Shown here: piece after piece, positions 1 through 64,000 of the stretch
Numbering within the stretch: the stretch's first letter is position 1
Layout of the letters: each line of letters begins with the position of its first letter
Assembly (NCBI RefSeq): GCF_004210375.1
Contig: NC_134830.1
Coordinates: 8,060,001 to 8,124,000, forward strand
DNA from: Tachypleus tridentatus
Taxonomy: Eukaryota > Arthropoda > Merostomata > Xiphosura > Limulidae
Reading direction: 5' to 3'
DNA length: 64,000 nucleotides
Made by a program: the position numbers and the translations under genes
The notes under the pieces: generated by a model
The model's database searches: none
Told to the model about the DNA's origin: nothing
Seen by the model: the letters and a program-made list of their open reading frames with translations, nothing else

Positions 1-411
1 ACCACATATAAATTATGTGAACCAAACATACATAGAAGATGGATAAATCAACGTAATAAATTAGAGTGCTACTGATATATATTGTGTTCATGAGAGATAG
101 TATACTACTAGGAACACTGTAAGTTATTTCAAAATCATATATATGGAATCAGTTAAAAATTATTGTGTCTGAAACAAATATGGCTCCAATCTACAGTCTC
201 TTATAAGAGATCTTTCAAGTATTATTTATAATCAGAATTTTAAAAAAAAATTCACACCTAGAAGAGTAATATGTAAAAAATATTCTTAAATGTGAAGAAT
301 TGCTTGAAATAAACATATTTAACTAAATAAAGACAGAACCTTAACCTACTCTCTATTAGAGGTAATATTAAAAATAAAAGAGAACTAATATGTAAGACTA
401 ACAAGACTTAC

Positions 412-599
412 CCAGAGCTCATCACCAACAAGATAACTGTCCACGTACTTCACTATATTAGGATGTTTCTTTTCTTGAAGTACTGATAATTCTGCTAATT
501 AGAAGTTCTTTTTTTACTTGTTGGTTTAAATTTATCTGTTTAACAGCAACTTTCACACCAGTCGCTTTATCAATGGCTGTATAAATTGTTCCTGAAGCA
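412..599 (-). CDS. Pak: p21-activated kinase, kinase N-lobe exon (frameshifted)
   Basis: This exon encodes the start of a Ser/Thr kinase catalytic domain of the group-I PAK family (Rac/Cdc42 effectors). Read on the minus strand it begins [14 protein letters not shown], the second half of the glycine loop, continues through [11 protein letters not shown], which holds the ATP-binding lysine, and ends in [10 protein letters not shown], a PAK hallmark before the hinge. The acceptor (ttTCAG|T) and donor (TGG|GTAAGT) are clear. The phase-2 start completes the GG left by the exon at 6474-6607. The length is 188 nt where 187 would keep the frame. One surplus base lies after KKELLI, near 479-500, and beyond it the frame resumes as [16 protein letters not shown]. 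This could be a consensus error or a decaying paralogue. Several residues differ from usual group-I PAKs, suggesting a divergent paralogue. The following exons lie left of the window. Confidence 0.85.
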
Positions 600-1042
600 C
601 TGAAACGGTAGAACAAAATATCATTAGATCTGTAATGTGCAAGAACATGAACATATTACACCATGCTACTAATAAAATTATTCTACCTTTTAAAATAATA
701 ATAGAATATCAGATGTTTCTAATCTTATATTTTTATAAGGTTAAAAACTGTATGCTTAGTTTATCATACTGTAATTACAAAATTATCGACAATTTAATGT
801 TTGTTATTATATGAACGCGATTCTAATATACTGATAAAATATAAATGATTTAATGCATAACAATATTAATTGCACTACAGATTATTTGGATAATTAAACC
901 TTGTATGTGATCATGTGTACGTTAAACGTTGTCATAGCAATAATGTCGTTCTATACTGTTATTTTGTTTTTAATAATTTGTCTAACTTCTTCTTGAAATG
1001 ATAATGTACAATTATTTAGTTTCAATTTTTCAACACTTTCTA
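600..1042. other. PAK intron, AT-rich, no feature seen
   Basis: The left part of the roughly 5.9-kb intron between the two kinase exons. It is AT-rich and non-coding in all frames that I could follow. I see no repeat or regulatory motif in it. Confidence 0.5.
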
Positions 1043-1276
1043 GGCCCGGCATGGCCAAGCGTGTTAAGGCATGCGACTCGTAATCTGAGGGTCGCGGGTT
1101 TGCATCCCTGTCGCGCCAAACATGCTCGCCCTCCCAGCCGTGGGGGCGATAATGTTGGTAAAAGAGTAGCCCAAAGTTGGCGGTGGGTGGTAATGACTAG
1201 CTGTCTTCCCTCTAGTCTTACACTACTAAATTAGGGACGGCTAGCAGAGATAGCCCTCGAGTAGCCATGCCGGGCC
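1043..1276 (+). mobile_element. SINE-1 (tRNA-derived), chimeric 3' end
   Basis: First of many copies of the dominant SINE in the window, here called SINE-1. A tRNA-like head (GGCCCGGCATGGCC, box B GGGTTTGCATCCC) is followed by the body with ATTAGGGACGGCTAG and ATAGCCCTCGAGTAG. Unlike the other copies it does not end in GCTTTGCGCGAAATTC. The body runs into CATGCCGGGCC, the reverse complement of its own first bases. About 30 bases are missing after the box-B region. The element probably arose by template switching or by joining of two oppositely oriented copies. Confidence 0.85.
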
Positions 1277-4200
1277 AATTCTGATAGGTACATTCCTCCT
1301 TTCACACAAATAACTATTTTCATTCAGTGCTGCCCTCTATATGTCTCTCAAGTATAATATTATGCGAACCTTTTCAGACAGACATTTGTAACAAGTGTGT
1401 CAAGATTTATGTTCATTGGTTCCACTCTAAATCCAAAATCCGACCACCGACAACACATATCTATCTACGTGTGGGTATAATGAGGGATCCCAATTCAAGG
1501 AATGAACCACAATTTGACGTCTTACTCTCTTGTTTTTGTATGATTTAATGTGGAGGATTTCATGTCGTCTACACCAGCACAACACGACAACCCCACTCTA
1601 CACTGAATGGATTTTATTGTATCATTAAGGATGTTGCCCTTACAGTACTTACACAAGCAATATAGAACTGGAGAGTATTAACGGTCCACAGACTCCACTA
1701 AAACAGAAAGAGTATTAAACCTCATAGAGAGTCTGGAGACACGAAAACACTTGAAACAGTGCAATGGGTGACCACAAAACCCTATTTTAAAACAGACCAT
1801 ACCGATTTATTTAATACAAAGGATAGCAAGAATGGGTAGATATCTCTTTCTTCTTTATACATGTAGTCCATAAGTGGTATAGTCCAGTACGAGTATATTT
1901 ATAAAGAAATTCCACCTTCAGGAAAACCTTCAAATGATCTTGTTAAATACCCCTTCAATACAGTATGCAATGCGTAGCCATACAAGTCAAGACGTTTAAC
2001 AAGAGCAAGTTCTGAAAGTTAAGGTATACATGGTCAGACACAAAGTGCGATCCAAACAATGGGTAATTACAATAAAATGGGAAGTAAGACCCTTAAAACA
2101 TTTGAAGAAGAATGAAATATAACTTACCAAAGTCACACAGAAACTTGAAGAGTGGATATATGTGGAAAAGGATAACCCAAAGAAGGACAAATGGTGATAC
2201 TATGGAAATGATGAAATATGAATGTATTAGGAGTGGCCCTAATGGCCAGTTGAAGAAATTCTTTCAGTGAATGATAAAGATGCGATGTCAGAAAGAAGGT
2301 AAGGTGTCAAGTTTAATGAGATTACATCCAAAACAAAATATGGGAGGACAAAAAGATAGGAATAAGCCAATCAAATCAAAACCCAGTTTGTGAGGGTGGA
2401 AGGAGAAATATCATGAGTAGAAGATAGTTCCTGAGTGATAAGGGGCGAAAACGAAAACACATTTGGAAGCCATGTGGACAATATAACATTGAAAATCACA
2501 TACAATACATGAGTATTTCCAGAACAGACATGGGATAAAGGCGAGAAATGGAAAGAAGGCACATGGGTTAAAAGTAGAAGTTGCACTCTCTAGCCACTGA
2601 GGTTTAGGGGAAGGAGAGAGTGTTTCAGATGAAGGAGAAGATGTGTAGGATGATAAAGAGTACATGAAACATCACTGGTAAATAAATCAAACCACCAGCA
2701 TCCATAAGATAAGAGGAGAAGGAAATAACTCTCATGGGAAAGGTAATACAAGGAACAGGTGGAATGTGAGTTGAATGGAGGCAGAGTGAGGCAATGGAGG
2801 ACCACATTAACACCACAGTCCAGAAAAGCAGTCCACATAAGAGGAAGACGAATCTGGAAGAAATTTATCAATGTGAAGATTATAAGTGAGACAAACACTC
2901 TATGATATTGGGGAAAATGAAAGATGTGGGACAAAGCCTCCTGAAAACTAGAAATAGAAAATCTCTGATGAAAAACCAAGTAAGAAACTCAGCAATATGA
3001 GGAACAGTTGGACAATTAGCTGAAAACCTCTGGCCCAGAGACCAATAGCCAAAAACATTCCATTTATGTTGATAAACTTTCATGGATAAAGGACAAATGG
3101 AACATAACAGAAATGAAACTACTTTATCAGGACAAGCCTGATTTGCTCACTTAGAATCAGAAAAGGAACCACGCACGACGACAGAAGACAGGAAGAGCAG
3201 GATGAAGTACCAATGAACATACAATCATTTGTTTGTCCAATCCTGACTAAAGAGTTACGAAGGACCACAGAACAAAGCAGAAGTAATTTGTGGTTGTATG
3301 ATGTGGTAAAGACATCAATGTTAGGAGTGTCCCACTGAAGTCAAAGCCACCAGAAACATAGAGGCTCAAGAAACCACTTCATTCGATAGATTTTGTGTAA
3401 ACAAGAAAGATGAAATGCAACAAGATTAAAACACTCAGAACATAGCACACAGTGATATGGACATCTTGGGTGTTTGCATGAAAATACATCCTGAGATCAT
3501 AGAGATGACAAGAAAAACTCAAGCTATGCAACAAAAATATATGTGGCCAAAACCTGGCCAAAGGTTAGTGTGCATAACTGTTAACTCACCCATTGATGGA
3601 CAAACCAAAGATATGATCATAACTGTCGGGATATGTGAATTAACGTTCGTACCATCCAACTTGGTCATCCATAATCGGCAAAAAAACTCACCTGAAGGCG
3701 AAGAAAAAGTCCATAGTAAGACAAAGGAGATTGAGAAATCTTTTGAACTTTTGAAGTAGGATAATTTTATGACTGGTTGCCAGTTTACATTTTTTGGGGA
3801 AAGGGAATATAAAAAACCTGTAATACAAACTGAGAGAAACATCAGTCACACATCTGATGGCCTATTATGACAGAAAAGCTTGAACCACATTTGACTGCTG
3901 TTGATTGGTAACAGAATCCTGAAACAGAGAAAAGGAAGTGGGGGTCTGTGGATATAAAAGGTGGGGAAAGAAATTGTAGTAAAAGTCCATTTGATAGAAC
4001 CTGATAAACACGTTGATCCTCTAGGAAAATAACGAGATACAGAACCCCTAAAAGAAGGAACAGGTAAGGTCTGAGAAGGACTAGAACAGGAATAGGGGTT
4101 TGTCGTGGTTTACACTGCAACAAACAATCTATCAAGAAAGAAATAGTAAAGGATTCCATACGAGATTGCAAAGTATCAGTAACATGGTTTATACATACCA

Positions 4201-5920
4201 ATAAAGAAAGGGCGCAATGTGTAATTCTCTGAAATAAGTGTTGATAGACAAACCTGGGACAAGGCCACATGGAGACCCAGAAGATATCAATAATAAAGGA
4301 ACGACGTGTGTAAGACAAGATAAAAGGATGACTAATGAGCCATTATGAAAATAATAAGGGAGAGGCTGTCCCTCAATAAACTCAACCATCAATGCATAGC
4401 CTGGAGAACACGATAGATGGCAGACAAAAAGGGTAGAACAAAGGTTTGAAATTGAGCATGGTTTAAACGCAGCAGAAAATCACGTGGTGCCACCATATTA
4501 GCATAATATTCCTCAAATGTTGAGGATAACCAGCTTGATGGTATCCCAAAGCAAACTGATGATAGACCATGTCAAGTGAGACAAGTTGGCACCCTCAACC
4601 AATTGGAAAGCAAAATATTACGCAAAAACTCTAATATCAGAGGAAAGTAGGAAGACTAAATAAGGACAGGAAGAAATACCATGTAAAACAGGAGGACAGA
4701 GATCATAGAGAATTGGAGAGAGGGATGAAACAACACAAGCCATAGAATCAAACCATACGAGGCCTAGCTGGTTCTACTGACGGGGACATACGAAGAAATA
4801 GCAAAATCGGGGTGCGATATTCTTCAGACTGGATAGAATGGCATGTTCTTGAGGAAGTGGTTCAAGTTCAACAGAATATGGTTGATCCATGTAACAACCA
4901 GTACCTCAGAAAATATCCACGTATAAATCCAATGGCAGATCACTCCCACCTGCCGCCAATGCAATAGTGACTGTTAGTGGTGTGACACATAAAATGGTAA
5001 CATTAATTTTCAAATAAATGGTAAATAATAAATTGAACAAATTCTTTGATAGATGAATATAAACGTGTGAGAAAGAAAAAATAATAACAATAAAACAATT
5101 ATGATTGGATAGTATATTAAAGATAAAGACGTAAGCTGTATAATAAAAGCGATTGATAAAATAAATCTCTTTGGAAGTACAACTATTCGAGTTATAATTA
5201 GGTAGAACAATTTTAAACTTCTAAATACGAACATTGCCACAAAAGAAATGATAGTTTGATAAAACTGAATAAAGAGAGTTATATTCTTAACAAGCACATG
5301 CGGCGTTTTTATTAGTGGAGGGTTTTCCCGGGGTAATTTACATGAAAGAAGCGGCAGGAGGCATATGACATGCGTAAAAAAACGTTTCTGCTTATAGTGG
5401 GCAGAACTGAAGACGAATATCCATTTATGTAACCGAAGGTAATGCACTATATCGGAAGAAGTCACTGAAATTAATAAAATATCTATGCATTTGTAGTTTT
5501 AATAACAAAATCATAATACTAATAAAATAAATAAATTGATAGTTTAAAGGTTTGAACTAATACATTTTTCATGCCTGTTAACATGTTTACAACGCTGGTA
5601 ATTTTTTTCTTCTATACAAGGAAAAAGTGAAATACTGTAAAAGTACGAAGTATTATGAAGAAAGTATAAAAACATTTTATTTCAGTGGTCACTATATGAC
5701 ATTTAATTAACCCTTGTTTTAATATTTAGTTTCGATCATGACGCCTGCTTTTTTACAGTATTTGGAACATAAAGAAAGAATTTGTGACGTAAAATTTACA
5801 AAATGATCAGTTTAATGCCATACATTCACTAAGTTGAAAAGTTTTTTTTAAACAAATCAAGGTACAACAGCAGTTTTTTAAAAAAACCCAACAACATATG
5901 GTTTTAGATTTTTATTTATT
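1277..5920. other. PAK intron, unassigned purine-rich region
   Basis: From about 2000 to 4950 the plus strand is strikingly purine-rich (many GGAAG, AAGGAG and GAGAAG runs), so the minus strand shows several pyrimidine-rich, Leu/Phe/Ser-rich open frames of 60-158 codons. I recognise no domain in them. They are broken by stops and change frame often, which fits an old decayed mobile element or compositional bias better than a gene. The stretches 1277-2000 and 5000-5920 are AT-rich without visible features. Confidence 0.4.
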
Positions 5921-6185
5921 TTTGAATTTCGCACAAAGCTACTCGAGGGTTATCTGTGATAGCCGTCCCTAATTTAGCAGTGTAAGACTAGAGGGAAGGC
6001 AGCTAGTCATCACCACCCACCGCCAACTCTTGGGCCACTCTTTTACCAACGAATAGTGGGATTGACCGTAACATTATAACGCCCCCACGCCTGAAAGGGC
6101 GAGCATGTTTGGCGCGACGGGGATGCGAACCCGGTACCCTCAGATTACGAGTCGCACGCCATAACACGCTTGGCCATGCCGGGCC
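5921..6185 (-). mobile_element. SINE-1, full length
   Basis: Complete copy in reverse orientation, from TTTGAATTTCGCACAAAGC (tail) to CATGCCGGGCC (head). It lies about 290 bases upstream of the donor-bearing PAK exon, inside the same intron. It differs from its siblings at a handful of positions, including the box-B region, which reads AACCCGGTACC. Confidence 0.9.
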
Positions 6186-6473
6186 ATGGTCTTAGAAAAA
6201 CAAGCTGATTAAGAGATACAGCTAAAGTAAAACAATACCTTATAATTAATTAGTGCTATGTTTTTATCTGTTACATTTATTTCTTCTGAATCCTTTCGTA
6301 AAACCATAAGCGATTCTACTTTGGGATCCGTCTTCTAAAATACTCTTATACAGAACCTCAACCCAAAGACTCAAGTTCTAATAAGAACACTTAGCACACT
6401 CAATTTATCATATTTTATCATAAATTTAAATACAATAAAAATCTGCTGAGATACTTATTACTATGAGACTTAC

Positions 6474-6607
6474 CCATGGCCGATTTCTGATACTTTTCTA
6501 TATTTCATATTGGGATCTCCCTGAGAAACAATACTTCTTAACTTTATCATGATTTCTTTGTCTGTCAGTTTTTCATCCAGTCCAACAAGTGAGCAGTTTT
6601 TCAGTTC
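6474..6607 (-). CDS. Pak: p21-activated kinase, exon with linker and glycine loop
   Basis: A 134-nt exon read on the minus strand: 44 codons plus GG. It encodes a linker ending [18 protein letters not shown] and then [13 protein letters not shown]. The pattern '(S/T)D-E/K-E-I-x-x-KLR-IVS-GDP-x-KY' immediately before the kinase domain is typical of group-I PAKs, where the kinase domain begins near EKIGQG; here the loop starts EIGHG. The acceptor is AAAATAG|GAAC and the donor is GG|GTAAGT. The split glycine codon is completed by the exon at 412-599. The p21-binding (CRIB) exons expected upstream were not found between here and 19 kb, so either they lie in unrecognised short exons or this copy lacks them. 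Confidence 0.88.
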
Positions 6608-6936
6608 CTATTTTTTAATAAATTATGTATACTGGTAGAGACACTTAGTTATTAATTTTGTAACAATGAAATAATAATTCAAAGCCAATGATGTATTCAC
6701 AGAGCAACTGTGAACCCAATGTTCTGACACCAGTGAAATAATCAAATAGAAACTTTTGAATTATATAATCCTAAAACTGTAAATAAAAAACAACAACACT
6801 AAAACCAAGACTGCCGTGGGAAAATATCAGTAAAATAACTCAAAAGTAACAATGAACACTACAGGTTGAAATATATTAATTAAACACTAGGAAGCTTTGT
6901 ACTGACAATTACGGTTCGTGTTTGACTGGAACACTT

Positions 6937-6962
6937 CTGACGAAGTTGTAAAGCGAAACGTT
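6937..6962 (+). ncRNA. Hammerhead-like core motif (fragment)
   Basis: CTGACGA and GAAACG are separated by 11 bases (AGTTGTAAAGC), the arrangement of a hammerhead ribozyme core CUGANGA-stem II-GAAA. Stem II is not convincing here, and stems I and III are not visible. The motif resembles the Penelope-associated motif at 27378 and the one at 38072. It is best read as a relic of the same repeat type. Confidence 0.25.
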
Positions 6963-7194
6963 GTGTGGCTATTAAAGACAAATAAGAAATTTGGAGACTC
7001 CCGTTAGCAAAGCGGCGGGATTATGCTGCTAAAAATTAGGTTTCGATACTCGTTGTGGGCTGAGCGCAGAAAGTCGTTTATTATTAGTAAGAAAATGTCT
7101 ACGCACTACATAATTTGAATTATATGAAGTATTATAAAACAACAATGAATATACCACACAAATATACGTTTGTCAAGATTAATTATATTGTTTG

Positions 7195-7461
7195 TTTCGA
7201 ATTTCGCGCAAACCCACTCAAGGGCTATCTGCTCTAGCTGTTTCTAATTTAGCAGTGTAAGACAAGAGGGAAGGCATCTAGTTATCACTACCCACCGACA
7301 ACTCTTGGGCTACTCTTTTACCAACGAACAGTGGGATTGACCGTCACATTTATAACGCTCATACGGCTGTAAGGGCGAGCATATTTGGCGCGACTGGGAT
7401 TCGAACCCGCGATCCTCAGATTACGAATCGAACTGCTTAACCCACCTGGCCGTGCCGAGCC
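7195..7461 (-). mobile_element. SINE-1, full length, diverged
   Basis: Reverse copy from TTTCGAATTTCGCGCAAAC to GTGCCGAGCC. It is more diverged than most copies: the body has GTTTCTAATTTAGC in place of GTCCCTAATTTAGC. It sits between the membrane-protein exon at 7633 and the PAK exon at 6474. Confidence 0.88.
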
Positions 7462-7632
7462 CCGCTGTTGGTGAAACATAATTCTAACGTTTAGTTAGTG
7501 TTCAATCATCAATAAGTATTTAAACAGATAATCATTCAATGTTGTTATAATGACGGTTTTTACTGTATTGTATAATTGGCTGAGAGATTTTCAGTAAATA
7601 TGATAGTTACAAGATTTGAGTTAAAATCTCAC

Positions 7633-7864
7633 CTTTAACACCTGAAGGAGTAGCAGACATAACCCAAGACTTATGAATACTGTAAATCCGGCATAGTAAA
7701 TTATAAGGTTCCTCAGGTTATGTAAATACGAACCTTTTTTTGAGCACCCTTCATAACATCTTTTAAAATCAGGATAACTGACAATAGGAAGCAGATTTAA
7801 ATGTGTTAAATAATCAGGTCTGTGGTTTTTGTAACATGGAGAATAGACCATAAGTTTCATATAC
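7633..7864 (-). CDS. Unidentified membrane protein, last visible exon
   Basis: Minus-strand exon with acceptor GTCGGTAG|G; the first base completes the GG of the preceding exon. It encodes an extracellular-looking stretch with three cysteines (SPCYKNHRPD and RCYEGC) and then one hydrophobic helix (IIYYAGFTVFISLGLCLLLL). After LQVLK there is a possible donor (AAG|GTGAGA), but the frame also reaches a stop nine bases later (VRF-stop at 7621). This may therefore be the terminal exon, or it may splice onward in phase 0. The cysteine-rich loop followed by a final helix recalls the large loop and TM4 of tetraspanins, but no CCG motif is present, so the family is not established. Confidence 0.5.
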
Positions 7865-8132
7865 CTACCGACAGTATAGATACACGTTATTGTAGAAATC
7901 TCTAGGACCAGCAACTACAATTACATGGATGTAAATGTACAGTAATTTGTAAAAACACAAAAGATGTTTTGTTAATTATTAATTACATAACATGTTTAAA
8001 GATACAGCTAATTAATGACGACCTCAATACAATAAATTCCATATATCTTTCACAGTGAAATACTTCTGGCATGACATGATCAAGCTATTTATAATAGTTA
8101 AAAAACCAATATCGTCAAGTCTCATGACTTAC

Positions 8133-8490
8133 CCAAAATCAGGGTATATTTGGTTCATAATTGAGATGAGATAGCTTTTCAATTTCCAGCCATGGTTATT
8201 TCCTTCGTGCGTTATTTTTTGTATATGTGTGAGGAACACGATTTCAAAGAGAAGTGTGCCCACAATTAGTGAAATTATAGCGCACAGGGAAAATATCATG
8301 AACTTGGTAGTCTTTGGCAAATATATTATGTAGATTGATCTGCTAAGCTTTAAATAAATTAAAGCCAACACCACTAAAATACCATAAAGAAAAAGAAGAT
8401 ATAACTTTGATAGCGTCAGTGATGTTTCCATCGACTGATAGTAAATTAAAATTGTACGACTAATGCGAAAAGAAAGGAAATCCATTTTCT
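8133..8490 (-). CDS. Unidentified membrane protein, two-helix exon
   Basis: A 358-nt minus-strand exon. The acceptor is GTTCTAG|AG (phase 1) and the donor is TTTTGG|GTAAGT (phase 2). The in-frame translation EKMDFLSFRISR leads into two hydrophobic segments, one around LYLLFLYGILVVLALIYL and one around MIFSLCAIISLIVGTLLF, separated by a short basic loop. A polar region ending IMNQIYPDFG follows. Phases match the exons on both sides exactly. With the helix in the next exon this gives at least three membrane spans. An alternative reading starts translation at the ATG at 8485, since a TATAAAAG lies just upstream. The consistent splice phase with 8938-9080 argues against that. Confidence 0.55.
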
Positions 8491-8707
8491 CTAGAACTTA
8501 TAATATCTTTTATACTCCTCTGTAGAACTGGTTTCTAAGGTTTTACTCTTAGCAACATGACGTGTCAACAATATCACATAGATAATTGTTGTTATGAGAA
8601 AATAGATAATTTTTGCACTTTTGTATGTTAATATTTTGATAAAAGTCAAGAAAAACCGACCATCAAATTACAGATAACTATAAAATATATTTTTATTTAA
8701 ACCAACG

Positions 8708-8735
8708 TTTCGCTTTTTTTGCAGCTTCTTCGGCG
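8708..8735 (-). repeat. Short GAAGAAGC...GCGAAACGTTG motif
   Basis: On the minus strand CCGAAGAAGCTGC is followed by a run of A and GCGAAACGTTGG. It shares GCGAAACGTTG with the Penelope-type motifs at 6937, 27378 and 38072, but it has no CTGANGA box. Probably a relic of the same element type. Confidence 0.3.
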
Positions 8736-8937
8736 TTAATATTCTTAATTGATATGCGTTAAATTATAAAACTATTTATGATGTTCTGTTTCTCGAGTAT
8801 GCCATGACGTACGTTTAACAATATATAACAATGTATAAAATATTATTATTGTTGTTCTAATGTTATATTACACATTACGTAGCTATACAAACACGTCACA
8901 TATATTACTTTAATAATTTATATACAATAAAGATTAC

Positions 8938-9080
8938 CTGTTTCTTTTGACGATTCATTAATTGTGATCGGAACTAAAATAAAATCTCTTACACCAAAAT
9001 CCTCATCGTTTATTTTCGTTTTTGTTTTTAAGGATTCCGAGTTGAGCGTCCGAGCTATAAATCGAGTTATTTTTCCTGTT
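8938..9080 (-). CDS. Unidentified membrane protein, upstream exon
   Basis: A 143-nt minus-strand exon. The acceptor is TATTTTAG|A and the donor is ACAG|GTAATC. It encodes a hydrophilic segment beginning TGKITRFIARTLNSESLK and ending ILVPITINESSKET, open through 47 codons. It starts in phase 2 and ends in phase 1, and so joins the exon at 8133-8490 in frame. I do not recognise the family. It would form an N-terminal cytoplasmic or lumenal region before the first helix. An earlier exon is required by the phase but was not found. Confidence 0.45.
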
Positions 9081-9584
9081 CTAAAATAGTTTACATCATA
9101 GTTAAGTTCCGATAAGCGTGTAAATCACAGACTTGTGGCTGAGCCGTTGGAGAAGGGGAAAAGGCGACTTGAATAATCCAAAAATGGAGGCAGTTTTAAT
9201 AAAATAGTAAAAAGTAAGTTATGAGCAAAATGAAAGGTAATAAATATTTATCTTTAGACTAAAACGTCAATATTTCGTACGTAAGTGTGTCTTTCTCTTA
9301 AAATAATAAGTTTTCGTTTGTCCTGAAAATGTACCTTCACCTTACTATCTAAATGTGTATGCGTATACACAAACGTGAGTACACTTTATTATATATTTTA
9401 GACAGCAATATGTTAAAAAATATATATCTAACGTCAGGTTGTAGAGTAACAGTATATGTTTATTTGTTGCTACCATGAAGTCAGTAAAATTTAACAATAA
9501 CTAAAGAAAAGTAAAAATGTTCTCAAGTGTCAATTTATTTCTTTATCGAATATAAGCGTACATAATAAAGGTCTAATTTATGTT

Positions 9585-9607
9585 AAGACACACAGCGTGT
9601 GTGTCTT
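9585..9607. repeat. Perfect hairpin, 10-bp stem
   Basis: AAGACACACA and TGTGTGTCTT flank a 3-base GCG loop, and the pairing extends outward by about three more pairs with one G-T wobble. It stands just before the hAT-like terminal sequence at 9625. Confidence 0.7.
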
Positions 9608-9624
9608 GACCTCCGACGAACTCC

Positions 9625-9687
9625 TGAGATTGACTCAGGGGTTCCCCTGGGGTTCGATTGAACCCAGGTTAAGAATCACTGCCTTAA
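9625..9687. mobile_element. hAT-type MITE fragment (possible)
   Basis: The segment CAGGGGTTCCCCTGGGG followed by GAACCCAGGTTAAGAA and CACTGCC resembles the termini of non-autonomous hAT elements, which typically begin CAGGGGTTCTCAA. Only one recognisable end is present, and no 8-bp target duplication was found. Confidence 0.35.
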
Positions 9688-11435
9688 GGAGTTCATGTTA
9701 TATTACGTGAACCGTTAATTCAAGTAACTGGTTAACATTTATACTTTAATAAATACTGAGATGGTTGCTAAGTTTACGTAGACTGATAAAGTCGCTAGTA
9801 ATGCCCTATAGTTTGAGAATCTAAACAGACTTGTATTTCTTGCTAATTAAATTGGTCGTTTTCAATTAGGCCTACTCTGGTCATTTTTAAATACGCCTAC
9901 AAGATACATTCCTTTATCGTGAGAATATTGAACTTATCACATAGCTTGAAGTGTATCTGAAGGTGATCATAATAATATTGGATAATTATTACTAAATCAG
10001 AGTAACGTTTTTAGTATTGGCCAACAATTATGACAAGGTAAGACGTTTGTAGGCCTGTCTTGTACAAAAACTAAAATTATCTTGATTTAACATGTGTATG
10101 TGTGTGTAAATACATATATATTAGTTTGTTATAACTCAAAAACAAGCCGAAACAAAAACGATGCATCAATTGAAAAGATTCCAGGTTACAAGCTACAATG
10201 TGGGATTATAAAATGTACCCTATGTTTGGAGATGACTCCAAAATAGGAACCACATTGCGGTGGGGATACGCCATCTACCTCTATTTTATTAACCTCTATT
10301 AGCCAGTCTTAGATAGGAAATAAAGAGTAGCATTAGATATAGAATTAGAAATAAAATTTAGGAGAGCGAGATGTGGGTGCTCAAGCCCACAACGCCCCAC
10401 ATCTGTAACACCCTTTACTGCCTGCAGGCAGTTGTCGGAAGGTGACCCTCCTACCCAGTAAAGAATTAATTGAAATAAAAAATAAGGTACTACTATTTGG
10501 GGGTAAGTAAGATGATAAATCACCTCTTGTTGTTAGCTTTTCAGCCCACAATATGGTAGAAAGGCACAACCAAATACACTATTTCTGAATCTATAAATGA
10601 AAGACTTTTACTTTTTCAAACACACGACGATAATAAGTTACGTTTCGGTTCGGTATACTGGACTTTTAGGTCATTGAGGAGCTGGACAGGGTCAAATACA
10701 TTTTTGACTACTTCTTTCTAATTAGGAGTCTTTCTCCTCTCTTAAAAGTTGCGGGGTCTTATCTACCATTGGCTTAGAAAGTGTAGCACATATGTCGTGA
10801 GATATTAACAAGCTGATACAAACAAATATCGTGATTGTTTATCTTACAAGTTTTTAAAAACTTGTAAAACGTGGAATTAATTTAAATGTAAAATTGCTCA
10901 TGAATAGATTACTTGTTCTAATAAGTTTATCATCAAGTGCTGTTGTTCCACGATGCTTTTATCTTCTTTCCCTTTTATCTTCTCTCTCTGCACCTTCTCT
11001 GTGATTAAACACATCACTATCTATACTTTGAGTGGTCCACGAACGTTCTTATCTTTTGTTTACACTTAAAACTCATTCTTTTATTAATGTTGATAAAACT
11101 GACAACAAAATTCACATGCGGAAGAACACACTAGGGAGGTGTGATACACAATGCCCTTAACAACATCAGATTTCACAGTGCTAAAAATAGTCGCCAAGAC
11201 GTATCATTTCACAATAACATCAATTTTTACAAAATATTTGGCATTTCATGCGATCAGCATAGCTTGAGATGTCATTCAAATAGTCCTCAAATAACCTATA
11301 AAGTTACAAAACACACACGTATGGGATAAATGTACCCTCATTTCTTTCGTCTTTAGTTATCAGAATAAAGTTCTGTGAAACAAAGTATTTAGGTCTAGTA
11401 CAATGATTCAATTGAAAATCAGTCTCTTAACTCCA
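9688..11435. other. Intergenic or intronic, unassigned
   Basis: AT-rich sequence without recognisable coding exons. A GC-richer patch at 10240-10460 on the minus strand has a compact structured look (CTGCCTGCAGGCAG palindrome near 10419), but I could not assign it to an RNA or repeat family. Confidence 0.35.
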
Positions 11436-11636
11436 CAACAGAGTATGGCATGTATCACACAACCCGCAACAACTAGTGATCATACGCAACATTTCTTAAT
11501 GCTACAACAGTCTCTTGTACGGGATATACAACCCACACGTAGTAGTGGTCCAAAACAATGTTTCTTCAGGTTACAACAGTGTGTGGTGTGTATTCTACAA
11601 CCCATTCCTATTAGTTGTCACAAACAATGTTTGTGT
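11436..11636 (+). repeat. Diverged 69-bp tandem repeat, three units
   Basis: Three units of about 69 bp each contain an ACAACAG start, an ACAACCC centre and a CAA-CA-TTT end. Sequence divergence is high but the period is even. The length is a multiple of three, so one frame stays open, but nothing else suggests coding. The third unit is cut off by the SINE-1 copy that follows. Confidence 0.65.
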
Positions 11637-11878
11637 GACTCGTAATCTGAGGGTCGCGGGTTCGCATCCCCGTCACACCAAACATGCTCGCCCTCCCAGC
11701 CGTGGGGACGTTATAACGTGACGATCAATCCCACTATTCGTTGGTAAAACAGTAGCCCAAGAGTTGGTGGTGGGTGGTGATGACTAGCTGCCATCCCTCT
11801 AGTCTTACACTGCTAAATTAGGGACGGCTAGCGCAGATAGCCCTAGAGTAGCTTTGTGCGAAATTCAAAAACAAACAA
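11637..11878 (+). mobile_element. SINE-1, 5'-truncated
   Basis: Starts inside the tRNA-like head (GACTCGTAATCTGAGGGTCG) and runs to the tail TTTGTGCGAAATTCAAAAAC. The first roughly 30 bases of the head are missing, as expected from incomplete target-primed reverse transcription. Confidence 0.9.
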
Positions 11879-12214
11879 CAGTATGTAGTACCTGTGCTGC
11901 CTCTGCTGGTGGAATTTTGAAATATTCCTCGTATATCATAAAACATTTATTGTATTTTTCATGTTAAGAATAAAACAATGCTGATAATCAATTTAGTGCT
12001 GTTAGAGAAATTCAATGAGTTTTTAATTTTTCAATTTATGTTAAGAGTTTCAAAAAGTATATCCTATTCCTATTTCATATTGAAAATTGAGATTCGTTAC
12101 AACTACTTACGTGTAAACGTGTCTCTCATTTGTGTGATATCTTGGGTTCGAATCATTCCTAGTCTTTCTTTTGAGAGGAGTATAAAATACAAAACTTATA
12201 AAAACGAAAATCTG

Positions 12215-12340
12215 AAACTTTTTTCGTTTTAGAGCAGAGCCATTTTGAGTTATATCTGCTATTTTTAAATGGGGAATCGAATCCCGAATTTTAGCGTTAT
12301 AAATTCGTGGACTTGCTGACTTCCCATCGGAGGACATCAC
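12215..12340 (-). mobile_element. SINE-2, diverged copy
   Basis: Decayed reverse copy of the second SINE family (see 14237), recognised by GAATCGAATCCCGAATTTTA followed by GCGTTATAAATTCGTGGACT. No target duplication is visible. Confidence 0.6.
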
Positions 12341-12611
12341 AAAATGTTTAATTTCATATAACATCTTAATGTATTTTATTTATTTAAACAGTTTATTTTT
12401 AAACAAAGAACAAAGTGTACATTAATCCTCCTAGCGGTAGCAGAATGAAATAACTTAAATAAGAATATTTAATTTGGTTTGAGATCTGTTCCACCAAAGT
12501 AAGTATTAAAAACTACAATATTTTCCGGTATTTGAGCCGTAAGTCTGAGAGCTTAAAACTCTAAAAATTTCTTTCTGAAGAGTGGAAAATAAAGTTTCCT
12601 CACTGCATGTG

Positions 12612-12886
12612 GTTTGTTTTATTTTGAGTTTCGCGCAAAACTACTCGGCGGCTATCAGCATTAGTCGTCCCTAATTTAGTAGTGTAAGATTAAAGGGAAA
12701 GCAGCTAGTCATCACCACCCACAGCCAACTCTTAGCCTACCCTTTTACTAACGAATAGTGGGATTGACCGTAACATTGTAACGCCCCACGGCTAAAAGGG
12801 GCGATCATTTTTGGTGTGACAAGGATTCGAACCCGCGACCCTCAGATTACAAGTCGAGTGCCTTAATCATCTGGCTGTGCCGGGCC
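12612..12886 (-). mobile_element. SINE-1, full length
   Basis: Reverse copy from TATTTTGAGTTTCGCGCAA to TGTGCCGGGCC. It carries several private changes (GTCGTCCCTAATTTAGTAG; GGGGCGATCATTTTTGG). Confidence 0.9.
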
Positions 12887-14226
12887 TTCCAATTGGAATT
12901 AGTGGTAAACTGATTTTATCATTATTTTACTATCTTGTAAAGAGTTAATTATAACATCTTAGCTATCAAGTTGTGTTATAAAAAAGTAAAACCCAAGGCA
13001 CAAATTTGATATATCCACCTTCATGAAACCTAATATTTCTCCTCATTTAAAGCAATTAAAGATATGACGTCAGTTTAAGAACATTACATAAAGTAAGATA
13101 ATAAAACCTACTGGAAATATGTTTATAAAGTTTTAATAATTAACACCAACAAACAAAAATAAATAAAAATAAAAATTCATAAACAAAAAACTTAGTGATG
13201 TAAAGATGAAGGAACTGAGATACATAGAATGTTTGTGAAATAGTGGAATCACATGTGAGTTATAAAGAACTATATGGATATGATAGTATTTATAATATCC
13301 ACGATCACAAGTTGATCATGAGAGATTTTGTAATGTTACAAGTAATGAATCAAACAAGAATACAAACAAACAAACATACCTTCTTATAAATTAATAAGTT
13401 AACTGTATAATATCAACAAATAAAAATAAAATAGAAGTTTATGAAATTATTTACGAAATTATCTTTTATAATCATATTATATACTTACTATTTTATAAAC
13501 AAAGCTGTTTTATTATTTTTATTAAGATATAGTTATTAAATTTATTTTTTGTTTGACCAATAATCAAACATTCCTATTTAATGCCTTTCATATTTCAAAT
13601 GAGTTTGTTTTTTGATATACCTATAGTTTTATTACTTATTTCAGTAGGCATTTTTGTCCAATAAAAATTAAACATTTTTACCAGTATGTAAACACATTAT
13701 ACAGATATTCTCTTCATAAATATTACTACTATTTTGAAAGAAGAGTATTGTTTTACCCTAGATTTTATAAGTTAGAAAAATAATAGAAAGTTGTTAGTGT
13801 GTAGATGTGTTAATTATAAAAACTTGTGACGTTTTTCTTGAACATAAAACTTCACAGAATCTTTGCTGTATCTGTGCTCTGTACAGTACATTTTATAAAG
13901 AAAATAGAAACTTTCACAGAAAAGTACACACGTAAGTTCAGAAGAGAAGAAATGAAAAAATGTGTTTTATGTGTTTAGCTGACAACAGTATTTTAAAATA
14001 TAACTGTTAAAATGTACATTTTCACTTTATCATCAATACAAGAACATTTACAAATCACCACCTAAAGTTTTTAACATGTAATTATAAATTCAAACCCAGA
14101 AAGCAAGAAAAACTTTTAATAAAAAAGTGAAAAACTAAATAAATTCCTTTGAAGAGGGATGCAGATGATTATAATAAAAGTCTTACATCTTCTGTTGTTG
14201 CTCAAAGTTTATTAACATGATCATAC
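12887..14226. other. AT-rich non-coding stretch
   Basis: Very AT-rich with many short A and T runs. I see no exon, repeat array or mobile element in it. Confidence 0.5.
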
Positions 14227-14236
14227 AAGCACTAGT

Positions 14237-14357
14237 GCCCTCCGCAGGTACAGCGGTAAGTCTCCGGATTTACAACGCTAAAATCAGGGGTTCGATTCCC
14301 CTCGGTGGGCTCGGCAGATAGCCTAATATGGCTTTGCTATAAGAAAACAAAAAATAG
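14237..14357 (+). mobile_element. SINE-2 (short tRNA-derived) with 10-bp target duplication
   Basis: Best-preserved copy of a second SINE family of about 120 bases. A tRNA-like head has box B GGGGTTCGATTCCCC, followed by TCGGTGGGCTCGGCAGATAG and GGCTTTGCTATAAGAAAA. It is flanked by AAGCACTAGT at 14227-14236 and 14358-14367. The head has tRNA-Val(UAC)-like anticodon-loop bases, but its anticodon stem does not pair, so it is not a tRNA gene. Confidence 0.9.
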
Positions 14358-15292
14358 AAGCACTAGTATTTCGCAGGGAACATTCACACGTTGTTTATTC
14401 AGAATGTGAAAAAATAAAAAAGACACTTTTCTATAGACCTTCATAAAGCAGTATAATTAGGCTTAAAAGCTTACAGGTTAAAAACTGGCCATTTTTCTGA
14501 GTCAAATCTAATACTTAATACCCCGGTACACGTTCACAGTATCGCCTTACTATGCGTGCGAAGTTTAAGGTCCCGATGTTATTTTCTCTTGGTGATATTA
14601 CGGTCCTCACGCAAGTAGGCTCTTTTATTATTATTCAAAAAATAAATTAAAAAAATGATACTCAGAAGCACTTTCTCATAATGCCTGTAATTAAAGTGTT
14701 TCATAAAATAACAAAAACAAATATATATAAATGTATACTCATATATGTATTCAGTAATTTTCTATTATTGATGTCTCCATAATTTTTCTATTACATTTGA
14801 TACCGAAATATGACTTGAGGTAGGTTTTATGCATAATATTGCTTTACGGATAAAGAATCTATAATTGCTGATCTAATGAAGTTTAGTTTTGAGAAGAACA
14901 AGTTCAGTTGATTGTTACGTCATTTCAACAGTGAACTTTCTTTATGCATATAAACAGAATTAACGCCATATAAACGCAATTAAAATGGATTTTTTAGTAG
15001 CTGGAAGTCTCCCAAAGGCATACGTGGACTACTTTGTCTTAGAGGTTTTGTCCAAAAAAACCTTGAAATAGGGAATATTTTCATACACTTCTGCTTCATT
15101 ACAGAGAATCGGCTGTCTCGAATACTGTAATTTTTTTGTTTGATGACTGGAAATTGTCGAACAATGTACAAGGTTATTTTATTTAAGGATTTTCTGTCCG
15201 AGAATAAAAACACACTGAGCACATTTCAACTTTTTTAAAGCCTCGAGGTCAAAGATACAAGTAATTAATCAATTAAATGACTCCATTATCGT

Positions 15293-15419
15293 GTGTGTGT
15301 ATGTATGTTTTTCTTATGGCAAAGCCACATCGGGCTATCTGTTGAGTCCACCGAGAGGAATTGAACCCCTGATTTTAGCGTTGTAAATCCGTAGGCTTAC
15401 CACTGTACTAGCGGGGGAC
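15293..15419 (-). mobile_element. SINE-2 with 10-bp target duplication
   Basis: Reverse copy flanked by CCATTATCGT at 15283-15292 and 15420-15429. The right-hand duplication directly abuts the next SINE-1, so two insertions share a junction. Confidence 0.88.
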
Positions 15420-15429
15420 CCATTATCGT

Positions 15430-15691
15430 CAGCGCCAGGTGGTTAAGGCACTCGACACCTAATCCGAGGATCACGGGTTCGAATCCCGTTACACCAAACA
15501 TGCCAGCCATTTCTGTCGTGGGGGCGTTGTAATGTTCGGTTAATCCCACTATTCGTTGGTAAAAGAGTAGCCCAAGAGTTGGCAGGGGGGTGGTAATGAC
15601 AAGATGCCTCCCCTCTAGTCTTACACTGCTAAATTAGGTCTGGCTAGCGCAGATAGCCCTCGCGTAGCTTTGCAGGAAATTCAAACCAAAC
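15430..15691 (+). mobile_element. SINE-1, slightly 5'-truncated
   Basis: Begins GCCAGGTGGTTAAGGCACTC (head missing about 10 bases), with box B GGGTTCGAATCCCG and tail GCTTTGCAGGAAATTCAAAC. Directly adjacent to the SINE-2 at 15293-15419. Confidence 0.88.
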
Positions 15692-15796
15692 CAGTTATTT
15701 CCTTGGCAAACAGTGAAAAACAATTTTGCAATTTTACTGCATTCCAAACACAATTATTATTTTTTAAGATGATAATTTATTATCCCGCTTTGTGGA

Positions 15797-16053
15797 TGTT
15801 TGGTTTGTTTTTAATTTCACGCAAAGCTACACGGGGGCTAACTGCGCTAGCCGTCCCTAATTTTACAGTGTAAGAGTAAAGGAAAGGCAGCTAGTCATCA
15901 CCACCCACCGCCAACTCTCGGGCTGTTCTTTTACCAACAAATAGTGGTATTGACTATTACATTATAACGCCCACACAGCTGAAAGGGTGTGCATGTTTGG
16001 TACGACTCTCGGATTACGAGTGGAGTGCCTTAACCACCTGGCCATGCCGGGCC
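15797..16053 (-). mobile_element. SINE-1, internal deletion in head
   Basis: Reverse copy from TTGGTTTGTTTTTAATTTCA to CCATGCCGGGCC. The box-B segment between the body and the anticodon region has been lost: GGTACGACTC runs straight into TCGGATTACGAG. Confidence 0.88.
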
Positions 16054-16255
16054 GAAATTATCATCTGACGAGGTCATTAGTGATTTAATAACGATATAAA
16101 GATTATCTAATATTGTTTTTTATACAGTTTCTGATCCCCTATCAGTACCCACAGATGGTGTATATAACAAATAATGTTATTTGTGTTTCTGTCTTGCTGT
16201 CCGTCGTCAATCATGAGCACATCTTATGTCAGTATCATCGAGTTACTTTACAACT

Positions 16256-16372
16256 GCCACCCGTTACTACAGCGGTAGGTACGGATTTACAACGCTAAAA
16301 TCAGAGGTTCTATCTATCGCGGTGGGCTCAGCAGATAGCCCGATGTGGCTTTGCTATGAGAAAAACATACAC
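16256..16372 (+). mobile_element. SINE-2 with perfect 11-bp target duplication
   Basis: Forward copy flanked by ACTTTACAACT at 16245-16255 and 16373-16383. The anticodon-loop bases GGATTTACAACGC are conserved, but the box B is damaged (GGTTCTATCTATCG), so the insert is not functional as a promoter. Confidence 0.92.
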
Positions 16373-16819
16373 ACTTTACAACTAGCAGCATCTCTTCGAC
16401 GCTCAGTGTGATTCAAAAGATGAAAGTGGAAAACTGAAGTTGATTATTAGCAAATAAACATTAATTTTATTGATAAATTATAAAGTGAAATAACTAATTA
16501 TTATTCTTGCCTCTTGCCTTTTATCTCTGTCTTCTTTCGCTCTTTAACTTTCCTTATCTTACTGATTTTGTATTTTTAGGTTTTTTATTATTTTCATGTG
16601 TTTTCATGATAATGTTCTGAACTTTATGACTGTTGTTATAATTTCTTTCTCGCGTTAAATTTACTCAATTAATATAAACTGTATATTAATTCATTTTTTT
16701 TTCTTTTTTCATTAACAGAAACACTGGATATTACAAAATTTTAATAATAAATTTATAATATTTTCCGCCCCCTTCGGGATCGCATCGAGTATTCCAACAA
16801 ATTGATACAAACTCCTAAC

Positions 16820-17089
16820 TTGTTTGTTTGTTTTTTGAATTTCGCGCAAAGCTACTCGAGGGCTATCTGCGCTATCCGTCCCTAATTTTGCAGTGTAAGA
16901 CTAGAGGGAAGGCAGCTAGTCATCACCACCCACCGCCAACTCTTGAGCTACTCTTTTACCAACGAATAGTGGGATTGACCGTCACATTATAACGCACTCA
17001 CGGCTGAAAGGACGAACATGTTTCGCGCGAAGGGGATGCGAACCCGCGACCCTCAGATTACGAGTCGCACGCCTTAACCCACCTGGCTG
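16820..17089 (-). mobile_element. SINE-1 with perfect 14-bp target duplication
   Basis: Reverse full-length copy flanked by TACAAACTCCTAAC at 16806-16819 and 17090-17103. The perfect duplication and near-consensus body indicate a comparatively recent insertion by target-primed reverse transcription. The 5' end lacks only the last head bases (CCGGGCC). Confidence 0.95.
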
Positions 17090-17637
17090 TACAAACTCCT
17101 AACAGCACCCACCTTCCCAAAATCATCCGCTGCAGTGTCTGGACGTACGATCTATAGTTGGTGGTTTGTGTATGCCTGTGTTTATTTAACAGTTTGTCAT
17201 TAGTACCGCTTGGCCCGGCAAGCGCGTGATGTGTTTCTGTGTTGAATGTTTATATGTGGCTACACAACGCTCTGTGAAAAATTATTACGAATTTGAATGT
17301 TGGCTTGAACAATGTTTCACTTTTGCCATATTACAGGTTCAGCTGCAATTTTAGAAGTCAACTTGAGGTATTGAATTCCTTCCAGCAGACAGAAATATAA
17401 AGAATAAGTTTGGATGGAAAGCTGAACAAACCCAACTACTGTATATTCAGATGAAATGTTGGTGTATTTAAGCCTTTTTCTATAACAAACTCCAAGTTTC
17501 ACTTTTTTTTTTTTACTTTTTCTCAGTAACAGTCAAGTAAAACAGGTAAAAACGATTAAAGTTAAAACTAATTACTGACGATTTGCAACTTTTTGATATT
17601 TGCACAATGGAATTTTTGTTGATGCATTATTTGTTAG

Positions 17638-17772
17638 ATTGTTAAGCACAGAGCTACACAGTGAGGTAGCCGCGCTCTTCTCACTGATGATGAAGACGTT
17701 TTTGGTGACGGGATTCGAACTCACGACCCCAGGTTGGGAATCGAGTTCCTTAACCATGGGGCCACTGTGGCA
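17638..17772 (-). mobile_element. SINE-3-like tRNA-derived element
   Basis: Minus-strand tRNA-like head (GGCCCCATGGTTAAGGAACT; box B GAGTTCGAATCCCGTC) followed by a body different from SINE-1 and SINE-2, ending GTAGCTCTGTGCTTAACAAT. Probably a third, related SINE family represented once in the window. Confidence 0.6.
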
Positions 17773-17784
17773 TTACTAAAGGAG

Positions 17785-17905
17785 CCTCCATGGACTCGGC
17801 TGTAAGCTCGATGGCCTATATTCTAAGAATATGGGTTTGTGGACTTATGGTGGACAAGTTTCAGATAGCCCATTGCTGAGCTTTGCATTTTAACACAAAG
17901 GGTCC
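17785..17905 (+). mobile_element. Decayed SINE-2-like element
   Basis: Forward remnant with a D-arm-like GACTCGGCTGTAAGCTCGAT, then CAGATAGCCCATTGCTGAGC and TTTGCATTTTAACACAAA, matching the SINE-2 tail layout. The box B is no longer recognisable. Confidence 0.45.
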
Positions 17906-19180
17906 AATAGTAATTATGGTTTAGGTCTCTCAGGTACGTTGTTACTGCTCTGTATAGATCCTACTGCAGTTAGAACCATAAGTCATTTCAGGTACGTTGT
18001 TAAGGTTCTATAAAAGTCCAATTAAAAATCCTGACCAGAGGGATAATAACCAGTCAGCAACACTCGTCGCTAACATAGGTACTCTTAACATAATAATAAG
18101 ATTAGCTGCGACTTTACAACAGCCGGTCACGCTTATTTGGTTGTAAATAGTAATATTCTTGTTAGTGGTCAATAATATACTTAACTTTTTATCCAGCAGT
18201 AGACATTAAAATGTATTTCATTGGTCACGTGGGTCACAGTTGCTTTATGACGGACAATAATGGACTTGTTAGTAGTAGCGAAGAATAATATATTTGTTGC
18301 TGGACACTTGGGTCACAATTAATCTCCAATGGTTAACGACATATTTTAGCGGTCACGCGGAGACATAGTTGTTGGTTTTTCTTTGATTGATATGATCGTC
18401 TGTACAGGTTGTTGACCCAAATGATCCGTAGTTATTGAGTGGTCAGACTATGTCTACTAACATTAGGACGTTCAGTGGGAAGACGTGATTTATGTAGCTA
18501 TTTTGTGGTAGCCACGATATGTTATTGGTAGAGTATGTGTGTGTGTGCAAATACCCCAATATTCAGTAGTGGAAAAGGTCCATTATTTTCAGTTTTTAAA
18601 ATAAACACGAACGTTTTCATGTAAGTCACGTACATTAATAGGGTAGAAAATAAAGCGCACATTGTATTGGAAAATAAAACCCTCTGTAGTGCTGGCTACG
18701 CACCTGGTTCGTAGTCACACTAAATCTCAGCTACTTGCTAGTAATCCGTTTTTTTGTAACATCTAAAGATGGTAGTAACAATTGTAACCATCCTGCTTAA
18801 GTAGGATAACGTTCTCCGGTGCAAGTGTATTACAATGATAAAAAACTAACATAAACATTAATAATTAATCATTATTGTAGTATGTTCCTACCTGCTCCTA
18901 CATTCTCCTACACATATCAATCTCACTTCCAATCTATAAATTTAGTTAGTAGATTTAAATTAAGCTACATTTGCATTGTCTGAATCATTCTAAACTACAT
19001 TTTTGATAATCTTTTTCAATATAATTCTTCGTAATTCGTGGTCACATTGTGTCAATGATATGGATAAATTATAAATAAAGTTTATTCAAATGAAGAAATA
19101 ATTTTCATTTTTATACTACGGACTTTATTATAGATTAAATTAATTAATAATCGATTTGTCAACACTTTGTTACTCCTCTG
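17906..19180. other. Intergenic region with weak GGTCACG motif recurrence
   Basis: Between 18120 and 18420 a theme GGTCACG(T/C)GG...CACAGTT recurs three or four times at about 110-base intervals with heavy divergence, perhaps an old tandem repeat. Otherwise no feature is seen. Confidence 0.3.
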
Positions 19181-19189
19181 TGCTCACCT

Positions 19190-19545
19190 AATTGGACAAC
19201 ATTCTATTATTTCGCTCAAACCACACCCATTGATTTGATAAAAAATATATTATTCCTTTCAAGTCATATCCACCTGATCTGGCAACAATATAGTATTCTT
19301 TCCAAACTACACCCACATAATCTAACAACAATTCTATATTCCTTTCAAACCACACCCACCTAATCTGGCAACAATCCTTTTATTCCTCTCAAACCACACC
19401 CACCTAATCTGACAACAATCCTTTATTCCTCTCAAACCACACCCACATTATCTGACAAAAATCCTTTATTCCTCTCAAACCTCACCCACCTTATCTGATA
19501 ACAATATATTATTAAACTCAAATTGCACCAATAAAATATGAAGAC
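19190..19545. repeat. Minisatellite, about 43-bp unit, about 8 copies
   Basis: Unit contains TTATTCCTCTCAAACCACAC followed by CCACCTAATCTGACAACAAT. The units vary more toward both ends. The array lies 3' of the alkaline phosphatase stop codon, outside the coding exons. Confidence 0.85.
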
Positions 19546-19787
19546 TCCATTATTCCCTTAAAACCACACGTATAAGAATTACAGAATCCATCAGAACTGT
19601 CCTATCACCTCTATCTGAGTTGTTACCATCCCACCAGATAAGCATTCATTCTACATTCATACATAACCGAACATTATTATTCTAATTAACATCCACACGA
19701 TTTCAACTGTATTTGTCTTTAAAACTAAGCATAATCCACTTCGAATTAACAAAAAGAACAACTTTGACTATTATTTTTCTCCACGCA

Positions 19788-19793
19788 TTTATT
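19788..19793 (-). terminator. Candidate poly(A) signal of the alkaline phosphatase gene
   Basis: AATAAA on the minus strand, 104 bases beyond the alkaline phosphatase stop codon at 19897-19899. It is the first canonical signal after the stop, so it is the most likely 3' processing site. Confidence 0.5.
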
Positions 19794-19896
19794 TGGTTCC
19801 TATGCGACAGAAAGTCTAACAACAGCGTACCGTATTAATACAATTAGTTGGTCAGTGGTGATTAGTTAGGCTTCTATATCAGTTACTTTCGCGTGT

Positions 19897-20297
19897 TTAT
19901 ATCAGGTCTTTATACTGACTTGGGTAACATTCATTGCATGCGAAGACATAACATTTCACATTCCACCACCCAAACAGAATTGTTATAATAACCATGCGCC
20001 ACAAGGAAATGGGGCTATTTTTCTTCACACTCCTGTTACTCCAATTTGAAGTATCCCTTTCTTCAACAGGTGGACAGTCATGACTCTGGGTTTGGTGGTT
20101 GTGTCGCCCTCTATCGCACGTGTCTTTGTTAGGACCGATGCACGCAGCGTAAGCCATAGCGTGAGGTATGTAAGTTTGCTCGAACACACCCCTGAAAAGG
20201 TGAGACATAGGTCCATGGGCGTATACCGTGACATCTTCCCCTCCGTGTGTGTCCCATCGTCGAGGGACCGCCGACTGTTGCACGTAATTTTTATGTT
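19897..20297 (-). CDS. Alp: Alkaline phosphatase exon 9 (terminal)
   Basis: Acceptor ATTTTCAG|AA, phase 1; 132 codons and a stop. It encodes [20 protein letters not shown], where THGGED carries the last zinc-binding histidine, and then [20 protein letters not shown] and MAYAACIGP, the conserved C-terminal core of the family. A cysteine-containing tail with possible N-glycosylation sites (NWS, NRS) and a short hydrophobic run ([11 protein letters not shown]) follows. Most animal members end in a longer hydrophobic GPI signal. Here about 20 polar residues with three cysteines follow the hydrophobic run, so GPI anchoring is doubtful. An unrecognised splice to another last exon is possible. Confidence 0.93.
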
Positions 20298-21113
20298 CTG
20301 AAAATAGAAGTCACTAAAAATCAACGATAACTAGAACGAACTGCTAAATTACATATTTTAATATTCATTATTATATTCCATATATTTTGTAACATTCAAT
20401 TTAATCTGATATAATGGCATGTAAATATAGCTTTAAATTAACGTATTTTACGATCATTTTATATCCGAATTCTATTAGTTAAATATTTGATTTCTTCAAA
20501 CAAAACTGAAACCAAAAATAGGGTTCATTTTGTAGTTTTATATGTCTTGTATTCTCTATATTCATAAACGGAATGCAAATATGTGTTTGTTTTTTTAATT
20601 TCGCGGAAAGCTACACGATGGCTATTTGCGCTTGCCGTCCCTAATTTAGCAGTATAAGACTAGATGGAAGGCAGCTAGTCATCATCACACACCGCCAACT
20701 CATGGGCTACTGTTTTACCAGCGAATAGTAGGATTGACAGTCATGCTATAACGCCTCCACGGCTGAAAGGGCAAGGATGTGTGGTGTGACAACGATTCGA
20801 ACCTGCGACCTTTAGATTATAAGTCGAGCGCCGTAACCATTTGGCTATGCCTGGGCCAGGAAAGCAAATAATTTAAGATTTTTTAAATTTTTGGACAAAA
20901 GATATATAATTATTAGAATAAAACATTAGGATATTTTAATTCATCAAATAATAAAACAAATATTATAATTTAATTCGCAACGGTTGCTTGAGGTGCATTA
21001 ATTTGTTGTCCTCCGGTAGAACATCGGTAAGCCTAATCTTATTATAAGAAATTTCATAATGAACTGATACTAAGGTAAGCCTAATTGTACTATAATGTCT
21101 TGTAAATTCTTAC
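20298..21113 (-). other. Alp: Alkaline phosphatase intron 8
   Basis: Intron with GT-AG ends. It holds one SINE-1 copy (20585-20857); the rest is AT-rich without visible features. Confidence 0.8.
20585..20857 (-). mobile_element. SINE-1 in intron 8, diverged
   Basis: Reverse copy from TTTGTTTTTTTAATTTCGCG to GCTATGCCTGGGCC. Many private substitutions (TTGCCGTCCCTAATTTAGCA; AGATGGAAGGCAG) point to an older insertion than that at 16820. Confidence 0.9.
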
Positions 21114-21236
21114 CAGTGTCGATGCCTGTAAGATTCTGTCTCCCTAACGGGAAATTTCTACTATACCCAGGTCCGTTTGAATACAGAAGAGTCGTGTATG
21201 GTAAACTGTCTACATCAGACACGTGGTCATCCGTTC
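21114..21236 (-). CDS. Alp: Alkaline phosphatase exon 8
   Basis: 123 nt. The acceptor is AAACTAG|GA (phase 1) and the donor is ACTG|GTAAGA (phase 1). It encodes GTDDHVSDVDSLPYTTLLY then SNGPGY and FPLGRQNLTGIDT. The SLPYTTLLYSNGPGY block corresponds to the 'PFTAILYGNGPGY' strand that precedes the crown and zinc-binding region in animal alkaline phosphatases. NLT is a possible N-glycosylation site. Confidence 0.92.
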
Positions 21237-21997
21237 CTAGTTTAGGACAAATATACGTATACAGTATTTTTAAGTAATGACATGCAAGTCAAGATTCGCA
21301 ACATTTGGTTTAATTTTAATTATATGCTTTCTGTTATTTATTATTCTTGTTTACATTTTTAAGTATTATAATCTTTAACTTATTAATTTCGAATTTTACG
21401 TATTTTAATGTATGACATAAAACATAGTGCATTACGATTTATGTAATTTCATATCCGTAAGCCAACATTTAAAACTAACACTAGTTTCAGTTAGTGCTAG
21501 CGACGAGAAACACACAATTTCTTTTCTGATTAAATCATGGTGAATTATAACTAAAGTTATGTTTTCAATGGTAAAGTTATCATTTTTCTTTTGGTTGAAA
21601 ATGAGATTTTTAGAACAAAACGTACAAATCAGGATTAAAACTTTTCCAAACTTCAACTCAAGACAAGTAATGTGCAATTATCAGTATTAAAAATGGTGTT
21701 TTCTCGAATACGACATTCATACTCGAATTTAACAGTAACATCGAATAACACGAACTTAAGAAACTTTTCAAATCCTTGAAAATTTAATTTTCAAGTACTC
21801 CAGTTGTTTTTTCATTATTATTTTAAAACTGCAAAATAAAGTTTATTAAGTGGGATAAAAAACAATTAGTCAACATAATTTCCTTAAACACATTTTATTT
21901 TGTTTGTTTTATTGTTGTTATATTCGTCACTCTGTTTTAGTATTGTCACTCAATACAAATCAATTTTACAGAATTATAAGGTAAAATTTCCAAATAC
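21237..21997 (-). other. Alp: Alkaline phosphatase intron 7
   Basis: About 760 bases, AT-rich. No repeat or mobile element recognised. Confidence 0.8.
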
Positions 21998-22189
21998 CTA
22001 AAATTGGATTTCCTCGTTTAGGGTGACCACCAAAAGTAAACACGTGCGAATGATCTGAAGTCACAACAATTAAAGTGTCATCTTCTCTTGTCATCTCTAA
22101 CGCTTTATTTACAGCGCTCTCTAGTGCCAATGTGTCCGTGAGAGCTCGATAAGCATTGTTAAAGTGGTGGGCATGGTCTATTCGGCCAC
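21998..22189 (-). CDS. Alp: Alkaline phosphatase exon 7 (metal-site exon)
   Basis: 192 nt. The acceptor is TTACCAG|GT and the donor is TTAG|GTATTT. It encodes GRIDHAHHFNNAYRALTDT and later DDTLIVVTSDHSHVFTFGGH. With the VEG at the end of exon 6 it rebuilds EGGRIDHAHH (Asp and His zinc ligands plus the magnesium-site Glu), and SDHSH supplies the Asp and His of the second zinc site. All ligands are intact. Confidence 0.95.
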
Positions 22190-22463
22190 CTGGTAATAAA
22201 ATAGAACATTATTTTACTAGACATTATTTTTATGAACTTTGGTAGGTTTCGTGACTTAGTGCATAACAGTTTAATGTTATGTTACTTTAAATTATGAATT
22301 AGTTTATGAAAATAATTTAGCAAGCAAAAAAGTGGATAGTTATTTTATGTTGTATTCATAGCTTTGGAAATTAAATTTATTAATAGTTATTTTATATTGT
22401 ACGAGGTCTGTTCAAAAAATACGCGGACAGACGTCATAAAACAAAATGTACTGTATTTAGAAG

Positions 22464-22766
22464 TTACAGGTCTGGGACCCCTTCAAAGTACTCTCCTCCC
22501 CAACGCACACACTTATCCCAACGGTGTTTCCACTTGTTGAAACAGTCCTGGTACGTTTCTTTTGTAATGTCCTCCAGCTCCTTCGTCGCATTTGCCTTAA
22601 TCTCGGGAATCGTCTCAAATCTTCTTCCTTTCAAGGGTCTTTTGAGTTTGGGGAACAAGAAAAAATCGCAAGGAGCAAGGTCAGTTGAGTAGGGGGGGTG
22701 GGGAAGAACAGTGATCGAGTGTTTGGCAAAAAACTCACGAGTTCTGAGGGCTGAATTTCGCAGCAA
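22464..22766 (-). pseudogene. mariner transposase, C-terminal fragment
   Basis: Encodes the end of the catalytic domain (REFFAKHSITVLPHPPYST, DLAPCDFF) and the C-terminal tail to EYFEGVPDL, with a stop at 22464. The Asp of YSTDLAPCDFF is the third residue of the mariner DDD triad. Upstream it meets the N-terminal fragment out of frame at the deletion junction near 22750. Confidence 0.9.
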
Positions 22767-23112
22767 CGCGGTGCATCTTCAATTTTTCGGTCAAAATCTC
22801 GTAACAAGATCGAACTGATATCCCACACTCTTCAGCAAGCTCCCTGACAGTCAGACGTCGATTTGCCCGCACCAGGGTGTTGATTTTGTCGACGTGTGGG
22901 TCGTCAGTTGACGTGGAAGGACGTCCAGGACGCTCATCATCTTCAATGGACTGTCGACCATCCTTAAAACGTTCATGCCACTTGAAACATGCCGTACGCT
23001 TCATAGCAACATCACCATAAGCCGTGTTAAGCATAGTAAAAGTTTCAGTCGCAGATTTTCCAAGTTTAACACAAAATTTCACAGCAAGTCGTTGCTCCTT
23101 CAGGTCATTCAT
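22735..23112 (-). pseudogene. mariner transposase, N-terminal fragment
   Basis: Starts at MNDLKEQRLAVKFCVKLGKS, with a mariner-type first helix-turn-helix, then FKWHERFKDGRQSIEDDERP GRPST and a second helix-turn-helix to KLKMHRVAAKF, where the internal deletion begins. The DNA-binding half is intact, so a truncated terminal-repeat-binding protein is conceivable, but no promoter or transcript evidence exists. Confidence 0.88.
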
Positions 23113-24646
23113 TCTGAAATCCGCCAAACGAAAAAATCGCACTTCACTTAAAACCGCGTAGCTAATACACAAATGAAGATATCTGCAATCGGGAAATGGC
23201 GTCGTAATTCAGCTGATCTGTGCGAATCTAGCGACACCAAGCGGATTCCCCTGGAACCAACTGGAGCCGCGCAATTCAAACAGTCCGCGTATTTTTTGAA
23301 CAGCCCTCGTATTCATAGCTTTGGAAATTAAATTTATTAATAGTTATTTTATATTGTATTCGTAGCTTTGGAAATTAAATTTATTATTAGTTATTTTATA
23401 TGTTATCCATACCTTTGGAAATTAAATTTATTGATAGTTATTTTATATTGTATTCGTAGCTTTGGAAATTAAATTTATTAATAGTTATTTTATATTGTAT
23501 TCATAGCTTTGGAAATTAAATTTATTAATAGTTATTTTATATTGTATTCATAGCTTTGGAAATTAAATTTATTAATAGTTATTTTATATTGTATTCGTAG
23601 CTTTGGAAATTAAATTTATTAATAGTTATTTTATATTGTATTCGTACCTTTGGAAATTAAATTTAGTAATAGTTATTTTATATTGTATTCATAGCTTTGG
23701 AAATTAAATTTATTAATAGTTATTTTATATTGTATTCATAGCTTTGGAAATTAAATTTATTAATAGTTATTTTATATTGTATTCGTAGCTTTCGAAATTA
23801 AATTTATTAATAGTTATTTTATATTGTATTCGTACCTTTGGAAATTAAATTTATTAATAGTTATTTTATATTGTATTCATAGCTTTGGAAATTAAATTTA
23901 TTAATAGTTATTTTATATTGTATTCATAGCTTTGGAAATGAGTACACTGGCCTATTTAGGTAGAGGCTAGATCCAGGGCTCATGGTTTAATGAGGGCCCT
24001 TTGATAATTTTATTGTATCATCCATAAAATTACATGAGATGTAGGACTTACAAAAATTATTACTCCGAGCCCACACAACTTTAAATTCGCCACAGAATTA
24101 GTAAGCTATTCACGTAATAACCAGTGAAGAAATGTAATAATATTACATAATATTAAATTAGCTAAAGCCATATCATTAAAGTGTGAAAATCGAACACCTT
24201 TTACAAACAAAGATTATAAAAAAGTAAACTTACATAATAAGAGAGAGGAAAAAAGAGAAATACACCTTTTATCAAAAATAATTTTAAAAATATATGAAAA
24301 AGGATTAAAGTCGCCTTCGACTAACAAGAATCATAACACAACAGGTCAGTTTCCTTCTCCCAACAGGAAACTGAGGGCGTCTGTAAATTATTACATTAAC
24401 TGATGATGTAAGATAAACGACCGTAGTTAACAGTTTAATTGTGAACAATACATTAGGTTTGTCTATGGCCAATGGTGTTGGGGCTTGAATGATTTCCAGA
24501 GGATAACCGATCTCCGTACACGTACGTACCAGAATTTCCAAACAATGTCCTTAAAATATCTTCAGCTAAACTAATTTACTAGGTGTGGTTTCTATTATAT
24601 TCAAGTAACAAACTGACATCGTGTATAAAGCAAAGGCTAAGTTTAC

Positions 24647-24787
24647 CTTCTACTAACAGGAAAAACCCGTGAGGGTTCCTACGGAGTATTTCAATAGCTT
24701 TTTGTGTCATCTCAGCCAAGGAAGGTTCTCCACTAGGACTGCTGTCTCGGTCAGTTTCGTACGTCATGTGCGAGTAGTCAAACAAAC
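24647..24787 (-). CDS. Alp: Alkaline phosphatase exon 6
   Basis: 141 nt. The acceptor is CTTGCAG|GT and the donor is GAAG|GTAAAC; phase 1 at both ends. It encodes GLFDYSHMTYETDRD, then PSLAEMTQKAIEILRRNPHG and FFLLVEG. In the family the Glu of LLVEGG is a metal ligand, and the preceding helix packs against the active site. Confidence 0.95.
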
Positions 24788-25171
24788 CTGCAAGAAAACC
24801 AGAACCTGGCAGTTTAATGATAGTTTCACTTCAGTACCGGAATACTAAATAATAATTAAAAAATAGAAGATTCCAGTGGACGTTTGTATTTTTTTGTTTC
24901 ATCTCAGTTACAGAAGTTGGCTGCAAATTACGATCAACAATGTCTGTCTTGAGCCCTGCTTGTGCATTCTGAGATGTGAATGTCCACCCATTTCATTTTT
25001 TGTCGTCCTTTCGTTATCTTTCTTCCGCTTTTCCTTCTAGAATAATTTTTGCATCTTGTTGGACTTTATGTCCAATATGGCTTCATATTTCAGTTGAAGA
25101 AATTATTTTTTTATTTAATTGAACTACCCCTTACTTGATCTTTAGAAACTAATCAAATAAACAGAAATTAC
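24788..25171 (-). other. Alp: Alkaline phosphatase intron 5
   Basis: A short intron of 384 bases with no features. Confidence 0.85.
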
Positions 25172-25379
25172 CTAATAAGTAATCAATTTTCCCAGTATCA
25201 ACTACTTCAAAGTCCTCTTTCTTCCACACAAAACGATGTCGCAGTTCTCGCATCTCTTTGTCCTTAAGCCACTCTTCAATCAGGTTCCTACCGTCCCCAC
25301 GTCGTCCGACGTTAGCTGGACTTTCAGGATCTCGTATGCTTTGGGGCAGAAAATGACGACGTCCTCCACCAAGTATTAC
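25172..25379 (-). CDS. Alp: Alkaline phosphatase exon 5
   Basis: 208 nt. The acceptor is CTTCAG|GTA (phase 0) and the donor is TTAG|GTAATT (phase 1). It encodes VILGGGRRHFLPQSIRDPES, then GRNLIEEWLKDKEMRELRHR and a KIDYLLG end. The ILGGGRR and DYLLGLF signatures are the family-typical strand and loop between the metal-binding core segments. Confidence 0.95.
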
Positions 25380-25567
25380 CTGAAGAACAAACAGTGCAAG
25401 TTTAGATTGTTTCAAGAAACAATAGAGTAAAGAAATAACCCAAAATAGCAGCGTAACATGAAATTCGTTTAGGCAGGATTAAAATATCTTATTCTGTGAG
25501 CCTATTTTCTTTCTCGTTTCGAAAGTTATACTTTTGTGCCCAGCAATACCAATCGCAGAGCGCGTAT

Positions 25568-25837
25568 TTTGTTTTGAATTTCGCGCAAAGCTACTCGAGG
25601 ACTATCTGCGCTAGCCATCCCTAATTTAGCAGTGTAAGACTAGAGGGAAGGCAGCTAGTCATCACCACCCACCTCCAACTCTTGGGCTACTCTTTTACCA
25701 ACGAATAGTGGGATTGACCGTCACATTATAACGCCCCCACGGCTGAAACGGCAAGGATGTTTGGTGCGACCGGAATTCGAACCCGTGACCCTCGGATTAC
25801 GAGTCAAACGCCTTAACACGCTTGGCCATGCCGGCCC
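25568..25837 (-). mobile_element. SINE-1 with 11-bp target duplication
   Basis: Reverse full-length copy, flanked by AGAGCGCGTAT at 25557-25567 and 25840-25850 (two bases of slack at the right junction). Confidence 0.92.
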
Positions 25838-26175
25838 AGAGAGCGCGTATACTCGATTCGAGCTTATTACTCATCAGAATCTCTACCAGCCTACCCTCAA
25901 ATTAATCAAATACATCAGTTGAAAGGGTTTCACCTCCTGAGTCCACAACTGTGATTAGATCTTAAATCGGTCAAAGATGATGGAGCTGTGAACTAAAAGT
26001 TTGTATATGAAAAATCCACCGTATAAGCCGTTATACTGCAGCTAAAAAAAGACCTGAACCTGAAATGTAGATAACAGATTAACTTACAGTATCCGTTAAG
26101 AACTTCAGTTTTCCCGAACCTGAACTGTTAACAACAGAGGTTACTTGTATGTAGTATAAACTATACATCAATTCA

Positions 26176-26440
26176 AAGGCCAGGCGGTTAAGGAACTCGA
26201 CTCGTAATCCGAGGGTCGCGGGTTCGAATCCCCGTCACACCAAACATGTTCGTCTTATCAGCCGTGAGGGGTGTTATAATTTGACGGTCAATCCCACTAT
26301 TCTTTGGTAAATGAGTAGTTCAAGATTTGGAGGTGGGTGATGATGACTGTTTGCCTTCCCTCTAGTCTTACACTGCTAAATTAGGGACGGCTAGCACAGA
26401 CAGCCCTCGTGTAACTTTGCGCGAAATTCAAAACAAACCA
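26176..26440 (+). mobile_element. SINE-1, 5' shortened
   Basis: Begins AAAGGCCAGGCGGTTAAGGA and ends GCGAAATTCAAAACAAACC. Box B GGGTTCGAATCCCCG is intact. It lies only about 340 bases from the oppositely oriented copy at 25568, so the pair could fold back in the pre-mRNA. Confidence 0.92.
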
Positions 26441-26712
26441 AACTTGAATTCAAAACGACCTATTTTGATGGCGTTAGGCCAACATCATTAGTTATATTTA
26501 AACATATTCATTTATTTATTGTATAAAAATTATAGTTAATACATTTCACTCCCATAGCACGACTACAATAAGGTAAATAAAGGATGAATACGTATTATCA
26601 CTTATATCGTTTACAATTAGTGATGTCAAGAAAACCCACTTGTAGAGAAATATATATGCAAAAGCGGCTCGTTTGGGTTGAGAAAATATTTTACATAGAA
26701 GAGCGAACAACG

Positions 26713-26738
26713 TTTCGACCTTCTTCGGTCATCGTCAG
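26713..26738 (-). ncRNA. Hammerhead-like core, left arm
   Basis: Mirror copy, on the minus strand, of the motif described at 27378-27403: CTGACGA, a possible GACC/GGTC stem II, then GAAACG. Confidence 0.4.
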
Positions 26739-26961
26739 GTTCACAAAGAAAGTAAGAGGTAACTGACCGGAAGCTGACCACATGTTTGGAAGGGGTTGTG
26801 TAACTGACTGTCGGAATGTAAAGGGCGGTATTAAATGTTTGAATATATAATTTTATTTATTTTATTATATTAATATAGGTATAAAGGCATTCCGTTATAT
26901 TGGTTTATCAAACCAGGCACAAAACTGAAGTCTATACTATGTAAAAACTACACTGGCAAAC

Positions 26962-27246
26962 ACCACACCAACATTATTTATAAAATACAATGTGATAACT
27001 GCCACGACTTCTATATTGGAAAAACAAGTAGAAAAATGGAAACCAGATTCAAAGAACATAAAAAAGTCACCTTCACACGTCTTCGAACACTGCAAGTCAA
27101 AAAAACACAACATAACCATGGAAAACACTCAAATACTAAATAAAGAAACAAACATATACAAACGCAAAATTAAAGAAGCCTTACTTATACAACAACTTAA
27201 ACCCAAAATAAACCAATATAAAGGAACGCCTTTATACCTATATTAA
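26962..27246 (+). pseudogene. GIY-YIG endonuclease domain of Penelope-like element (frameshifted)
   Basis: One frame gives IIYKIQCDNCHDFYIGKTSR followed by KMETRFKEHKK: the GIY-type first motif, the YIG, and the conserved Arg of the second helix. After a run of A near 27058 the frame shifts by one base and continues SHVFEHCKSKKHN and later ETNIYKRKIKEALLIQQLKP, the conserved end of the domain, to a stop near 27246. The nicking endonuclease domain is thus nearly complete but interrupted by the frameshift. Confidence 0.85.
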
Positions 27247-27377
27247 TATAATAAAATAAATGAAATTATATATTCAAACATCTAATACCGCCCTCTACAT
27301 TCCGACACTCAGTTACACAACCCCTTCCAAACATGTGGTCAGCTTCCGGTCAGTTACCTCTTTCTTTCTTTGTGAAC

Positions 27378-27403
27378 CTGACGATGACCGAAGAAGGTCG
27401 AAA
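27378..27403 (+). ncRNA. Hammerhead-like core, right arm
   Basis: CTGACGA (27378-27384), an unpaired T, GACC-GAAGAA-GGTC as a 4-bp stem II with 6-base loop, then GAAA (27400-27403) and CG. The order matches the hammerhead core CUGANGA / stem II / GAAA, and hammerhead ribozymes are known in Penelope-like elements. The one unpaired base and the lack of an obvious stem III or cleavage triplet keep this a candidate only. Confidence 0.45.
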
Positions 27404-28011
27404 CGTTGTTCGCTCTTCTATGTAAAATATTTTCTCAACCCAAACGAGCCGTTTTTGCATATATATTTCTCGTTTATAATTATTGTTGAGGTTTTCAGTT
27501 TTAAGAAGTATAACAATTTATCCTAATTTTTACTTTTACAGTACAGCGGAGAAATAAATATTGTGTGAACGTTTGAATGTGGAAAGATCATTTAGTCACC
27601 GTTTTTTAGTTGTTACTTTGAAGACTAATTAGCCAATCATCAATCTGCAATTGTTACTTTGAGAATACATCAACCAGTTACAGGGCTGTGGTTAATTTAA
27701 GTTTATTTCAGCCAATCACAGGTCTGTAGTTGTAGTTGTTAATAAACTTATCCACTGACCAGGTTCATCATGTATCAGTTTCCAAGGTGATGTTATCTTT
27801 ACACCAAGTATGTTATAAGGTTATTTATTGGTTGGGTTAATTACCCATCATCTATTTTAAGAAGTACGCTCCACAAATAGAGAAATATAAAAGGTTAGTA
27901 CATCAGCGAAACTTATATAATGCGTGAAACTGGTTTATATATACTGGCTAGCTTCGTCTCAACCACTCCCTCTGGAATTTTTGCCAATTAGATTCTTATG
28001 AAGTATCCTAC

Positions 28012-28190
28012 ATTTATGTGGCGGCCAGGTTCATCTTCAACCAGTTGCCTGGCGATGTCTTTACACGTATTGCGGGCATCTTCTGGCATCTTATCATCAG
28101 ATTCCCAGTATCTGCTGGCGGAATGGGCGTACATGGCTGCTGGGGTGGCATGAGTTACCCTTGTTGTAGTGACCAGCCCAGTAGCTTTAC
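28012..28190 (-). CDS. Alp: Alkaline phosphatase exon 4
   Basis: 179 nt. The acceptor is CATGTAG|GT (phase 1) and the donor is AAT|GTAGGA (phase 0, slightly weak). It encodes [20 protein letters not shown] then [25 protein letters not shown] contains the His and Thr that bind magnesium in the family, and [15 protein letters not shown] is almost the family consensus. Confidence 0.95.
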
Positions 28191-28734
28191 CTACATGGAG
28201 ATGAAGTAGGACATTTTCAAATTTTAACAGAATCTAACTTTATTAACATAAAGTGGTTTTTCGCATTTAGCCATTGTCTTATTGTCATGTGACATTCAGA
28301 GGTTCATTTATAAAGGTAGTATTTATTAGTTTTTAATTTAGCAATGGTTTATGTAGTTATAGATTTTTCTCGTAAACCTAGACTGTGCTTTTTAGGGCAT
28401 AGTTGTCCATGATTTTGAATCGTAGGACAAGAAGAAACTCAGGAAAAATAATAAGTTAACAGGACCCTTTGACAATTCTTTGGGGATCTTTTATCACAGC
28501 AAATAGTTGGGGTTAGCTGTCACACCCACGGCCATAAAGTGTGGAATGCGTTTTTAGGGAAAGTACCGCAAAATACGGGTTCTTGAATTCAAAGGTATGG
28601 CATGGAAACCACGCCTGGACTAGTAGAATATTGAGTGTGATAGCTGTTAAGTAAAAAAAACAAACAACAAATTAAAACCAACACTATATTATGTTTATTG
28701 TACAATTATCTTTAGTTATTTGACACTATATCTT

Positions 28735-29535
28735 ACCCCCCGAAATCTAACGAAATATAAATCTATTTGGCCTGAGAACTGTAACAAAAACACGTTAACT
28801 GCTAATGCTTATTTTTAAACTTCTCTTAACTTGTTTATTGCGACTCGAAATCACAAATGAATAGCACTCGACTCGTAATCTGAGGGTCGCGGGTTCGAAT
28901 CCTCGTCATATCAAACATGCTAACCCTTTCATCCGTGGAGACGTTTAGTGGCGATCAATCCTACTATTCAATGGTAAAAGAGTAGCCGAAGAGTTGGCGG
29001 GGATGGTGATGAATAGCTATTTTACACTGCTAAATTAGGGACGGCTAACGCAGATAGCCCTCGGGTAGCTTTGCGTGAAATTAAAAAAAAAGACAAATAT
29101 AAGTGAATTAAAAAAAGAATATCTCATTTATATTTTTGTCTCCAATTGGTTACCGTTCAATAGTGTTTTCGTTCAGTGCGAGAATACATCACTTGAGTTG
29201 GAAGACAAAAAATATATATGAAATGCCATCTATATATATCCAGTATAATAATTTAAAACTTTCAATTTAAACATTCGAAAGTCGATGACATACTGGAAAA
29301 CTAATAGGCCTAAAACTTGTTATAAAAACAAATTAACTGCAAGTTCGTTTTTCAAATCTCTCTTATTCGATGCCATACTGGAAAACCAATAGGCCTGAAA
29401 CTTGTTATAAAAACTAATTAACTGCAGGTTCGTTTTTCAAATCTCTCTTATTCGATGACATACTAGAAAACTAATTGGTTTAGAACTTGTATAAAAAAAA
29501 TTAACTACAGGTTTGTTTTTCAAATCTCTCTTATT
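28735..29535. repeat. About 85-bp repeat, one isolated and three tandem units
   Basis: Three units at 29283-29535 begin GATG(A/C)CATACT and include AATAGGCCT...AACTTGTTATAAAAAC and TTTTTCAAATCTCTCTTA. A diverged fourth lies at 28735-28830 (TTTGGCCTGAGAACTG...CTTCTCTTA), separated by the SINE-1 at 28861 and other sequence. Confidence 0.75.
28861..29085 (+). mobile_element. SINE-1, 5'-truncated with internal deletion
   Basis: Starts at ATAGCACTCGACTCGTAATC and ends GCTTTGCGTGAAATTAAAAA. About 20 bases before TTTACACTGCTAAATTAGGG (the CCTTCCCTCTAGTC region) are lost. Confidence 0.9.
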
Positions 29536-29559
29536 TGCCTATTTCGCCACTTTTTGTCG

Positions 29560-29890
29560 ATTTTCATGTGATAAACAACAACAAAACATTAAGTAATCCA
29601 GATAACAATAACATTGAATTCCATATAATAAAACCAACAAAAAAAGACTGATGACAATGAAGTCTACTTTCATGTGATAAAAAAGCAACATACAAGATAG
29701 GTAACAATGACTTTGGTTTCCATGGGATAAAAAAGAAGAACAGATAAGAAAGATAACAACGACTTTTGTTTTCATGGAATAAAACCAAAGACAAGATAAA
29801 TAACAATCTTTTCGAATTTCATGTGTTAACAATCAATAACCGATACGTATAATGATGACGTCAAATTTCACGTGATAAAACCAACAAACA
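29560..29890. repeat. Diverged about 62-bp tandem repeat
   Basis: Five units share TTTCATGTGATAAAA...AAC and GATAACAATGAC-like ends. On the minus strand the array yields long open frames with repeated FHMKxxSLLSI-like peptides, a by-product of the repeat. Confidence 0.7.
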
Positions 29891-29894
29891 ATTT

Positions 29895-30020
29895 GTTGGT
29901 TTGTTTGGAATTATACACAAAGCTGTAAAATGGGTTATCTGTGCTTTGCCCACCAGGGGTGTTGAAACCCGGTTTCTAGCGTTGCAAGTCCGCATACATA
30001 CCGTTGTGCTAGTTGGCGGG
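29895..30020 (-). mobile_element. SINE-2, diverged
   Basis: Reverse copy recognised by CCAGGGGTGTTGAAACCCGG, TTCTAGCGTTGCAAGTCCG and TACATACCGTTGTGCTAG. It immediately precedes the decayed SINE-1 at 30050. Confidence 0.65.
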
Positions 30021-30049
30021 ATGGAGGTGAAAAAATGGCAAATCAAAGA

Positions 30050-30315
30050 TGTTGGCTTGATGGTTAGGGCACTCGACATTCTCAATATGTGAGTTGTGGG
30101 ATGAACCCCAGTCACCGAATAAGCTCGCCCTTTCAGCTATGGCGACGTTGTATTGGGATGGTAACCCCCACTATTTCACAGTAAAGAGTGTGCCAAGAGT
30201 CGGCGGTGAATGGTATTGACTCTGCCTTTCCTCTACTGCTATGATTTAAAAATTATGAACGGCCAGTGCAAATAGCCTTCGAGTAGCTTTGCGCGAAATT
30301 CGACAACCAAACCTC
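30050..30315 (+). mobile_element. SINE-1, strongly diverged
   Basis: Forward copy with GCTTGATGGTTAGGGCACTC, AAGCTCGCCCTTTCAGC and the tail GTAGCTTTGCGCGAAATTCG. Among the oldest copies in the window: the central GTCTTACACTGCTAAATTAG block reads CTGCTATGATTTAAAAATTA. Confidence 0.8.
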
Positions 30316-30457
30316 TTAAGTTTTTTTACGATTTTATATGCTATTTTCTTAGTTTTAATATTTATTTATTTATTTATACCGAAAATACTAACTTCATTTA
30401 CTGTTGAAGACCATAATAATCAACTACTTGTTCTCTGTGCAACATATTAAAGCTTAC

Positions 30458-30632
30458 CTTCTTGTTGTGTCCAGTCGGTTAAACAAGGGATCCTGGCGGT
30501 GATGCTAGATAAACAGTTTTCATAAAGGCCACTGTCATCCAGACCCAGTGTTTCGTAGCGACTTTTAACTCCACTCAGTAAAGCAGTGGCGCAAGCTCCC
30601 GAATCTCCCACTTGACTGTCGATGTTGTATGT
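30458..30632 (-). CDS. Alp: Alkaline phosphatase exon 3 (catalytic serine)
   Basis: 175 nt. The acceptor is ATACATAG|ACA (phase 0) and the donor is GAAG|GTAAGC (phase 1). It encodes TYNIDSQVGDSGACATALLS then GVKSRYETLGLD. The serine of GDSGACAT aligns with the phosphorylated nucleophile of the family, where the motif is usually DSA(G/C)TAT. The first alanine is a glycine here and the following T is an A, an unusual but plausible variant. The end contains YENCLSSITARIPCLTDW with two cysteines. Confidence 0.95.
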
Positions 30633-31502
30633 CTATGTATACAGAGAAGTTGAGATGAGGTGTAACATGCAACCAATGTACAGTGTTATAGCCCTTGTTG
30701 GTTTTTTTTTTAATGGATTAGCCCGTTTCTAGCTTTTGGTTAAATGCGTTTTTTTTTTATTGCAAGACCAACAGTTTTCGTGGGAATCTCGAATTATTGT
30801 AAATTGAAGACCATATAACCGAAATAAACACAATTAAAAATATAAAGGAATCATATTGAGTGACATAGCACCTCGACTATTTCTTTCTTTTTGTAATACA
30901 ACTTTAACAGCTTTTCTTTTCTCCTATTAACATAATTTAGATGGCGCGTATGTAGCGCAGAATCTGTGAATGGAGCAGGCTTCGCTTTTGTTCCTCAATA
31001 CAAGTCTTCTGTGTCCGTACAACCTAATAAGTGAGTTATTTGTATTTCGAGAAGCACTGTTTTAGAAGTTTTATTTATAGTCTAAACTACAGTCGTTTAT
31101 AAAACAAATGAAGTATCTTATGCTAATAAAAAACCTCCGTATCTTACCTTCAGTTTTTTTATTAAATAAAATTAAGCTCCTGGCTTCTAAATAATAGCAA
31201 TGCGTATTTTAAATTTTTCGACTGAAAAAGACAGTATCTGTGTGTCGTGAAAATACACTTTCTATGAATAATTTGATATACAAGTAATTATATTATTGGA
31301 GTCTTTAAAACTTACTGACACTAAGTTAGTCCAAACAGTTACGTGAAACAATGGAATATGTTCGATCAACTTAGTATCTTTATTGCAACAGTAATTATTT
31401 AAAAATAGGATTTCTAGAATAATAATGAAAAATCCTAATCGTAGATACCGACATCTGTAAGTAACCTGTGTTAGGCCTAACGCTACTTAAGCCTTTACTA
31501 AG

Positions 31503-31610
31503 TTTGGAATTTATGCACAAAGTTACACCATGGACTTGTCTGTGTTCCGCTCATCACCGGTATCGGTGTGAGCCTGCAGACATACTGTTGTGCCAATGGG
31601 AGGCACTTTA
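31503..31610 (-). mobile_element. Decayed SINE-2
   Basis: Reverse remnant: GGAATTTATGCACAAAGTTA, then TCACCGGTATCGGTGTGAGC and TGCAGACATACTGTTGTGCC, parallel to the copy at 29895. Confidence 0.55.
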
Positions 31611-32149
31611 TTAAATACGGCTTATATTCGATAAAGAGATGAATTAAAATTCCAAGTTGTGTACGTTGTTTGCTTTAGTTTAGTTAGGGCTAAGCCTTAC
31701 TGTACTTAGTATCAATAAACAAATTTACAATGTTATTCCACAACCTAACATTAAGGGAGAGCGAGCAGAACTGAAACACCTGCTCTAATTCTCAGATCTG
31801 TTGACCAATTAAAAAATCTAAGTTTAAAGTGTCGTCCATTTTACAAAAATGAATATGACAATCATATTTTTGAGGTAAGTGTTACAGTAAAAAAATATTA
31901 TTATTCACCCGTTAAAAGTTAAGTTTAAGGAACTATACTGTGTTTTCTTGTGACTAAGAGAATAGAGCGACTAGTGTTATGAATCAACAAAGTTAGGTAT
32001 ATATCAAACGTTGGTGAAACTCCTGAATCTTTTGTGAATTATTTGCGAGTAAAAAATAGTGATAAACATTTTATGAGATATTATAGTTCTTCCTAGTACC
32101 ATTTATTCAGTGTTTCACAAAAGCTAAAAAATTTCAAAATATCATAAAA

Positions 32150-33396
32150 GAAAAAATAGGCATAGCACTTGTGCAACATGACACCATGCTGGAAACAGTA
32201 AAGGCAAATCAATACGACAAGTAGCAAAATATTGAGGGGTATCGAAAATGTACTTGCAAGATACGTAAAGAAATACAACAGTTATCCAAATACCAGACTG
32301 GCATCTCATTACACTCAAAGCCAAGTTTTCAATGAAAGCGAAAAAACACAAAATACATTGCAGAATACCTAACAACTGCATCAAAGTTGTTTCGTCATCT
32401 TATTCCTATCAAAGTGAGACAACAAGCTAATAAACTGGCTCTGAAGAACAAATTCAGAATACCAACAAACTGGATTGAGACAAAGATGGACGGAAATTAT
32501 TGATTTACAGGCGTTATGCACAGGCATTCAACTCTCTCAGTCCGTTTTTCTGAGACAACATAATTGATATGCGCATCTGTTTTCAGCAGACATACAGTGA
32601 ATGACTTTTCAATCTTTTGGAAACACTTATAAGTGATAAGAATGTTGGAAGAAGAATACATCATATGAACGAAGAGTCCAAGGTTTGTAAGAAGGACCAG
32701 AAACAAGTGTGTCAATTGATGTCGTGTGAACTTGTGACAGTTTGGGATATCATTTCTGCAGCACTGTTCCCAGCTCTGATAAGACAAAGGAAAAATACAA
32801 AAACATTTTCCTTACTGGTGCTTCTGAAGATTCCTTAGGATTGGTGTCTTAGTCTGGTTGGATGAATAGTTAGTTACCTATTCATAAAAGTCTTGAAACA
32901 TTTTCTTACACACAGTCATTCTTCCAAGGAAAATCTTGTCATTCTAGTCAACAATAACCATGAGAGCCATCTGCCTGTAGGTGTTCTGGAGTATGCAAAG
33001 GACCATGGAGTACATACTATCATGTTGCATCTACACAAAAAATAAAACCCAGACACTATATCAGTCTCATTTTGGCCCGATTAAGACCTACTTTATGCTG
33101 AGGCAAACAGCTCGATGACAGAAAACACTGGCAAATGCATTACAATAAATAAAATGGCACAGTTGATGGATGCTGTATGGATAAAAGTTGCTACTCCAGC
33201 CAATATTACTGCTGGCTTCAAAACTTCTGTGAGACATGTCTTTTCAGATGACGATTTCCTTGCATCATCTATCACTAATAAACGTTACATTAACAATAAT
33301 CAAGAAGTTGCAGAACCAGGCCCACTTGTGACAGATACTGTTACATCATTACTAATGACTATGACGAGAAACCAGTCATCACCAAGTCCTTGTTGA
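32150..33396 (+). pseudogene. Tigger-like DDE transposase remnant
   Basis: Several frames together rebuild a pogo/Tigger transposase: GKSIRQVAK and RYVKKYNS (helix-turn-helix), YLTTASKLFRHLIPIKVRQQ and ANKLALKNKFRIPTNW, DKNVGRRIHHMNEES, SGWM, then VILVNNNHESHLPVGVLEYA and KDHGVH (second catalytic region; the usual Asp-Asn-His-xx-His context reads NNNHESH, so the Asp is lost), and TPANITAGFKTS ending VFSDDDFLASSITN. At least six stops or frame changes make it inactive. Confidence 0.85.
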
Positions 33397-33842
33397 GCAT
33401 ATCCATCTGATCACGTGAATAATGAGTTCATACATAAACCTTTTCGTCTGCACAGTTACAACCAGGTCTGAGTTGTGCAACTCGTCACGATGATTAGGTC
33501 AATACACAAATGTCTTCATCTGTACAGTCAAACCCCACTTCAGGTCCTACTGTCTTTATTACACTTGAACAAGTTTGGGAATTGCCAAAGGTAAGATGCT
33601 GCTATTTATTTAACAGCTTGAATCGGATTTCACAAAAGAAAATCTGAAATTGTTTCATTAGTATTTCGTGTATTGGTAAATTTCGCAGGTTGTTCAGAGA
33701 ACATTTTATCAGACCGTGGTCGAAAAAGAAACAAATAGTATTAGCTATAACAACATCAGGAATGAAACATATGAAGAACGAATCCCAAACCTAGACCAGC
33801 AAAAAGGGCAAACAATACTTCACTAAGAGCCTTTAGAGACAG

Positions 33843-35876
33843 TTGGTGGTAGAGCCAAATAAAGACAGTCCATCCTCTCATGATGATGATGACAGTAACT
33901 CTTGGAAAGACAGTCCATCCTCTGATGATGATGACAGTATCTCTTGGAAAGACAGTCCATCCTCTGATGATGGTGATGACAGTAACTCTTGGAAAGACAG
34001 TCCATCCTCTGATGATGATGACAGTATCTCTTGGAAAGACAGTCCATCCTCTGATGATGATGATGACAGTATCTCTTGGAAAGACAGTCCATCCTCTGAT
34101 GATGATGACAGTATCTCTTGGAAAGACAGTCCATCCTCTGATGATGATGACAGTAACTCTAGGAAAGACACTCCATCCTCTCATGATGATGATGACAGTA
34201 ACTCTTGGAAAGACAGTTCATCCTCTGATGATGATGACAGTAACTCTTGGAAAGACAGTCCATCCTCTGATGATGATGATGACAGCAACTCTTGGAAAGA
34301 CAGTCCATCCTCTCATGATGATGATGATGACAGTAACTCTTGGAAAGACAGTCCATCCTCTCATGGTGATGATGACAGTAACTCTTGGAAAGACAGTCCA
34401 TCCTCTGATGATGATGACAGTATCTCTTGGAAAGACAGTTCATCCTCTGATGATGATGACGATGACAGTAACTCTTGGAAAGACAGTCCATCCTCTGATG
34501 ATGGTGATGACAGCAACTCTTGGAAAGACAGTCCATTCTCTGATGATGATGATGACAGTATCTCTTGGAAAGACAGTCCATCCTCTGATGATGATGACAG
34601 TATCTCTTGGAAAGACAGTCCATCCTCTGATGATGATGACAGTAACTCTTGGAAAGACAGTCCATCCTCTGATGATGATGACAGTATCTCTTGGAAAGAC
34701 AGTCCATCCTCTGATGATGATGATGACAGTAACTCTTGAAAAGACAGTCCATCCTCTGATGATGATGATGATGACAGTAACTCTTGGAAAGACAGTCCAT
34801 CCTCTGATGATGGTGATGACAGTAACTCTTGGAAAGACAGTCCATCCTCTGATGATGGTGATGACAGTAACTCTTGGAAAGACAGTCCATCCTCTGATGA
34901 TGATGACAGTATCTCTTGGAAAGACAGTCCATCCTCTGATGATGATGACAGTAACTCTAGGAAAGACAGTCCATCCTCTCATGATGATGATGACAGTAAC
35001 TCTTGGAAAGACAGTCCATCCTCTGATTATGATGATGACAGCAACTCTTGGAAAGACAGTCCATCCTCTCATGATGATGATGATGACAGTAACTCTTGGA
35101 AAGACAGTCCATCCTCTCATGATGATGATGATGACAGTAACTCTTGGAAAGACAGTCCATCCTCTCATGATGATGATGACAGCAACTCTTGGAAAGACAG
35201 TCCATCCTCTCATGATGATGATGATGACAGTAACTCTTGGAAAGACAGTCCATCCTCTCATGATGATGATGACAGTAACTCTTGGAAAGACAGTCCATCC
35301 TCTGATGATGATGACAGTATCTCTTGGAAAGACAGTCCATCCTCTGATAATGATGACAGTAACTCTTGGAAAGACAGTCCATCCTCTGATGATGGTGATG
35401 ACAGTAACTCTTGGAAAGACAGTCCATCCTCTGATGATGGTGATGACAGTAACTCTTGGAAAGACAGTCCATCCTCTGATGATGATGACAGTATATCTTG
35501 GAAAGACAGTCCATCCTCTGATGATGATGACAGTAACTCTTGGAAAGACAGTCCATCTTCTGATGATGATGATGATGACAGTAACTCTTGGAAAGACAGT
35601 CCATCCTCTGATGATGGTGATGACAGCAACTCTTGGAAAGACAGTCCATCCTCTCATGATGATGATGACAGTATCTCTTTTGTGGATAGTGATGATAACA
35701 ATGATGGGGAGACAGAACAAACAACAAGTTTACAGTTAGGAAATTGTGATTACAACAACCTTACGACTCGCAGCTATATGTTGGCTGAAATGGAAATACA
35801 GAAAAGTCGTAAACCAGTTTATTATGTGGGCAAAGTGCTGTCAGAATTTGATAAAGATGGTGACTGTGAGGTATAA
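33843..35876 (+). pseudogene. Transposase linker and C-terminal domain, one long frame with a single stop
   Basis: A single reading frame of 678 codons runs from 33843 to 35876 with one nonsense codon (TGG to TGA at 34737-34739). It comprises about 41 copies of a 14-17-residue acidic unit (KDSPSSDDDDSNSW type) and then a non-repetitive tail, RSYMLAEMEIQKSRKPVYYV and GKVLSEFDKDGDCEV. The tail resembles the domain found at the C terminus of Tigger-like transposases ('...TKKTVxYYVGQILExDGDYEVKFLRK'). Downstream FLRKHRK continues past a stop at 35874. The acidic linker between DDE and C-terminal domain is normally short and Ser/Asp-rich; here it is hugely expanded. Confidence 0.75.
33862..35677. 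repeat. Acidic-linker minisatellite, about 41 units of 42-48 bp
   Basis: Unit: GACAGTAACTCTTGGAAAGA then CAGTCCATCCTCT and (GAT)n. Lengths of 42, 45 and 48 bp differ only by whole GAT triplets. Variants alternate AGTAAC/AGTATC and GATGAT/CATGAT/GATGGT. Higher-order blocks recur, for example 'GGT-GAT, GGT-GAT, short' around 34800 and again around 35390. Because no unit contains a stop in four of the six frames, long spurious frames exist on both strands. Confidence 0.97.
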
Positions 35877-36885
35877 TTTCTAAGAAAACATAGAAAGTTA
35901 GCAAATATGTTTTAAAACCGAGAGCTCAAGATAAGGAAACAGTCAGGAAAGACCGAATCAAACTAGTCATGCCAAAACCAGTGGCCAAAGGCACAAGGAA
36001 TGAACTAAACTTTCAAGTCAGTTTTGGAAATATCCTTGTTCGTTCAAAGTTAGAAAAGTTGATGTAGTTGACAAACATCCCGACAAAGTTATTTTTATTG
36101 AAATGTTTAATGGTGACAAAGTATAATATTAAAGTTTTATTGCAGCTACGTATGTTGTGTAACAGACAACGATAAGTTAGATGTAAATAAGCTGAGGAAA
36201 CTGTTGATTATTTTGTGTAACAAATATTGCCTTGGATTATTTACTTATAATTCTGTTTAATATTATTCCATTTATATTCTATCACAGTACCATGTTATTT
36301 ATAAGCATTATTTAATATGTTATGTCAGATGTGTTTATTCGTTTGCTTTATATACGTACAATTAGGATGTTCTCTATATTTTCATTCAGATAGTGTTTAT
36401 CAATATAACTCTGTATTGTGACGTTTCATTCCAAACCTGTTTACATTTATCTAATGGTATAATTACATGAGAATTACTTGTTCCTTTCAGATAATATGTC
36501 TTTACAAATAAACAGCAAATCCTTTATGATTACATGTACCTGGATATGGAGTAATTGTATTTTATGAAATCTTTTATGTTTATGTCTCATTTCTCCCTCA
36601 TAAGTTTCAGTTCACCCCAAAACTAAGCACCTTGTAAACTATGTAATAATTCCAAATATAAATATAAAATAATAATCATGAACATTTGCCCAATTTCAGA
36701 ATTTCCTAAAGTTTCTAATTCAAGTTAAACAATTGTCCATGTTTAATAGCTGGATCTTGACAAAGACAAAGAAAACAGACGTGTTCTACCCGCTCTCCCC
36801 TACAACTTTTTCCAAACTTTGAAATTTCTTTTACAAAATTTATACTAAATTACATTTACATCAGTGTTTTGTTTGCATCTAATGA

Positions 36886-36988
36886 GTCTCCGGATTTACA
36901 ACGCTAAAATCAGGGGTTCGATTCCCCTCGGTGGGCTGAGCAGATAGCCCTTTGTGGCTTTGCTATACGAAAAACACCCACACCCACA
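36886..36988 (+). mobile_element. SINE-2, 5'-truncated, 12-bp target duplication
   Basis: Begins GTCTCCGGATTTACAACGCT and has box B GGGGTTCGATTCCCC. Flanked by TGCATCTAATGA at 36874-36885 and 36989-37000. It stands 85 bases beyond the Tigger right end. An identical copy lies at 55099-55201. Confidence 0.93.
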
Positions 36989-37648
36989 TGCATCTAATGA
37001 AATTAAGTACATGTGCATTTAGGTAGTAAAGTGCGCGCGCATAAATATAGGACGGACAAAACTAAGTACTATTGCAATAGGTTACATTATTCCATTTCAC
37101 GATACTTTAAAAAACAATGACGCAATAAAGGTACATTCCACATGATTTTCCAAAACCACGTGGTTGAGTGACGATTTCGTAATTAGAAATTACTAAGAGT
37201 ATTGTTTTAACTTTTTTATGGTAAGTACTTAAAACCATGGATGCAAGCCTATGCAACTCATTAAATAATTAAGAACTTATTAAACAACCCCAGTGCCTCA
37301 CCACTAACACTGCCCATTGATGAAACCAGAAGTGACATATGAGGGGCACTTCCCCTTCAAGTGTGAAAATGGCTCCGATTAGCACTTGAGAGGTATTTCT
37401 ACTCAGGCTGTATTAACATATATCACAAATTAGGTCAAACAGTTGGGTCCACAGATGAATTGGGGGACCACGCAATATTAGTATTTTAATGCCCCCCCCC
37501 CAAAGCCTGTTGTGAAATGGTGCTCCCAAACGAGAGTAGCTTGAAACCGTCCAACACATAAGTGGATTGTTTAATTACTTTCAAGACATGTATGTTTATT
37601 TGTTTGTCTATAGTGTTTTACAAACGCTTATCCTATTCCAGATCTCAC

Positions 37649-37867
37649 CTTCGCCAATGCTACGTGTTCAAACTTGTCGAAAGCTAGGCTGGTTTCTTCC
37701 CCGGACTGACCACGATGTTGACCACGTAAAATGCGGGCAGCTGTGATAGTGGTCAGTCCCATTCCATCGCCAACAAATAAAATTATGTTTTGGCAACATT
37801 ATAATTCCGCTCATGTTTCAGGTTACGAAGAAGGTTTCCTTTGACTTCTGATACCAGTGCCATCTAT
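37649..37867 (-). CDS. Alp: Alkaline phosphatase exon 2, copy A (two 1-nt deletions)
   Basis: Acceptor TTTATAG|AT and donor AAG|GTGAGA are intact, but the exon has 219 nt instead of 221. Compared with copy B (55862-56082), one C is missing from the run at 37838-37839 and one T from the run at 37788-37791. Each deletion alone shifts the frame and causes an early stop; together they scramble the segment before GDGMG. The remaining frame would read DGMGLTTITAARILRGQHRG and then SLAFDKFEHVALAK. GDGMG supplies an Asp that binds both zinc and magnesium. Consensus errors in homopolymers are more likely than true loss, because all other exons are intact. Confidence 0.88.
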
Positions 37868-38015
37868 CTATAAAGAAGAAAACAAAAGTAACATCGATTA
37901 GTAGCTCCTTTACCAACTTTAATAAGCGCATGTAATAATAAACTGTAAACTTTTGTCAATGAAGTTAGAAAGAAAATTACTTTGAATCTTCAGATGATAA
38001 TTAATTTTAAAATTT

Positions 38016-38106
38016 CAGTCAACTTTTCGCCAATGATCAGGATTACTAGTACAAAAACGTGACTATTAGCGCTGATGAAGCCACAATGGCGAAACGTTGA
38101 CTGAAA
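38016..38106. repeat. Inverted repeat with hammerhead-like core
   Basis: TTTCAGTCAAC-TTTTCGCCA (38016-38035) is the near-perfect reverse complement of TGGCGAAACGTTGACTGAAA (38087-38106). The right arm sits in CTGATGA (38072-38078), A, GCC-ACAAT-GGC stem, GAAA (38091-38094), CGTTGAC, again the order of a hammerhead core. AACGTT just after it could form the minimal palindromic stem III known from dimeric hammerheads. Copy B (56287) has lost one A of GAAA. Confidence 0.45.
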
Positions 38107-38439
38107 CAGAAAGTTATTATTATTTAATCCAAATTGTCTAAATATATCAAGTATGCATTATAAATTTTAAAAAAATTGCAACATAAAAAGGGACATAATT
38201 TTTATTATATTTCAAAGTGAAAATTATTTAATTTCTACAACACATTAATGAAAATTACATCGAACATCAAAAGACAAGTCAGTACGCCTAGCTTCAAAAC
38301 ACGTAAAAAATTAATCAAATATTGTATTAAACAATAACTGACATCTGTCTAAGTTTTCTAGAGGTACTGGGAGAGATTGAATAAAATGTTTAAAATGTTC
38401 TAAATTTGGGAACGCTGCTAAACAAGTTTTTACACATGT

Positions 38440-38765
38440 GAGTTTTTTTGTTTCAGAATTTCGTGAAAAGATACACAAGGTTTATCTGCACATAATTGTC
38501 TCTAATTTCTCTGCGACAGGCCAGAAGGAAGGAAGTTTGTCGTCAGTATTCACTGTTAGTTCTTGAATTAATCTTGTTTGATCGAATAGTGGGATCTTTA
38601 CTGTTATAACGTGAACATCACAGCCAGGGTGAATATACTATCATTCCCATCCAACTGTGCCTCAGAAAACTGGGATTAAACACAAATTTTGAGGCAAAAG
38701 GGACACGAACCAAGAATCATCAGATATATAATCTGAGCATGATAATCAGTAAGCCACGTCCAGTC
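38440..38765 (-). mobile_element. Decayed SINE-1
   Basis: Reverse remnant recognised by TTTCAGAATTTCGTGAAAAG, GAATAGTGGGATCTTTAC and AATCTGAGCATGATAATCAG. Roughly 60-70% like the other copies and so among the oldest. Confidence 0.6.
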
Positions 38766-38884
38766 CAACATATTTAACAATGGCGTCATTTTTGAAGCAA
38801 TGGATGTGTTTCCATAGTTACGATTTTGCTGTCTGTCTCGATAATTACGGTTCTTCTGTTTGTCACCAAGACACTATCATGCAG

Positions 38885-40620
38885 CCAGCGACTCTTAGAC
38901 ATTCTAAACCTTGTTATAATCCCCAAATCAATCCTACCTTTCTACCGGAACTTTTCTACACACTCCACTGTGTCTAGTGACTATTTCCCTATCTCTTTTA
39001 CTCTACAAATTAACGGACAAGCCATATATCCCTGTAGCTCCCAACAATTACATAATAATCGACTGAAACACTTTTAACACTTCACTACACACCTTAGACA
39101 CTTACCTAATTCATAACTAAGGCATCATTTAAAGGTCACCAAGATATTTGGGTAGAAAAGGTCACGAAAGTCATTACTCAAGCAACACAAAAGACAACCC
39201 CCACAAAATAAAGTGGCAATACACTACAACACTGGAAACTTTACCCAGAAAAAAATAACTGAATTAAAAAAAACGCCCAAGAAGAAGTTTCATGGAAAGC
39301 ACGAGGCACATTATGAAACCACAAATAAACAGAATACACACACTATTTAACGGGAGAAAAATAGTACTGGCTAAAAATGTTGTTAACAAACTAAATTACT
39401 TTCAAAATTAACCACAATAATTTTAGAATCAATTTAAATCTTTAACATCTGAGAGAAACAACAACCAGTTATATCATCATATTAAATATAACAACATCAC
39501 CACCAAAACAGACACTGATAAGGTGGAATTAACAACCGAATACTTCCAAAATTATTTTTCAAACATCGAATCTCCTCTACAATCATAACAAAAAGTTCAC
39601 AGTCATATAACCTCTCAACCCAAACTATTCAGCCCGATATTCCACACGTCCATTGAATCACAAACATCCCTTACTTATTCAATACAAACGTCCCTGCAGG
39701 TTTACCTGAAACAAATCTTAGGTCACTAAAAAATTCGGCTTCTAGCCATGGTGGTATTTGTAACATAATATTAAAAAAACAGAAAAACGGATCGAACAAC
39801 TCATTAACTGCATTTAGCTAACATTATGAATCTATTACTTTTATCAGGCTATAGTCTGGAATCTTGGGGAAAATCTGTCGTCACAAATTTTTCTATATTT
39901 ATTGCAAATAATCCCAATCCGTAATCTTCAGACCGATTAGTCTAAGAAGCTGTTTAGGTAAGTTACTTGAACGCATAGTGTCACAAAAACTACTGGTTTA
40001 TTATGATAACAACAACCTGATACCAAACATCCAACTATCGTCCTGTAAAAGCATAGAAACTGTAGACCATCGAACCAGACTAACTGAATCTCTTCACAAT
40101 GCATTTAACAGTAACCAAGCTGTTCGATCTGTATTCCTAGACGTAAAAAAAGTATTTCACTGTGACTGGCACAATGTTGTTAGACACCACTTATAAAATA
40201 TGAAAGTGAATAACACAGTACTTAGATGGACATCTAATTTCCTTAGTGATCAAGCAACCACAGTTAAAGCTAACAACACCATCTCGAAATCATTTGACAT
40301 TACTGCTATATAAATAAAATACGGGTGTCAGGTCATCTTCAACATGTCTAGTACAATCCAAAACAAACTATAACCTCAACAGTCCTTAAATTAGCCCTAA
40401 GACTTCTTAAGTTTGTTCGTACAAGTTACTTACATAAAACACACAATATACAAACAATAAACGAAAAATTAAGAAAATTAGCATTCAAATACAACAGTAA
40501 ATCAGAGAAAAGAAACCCCCTAACTGCCACCCTCTACACAATGATAAGTATCTCGTACGAAACGTCTCCGTACAATGAATTATTTGCTATGAAATAAACT
40601 TGAATTCACCCTAAAGTCGT
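38885..40620 (+). mobile_element. LINE (Jockey/CR1-type) remnant
   Basis: Pieces of a non-LTR retrotransposon in several frames: endonuclease end (LVIIPKSILPFYRNFSTHST, VSSDYFPISFTLQIN), reverse transcriptase (RPISLRSCLGKLLERIVSQK; SVFLDVKKVFHCDWHN with the first catalytic Asp), then a deletion that removes the YADD region, and the C-terminal thumb (LALRLLKFVRTSYLHK, NEKLRKLAFKYNSKSEKRNP). Many stops. Copy at 57090-58825. Confidence 0.85.
39978..40193 (+). pseudogene. LINE reverse transcriptase fragment
   Basis: Longest open piece of the LINE. It runs from SQKLLVYYDNNNLIPNIQLS (fingers) to FLDVKKVFHCDWHNVVRHHL, where motif A of the palm (usually FLDxxKAFDxVWH) has kept the first Asp but lost the second. 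The catalytic second motif is deleted downstream, so it cannot be active. Confidence 0.85.
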
Positions 40621-40894
40621 TTCTAACCCATTCAAGTTGTTCCATTTTTAGTTCTTGGCACAGGACAGGTAGATTTTTCGGCTTCCGTTTGTGAAAGTGG
40701 GTTTTCTCGGGGATCTACCCTTCCACCCATAAACAAATTCCCAGACACGCTTGGATTTTTTTTATGCTAATCATAGCATTGGATTTATAAATCCCAACTA
40801 TTATGTTTACAGAGTGTTTACCAAAATATGCTTTGTACAAACACTGTCCTGTTATTCCTTCTCATCAGTTTTGGTCTTCTCTATGCCTTCTGGA

Positions 40895-41075
40895 CTCCAG
40901 AACATCTCGCATATCTCCATACCAACTGGACTTCAGAACATCTGGCATATCTCCATACCAACTGGACTCCAGAACATCTGGCATATCTCCATACCAACTG
41001 GACTTCAGAACATCTGGCATATCTCCATACCAACTGGACTTCAGAACATCTGGCATGTATCCATACCAACCAAAT
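40895..41075 (+). repeat. 36-bp tandem repeat, five units
   Basis: Unit CATCTGGCATATCTCCATAC then CAACTGGACTTCAGAA, alternating CTCCAGAA and CTTCAGAA. The multiple-of-three period leaves several open frames, without sign of selection. Copy at 59097-59282. Confidence 0.95.
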
Positions 41076-41237
41076 TATCAGATATAAATTAACTCTGAGA
41101 TTTCATTTAGCCTCACCATCTTACCAAAATTTTCTTTTTCGTGAGCAGGATATTAATATTCCTAATCACTTCAGTTTAGGAAAGTTTATCTAAAAACTAA
41201 ATACCTGCAACTGTTTCTTCGAGGTTTTTTTCCACAG

Positions 41238-41507
41238 TTACGTTTTTGCTGTTTGTCTTCATATATACGGTTTTGCTATTTGTCTCTATAGTTGCAGTTT
41301 TGCTGTTTGTCTCAGCAGTTACTGTTTTGCTGTCTGTCTCCATAGTTACGATTTTGCTGTTTGTCTCCATAGTTACAATTTTGCTGTCTGTCTCCATAGT
41401 TACAGTTGTGCTGTTTGTCTCAGCAGTTGCTGTTTTGCTGTTTGTCTCCATAGTTACAGTTTTGCTACTTATCTCCACAGTTACGATTTTGCTGTTTGTC
41501 TCCATAG
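41238..41507 (+). repeat. 27-30-bp tandem repeat, about 10 units
   Basis: Unit TTTTGCTGTTTGTCTCCATA then GTTACAG. Two similar units (TCCATAGTTACGATTTTGCT) occur at 38810-38870, just before the LINE, suggesting that the LINE and neighbouring sequence interrupted an older, larger array. Copy at 59444-59714. Confidence 0.93.
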
Positions 41508-41583
41508 TTACATCTTTTCTAGCGTATAGGCCTGATTTAAATTATCTGTCTACACAAGAGATACGGAACATTTCTTTTACATA

Positions 41584-41732
41584 AAAAGGAAATTATTTGC
41601 TAGGTAGTCATCTGAGAAGTAAAAGGAAATTAGGTGCTAGGTAGTCATCTGAGAAGTAAAAGGAAATTAGGTGCTAGGTAGTCATCTGAGAAGTAAAAGG
41701 AAATTAGGTGCTAGGTAGTCATCTGAGAAGTC
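41584..41732 (+). repeat. 37-bp tandem repeat, four units
   Basis: Unit AAAAGGAAATTAGGTGCTAG then GTAGTCATCTGAGAAGT. Nearly identical units. Copy at 59788-59935 with three single-base or short deletions. Confidence 0.95.
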
Positions 41733-42654
41733 AAACAGGGTGAAATAATATGAAAGGTATCCTCATAACCACGGTAAGGTTTTGTTTAAGAGAATCACAA
41801 GGGGTGGGGTATCGTGTGGTACCTCAGTATGAATTCAAAAAAGGTTTCACACTGAACGTCGCTTTCCGCCTCTTTCTGTGACCTACAGTCACAGCCAAAG
41901 ATGACCGCATGTTCATTGTTAACTGGAAAATGATTCAATGCAGATGGCGACCACGTGCGTTTGTTTAATTTGAGGAACCCTCAAGTTCCAACGGCGTGTG
42001 CGACTAAAAAAAAAAACAACTAACAGTTTCTTTCAATAACATCGTAATAGAAATTCACCACTGTTTACATTGTTGGGGTGGGGTCGGTCAAAGAAGCACG
42101 AGACCCAGCAGACCCAGACCTCGCTAGAAGTCACACTGGAGCATGCAATTAAACCGAGGTCAAGCCTATTATCATGTAGTGATAATAATAATAAACAAAT
42201 TTCACAAGACCTTAAAGTCTTCTCTACATTTCCACTTCTGATACGATAACATGGAGAACAAGTTATGAAAAACACTAGCACTTGTGTAATTCTTCATCTA
42301 AAAAGTTTTAAATTGAAGTCACCAACAAATGTTTAAAAAAACATGAGGGGCGTTTCTCGTGCGTGTTTGTATGTATTGGAATAAAACTGGTACACAGCTA
42401 TTATGTGTATAACTATGTCTCTTTTTTACAAAGGGTAATTAAATACAGAGAATTTTTTATTGTTGAAGGTGTTAGTTTTGAAATCTGGGTCGTGTTTATT
42501 TAAAACATTAATTATAATAGATGTTTTATGAACATAAGGTGATTTTTCGGGAGGTGCCAATACGCACATGATAACTCTGATATAAACTAACACCCTCGAG
42601 TACACGATGTTTAAATAGTATCAGGTGTATAAACAGCAGAAAACATGAAGTGTA

Positions 42655-44215
42655 TTTTACAGCTTCAAAGAAATCTGGAGTTGTTAACAGACATGGCATA
42701 GCTTCTGGAGTTGATAACACAGGACTAGCTTAGCTTCTAGTGTTGATAATGTAGAAGTTGCATACCTTTTGGAGTTGTTAACATAAAAGGGAAATACCTT
42801 CAGTAGTTGATAACATAAAGGTGATGTAACCATAAGAGTTGGTTATATACAAGGGGCATAACTTTTAGTCTTGATACTATAAAAGTGGCATAGCTTCTAG
42901 TGTTAATGATGTAAAAGTGACATAGCTTCTAGTGTTAATAATATAGAATTGGCATAACTTCTAGTGTTAATAATATAGAATTGGCATAGATTCTAGTGTT
43001 AATAATATAGAATTGGCATAGATTCTAGTGTTAATAATATAGAATTGGCATAACTTCTAGTGTTAATAATATAGAATTGGCATAACTTCTAGTGTTAATA
43101 ATATAGAATTGGCATAGATTCTAGTGTTAATAATATAGAATTGGCATAACTTCTAGTGTTAATAATATAGAATTGGCATAACTTCTAGTGTTAATAATAT
43201 AGAATTGGCATAACTTCTAGTGTTAATAATATAGAATTGGCATAGATTCTAGTGTTAATAATATAGAATTGGCATAGATTCTAGTGTTAATAATATAGAA
43301 TTGGCATAACTTCTAGTGTTAATAATATAGAATTGGCATAACTTCTAGTGTTAATAATATAGAATTGGTATAACTTATAGTGTTAATAATATAGAATTGG
43401 TATAACTTCTGGAGTAGATAACAGAAGAGAACAAACCTCAGTAGTTGATAAAATACAGGTTACGTAACCTTAGGAATTGGTAACATGGAAATGACGTGGT
43501 TTCTGGAGTTGGTAACATAGAATTGGTATAGCTCCTGGAGTTGATCACATACATAGTGGTGACATTACGTCAGGAGTTGATAACATAGAGTTGACACTAG
43601 TAGTTGATAACATAAAAGTGGCATAGCTTCTAGTGTTGGTAACATAAAAGTGGCATAGCTTCTAGTGTTGGTAACGTAAAGTGGCATAGCTTCTAGTGTT
43701 GGTAACATAAAAGTGGCATAGCTTCTAGTGTTGGTAACGTAGTGATGAAATAAATAGAAGTTGATAACACAAAATTACATAAGTTCTGGAGTTGATGACA
43801 TAGTGGTGACATAACGTTAGGAGTTGATAACATAGACGTGGTTTGGTTTGAATATCGCGCAAGTCTACTTGAGGGCTATCTGCTCTAGCCGTCCCTAATT
43901 TAGCAGTGTAAGGCTAGAGGGAAGGCAGCTCGTCATCACCACCCACCGCCAACTCTTGGGATATGCTTTTACCAACGAATAGTGGGATTGATTGTAACAT
44001 TATAACGCTCCCACCATTGAAAGGGCGAGCATAGTTGGTGTGACACGGATTCGAACCCGTGACCCTCAGATTACGAGTCGAGTGTCTTAACTATCTGGCC
44101 ACGCCGGCTAACATAGAGGTGATATTAGGAGTTGATAACACAGAGGTGACATAGCGCTAGGAATTGGTAACATGTGAGTGACATAACTTTAGGAGTTGAT
44201 ATCATAGAGTGACGT
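42655..44215. repeat. 32-bp minisatellite, about 40 units, with homogenised core
   Basis: Unit TTCTAGTGTTAATAATATAG then AATTGGCATAAC in the core (about 42890-43415, some 16 units nearly identical, alternating GCATAACTT and GCATAGATT). Flanking units are diverged versions (GGAGTTGATAACATAAAAGT) that continue on both sides. A SINE-1 (43837-44108) is inserted in the right flank. Copy at 60855-62430. Confidence 0.93.
43837..44108 (-). mobile_element. SINE-1 inside the 32-bp array
   Basis: Reverse full-length copy; TAACATAGA at 43828-43836 and 44109-44117 forms a 9-bp target duplication derived from the array unit. Counterpart at 62042-62315. Confidence 0.92.
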
Positions 44216-44296
44216 AAAGATTTTTTTCAATCCACTTTCATGTAACTTAAAATGACATTTTGCCCAACGTAGTTCAGAAACATTTTGTGAATCTGA

Positions 44297-44566
44297 TTTG
44301 TTTGTTTGTTTGGGAATTTCGCACAAAGCTACTCGAGGGCTATCTGTGCTAGCCGTCCCTAATTTAGCAGTGTAAGACTAGAGGGAAGGCAGCTAGTCAT
44401 CACCACCCACCGCCAACTCTTAGGCTACTCTTTACCAACGAATAGTGGGATTGACCGTCACATTATACACCCCCCACGGCTGGGAGGGCGAGCATGTTTA
44501 GCGCGACGCGGGCGCGAACCCGCGAATTACGAGTCGCACGCCTTACGCGCTAGGCCATGCCGGGCC
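44297..44566 (-). mobile_element. SINE-1 with 12-bp target duplication
   Basis: Flanked by TTGTGAATCTGA at 44285-44296 and 44567-44578. Compared with the counterpart at 62505-62781 it lacks ACCCTCGG before ATTACGAGTC, one of the larger differences between the two duplicate segments. Confidence 0.95.
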
Positions 44567-45634
44567 TTGTGAATCTGAGATGGAATACTCGGGTAAGTCG
44601 TAACTAACATGTATATATAGTAGAATGTGGTTTAACACATCGACCTTGCTTCCCTGTTCCACGCGCCAGGTGACATGCTGCTATTTCCATCCTAACTCAA
44701 TGTGTTATCTAGAAATAATAAATACCATAACTACTTGACATCAGTAAATCATAATACAGAAATATCTGACGGTTTCCAGCACTGGCATTCAGTGTATATA
44801 TAAATACGAGTTGGAGCAAGATATACTCAGCTACACTCTGTCTGTTTTTCTATCTAATTGTTTTCTTTATTTTTTCTAGATCGGTTATGAATTTTGGAAT
44901 AAGTTGAGATTTTGAATAATGCTTCTAAGTTCTATTTATTTAATAAACTGTTGTTGTTTATTTGAAGATACATTAAGGGTTACTTATGAATAATTAGTGA
45001 CCAAATATCAACATCTTCTGATCAAAACAAAGTTGCTGCGTAGATCAGAACTTGAGATTAGTTGAGTAAATAAACTTACTGAGCCAGTTTGTTATAACAC
45101 TCTGTCTAGGAGCATGTAATAGCTTAAGGCGTTTAATGATTATAATGGGACTACCGATGTTCATTGGCTGGTAATCTTCGCTGCTATCGATATCCCTGGC
45201 CGTAATCCTATTAATGCCTCAAAAGATCAGCTTGCTTAAAAGATTTGGGTTGATTCTAAATTTATATTCAAGAGTGATACTTTAAAGTAATTATCATAAT
45301 AAATAGAAAATAATGAATAATTAATACTGTTGTGAACTATATTTTCAATTTTGTAATTTAGATGTTAGATAGAGGGCGCATGACATTAAGATCAAATAAG
45401 TTTAAAACATAGTCGTAAAATATCTGGAATATTTGTGAATATTAGTGATCGAGAGATTCTGCAGAATGTATAGAGAGAAAAGAAGAAAGGTTACTTTATG
45501 AACACGAGAAATACTGAGTTAGTTTTCAGTTGCCAGTGACGTATGTATTTCTCAGTTTGTTCAGTGATTGTAAAATTATTGAAGGTATTGAGGTCGATGT
45601 ATTAGGTACTAGACCGATTAGCCGTGAACTTGTA

Positions 45635-45873
45635 CAGGGTGCTCAGAAAGTGACTGTGCAGTTTTGTAATCATATTTTATTTAGTCTATTTCAAGCCAGC
45701 AACTGATAGTGGTGTTTAGAAACAAAATAAGAAGGATCCAAGCCTGTATTGATGCCAACGGGGTCACTTTCAACATTGTTTATAATTGTCATTCATATTT
45801 ACCTCCTGTATTCTATATTGAAACATGTCTGTTAATAAATATATAAGTGCACAGTGACTTTCTGAACACCCTG
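45635..45873. mobile_element. Tc1/mariner-type MITE, TA target duplication
   Basis: About 239 bp with inverted ends CAGGGTGCTCAGAAAGTGAC...and GTGACTTTCTGAACACCCTG, flanked by TA (45633-45634 and 45874-45875). No coding capacity. It ends only 37 bases from the donor of alkaline phosphatase exon 1. The second copy (63853 onward) is cut by the window end. Confidence 0.88.
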
Positions 45874-45910
45874 TAGAAATGTAATAAGCAACTTGGAAAA
45901 TGGTACTTAC

Positions 45911-46013
45911 CTTGGCAGTAAGCTGATTGGTTCAACATACACGCAACGATCCATATCAGAACATAACGTTTATAGATGGAGACAGAAATTTCGTAGTCGT
46001 TCAAAGCGTACAT
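45911..46013 (-). CDS. Alp: Alkaline phosphatase exon 1 (signal peptide)
   Basis: ATG at 46013, 34 codons plus one base, donor CAAG|GTAAGT. Encodes MYALNDYEISVSIYKRYVLI then WIVACMLNQSAYCQ: a basic stretch, a hydrophobic core and small residues before the cut, a good secretory signal. The leftover G joins the AT of exon 2 to give Asp, then RWHWYQKS. Phase, strand, position and signal peptide together identify it as the first coding exon. Directly upstream, CTTTGTAG|GAAATTAAAATG looks like a 3' splice site, so a 5' non-coding exon probably lies further right. Confidence 0.8.
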
Positions 46014-47660
46014 TTTAATTTCCTACAAAGTAAGAACCTTTCTCTGATTCCTTTTCCTCAGTACCACTGCTGTAGTTGTGAAATGTCCAATTATTAATTA
46101 TACACGTTAAGGTGGCAGCAGAAACTAGGGTTTAGTTAGATTCATTCGGGTTTCGAATCAACGCTTGTTTCATCACACCTCCTAGCGGTTTGACTAGAAT
46201 ATCGAAAACATTACAGGAGTGACTCGTTCTAGTGTGTCGTTTATACGGGGACTCTCATGCATCAGTTGATTCTTGAATATCTCGGTTTGTGATTAGCCTG
46301 TGATAATTTTGAGAATATCTCGTAGGTTGATCGTTTGTATCAACCCCAAAAAAATATACCTCTTTCAGAACTGGGACATTTGACGTGTCTGTCATTTGTT
46401 GATACAATTTTCTATTTGTTCAAATCATTACTGAAAATAACAATAGAGACACTTAATTTCTTATGTGCCTGTCGAGGCGTGAGAGTTACTTTACTTAAAT
46501 GTTATACATTTCAGTTAAAGGTACAGTTTTAGGTTTACAGTTTGCAAAAAGCTACATTTTAACAGCTCTATACAACTTGTTATTACTGCACAACGTGTCA
46601 GTGTCACAGATTAATAATCGTCAGTTTCCGCACGATACTTAAAATGTAGCGCACTCGTTACCACATATCAATTCTACAAAAGTAGACACGTCTTTTTTCT
46701 CCCCATTAGATCCCACGATAGATGTGCCACTATTTCCAAAGCGTTCGATCTTCAGGGATGGGAAACAGAGGCTGGACTTATTCATTAGGTCACGTGGGTT
46801 CCACGCACGAGGACAATATTTTCAGTTTCTTCTACGCACGAAAGATGTTTATGTTGCGCTTAACTTTATGAAATCTGAATGACTCGTTTTGTGGAAATTG
46901 ATGTGGTGACTCGGACAGTACGAAGCCGTTAGAGGGCGTTCAATCACCATAGAAACTAGGTGAAAATTAGTGGCGTTACTATTAGTAACGGCTAAGACAT
47001 GCGTCTACCTCTGATCCGACGTAATAAATTTCCAAACAATTACATATATATTCTTATCAGAACCTCACTTTACATTGTATTTAATAATTTCACCACAGTG
47101 ATATAACTATTACATATACGCCATAGAGTCCAAACCTGCCGAGGCGAATCTTTAATTTTCTATTACAAACCATAGCATTTTGAACTGGATGCTTCAAGGA
47201 GCCAGTTTATCTCAGAAGGTTTGAGTCACATACATATATACATATATTCACAACTAATCCATACTTTCTTTTTACAGTTACTGCTAACTTCCGCTACAGC
47301 TGGAACGTTTCAAACTCGTCTGTCTAGTAGTTAATTAACCGTCCGTTATGAGTGGACGAAATTATCTTGATAAATATGTGTAATTGGACATTTTTAACGT
47401 AGGTTTTAAAAGCTCTAAAGAATACATTAAAATCTGCGGGATAAAGTACCGACTAAACGTCTACAGTGCTACGTAACTCTACTGACTGTACCAGCTGAGC
47501 ATGCTTAGTATTACGTAACTCTACTGACTGAAAGCCTACAGTATTAAGTTATTGTACCAGCTGAGCATGCTCAGTATTACGTTACTGTACCATCTGAGCA
47601 TGCTCAGTATTACAACTAGGTAATATATATATTTATACTTTTACTCATCTCTAACTTGAG
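46014..47660. other. Upstream region of the alkaline phosphatase gene
   Basis: Presumed 5' flank or first non-coding intron. No clear core promoter could be chosen. It contains the palindromic CTGAGCATGCTCAG sites at 47495-47607. Otherwise nothing is recognised. Confidence 0.4.
47495..47607. promoter_or_regulatory. Three tandem palindromic CTGAGCATGCTCAG sites
   Basis: 14-bp palindromes at 47561-47574 and 47594-47607 are perfect; that at 47495-47508 has one change (CTGAGCATGCTTAG). They recur inside an irregular repeat with ATTACGTAAC and TGTACCA. The inner ten bases GAGCATGCTC fit the p53-family half-site RRRCWWGYYY. A regulatory role is speculative; these sites lie about 1.5 kb upstream of the alkaline phosphatase start codon. 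Confidence 0.35.
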
Positions 47661-47662
47661 TG

Positions 47663-47825
47663 GGCCTCGGCATGGACGGGTGGTTAGGGCGCTTAACTTG
47701 CAATACGCGGGTTCGAATCCTCCATCATACCAAACACATGTTTTCCCTTTCAGTCATGCGGACGTTATAATGTGCGCCTAATCCCACTGTTCCTTGGTAG
47801 TAGCTGTGAGTGGCGTTACCTTCCC
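47663..47825 (+). mobile_element. SINE-1, 3'-deleted
   Basis: Head and middle are present (GGGCCTCGGCATGGACGGG; box B GGGTTCGAATCCTCC; ATCCCACTGTTCCTTGGTAG). The sequence stops at GTGAGTGGCGTTACCTTCCC, so the conserved TTAGGGACGGCTAG tail is missing. Confidence 0.85.
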
Positions 47826-47929
47826 ACAATATAATAAAATCCTGAAAATATAGTGTTTGTTTTGTGATCAAATAACCAAATATATTTTTAAATCACATTT
47901 AAGGACGATATAGTTCTTAAAATCAGATT

Positions 47930-48202
47930 TGGCCCGGTATGGTAATATTGTTAGGACACTTGACTCGTAATCTGAGGGTCGAATTCGAACCCTTATCACA
48001 TCAAACATGCTCGCCCTTTCAGTCGTGGGGGTGTTATAATGTGACAGTCAATCCCATTATTCGTTGGTAAAAGAGTAGCCCAAGAGTTAGCTGTGGGTGG
48101 TGATGACTAGCTGCCTTTCATCTAGTCTTACACTGCTAAATTAGGGACGGCTAGCACAGATAGCTCTCGTGTAGCTTTGCGCGAAATTCAAAACAAACAA
48201 AT
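47930..48202 (+). mobile_element. SINE-1, full length, box-B deletion
   Basis: TTTGGCCCGGTATGG to GCGAAATTCAAAACAAAC; eight bases are missing in the box-B region (GGGTCGAATTCGAACCC). Only about 100 bases separate it from the preceding copy. Confidence 0.92.
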
Positions 48203-49093
48203 GAATCAATTTCAGTGTTAAAAACAGTATTAACAAATTTCACTTTTATAATGCTTTGCACACCGTCTGTCCTGCCATGACAAATAATTAGATAGTAGAA
48301 TATTGGCTGAGGAAAACGTTAAAAAATAATCTTTTTACAAATGTGTACATTTTAAATGCACAATATAATTGTAAATGTTTTTGTTAAATGTTTTAAAATC
48401 ATATTTGTGTGTCTTAACAATTATGCGAAATATGATAAAAGAACAATTTAACCATTTTAACGCCCTGATAGATGATCGTATGGTGCCTTATGCCAGCTTC
48501 TGAGGGAGAGAAACAGAGTGTATGTATGACGGTTTAAGTAGTTGTACTCAAAAGGTCACAAACAGTTAAAGTGTTTTCTTACACTGAGGGTTTGGTTGTA
48601 AAAGTCACTTACTTTTGGATGTAGACTGAATAACTTGTTTTTGTATACATATTTTTGGTTTTTTTGAAGTGTCAGGACTTGGATTCAAATTTAGGTGCGA
48701 AAGTGGCACTCCGACATCACTAAACTCCTGTACACATCACAACTCACTAGATTTGTTACGATATTTCTAAATTTCGAAGATTTTATACAGAAAACTAGAA
48801 CACTGATAAATTTACGAGTTGTTGTTTGCTATTAAGCACTAAAGTACACTGAACTGCCCATCACGAGTATCTAAGTCCGATTTCTAGCAGCGTAAGTCCA
48901 CGGATATACTGCTGGACCACTGGAGGGCAAACCTTTGAGTAGAGATTTTTATTTTTACAAATTAAACACAACATTTTTATTTTGTGTCTTAAACAATTTA
49001 TTTTCAAGTAAAATGTAGAACACTGACAATTTTTCAACAATCTTCAATAATAATATTATGAAAAATAATTTCAAATTTAATATAGTACATACG
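48203..49093. other. AT-rich region with a decayed SINE-2
   Basis: Contains a reverse SINE-2 relic at about 48836-48928 (TCACGAGTATCTAAGTCCGA; TAGCAGCGTAAGTCCACGGA). The rest is featureless. Confidence 0.4.
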
Positions 49094-49215
49094 CTTTTCG
49101 CCTCCGCTAGTACAACAGTAAGTCTATGGATTTACAACGCTAAAATCAGGGGTTCGATTCCCCTCGGTTGGTTCAGCAGATAGCCTGAAGTGGCTATGCT
49201 TCACGAAAAACACAA
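49094..49215 (+). mobile_element. SINE-2
   Basis: TCGCCTCCGCTAGTACAACA, GATTTACAACGCTAAAATCA, box B GGGGTTCGATTCCCC, GCAGATAGCCTGAAGTGGCT and CACGAAAAACACAA. Well preserved, but no clear target duplication was found. Confidence 0.88.
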
Positions 49216-49994
49216 ACACACGTACCCTATGTGCAAAGCTTTCTTTACCCTACATATAACCTTACAGACCTAAATATTCCACTTTTCAAAATTATCATCC
49301 TATTCATCACTAGCATAAATTATCTTTCCACTTTCTAGAATTGGACACTTTTGGTTTGTTCTTTACAAGTTCTCTTTCAAGTCTGGCTGCAAAGAACGTT
49401 CACTTTGTCAGTGTCACCTTAACTGCGCTAGTGAATTAAACAAAGTAAAACTTGTTTAGTTTCACAAGGGGTCACACACATGCAGAGAGACTGCGCTGTT
49501 ATCATGTGGACATCTAGTTAGAGCTACACATGCTGCAACTTTTGTAGAGTTGTTTTATTAGCATCTACTCTGAACTTGAGTAATATCAGCGACCATTAGT
49601 TAAACTAAACTGTAGTTGAAGAAAAAAAAATGGGTATGTTATCGTTAAATGCACTACACTTTGCATTATTATTGTCGAATAATTCAAATAATTCATTCGC
49701 TAACTTAAACATAGCCGGTGTAAGATAGGATTCGTTAGGACTCATCAAAGGCCTTTATGTCAAAAATAGGAAGACGGAAGTTGTGACTTTATTTTATACT
49801 TCCAGAGACTTTGAATAAGGTTTTCCTGAAAGTAAATAAACTTACTGAAGAACCCGAAATTATTTTTGAGAGACTACTTCAAGAGTATCAGCAGAGATGG
49901 AGCCACTAGTAGGTAGATCGCCTCGGTCATTTATCGGAAAATAACTCTCCTAGCGACAAAACTTCAAGTGTTAATAAAGAGAACAATTTCATTC
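49216..49994. other. No feature seen
   Basis: AT-rich with no exon or repeat that I recognise. Confidence 0.45.
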
Positions 49995-50660
49995 TGTGAC
50001 TTAGGGAAATGAATAAAATTATGTGGATGAATGGTGACTTAGGGAAATGAATACTACCAAAACATGTGGATGAATGGTGACTTAGGGAAATGAATACTAC
50101 CAAAACATGTGGATGAATGGTGACTTAGGGAAATGAATACTACCAAAACATGTGGATGAATGGTGACTTAGGGAAATGAATAAAAACATGTGGATGAATG
50201 GTGACTTAGGGAAATGAATACTACCAAAACATGTGGTTGAATGGTGACTTAGGGAAATGAATAAAAACATGTGGATTAATGGTGACTTAGGAAATGAATA
50301 CTACCAAAACATGTGGATGAATGGTGACTTAGGAAATGAATAAAAACGTGGATGAATGGTGACTTAGGGAAATGAATACTACCAAAACATGTGGATGAAT
50401 GGTGACTTAGGGAAATGAATACTACCAAAACATGTGGATGAATGGTGACTTAGGGAAATGAATACTACCAAAACATGTGGATGAATGGTGACTTAGGGAA
50501 ATGAATACTACCAAAACATGTGGATGAATGGTGACTTAGGGAAATGAATACTACCAAAACATGTGGATGAATGGTGACTTAGGGAAATGAATACTACCAA
50601 AACATGTGGATGAATGGTGACTTAGGGAAATGAATACTACCAAAACATGTGGATGAATGG
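49995..50660 (+). repeat. 43-bp minisatellite with 35-36-bp variants, about 16 units
   Basis: Unit ATGTGGATGAATGGTGACTT then AGGGAAATGAATACTACCAA AAC. Three or four units lack TACTACC and read AATGAATAAAAACATG. Long and short units alternate in the middle of the array; the last eight units are identical long ones. Confidence 0.95.
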
Positions 50661-51815
50661 ACAATCAGATACAATAAACAAAGAAAGAAAGATTTCGTTT
50701 GGTTAACGAACATTTTGATTTCATTTATGATTTGTTATTGTTTTGATGTCTACAGATTATCAAGAGTTACTTTATTGTTAATTTTGGACGTTTAAGTTTA
50801 ATGCACCATTGTTTTCTTCGTGTAATATCATTGTGACAGGCATGCAGCATTGTAGTCTTTGCTTTTCAGTTTAAAGAATTATATTGTTGCTAGGCCAGAA
50901 TAGGTTTTTATGTCATATGATTTAATGATTAGAGATTTCTTCAAAGTTTGGAAAGGATTTGAACAGTAAAATTCGCTACTGAGGCTAAAGTAGGTGACTG
51001 ATTGAGAGTTGATTGTTGAGATAATTAATTTGTCCATATTGTCCACCAGTTCCTGAGTAGTGAACACGTGTTGTGATGAAGTAATACAAAATAAGCTGTG
51101 TGGTTTTTATATTGAAAGAAGTTAGCAGGTAAGTGAAATTGTTCTCTTAGCTTCTGCTGTGAAATTAGACATAAGTTAAGCTGATTTGTAAAACTTGTGA
51201 TTGAAGAAATTGAAACCTTTCATTGATATTAAATAAACAAGGATCCACATTCTTCCTGCTACCAAACAACCCAAAATAAACCAATAATAGAAACCGTTAC
51301 AAAATGTTTGACACTTGTATATTTACCTTGTTGCATATCTGTGGAACTTAAGTTTTTATTAAGTGTAATACTACGTGTAATCTGTTACTCACATTTATTT
51401 GCTCTGTTCTTATTATACATTGTTATTTCACAAAACAACAATCACCCCATAATTTTTAAAAGCGACGTTTCACTGTTATAAACCAACACGGGATCCGTAC
51501 CTTGAACATTATATTGTTATGAAAGTTTACCCCCTGTTCTGTGTAAACACAGGTTGAAACACAATCCAGACTCTGATTACTCAGCAGTGTGTTTTTTTCA
51601 GTCTCTCGCTGTCTTGTAAACAAAGCTGCCATCATAATTAGATAAACTTCTCCCAGTCTAATCTACAAAGTAAACACTGGCGATTGTCAGCACAGACGGT
51701 GAGGCTTTACTTTAATTACCCGGATGAGACTTTTCATAAACTTGCAGTATCCTAAAATTACGTTCTAAGCCAATCAACATTATAAATGACACACTAGCTA
51801 TGAGACAGGTGAGCG
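50661..51815. other. No gene recognised
   Basis: AT-rich. A minus-strand stretch at 51714-51850 encodes a hydrophobic helix (LTCLIASVSFIMLIGL) before a possible donor, but it has no supporting acceptor because the SINE at 51826 interrupts it. Confidence 0.35.
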
Positions 51816-51825
51816 ACCAACCAAA

Positions 51826-51924
51826 TGGTTCCCTGGTGGAGCAGTGGTAAGTTAAAATGTTAAAATGTGGGGTTCGAGTCCCTGCTGTGGATGTAACAGA
51901 CACCTCAATGTGGCTTTTATTTAA
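51826..51924 (+). mobile_element. SINE-2-like element with 10-bp target duplication
   Basis: Diverged head (GGTTCCCTGGTGGAGCAGTG; box B GGGGTTCGAGTCCCTG) and tail ACACCTCAATGTGGCTTTTA. Flanked by ACCAACCAAA at 51816-51825 and 51925-51934. Confidence 0.8.
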
Positions 51925-52345
51925 ACCAACCAAACAAATGTTTTTATAAATATACTATTGTGCATGATATCTAAATCTATTGAACAACGTTCTAATAGAT
52001 CAACCAATGTATTTCAACCATAATCCAACTACAATATCAAATATAATCTATTTTTCACAGAAGCAACAACCGAACATGAAATCAAAATAACTACTCCAAC
52101 TAGGTTTAATAGGAACAACACACTCTGATAAAACTTAGTGAGCTAGGTTCTAGTTTCTGTACAGATATATTGTATTTTAGATTGTAGTTAGGTTCTAGTT
52201 TCTGTACACATACATTTTAGTTAGCTTCTTACCCGAAGTAAGACAAAGTATTAAATGTATCTGATATTTTAACGGGATTATTGGTTCAGTTTAATCATTA
52301 AACGTGGATTTGCGACTTTGATAAGTATTACACTTATTATGTGCT

Positions 52346-52526
52346 CTACGACAACTTTTTAGTGACTATCTGCTCCATTAAAAAGTCGTTTTCTAGCATT
52401 TTGGTGTCTCCATACAAGTCTGTGACCTCTTTATATCTAGGTGGAGGGTCCTGCTGTCCGTAGACGCTGTATCTGTTTAAGTTACAGTTAGACCGTACAT
52501 AGGAGAGCCCACGAACATTCCTAGGG
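52346..52526 (-). CDS. Possible terminal exon with PPxY motif
   Basis: On the minus strand, CTATAAGCCCTAG is a fair 3' splice site, followed by NVRGLSYVRSNCNLNRYSVY, GQQDPPPRYKEVTDLYGD and TKMLENDFLMEQIVTKKLS and a stop at 52346. The acidic, tyrosine-rich composition and the PPPRY motif (a WW-domain ligand) look like the cytoplasmic C-terminus of a membrane protein. I do not recognise the family. Codon usage and the open frame of about 60 codons are the only other support. The upstream exons would lie in or beyond the gap. Confidence 0.35.
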
Positions 52527-52968
52527 CTTATAGAAGTGGAAATAAACACTTTAGTGTAAACCTTTGTTATTGTTAACAGTCTCTCTGTGACACGAGTTTT
52601 AGAAGTGTGACACTTCAGAAGCCTAATCCATAACTAATTTTTGTGATTCATATGAAGGAAAACTAATGAACTGATTAGATGGGTTTGTGTCTCACAGTTT
52701 TCTGTCTCTACATTATAACACTTTCTTCATTAGCTGATATATAAACATGTTAAAACCAGTTCTTAATTGTATAGTTCATTGTTTGTGATGTTTACTTATA
52801 AGGCTGATTAGTTTAAATAATTTATCTTAATTTTTTAAAGCAATTTTTGATGCTATTCCTGATTTTGATTTTTTAATTGTTTGAATTCGCACGAGGGAGA
52901 TGAGCGTGCTGTGTCTCTTGCATGAGAGAGTTGAGCGTACACTTTATAGAAACAAACCTGCGTAAAAA

Positions 52969-53468
52969 NNNNNNNNNNNNNNNNNNNNNNNNNNNNNNNN
53001 NNNNNNNNNNNNNNNNNNNNNNNNNNNNNNNNNNNNNNNNNNNNNNNNNNNNNNNNNNNNNNNNNNNNNNNNNNNNNNNNNNNNNNNNNNNNNNNNNNNN
53101 NNNNNNNNNNNNNNNNNNNNNNNNNNNNNNNNNNNNNNNNNNNNNNNNNNNNNNNNNNNNNNNNNNNNNNNNNNNNNNNNNNNNNNNNNNNNNNNNNNNN
53201 NNNNNNNNNNNNNNNNNNNNNNNNNNNNNNNNNNNNNNNNNNNNNNNNNNNNNNNNNNNNNNNNNNNNNNNNNNNNNNNNNNNNNNNNNNNNNNNNNNNN
53301 NNNNNNNNNNNNNNNNNNNNNNNNNNNNNNNNNNNNNNNNNNNNNNNNNNNNNNNNNNNNNNNNNNNNNNNNNNNNNNNNNNNNNNNNNNNNNNNNNNNN
53401 NNNNNNNNNNNNNNNNNNNNNNNNNNNNNNNNNNNNNNNNNNNNNNNNNNNNNNNNNNNNNNNNNNNN
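52969..53468. other. Assembly gap, 500 N
   Basis: Exactly 500 undetermined bases, a conventional scaffold-gap size, so the real distance is unknown. The left side is unique sequence; the right side starts inside the acidic-linker minisatellite. Confidence 1.
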
Positions 53469-55014
53469 GATGATGATGACAGTAACTCTTGGAAAGACAG
53501 TCCATCCTCTGATGATGATGACAGTAACTCTTGGAAAGACAGTCCATCCTCTGATGATGATGATGACAGTAACTCTTGGAAAGACAGTCCATCCTCTGAT
53601 GATGATGATGACAGTAACTCTTGGAAAGACAGTCCATCCTCTGATGATGGTGATGACAGTAACTCTTGGAAGACAGTCCATCCTCTGATGATGATGACAG
53701 TATATCTTGAGACAGTCCATCCTCTGATGATTGACAGTAACTCTTGGAAAGACAGTCCATCTCTGATGATGATGATGATGACAGTAACTCTTGGAAAGAC
53801 AGTCCATCCTCTGATGATGGTGATGACAGCAACTCTTGATAAGACAGTCCATCCTCTCATGATGATGAGATGACAGTATCTCTCTTTTTGTGGATGAGTG
53901 ATGATAACAATGATGGGAGAGACAACAAACAACAAGTTTACAGTTAGAAAATTGTGATTACAACAACTACAGTCGCAGCTATATGTTGGCTGAAATGGAA
54001 AATTACAGAAAAGTCGTAAACCAGTTTATTAGCGTGGGCAAAGTGCTGTCAGAATTTGATAAAGATGGTGACTGTGAGGTATAATTTCTAAGAAAACATA
54101 GAAAGTTAGCAAATATGTTTTAAAACCGAGAGCTCAAGATAAGGAAACAGTCAGGAAAGACCGAAGATCCAAACTCAGATCATGCCTTGACCATGTGGCC
54201 AAAGGCACAAGGAATGAACTAAACTTTCAAGTCAGTTTTGGAAATATCCTTGTTCGTTCAAAGTTAGAAAAGTTGATGTAGTTGACAAACATCCCGACAA
54301 AGTTATTTTATTGAAATGTTTAATGGTGACAAAGTATATAATATTAAAGTTTTTATTGCAGCTACGTATGTTGTGTAACAGACAACGATAAGTTAGATGT
54401 AAATAAGCTGAGGAAACTGTTGATTATTTTGTGTAACAAATATTGCCTTGGATTATTTACTTATAATTCTGTTTTATTATTCCATTTATATTCTATCACA
54501 GTACCATGTTATTTATAAGCATTATTTAATATGTTATGTCAGATGTGTTTATTCGTTTGCTTTATATACGTACAATTAGGATGTTCTCTATATTTTCATT
54601 CAGATAGTGTTTATCAATATAACTCTGTATTGTGACGTTTCATTCCAAACCTGTTTACATTTATCTAATGGTATAATTACATGAGAATTACTTGTTCCTT
54701 TCAGATAATATGTCTTTACAAATAAACAGCAAATCCTTTATGATTACATGTACCTGGATATGGAGTAATTGTATTTTTATGAAATCCTTTATGTTTATGT
54801 CTCATTTCTCACTCATAAGTTTCAGTTCACCCCAAAACTAAGCACCTTGTAAACTATGTAATAATTCCAAATATAAATATAAAATAATAATCATGAACAT
54901 TTGCCCAATTTCAGAATTTCCTAAAGTTTCTAATTCAAGTTAAACAATTGTCCATGTTTAATAGCTGGATCTTGACAAAGACAAAGAAAACAGACGTGTT
55001 CTACCCGCTCTCCC
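53469..55014 (+). mobile_element. Tigger element, 3' part (copy B)
   Basis: Starts within the acidic-linker array (nine units visible, several with frame-shifting base losses), then the C-terminal domain with extra indels (GAAATGGAAAATTACAGAAA) and the right inverted end CTACCCGCTCTCCC, followed by TA at 55015-55016. One C fewer than copy A at the terminus. Confidence 0.93.
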
Positions 55015-55098
55015 TACAACTTTTCCAAACTTTGAAATTTCTTTTACAAAATTTATACTAAATTACATTTACATCAGTGTTTTGTTTGCATCTAATGA

Positions 55099-55201
55099 GT
55101 CTCCGGATTTACAACGCTAAAATCAGGGGTTCGATTCCCCTCGGTGGGCTGAGCAGATAGCCCTTTGTGGCTTTGCTATACGAAAAACACCCACACCCAC
55201 A
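55099..55201 (+). mobile_element. SINE-2 (copy B of 36886-36988)
   Basis: Same truncation point and the same TGCATCTAATGA target duplication (55087-55098 and 55202-55213) as copy A, proving that the duplication postdates this insertion. Confidence 0.95.
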
Positions 55202-55861
55202 TGCATCTAATGAAATTAAGTACATGTGCATTTAGGTAGTAAAGTGCGCGCGCATAAATATAGGACGGACAAAACTAAGTACTATTGCAATAGGTTACAT
55301 TATTCCATTTCACGATACTTTAAAAAACAATGACGCAATAAAGGTACATTCCACATGATTTTCCAAAACCACGTGGTTGAGTGACGATTTCGTAATTAGA
55401 AATTACTAAGAGTATTGTTTTAACTTTTTTATGGTAAGTACTTAAAACCATGGATGCAAGCCTATGCAACTCATTAAATAATTAAGAACTTATTAAACAA
55501 CCCCAGTGCCTCACCACTAACACTGCCCATTGATGAAACTTGAAGTGACATATGAGGGGCACTTCCCCTTCAAGTTTGAAAATGGCTCCGATTAGCACTT
55601 GAGAGGTATTTCTACTCAGGCTGTATTAACATATATCACAAATTAGGTCAAACAGTTGGGTCCACAGATGAATTGGGGGACCACGCAATATTAGTATTTT
55701 AATGCCCCCCCCCCAAAGCCTGTTGTGAAATGGTGCTCCCAAACGAGAGTAGCTTGAAACCGTCCAACACATAAGTGGATTGTTTAATTACTTTCAAGAC
55801 ATGTATGTTTATTTGTTTGTCTATAGTGTTTTACAAACGCTTATCCTATTCCAGATCTCAC

Positions 55862-56082
55862 CTTCGCCAATGCTACGTGTTCAAACTTGTCGAAAGCTAG
55901 GCTGGTTTCTTCCCCGGACTGACCACGATGTTGACCACGTAAAATGCGGGCAGCTGTGATAGTGGTCAGTCCCATTCCATCGCCAACAAATAAAATTATG
56001 TTTTTGGCAACATTATAATTTCGCTCATGTTTCAGGTTACGAAGAAGGTTTCCCTTTGACTTCTGATACCAGTGCCATCTAT
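55862..56082 (-). CDS. Alp: Alkaline phosphatase exon 2, copy B (intact)
   Basis: 221 nt. The acceptor is TTTATAG|AT (phase 1) and the donor is AAG|GTGAGA (phase 0). Open throughout: RWHWYQKSKGNLLRNLKHER, NYNVAKNIILFVGDGMG and TAARILRGQHRG, ending DKFEHVALAK. Matches the N-terminal part of the mature enzyme: the helix before VAKN, then the metal-binding GDGMG. As placed, it lies upstream of exon 1 of the gene at 46013, so in this order it cannot belong to that transcript; it would pair with an exon 1 beyond the right edge. Confidence 0.93.
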
Positions 56083-56649
56083 CTATAAAAGAAGAAAACA
56101 AAAGTAACATCGATTAGTAGCTCCTTTACCAACTTTAATAAGCGCATGTAATAATAAACTGTAAACTTTGTCAATGAAGTTAGAAAGAAAATTACTTTGA
56201 ATCTTCAGATGATAATTAATTTTAAAATTTCAGTCAACTTTTCGCCAATGATCAGGATTACTAGTACAAAAACGTGACTATTAGCGCTGATGAAGCCACA
56301 ATGGCGAACGTTGACTGAAACAGAAAGTTATTATTATTTAATCCAAATTGTCTAAATATATCAAGTATGCATTATAAATTTTAAAAAAATTGCAACATAA
56401 AAAGGGACATAATTTTTATTATATTTCAAAGTGAAAATTATTTAATTTCTACAACACATTAATGAAAATTACATCGAACATCAAAAGACAAGTCAGTAGG
56501 CCTAGCTTCAAAACACGTAAAAATTAATCAAATATTGTATTAAACAATAACTGACATCTGTCTAAGTTTTCTAGAGGTACTGAGAGATTGAATAAAATGT
56601 TTAAAATGTTCTAAATTTAGAACGCTGCTAAACAAGTTTTACACATGTG

Positions 56650-56975
56650 AGTTTTTTTGTTTCAGAATTTCGTGAAAAGATACACAAGGTTTATCTGCAC
56701 ATAATTGTCTCTAATTTCTCTGCGACAGGCCAGAAGGAAGGAAGTTTGTCGTCAGTATTCACTGTTAGTTCTTGAATTAATCTTGTTTGATCGAATAGTG
56801 GGATCTTTACTGTTATAACGTGAACATCACAGCCAGGGTGAATATACTATCATTCCCATCCAACTGTGCCTCAGAAAACTGGGATTAAACACAAATTTTG
56901 AGGCAAAGGGACACGAACCAAGAATCATCAGATATATAATCTGAGCATGATAATCAGTAAGCCACGTCCAGTCCA
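56650..56975 (-). mobile_element. Decayed SINE-1 (copy B of 38440-38765)
   Basis: Same diverged element as in copy A, with a one-base loss in GAGGCAAAGGGACACG. Confidence 0.6.
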
Positions 56976-57089
56976 ACATATTTAACAATGGCGTCATTTT
57001 TGAAGCAATGGATGTGTTTCCATAGTTACGATTTTGCTGTCTGTCTCGATAATTACGGTTCTTCTGTTTGTCACCAAGACACTATCATG

Positions 57090-58825
57090 CAGCCAGCGAC
57101 TCTTAGACATTCTAAACCTTGTTATAATCCCCAAATCAATCCTACCTTTCTACCGGAACTTTTCTACACACTCCACTGTGTCTAGTGACTATTTCCCTAT
57201 CTCTTTTACTCTACAAATTAACGGACAAGCCATATATCCCTGTAGCTCCCAACAATTACATAATAATCGACTGAAACACTTTTAACACTTCACTACACAC
57301 CTTAGACACTTACCTAATTCATAACTAAGGCATCATTTAAAGGTCACCAAGATATTTGGGTAGAAAAGGTCACGAAAGTCATTACTCAAGCAACACAAAA
57401 GACAACCCCCACAAAATAAAGTGGCAATACACTACAACACTGGAAACTTTACCCAGAAAAAATAACTGAATTAAAAACGCCCAAGAAGAAGTTTCATGGA
57501 AAGCACAGAGGCACATATGAAACCACAAATAAACAGAATACACACACTATTTAACGGGAGAAAAATAGTACTGGCTAAAATGTTGTTAACAAACTAAGTT
57601 ACTTTCAAAATTAACCACAATAATTTTAGAATCAATTTAAATCTTTAACATCTGAGAGAAACAACAACCAGTTATATCATCATATTAAATATAACAACAT
57701 CACCACCAAAACAGACACTGATAAGGTGGAATTAACAACCGAATACTTCCAAAATTATTTTTCAAACATCGAATCTCCTCTACAATCATAACAAAAAGTT
57801 CACAGTCATATAACCTCTCAACCCAAACTATTCAGCCCGATATTCCACACGTCCATTGAATCACAAACATCCCTTACTTATTCAATACAAACGTCCCTGC
57901 AGGTTTACCTGAAACAAATCTTAGGTCACTAAAAAATTCGGCTTCTAGCCATGGTGGTATTTGTAACATAATATTAAAAAAAAACAGAAAAACGGATCGA
58001 ACAACTCATTAACTGCATTTAGCTAACATTATGAATCTATTACTTTTATCAGGCTATAGTCTGGAATCTTGGGGAAAATCTGTCGTCACAAATTTTTCTA
58101 TATTTAGTGCAAATAATCCCAATCCGTAATCTTCAGACCGATTAGTCTAAGAAGCTGTTTAGGTAAGTTACTTGAACGCATAGTGTCACAAAAACTACTG
58201 GTTTATTATGATAACAACAACCTGATACCAAACATCCAACTATCGTCCTGTAAAAGCATAGAAACTGTAGACCATCGAACCAGACTAACTGAATCTCTTC
58301 ACAATGCATTTAACAGTAACCAAGCTGTTCGATCTGTATTCCTAGACGTAAAAAAAGTATTTCACTGTGACTGGCACAATGTTGTTAGACACCACTTATA
58401 AAATATGAAAGTGAATAACACAGTACTTAGATGGACATCTAATTTCCTTAGTGATCAAGCAACCACAGTTAAAAGCTAACAACACCATCTCGAAATCATT
58501 TGACATTACTGCTATATAAATAAAATACGGGTGTCAGGTCATCTTCAACATGTCTAGTACAATCCAAAACAAACTATAACCTCAACAGTCCTTAAATTAG
58601 CCCTAAGACTTCTTAAGTTTGTTCGTACAAGTTACTTACATAAAACACACAATATACAAACAATAAACGAAAAATTAAGAAAATTAGCATTCAAATACAA
58701 CAGTAAATCAGAGAAAAGAAACCCCCTAACTGCCACCCTCTACACAATGACAAGTATCTCGTACGAAACGTCTCCGTACAATGAATTATTTGCTATGAAA
58801 TAAACTTGAATTCACCCTAAAGTCG
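57090..58825 (+). mobile_element. LINE remnant (copy B)
   Basis: Same pieces as 38885-40620 including the endonuclease end, the reverse transcriptase fragment at 58183-58398 and the C-terminal thumb. Carries the same internal deletion, with small additional length differences in A runs. Confidence 0.85.
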
Positions 58826-59096
58826 TTTCTAACCCATTCAAGTTGTTCCATTTTTAGTTCTTGGCACAGGACAGGTAGATTTTTCGGCTTCCGTTTGTGA
58901 AAGTGGGTTTTCTCGGGGATCTACCCTTCCACCCATAAACAAATTCCCAGACACGCTTGGATTTTTTTTATGCTAATCATAGCATTGGATTTATAAATCC
59001 CAACTATTATGTTTACAGAGTGGTTACCAAAATATGCTTTGTACAAACACTGTCCTGTTATTCCTTCTCATCAGTTTTGGTCTTCTCTATGCCTTC

Positions 59097-59282
59097 TGGA
59101 CTCCAGAACATCTGGCATATCTCCATACCAACTGGACTTCAGAACATCTGGCATATCTCCATACCAACTGGACTCCAGAACATCTGGCATATCTCCATAC
59201 CAACTGGACTTCAGAACATCTGGCATATCTCCATACCAACTGGACTTCAGAACATCTGGCATGTATCCATACCAACCAAATT
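59097..59282 (+). repeat. 36-bp tandem repeat (copy B)
   Basis: Five units as at 40895-41075. The first unit reads CATCTGGCATAT where copy A has CATCTCGCATAT. Confidence 0.95.
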
Positions 59283-59443
59283 ATCAGATATAAATTAACT
59301 CTGAGATTTCATTTAGCCTCACCATCTTACCAAAATTTTCTTTTTCGTGAGCAGGATATTAATATTCCTAATCACTTCAGTTTAGGAAAGTTTATCTAAA
59401 AACTAAATACCTGCAACGGTTTCTTCGAGGTTTTTTTCCACAG

Positions 59444-59714
59444 TTACGTTTTTGCTGTTTGTCTTCATATATACGGTTTTGCTATTTGTCTCTATAGTTG
59501 CAGTTTTGCTGTTTGTCTCAGCAGTTACTGTTTTGCTGTCTGTCTCCATAGTTACGATTTTGCTGTTTGTCTCCATAGTTACAATTTTGCTGTCTGTCTC
59601 CATAGTTACAGTTGTGCTGTTTGTCTCAGCAGTTGCTGTTTTGCTGTTTGTCTCCATAGTTACAGTTTTGCTACTTATCTCCACAGTTACGATTTTGCTG
59701 TTTGTCTCCATAGT
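59444..59714 (+). repeat. 27-30-bp tandem repeat (copy B)
   Basis: Unit order and variants are the same as at 41238-41507. Confidence 0.93.
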
Positions 59715-59787
59715 TACATCTTTTCTAGCGTATAGGCCTGATTTAAATTATCTGTCTACACAGAGATACGGAACATTTCTTTTACAT

Positions 59788-59935
59788 AGGAAATTATTTG
59801 CTAGGTAGTCATCTGAGAAGTAAAAGGAAATTAGGTGCTAGGTAGTCATCTAGAAGTAAAGGAAATTAGGTGCTAGGTAGTCATCTGAGAAGTAAAAGGA
59901 AATTAGGTGCTAGGTAGTCATCTGAGAAGTCAAAC
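59788..59935 (+). repeat. 37-bp tandem repeat (copy B)
   Basis: Four units as at 41584-41732, with short losses (ATCTAGAAGTAAAGG for ATCTGAGAAGTAAAAGG). Confidence 0.93.
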
Positions 59936-60854
59936 AGGGTGAAATAATATGAAAGGTATCCTCATAACCACGGTAAGGTTTTGTTTAAGAGAATCACAAG
60001 GGGTGGGGTATCGTGTGGTACCTCAGTATGAATTCAAAAAAGGTTTCACACTGAACGTCGCTTTCCGCCTCTTTCTGTGACCTACAGTCACAGCCAAAGA
60101 TGACCGCATGTTCATTGTTAACTGGAAAATGATTCAATGCAGATGGCGACCACGTGCGTTTGTTTAATTTGAGGAACCCTCAAGTTCCAACGGCGTGTGC
60201 GACTAAAAAAAAAAACAACTAACAGTTTCTTTCAATAACATCGTAATAGAAATTCACCACTGTTTACATTGTTGGGGTGGGGTCGGTCAAAGAAGCACGA
60301 GACCCAGCAGACCCAGACCTCGCTAGAAGTCACACTGGAGCATGCAATTAAACCGAGGTCAAGCCTATTATCATGTAGTGATAATAATAATAAACAAATT
60401 TCACAAGACCTTAAAGTCTTCTCTACATTTCCACTTCTGATACGATAACATGGAGAACAAGTTATGAAAAACACTAGCACTTGTGTAATTCTTCATCTAA
60501 AAAAGTTTTAAACTGAAGTCACCAACAAATGTTTAAAAAATATGAGGGGGCGTTTCTCGTGCGTGTTTGTATGTATTGGAATAAAAGTGGTACACAGCTA
60601 TTATGTGTATAACTATGTCTCTTTTTTACAAAGGGTAATTAAATACAGAGAATTTTTTTATTGTTGAAGGTGTTAGTTTTGAAATCTGGGTCGTGTTTAT
60701 TTAAAACATTAATTATAATAGATGTTTTATGAACATAGGGTGATTTTTCGGGAGGTGCCAATACGCACATGATAACTCTGATATAAACTAACACCCTCGA
60801 GTACACGATGTTTAAATAGTATCAGGTGTATAAACAGCAGAAAACATGAAGTGT

Positions 60855-62430
60855 ATTTTACAGCTTCAAAGAAATCTGGAGTTGTTAACAGACATGGCAT
60901 AGCTTCTGGAGTTGATAACACAGGACTAGCTTAGCTTCTAGTGTTGATAATGTAGAAGTTGCATACCTTTTGGAGTTGTTAACATAAAAGGGAAATACCT
61001 TCAGTAGTTGATAACATAAAGGTGATGTAACCATAAGAGTTGGTTATATACAAGGGGCATAACTTTTAGTCTTGATACTATAAAAGTGGCATAGCTTCTA
61101 GTGTTAATGATGTAAAAGTGACATAGCTTCTAGTGTTAATAATATAGAATTGGCATAACTTCTAGTGTTAATAATATAGAATTGGCATAGATTCTAGTGT
61201 TAATAATATAGAATTGGCATAGATTCTAGTGTTAATAATATAGAATTGGCATAACTTCTAGTGTTAATAATATAGAATTGGCATAACTTCTAGTGTTAAT
61301 AATATAGAATTGGCATAGATTCTAGTGTTAATAATATAGAATTGGCATAACTTCTAGTGTTAATAATATAGAATTGTCATAACTTCTAGTGTTAATAATA
61401 TAGAATTGGCATAACTTCTAGTGTTAATAATATAGAATTGGCATAGATTCTAGTGTTAATAATATAGAATTGGCATAGATTCTAGTGTTAATAATATAGA
61501 ATTGGCATAACTTCTAGTGTTAATAATATAGAATTGGCATAACTTCTAGTGTTAATAATATAGAATTGGTATAACTTATAGTGTTAATAATATAGAATTG
61601 GTATAACTTCTGGAGTAGATAACAGAAGAGAACAAACCTCAGTAGTTGATAAAATACAGGTTACGTAACCTTAGGAATTGGTAACATGGAAATGACGTGG
61701 TTTCTGGAGTTGGTAACATAGAATTGGTATAGCTCCTGGAGTTGATCACATACATAGTGGTGACATTACGTCAGGAGTTGATAACATAGAGTTGACACTA
61801 GTAGTTGATAACATAAAAGTGGCATAGCTTCTAGTGTTGGTAACATAAAAGTGGCATAGCTTCTAGTGTTGGTAACGTAAAAGTGGTATAGCTTCTAGTG
61901 TTGGTAACATAAAAGTGGCATAGCTTCTAGTGTTGGTAACGTAGTGATGAAATAAATTCAGAAGTTGATAACACAAAAATTACATAAGTTCTGGAGTTGA
62001 TGACATAGTGGTGACATAACGTCAGGAGTTGATAACATAGACGTGGTTTGGTTTGAATATCGCGCAAGTCTACTTGAGGGCTATCTGCTCTAGCCGTCCC
62101 TAATTTAGCAGTGTAAGGCTAGAGGGAAGGCAGCTAGTCATCACCACCCACCGCCAACTCTTGGGATATGCTTTTTACCAACGAATAGTGGGATTGATTG
62201 TAACATTATAACGCTCCCACCATTGAAAGGGCGAGCATAGTTGGTGTGACACGGATTCGAACCCGTGACCCTCAGATTACGAGTCGAGTGTCTTAACTAT
62301 CTGGCCACGCCGGGCTAACATGGAGGTGATATTAGGAGTTGATAACACAGAAGTGACATAGCGCTAGGAATTGGTAACATGCGAGTGACATAACTTTAGG
62401 AGTTGATATCATAGAGTGACGTAAAGATTT
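60855..62430. repeat. 32-bp minisatellite (copy B)
   Basis: The same number and order of unit variants as at 42655-44215 as far as I could follow. One core unit has GTCATAAC for GGCATAAC. Confidence 0.9.
62042..62315 (-). mobile_element. SINE-1 (copy B of 43837-44108)
   Basis: Retains the GCCGGGC head end where copy A has GCCGGC. Confidence 0.93.
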
Positions 62431-62504
62431 TTTCAATCCAGTTTCATGTAACTTAAAAATGACATTTTTGCCCAACGTAGTTCAGAAACATTTTGTGAAT
62501 CTGA

Positions 62505-62781
62505 TTTGTTTGTTTGTTTGGGAATTTCGCACAAAGCTAATCGAGGGCTATCTGTGCTAGCCGTCCCTAATTTAGCAGTGTAAGACTAGAGGGAAGGCAG
62601 CTAGTCATCACCACCCACCGCCAACTCTTAGGCTACTCTTTTACCAACGAATAGTGGAATTGACTGTCACATTATACACCCCCACGGCTGGGAGGGCGAG
62701 CATGTTTAGCGCGACGCGGGCGCGAACCCGCGACCCTCGGATTACGAGTCGCACGCCTTACGCGCTAGGCCATGCCGGGCC
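62505..62781 (-). mobile_element. SINE-1 (copy B of 44297-44566)
   Basis: Carries the complete GCGACCCTCGGATTACGAGT box-B region that is deleted in copy A. Confidence 0.95.
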
Positions 62782-63852
62782 TTGTGAATCTGAGATGGAA
62801 TACTCGGGCAAGTCGTAACTAACATGTATATATAGTAGAATGTGGTTTAACACATCGACCTTGCTTCCCTGTTCCACGCGCCAGGTGACATGCTGCTATT
62901 TCCATCCTAACTCAATGTGTTATCTAGAAATAATAAATACCATAACTACTTGACATCAGTAAATCATAATACAGAAATATCTGACGGTTTCCAGCACTGG
63001 CATTCAGTGTATATATAAATACGAGTTGGAGCAAGATATACTCAGCTACACTCTGTCTGTTTTTCTATCTAATTGTTTTCTTTATTTTTTCTAGATCGGT
63101 TATGAATTTTGGAATAAGTTGAGATTTTGAATAATGCTTCTAAGTTCTATTTATTTAATAAACTGTTGTTGTTTATTTGAAGATACATTAAGGGTTACTT
63201 ATGAATAATTAGTGACCAAATATCAACATCTTCTGATCAAAACAAAGTTGCTGCGTAGATCAGAACTTGAGATTAGTTGAGTAAATAAACTTACTGAGCC
63301 AGTTTGTTATAACACTCTGTCTAGGAGCATGTAATAGCTTAAGGCGTTTAATGATTATAATGGGACTACCGATGTTCATTGGCTGGTAATATTCGCTGTT
63401 ATCGACATCCCTGGCCGTAATCCTATTAATGCCTCAAAAAGATCAGCTTGCTTAAAAGATTTGGGTTGATTCTAAATTTATATTCAAGAGTGATACTTTA
63501 AAGTAATTATCATAATAAATAGAAAATAATGAATAATTAATACTGTTGTAAGCTATATTTTCAATTTTGTAATTTAGATGTTAGATAGAGGGCGCATGAC
63601 ATTAAGATCAAATAAGTTTAAAACATAGTCGTAAAATATCTGGAATGTTTGTGAATATTAGTGATCGAGAGATTCTGCGGAGTGTATAGAGAGAAAAAGA
63701 AGAAAGGTTACTTTATGAACACGAGAAATACTGAGTTAGTTTTTCAGTTGCCAGTGACGTATGTATTTCTCAGTTTGTTCAGTGATTGTAAAATTATTGA
63801 AGGTATTGAGGTCGATGTATTAGGTACTAGACCGATTAGCCGTGAACTTGTA

Positions 63853-64000
63853 CAGGGTGCTCAGAAAGTGACTGTGCAGTTTTATAATCATATTTTATTC
63901 AGTCTATTTCAAGTCAGCAACTGATAGCGGTGTTTAGAAACAAAATAAGAAGGATCCAGGCCTGTATTGATGCCAACGGGGGTCACTTTCAACATTGTTT
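63853..64000. mobile_element. Tc1/mariner-type MITE, left part (copy B, cut by window end)
   Basis: Begins after TA with CAGGGTGCTCAGAAAGTGAC, as at 45635; the right end lies outside the window. Confidence 0.85.

Follow-up and report, generated by a model that had tools for sequence, protein, structure and literature searches.

Introduction

Two forms of false duplication, heterotype and homotype, bear on the locus described here. In the part of Rhie et al. 2021 (PMC8081667) that deals with them, heterotype "flanking contigs" have the 5′ homozygous sequence joined to one haplotype and the 3′ homozygous sequence to the other, overlapping contig boundaries of the homotype form end up as tandem duplicates on either side of a gap, and the two forms are also described in combination. 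The marks named in the relevant part of Ko et al. 2022 (PMC9516828) are half depth, gaps between copies, discordant or spanned reads, and one-copy k-mers. In these sections of the two sources, false duplication of the present kind is already described.

The locus lies in a window of 64 kb (C6:8060001-8124000), and the genome searched comprises 2.167 Gb in 205 sequences. A contig is taken here as a stretch bounded by 500-N gaps; those discussed are designated I, A, B and D in their order along the scaffold (Table 1). A search of the 64-kb window for tRNAs returned 0 genes.

Like the heterotype flanking contigs in the account of Rhie et al. (PMC8081667), the locus has two gap-separated versions on one scaffold, with one contig per flank; here, however, the second version is spread over at least three contigs (A, B and D) and breaks inside a 59-bp satellite. 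Like the homotype overlaps of the same account, it has a near-identical contig end and next contig start, a gap, and a consensus that is noisier where contig B begins, while differing in that the overlap measures 17.7 kb and contig A has some bases of the other version. As in the cases of false gene gain covered in the part of Ko et al. used here (PMC9516828), gene parts are duplicated beside the gene across an assembly gap; that study uses read depth and k-mers, whereas the present case is known from assembly sequence, through the gap mark. That the duplication is an artefact rather than a real one is well supported by the sequence comparisons below, and it would very probably be a false duplication of the combined type, heterotype plus homotype, that arose during assembly and scaffolding.

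Table 1. Coordinates of the contigs, gaps, copies and other features of the duplicated region.
Feature	Location	Strand	Detail
Contig I (precedes A)	last base C6:8036160		
Contig A	C6:8036661-8112968; in-window part 1-52968	+	
Contig B	C6:8113469-8171636; window part starts 53469	+	
Contig D (after B)	follows gap C6:8171637-8172136		
Scaffold gap, A/B junction	window 52969-53468 = C6:8112969-8113468		exactly 500 N
Other 500-N gaps	C6:8036161-8036660; C6:8171637-8172136		
Copy A	window 35262-52968	+	3′ end of contig A, overlapping contig B start
Copy B	window 53469-64000	+	5′ start of contig B; overlap continues to C6:8131179
Contig A counterpart in contig I	C6:7911739-7988294		offset ~125 kb; collinear blocks
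D/I block	8204193-8210309 vs 7999357-8005440		94.6%
D/I block	D 8210276-8214658		92.1%
D/I block	D 8213464-8218453		94.0%
D/I block	D 8218760-8221880		96.1%
D/I block	8223920-8230221 vs 8022065-8028454		94.5%
D/I terminal block	8227976-8230873 vs 8033337-8036160 (I's last base)		86.7%, inside tandem repeats
45-bp minisatellite	window 33861-35679 in A	+	~41 units; contig I copy spans ~2.86 kb
SINE	B ~55088-55213; A 36875-37000	+	11-bp target duplication identical in both
Largest A/B indel	window 62734-62740	+	7 bases in B; absent from A and contig I
First exon match, copy A	window 37643-37792	-	PF00245 profile 2-51; frame disturbed
First exon match, copy B	window 55856-56008	-	PF00245 profile 1-51; frame open; match in frame 55841-56113
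Other six exon matches, contig A	window 30453-30638, 28033-28194, 25164-25391, 24645-24797, 21987-22193, 20137-20295	-	PF00245; three found in a second search too

Overlap between adjoining contig ends

The window contains a near-identical direct copy, as the original prediction held: positions 53469-64000 match 35262-45781 at 98.61% over 10,572 columns, in the same order and orientation, across a junction gap that is, as claimed, exactly 500 N long. The second copy was also said to begin inside a hard repeat, and the first base of contig B does lie within a 45-bp array. The match is seen to stop at window position 64000 only because the window ends there. Among the 80 longest self-matches of at least 300 columns and at least 4 kb apart, with the satellite from ~C6:8135881 to 8171637 masked, the full match joins C6:8095262-8112966 to 8113469-8131179 at 98.9% over 17,768 columns (~17.7 kb). 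It begins at contig B's first base and ends 2 bases short of contig A's last base (8112968), so that one copy closes a contig and the other opens the contig after it. An assembly gap separates the copies on one scaffold, three 500-N gaps being present in the surveyed C6:7920001-8184000; N runs were absent from C6:8172137-8184000 and 8194001-8244000. A chance or low-complexity match is ruled out by 17.7 kb at 98.9%.

The high identity, common orientation and adjacency of A and B are what would be expected if window 35.2-52.97 kb had undergone a real, partial tandem duplication very recently, yet its breakpoints would need to coincide with both edges of one 500-N gap, and we find such an event scarcely credible. 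The differences between the copies also argue against it. Homopolymers of 3 or more hold 56 of the 82 A/B indels (29 private to A, 26 private to B, 1 unassigned), and the first kilobase of contig B, the noisiest of 18 bins, carries 16 of the 83 B-private substitutions and 18 of the 49 B-private indels, an excess as expected of a contig end. Moreover, A has three single-base deletions that disturb an exon whose frame stays open in both B and I. Differences in a homotype overlap should be consensus errors, not variants; here most indels are homopolymeric, yet the 83 B-private substitutions show a variant-like share of transitions (50/83, compared with 133/211 for substitutions private to contig I). 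Because B's share is near I's, the B-private changes look largely like real variants, not errors.

The copies had been described as differing mainly by homopolymer indels, with few substitutions and one 8-base deletion, and two points of this description need correction. In the pairwise alignment of the first 10.5 kb, 80 substitutions stand beside 57 indels (relative to A, B has 32 insertions and 25 deletions); substitutions are at least as common as indels and are therefore not few. The largest indel, in this alignment as in the three-way alignment, is of 7 bases. Part of the 80 substitutions represents alignment noise beside indels. Over the whole overlap, 17,653 bases are aligned, and at 93 of them (0.5%) A and B have a substitution.

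A third copy upstream

When 2 kb of copy B was searched against the genome, copies on C6 came up at 8113600, 8095390 and 7970699, the third lying 125 kb upstream in contig I. Collinearity between this contig and contig A extends over the whole of A, from 8036661 against 7911739 (A's first base) to 8112966 against 7988294, in blocks of 91-98.6% (plus-strand matches of at least 400 columns and 85% on the expected diagonals). Contig B continues along I until 76-bp and 59-bp tandem arrays are reached; contig D begins inside the 59-bp array and then tracks I in blocks, taken from the 30 longest plus-strand matches of at least 400 columns.

The homology edges that were placed are contig ends, on the left A's first base and on the right I's last base, which matches D at 8230873. 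Within contiguous sequence no duplication junction was seen, every placeable edge being a contig end. Collinearity of I with A-B-D, together with the position of both placed ends at contig ends, thus points to a single region, 124 kb long in I, that is present in two versions. The 5′ flank joins one version and the 3′ flank the other, with homology ending at contig ends. For the left flank, the 1,738 bp to the left of 7911739 has, besides itself, only short dispersed repeats and two incomplete copies nearby (84-91%) among the matches listed (40 of 4,656 candidates scored). For the right flank, a second copy of the first 1,672 of the 2,601 bp past the homology end is absent among the matches listed (40 of 6,316 candidates scored).

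Relation of the three copies

Across 17,119 gap-free three-way columns, private substitutions number 211 in I, 83 in B and 7 in A, the difference between A and B having p = 1e-17 under equality. At the 295 columns where B and I differ, A agrees with B at 211, with I at 83 and with neither at 1. At each of the 13 length differences of at least 15 bp, A and B are alike to within 6 bases and I stands apart. These differences are confined to ~7 places, mostly tandem arrays, and are therefore not 13 independent events.

The original prediction had taken the second copy for a probable retained haplotype rather than a duplication. That the copy is an artefact is well supported, while the pairing of A with B as haplotypes is not, given that all 13 length differences are common to A and B and that the match runs from contig end to contig start. 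If A and B were two haplotypes of one locus, with contig I a true neighbouring paralogue 125 kb away, their 0.5% difference would be a plausible heterozygosity, and the predominance of transitions among B-private changes would be in keeping with it. However, near-equal private substitutions are expected of two alleles, not 7 in A and 83 in B; 0 of the 13 length differences separates A from B; I and A differ by only ~0.23% over 30 bins; and the I/A homology starts at a contig start. On the length differences and private substitutions, we judge this pairing very unlikely. The haplotype pair is probably a different one, for which contig I versus contigs A-B-D would be the better candidate.

Contig A resembles a mosaic of B and I. 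Over 36262-52969 (16.7 kb) it alternates between B-like and I-like states in 58 runs, compared with 101 expected from shuffling, and these 58 runs rule out a single crossover as its origin. A near-empty private branch for A between two long ones is not what a three-allele tree at a roughly even rate would yield; a mixed consensus would yield it. The clumping of I-like sites in A would also be expected of gene conversion, and some clumps are local misalignment. A read-free hint follows: where a copy is intermediate between two others and has hardly any private substitutions, it is likely a mixed consensus and not a third locus.

Divergence along the region

In 52 one-kilobase bins from 9 chosen alignable blocks, each bin with more than 600 aligned bases, I and A differ by 28 substitutions in a noisy first bin, 68 in 30 bins and 314 in the next 21. 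The rate is ~2.3 per kb (~0.23%) over the 30 bins and ~15 per kb thereafter (index of dispersion 10), with a step near window 8000 that closes a low-divergence part of 31 kb. This step may reflect a near-homozygous stretch leading into a heterozygous one, which it fits; from a single duplication event, even I/A divergence would be expected unless gene conversion intervened. Between I and D, five large blocks have 77 to 265 mismatches per 3,134 to 6,407 columns (2.5-6%), which is high for alleles. Set against the divergence typical of alleles, the values therefore span ~0.2% and then ~1.5% for I versus A, and 2.5-6% for I versus D. A 2-kb piece of I within a local tandem array (8010001-8012000) matches D at only 84% over 1.2 kb, and short pieces on C19 and C10 at 89%.

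These I/D values in large blocks are among the points in favour of a real ~124-kb tandem duplication (I versus A-B-D) in which only the A/B overlap is false. Such an event would also agree with the presence of seven alkaline phosphatase exon matches in each version, and the older paralogues on C10 and C19 indicate that the region was copied before. Its junction, however, is not seen within any contig, the edges being A's first base and I's last base, and the step from ~2 to ~15 per kb inside contig A is unexpected for one event without gene conversion. We regard a real duplication of this size as unlikely. Were it true, there would be two alkaline phosphatase genes with patchy gene conversion, and the 59-bp satellite would have expanded to more than 500 units in one copy, from the ~20 units seen in the other.

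Alkaline phosphatase gene

With the PF00245 profile, contig I and contig A each show one alkaline phosphatase on the minus strand, in seven exon matches. Contig B contains solely the first of the seven, and not the 5′ half of the gene that had been claimed for the duplication. With counts of 7 in I, 7 in A and 1 in B, the duplication thus adds one gene-sized exon set and one lone exon. Contig A has single-base deletions at 37788, inside the exon match, and at 37838 and 37872, 5′ of it, all absent from B and I. Because A lacks those three bases, the open frame of the first exon is 56 aa in A, compared with 90 in I and B. Profile positions ~334-370 are matched in neither I nor A, and the gene models are consequently not complete. 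Older paralogues of the region lie on C10 and C19. The extra alkaline phosphatase gene parts in the assembly are probably not real.

Proposed origin and its consequences

In the proposed scheme, the 3′ end of contig A and the 5′ end of contig B would be one 17.7-kb stretch of chromosome assembled twice and left unmerged (homotype overlap), the two ends then having been set adjacent with a 500-N gap. A-B-D would represent the second version of the 124-kb region, and the end of contig I the first (heterotype). In a flanking-contigs layout, contig I would lead from the left flank into haplotype 1, and A-B-D from haplotype 2 into the right flank. From this arrangement we infer that I and A-B-D may be two homologues of one diploid locus, with the patchwork of A presumably produced by mixed-haplotype consensus or polishing.

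Left uncorrected, the scaffold inflates the assembly by ~140 kb and presents the seven alkaline phosphatase exon matches twice, with the first exon occurring once more on its own. Studies that count gene-family members or look for recent duplication on this assembly would be misled by it.

Other repeats in the region

The last 929 of the 2,601 bp past the right homology end occur at C6:6496690-6497619 at 96%, and C6:8234001-8237000 is found also at C6:6.498-6.504 Mb (+) and 6.383-6.386 Mb (-), at 94-99%. The right flank is thus not clean, which counts against the proposed origin. The duplicated pieces on C6 go beyond those explained here, and the others may be further artefacts or real repeats.

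Target duplications were sought at the insertion edges that set I apart from A or B. Two repeats are plausible ones: 11 bp long where I has 270 bp extra, and 10 bp long where it has 975 bp extra beside 7991309. The other five edges tested have 6-7-bp repeats, or a 30-bp repeat inside a tandem array, and are uninformative.

Old SINE insertions with common target duplications had been reported in both copies. For the one SINE checked, the 11-bp duplication is indeed present in A and B, and the site is empty at the C19 paralogue. The element itself looks young rather than old, as at least 23 other places in the genome match it at 95-100% (40 of 998 candidates scored).

Tandem arrays in the two versions

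The two versions of the region, contig I and the series of contigs A, B and D on assembly sequence C6, differ in their tandem arrays. The 59-bp array takes up 1.2 kb in contig I; in contig B it extends over ~32 kb, and in contig D, read outside 8184001-8194000, over ~28 kb, although the parts in B and D may overlap. If the two versions are homologues, the length polymorphism of this array would be very large. A 45-bp minisatellite measures ~1.8 kb in contig A versus ~2.9 kb in contig I. Its open frame encodes Ser- and Asp-rich repeats of ~15 residues, and a Pfam search of window 34740-35876, in the minisatellite region, gave no match.

Coordinates of repeats, paralogues and mobile-element remnants
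Feature	Position	Strand	Remark
59-bp array, contig I	C6:7994681-7995867		~20 units
59-bp array, contig B	C6:~8139557-8171636
59-bp array, contig D	C6:8172137-8200179
45-bp minisatellite	window 33837-35876	+	one frame open save for one stop
Mos1-type helix-turn-helix match, mobile-element remnant	window 22735-23208	-	profile search
Reverse transcriptase match, mobile-element remnant	window 39912-40196	+	score under curated cut-off
SINE	window 55088-55213 (copy B); 36875-37000 (copy A)		11-bp target duplication
Older paralogues of copy B region	C19:28505082-28510487; C10:161338542-161342510		genome search
Sequence right of I/A-B-D homology, then its further copies	C6:8232572-8237000; 6496690-6503746; 6383450-6386496		sequence search
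Inverted alkaline phosphatase exon matches	C10:192251416-192290820	+	PF00245 profile search
	C10:192454020-192485225	-	PF00245 profile search

Mobile elements and paralogues

The Mos1-type match lies within a ~1.36-kb piece that is present in contig A and missing from contig I. The SINE shared by copies A and B, the near-identical, probably overlapping contig ends, is missing at the paralogue on C19, another sequence of the assembly, and has 95-100% identity to at least 23 other places in the genome (best 40 of 998 candidates scored); its family is therefore probably young.

The C19 and C10 paralogues share 90-95% identity with C6; compared with one another over 1.2-1.6 kb, they are ~98% identical. 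Of the alkaline phosphatase exon matches, the C19 paralogue has the first alone, and the C10 paralogue (extended to 161350517) has only later ones; one of the two is possibly a version that was misplaced or that carries a deletion. Elsewhere on C10, alkaline phosphatase exon matches seem to form an inverted pair, with nearly equal scores and identical stop counts in two exons; this is perhaps either a genuine inverted repeat or one more case of duplication by the assembly.

Sequence to the right of the homology on C6 also has second copies, 1.7-1.9 Mb distant, with 94-99% identity and one of them inverted.
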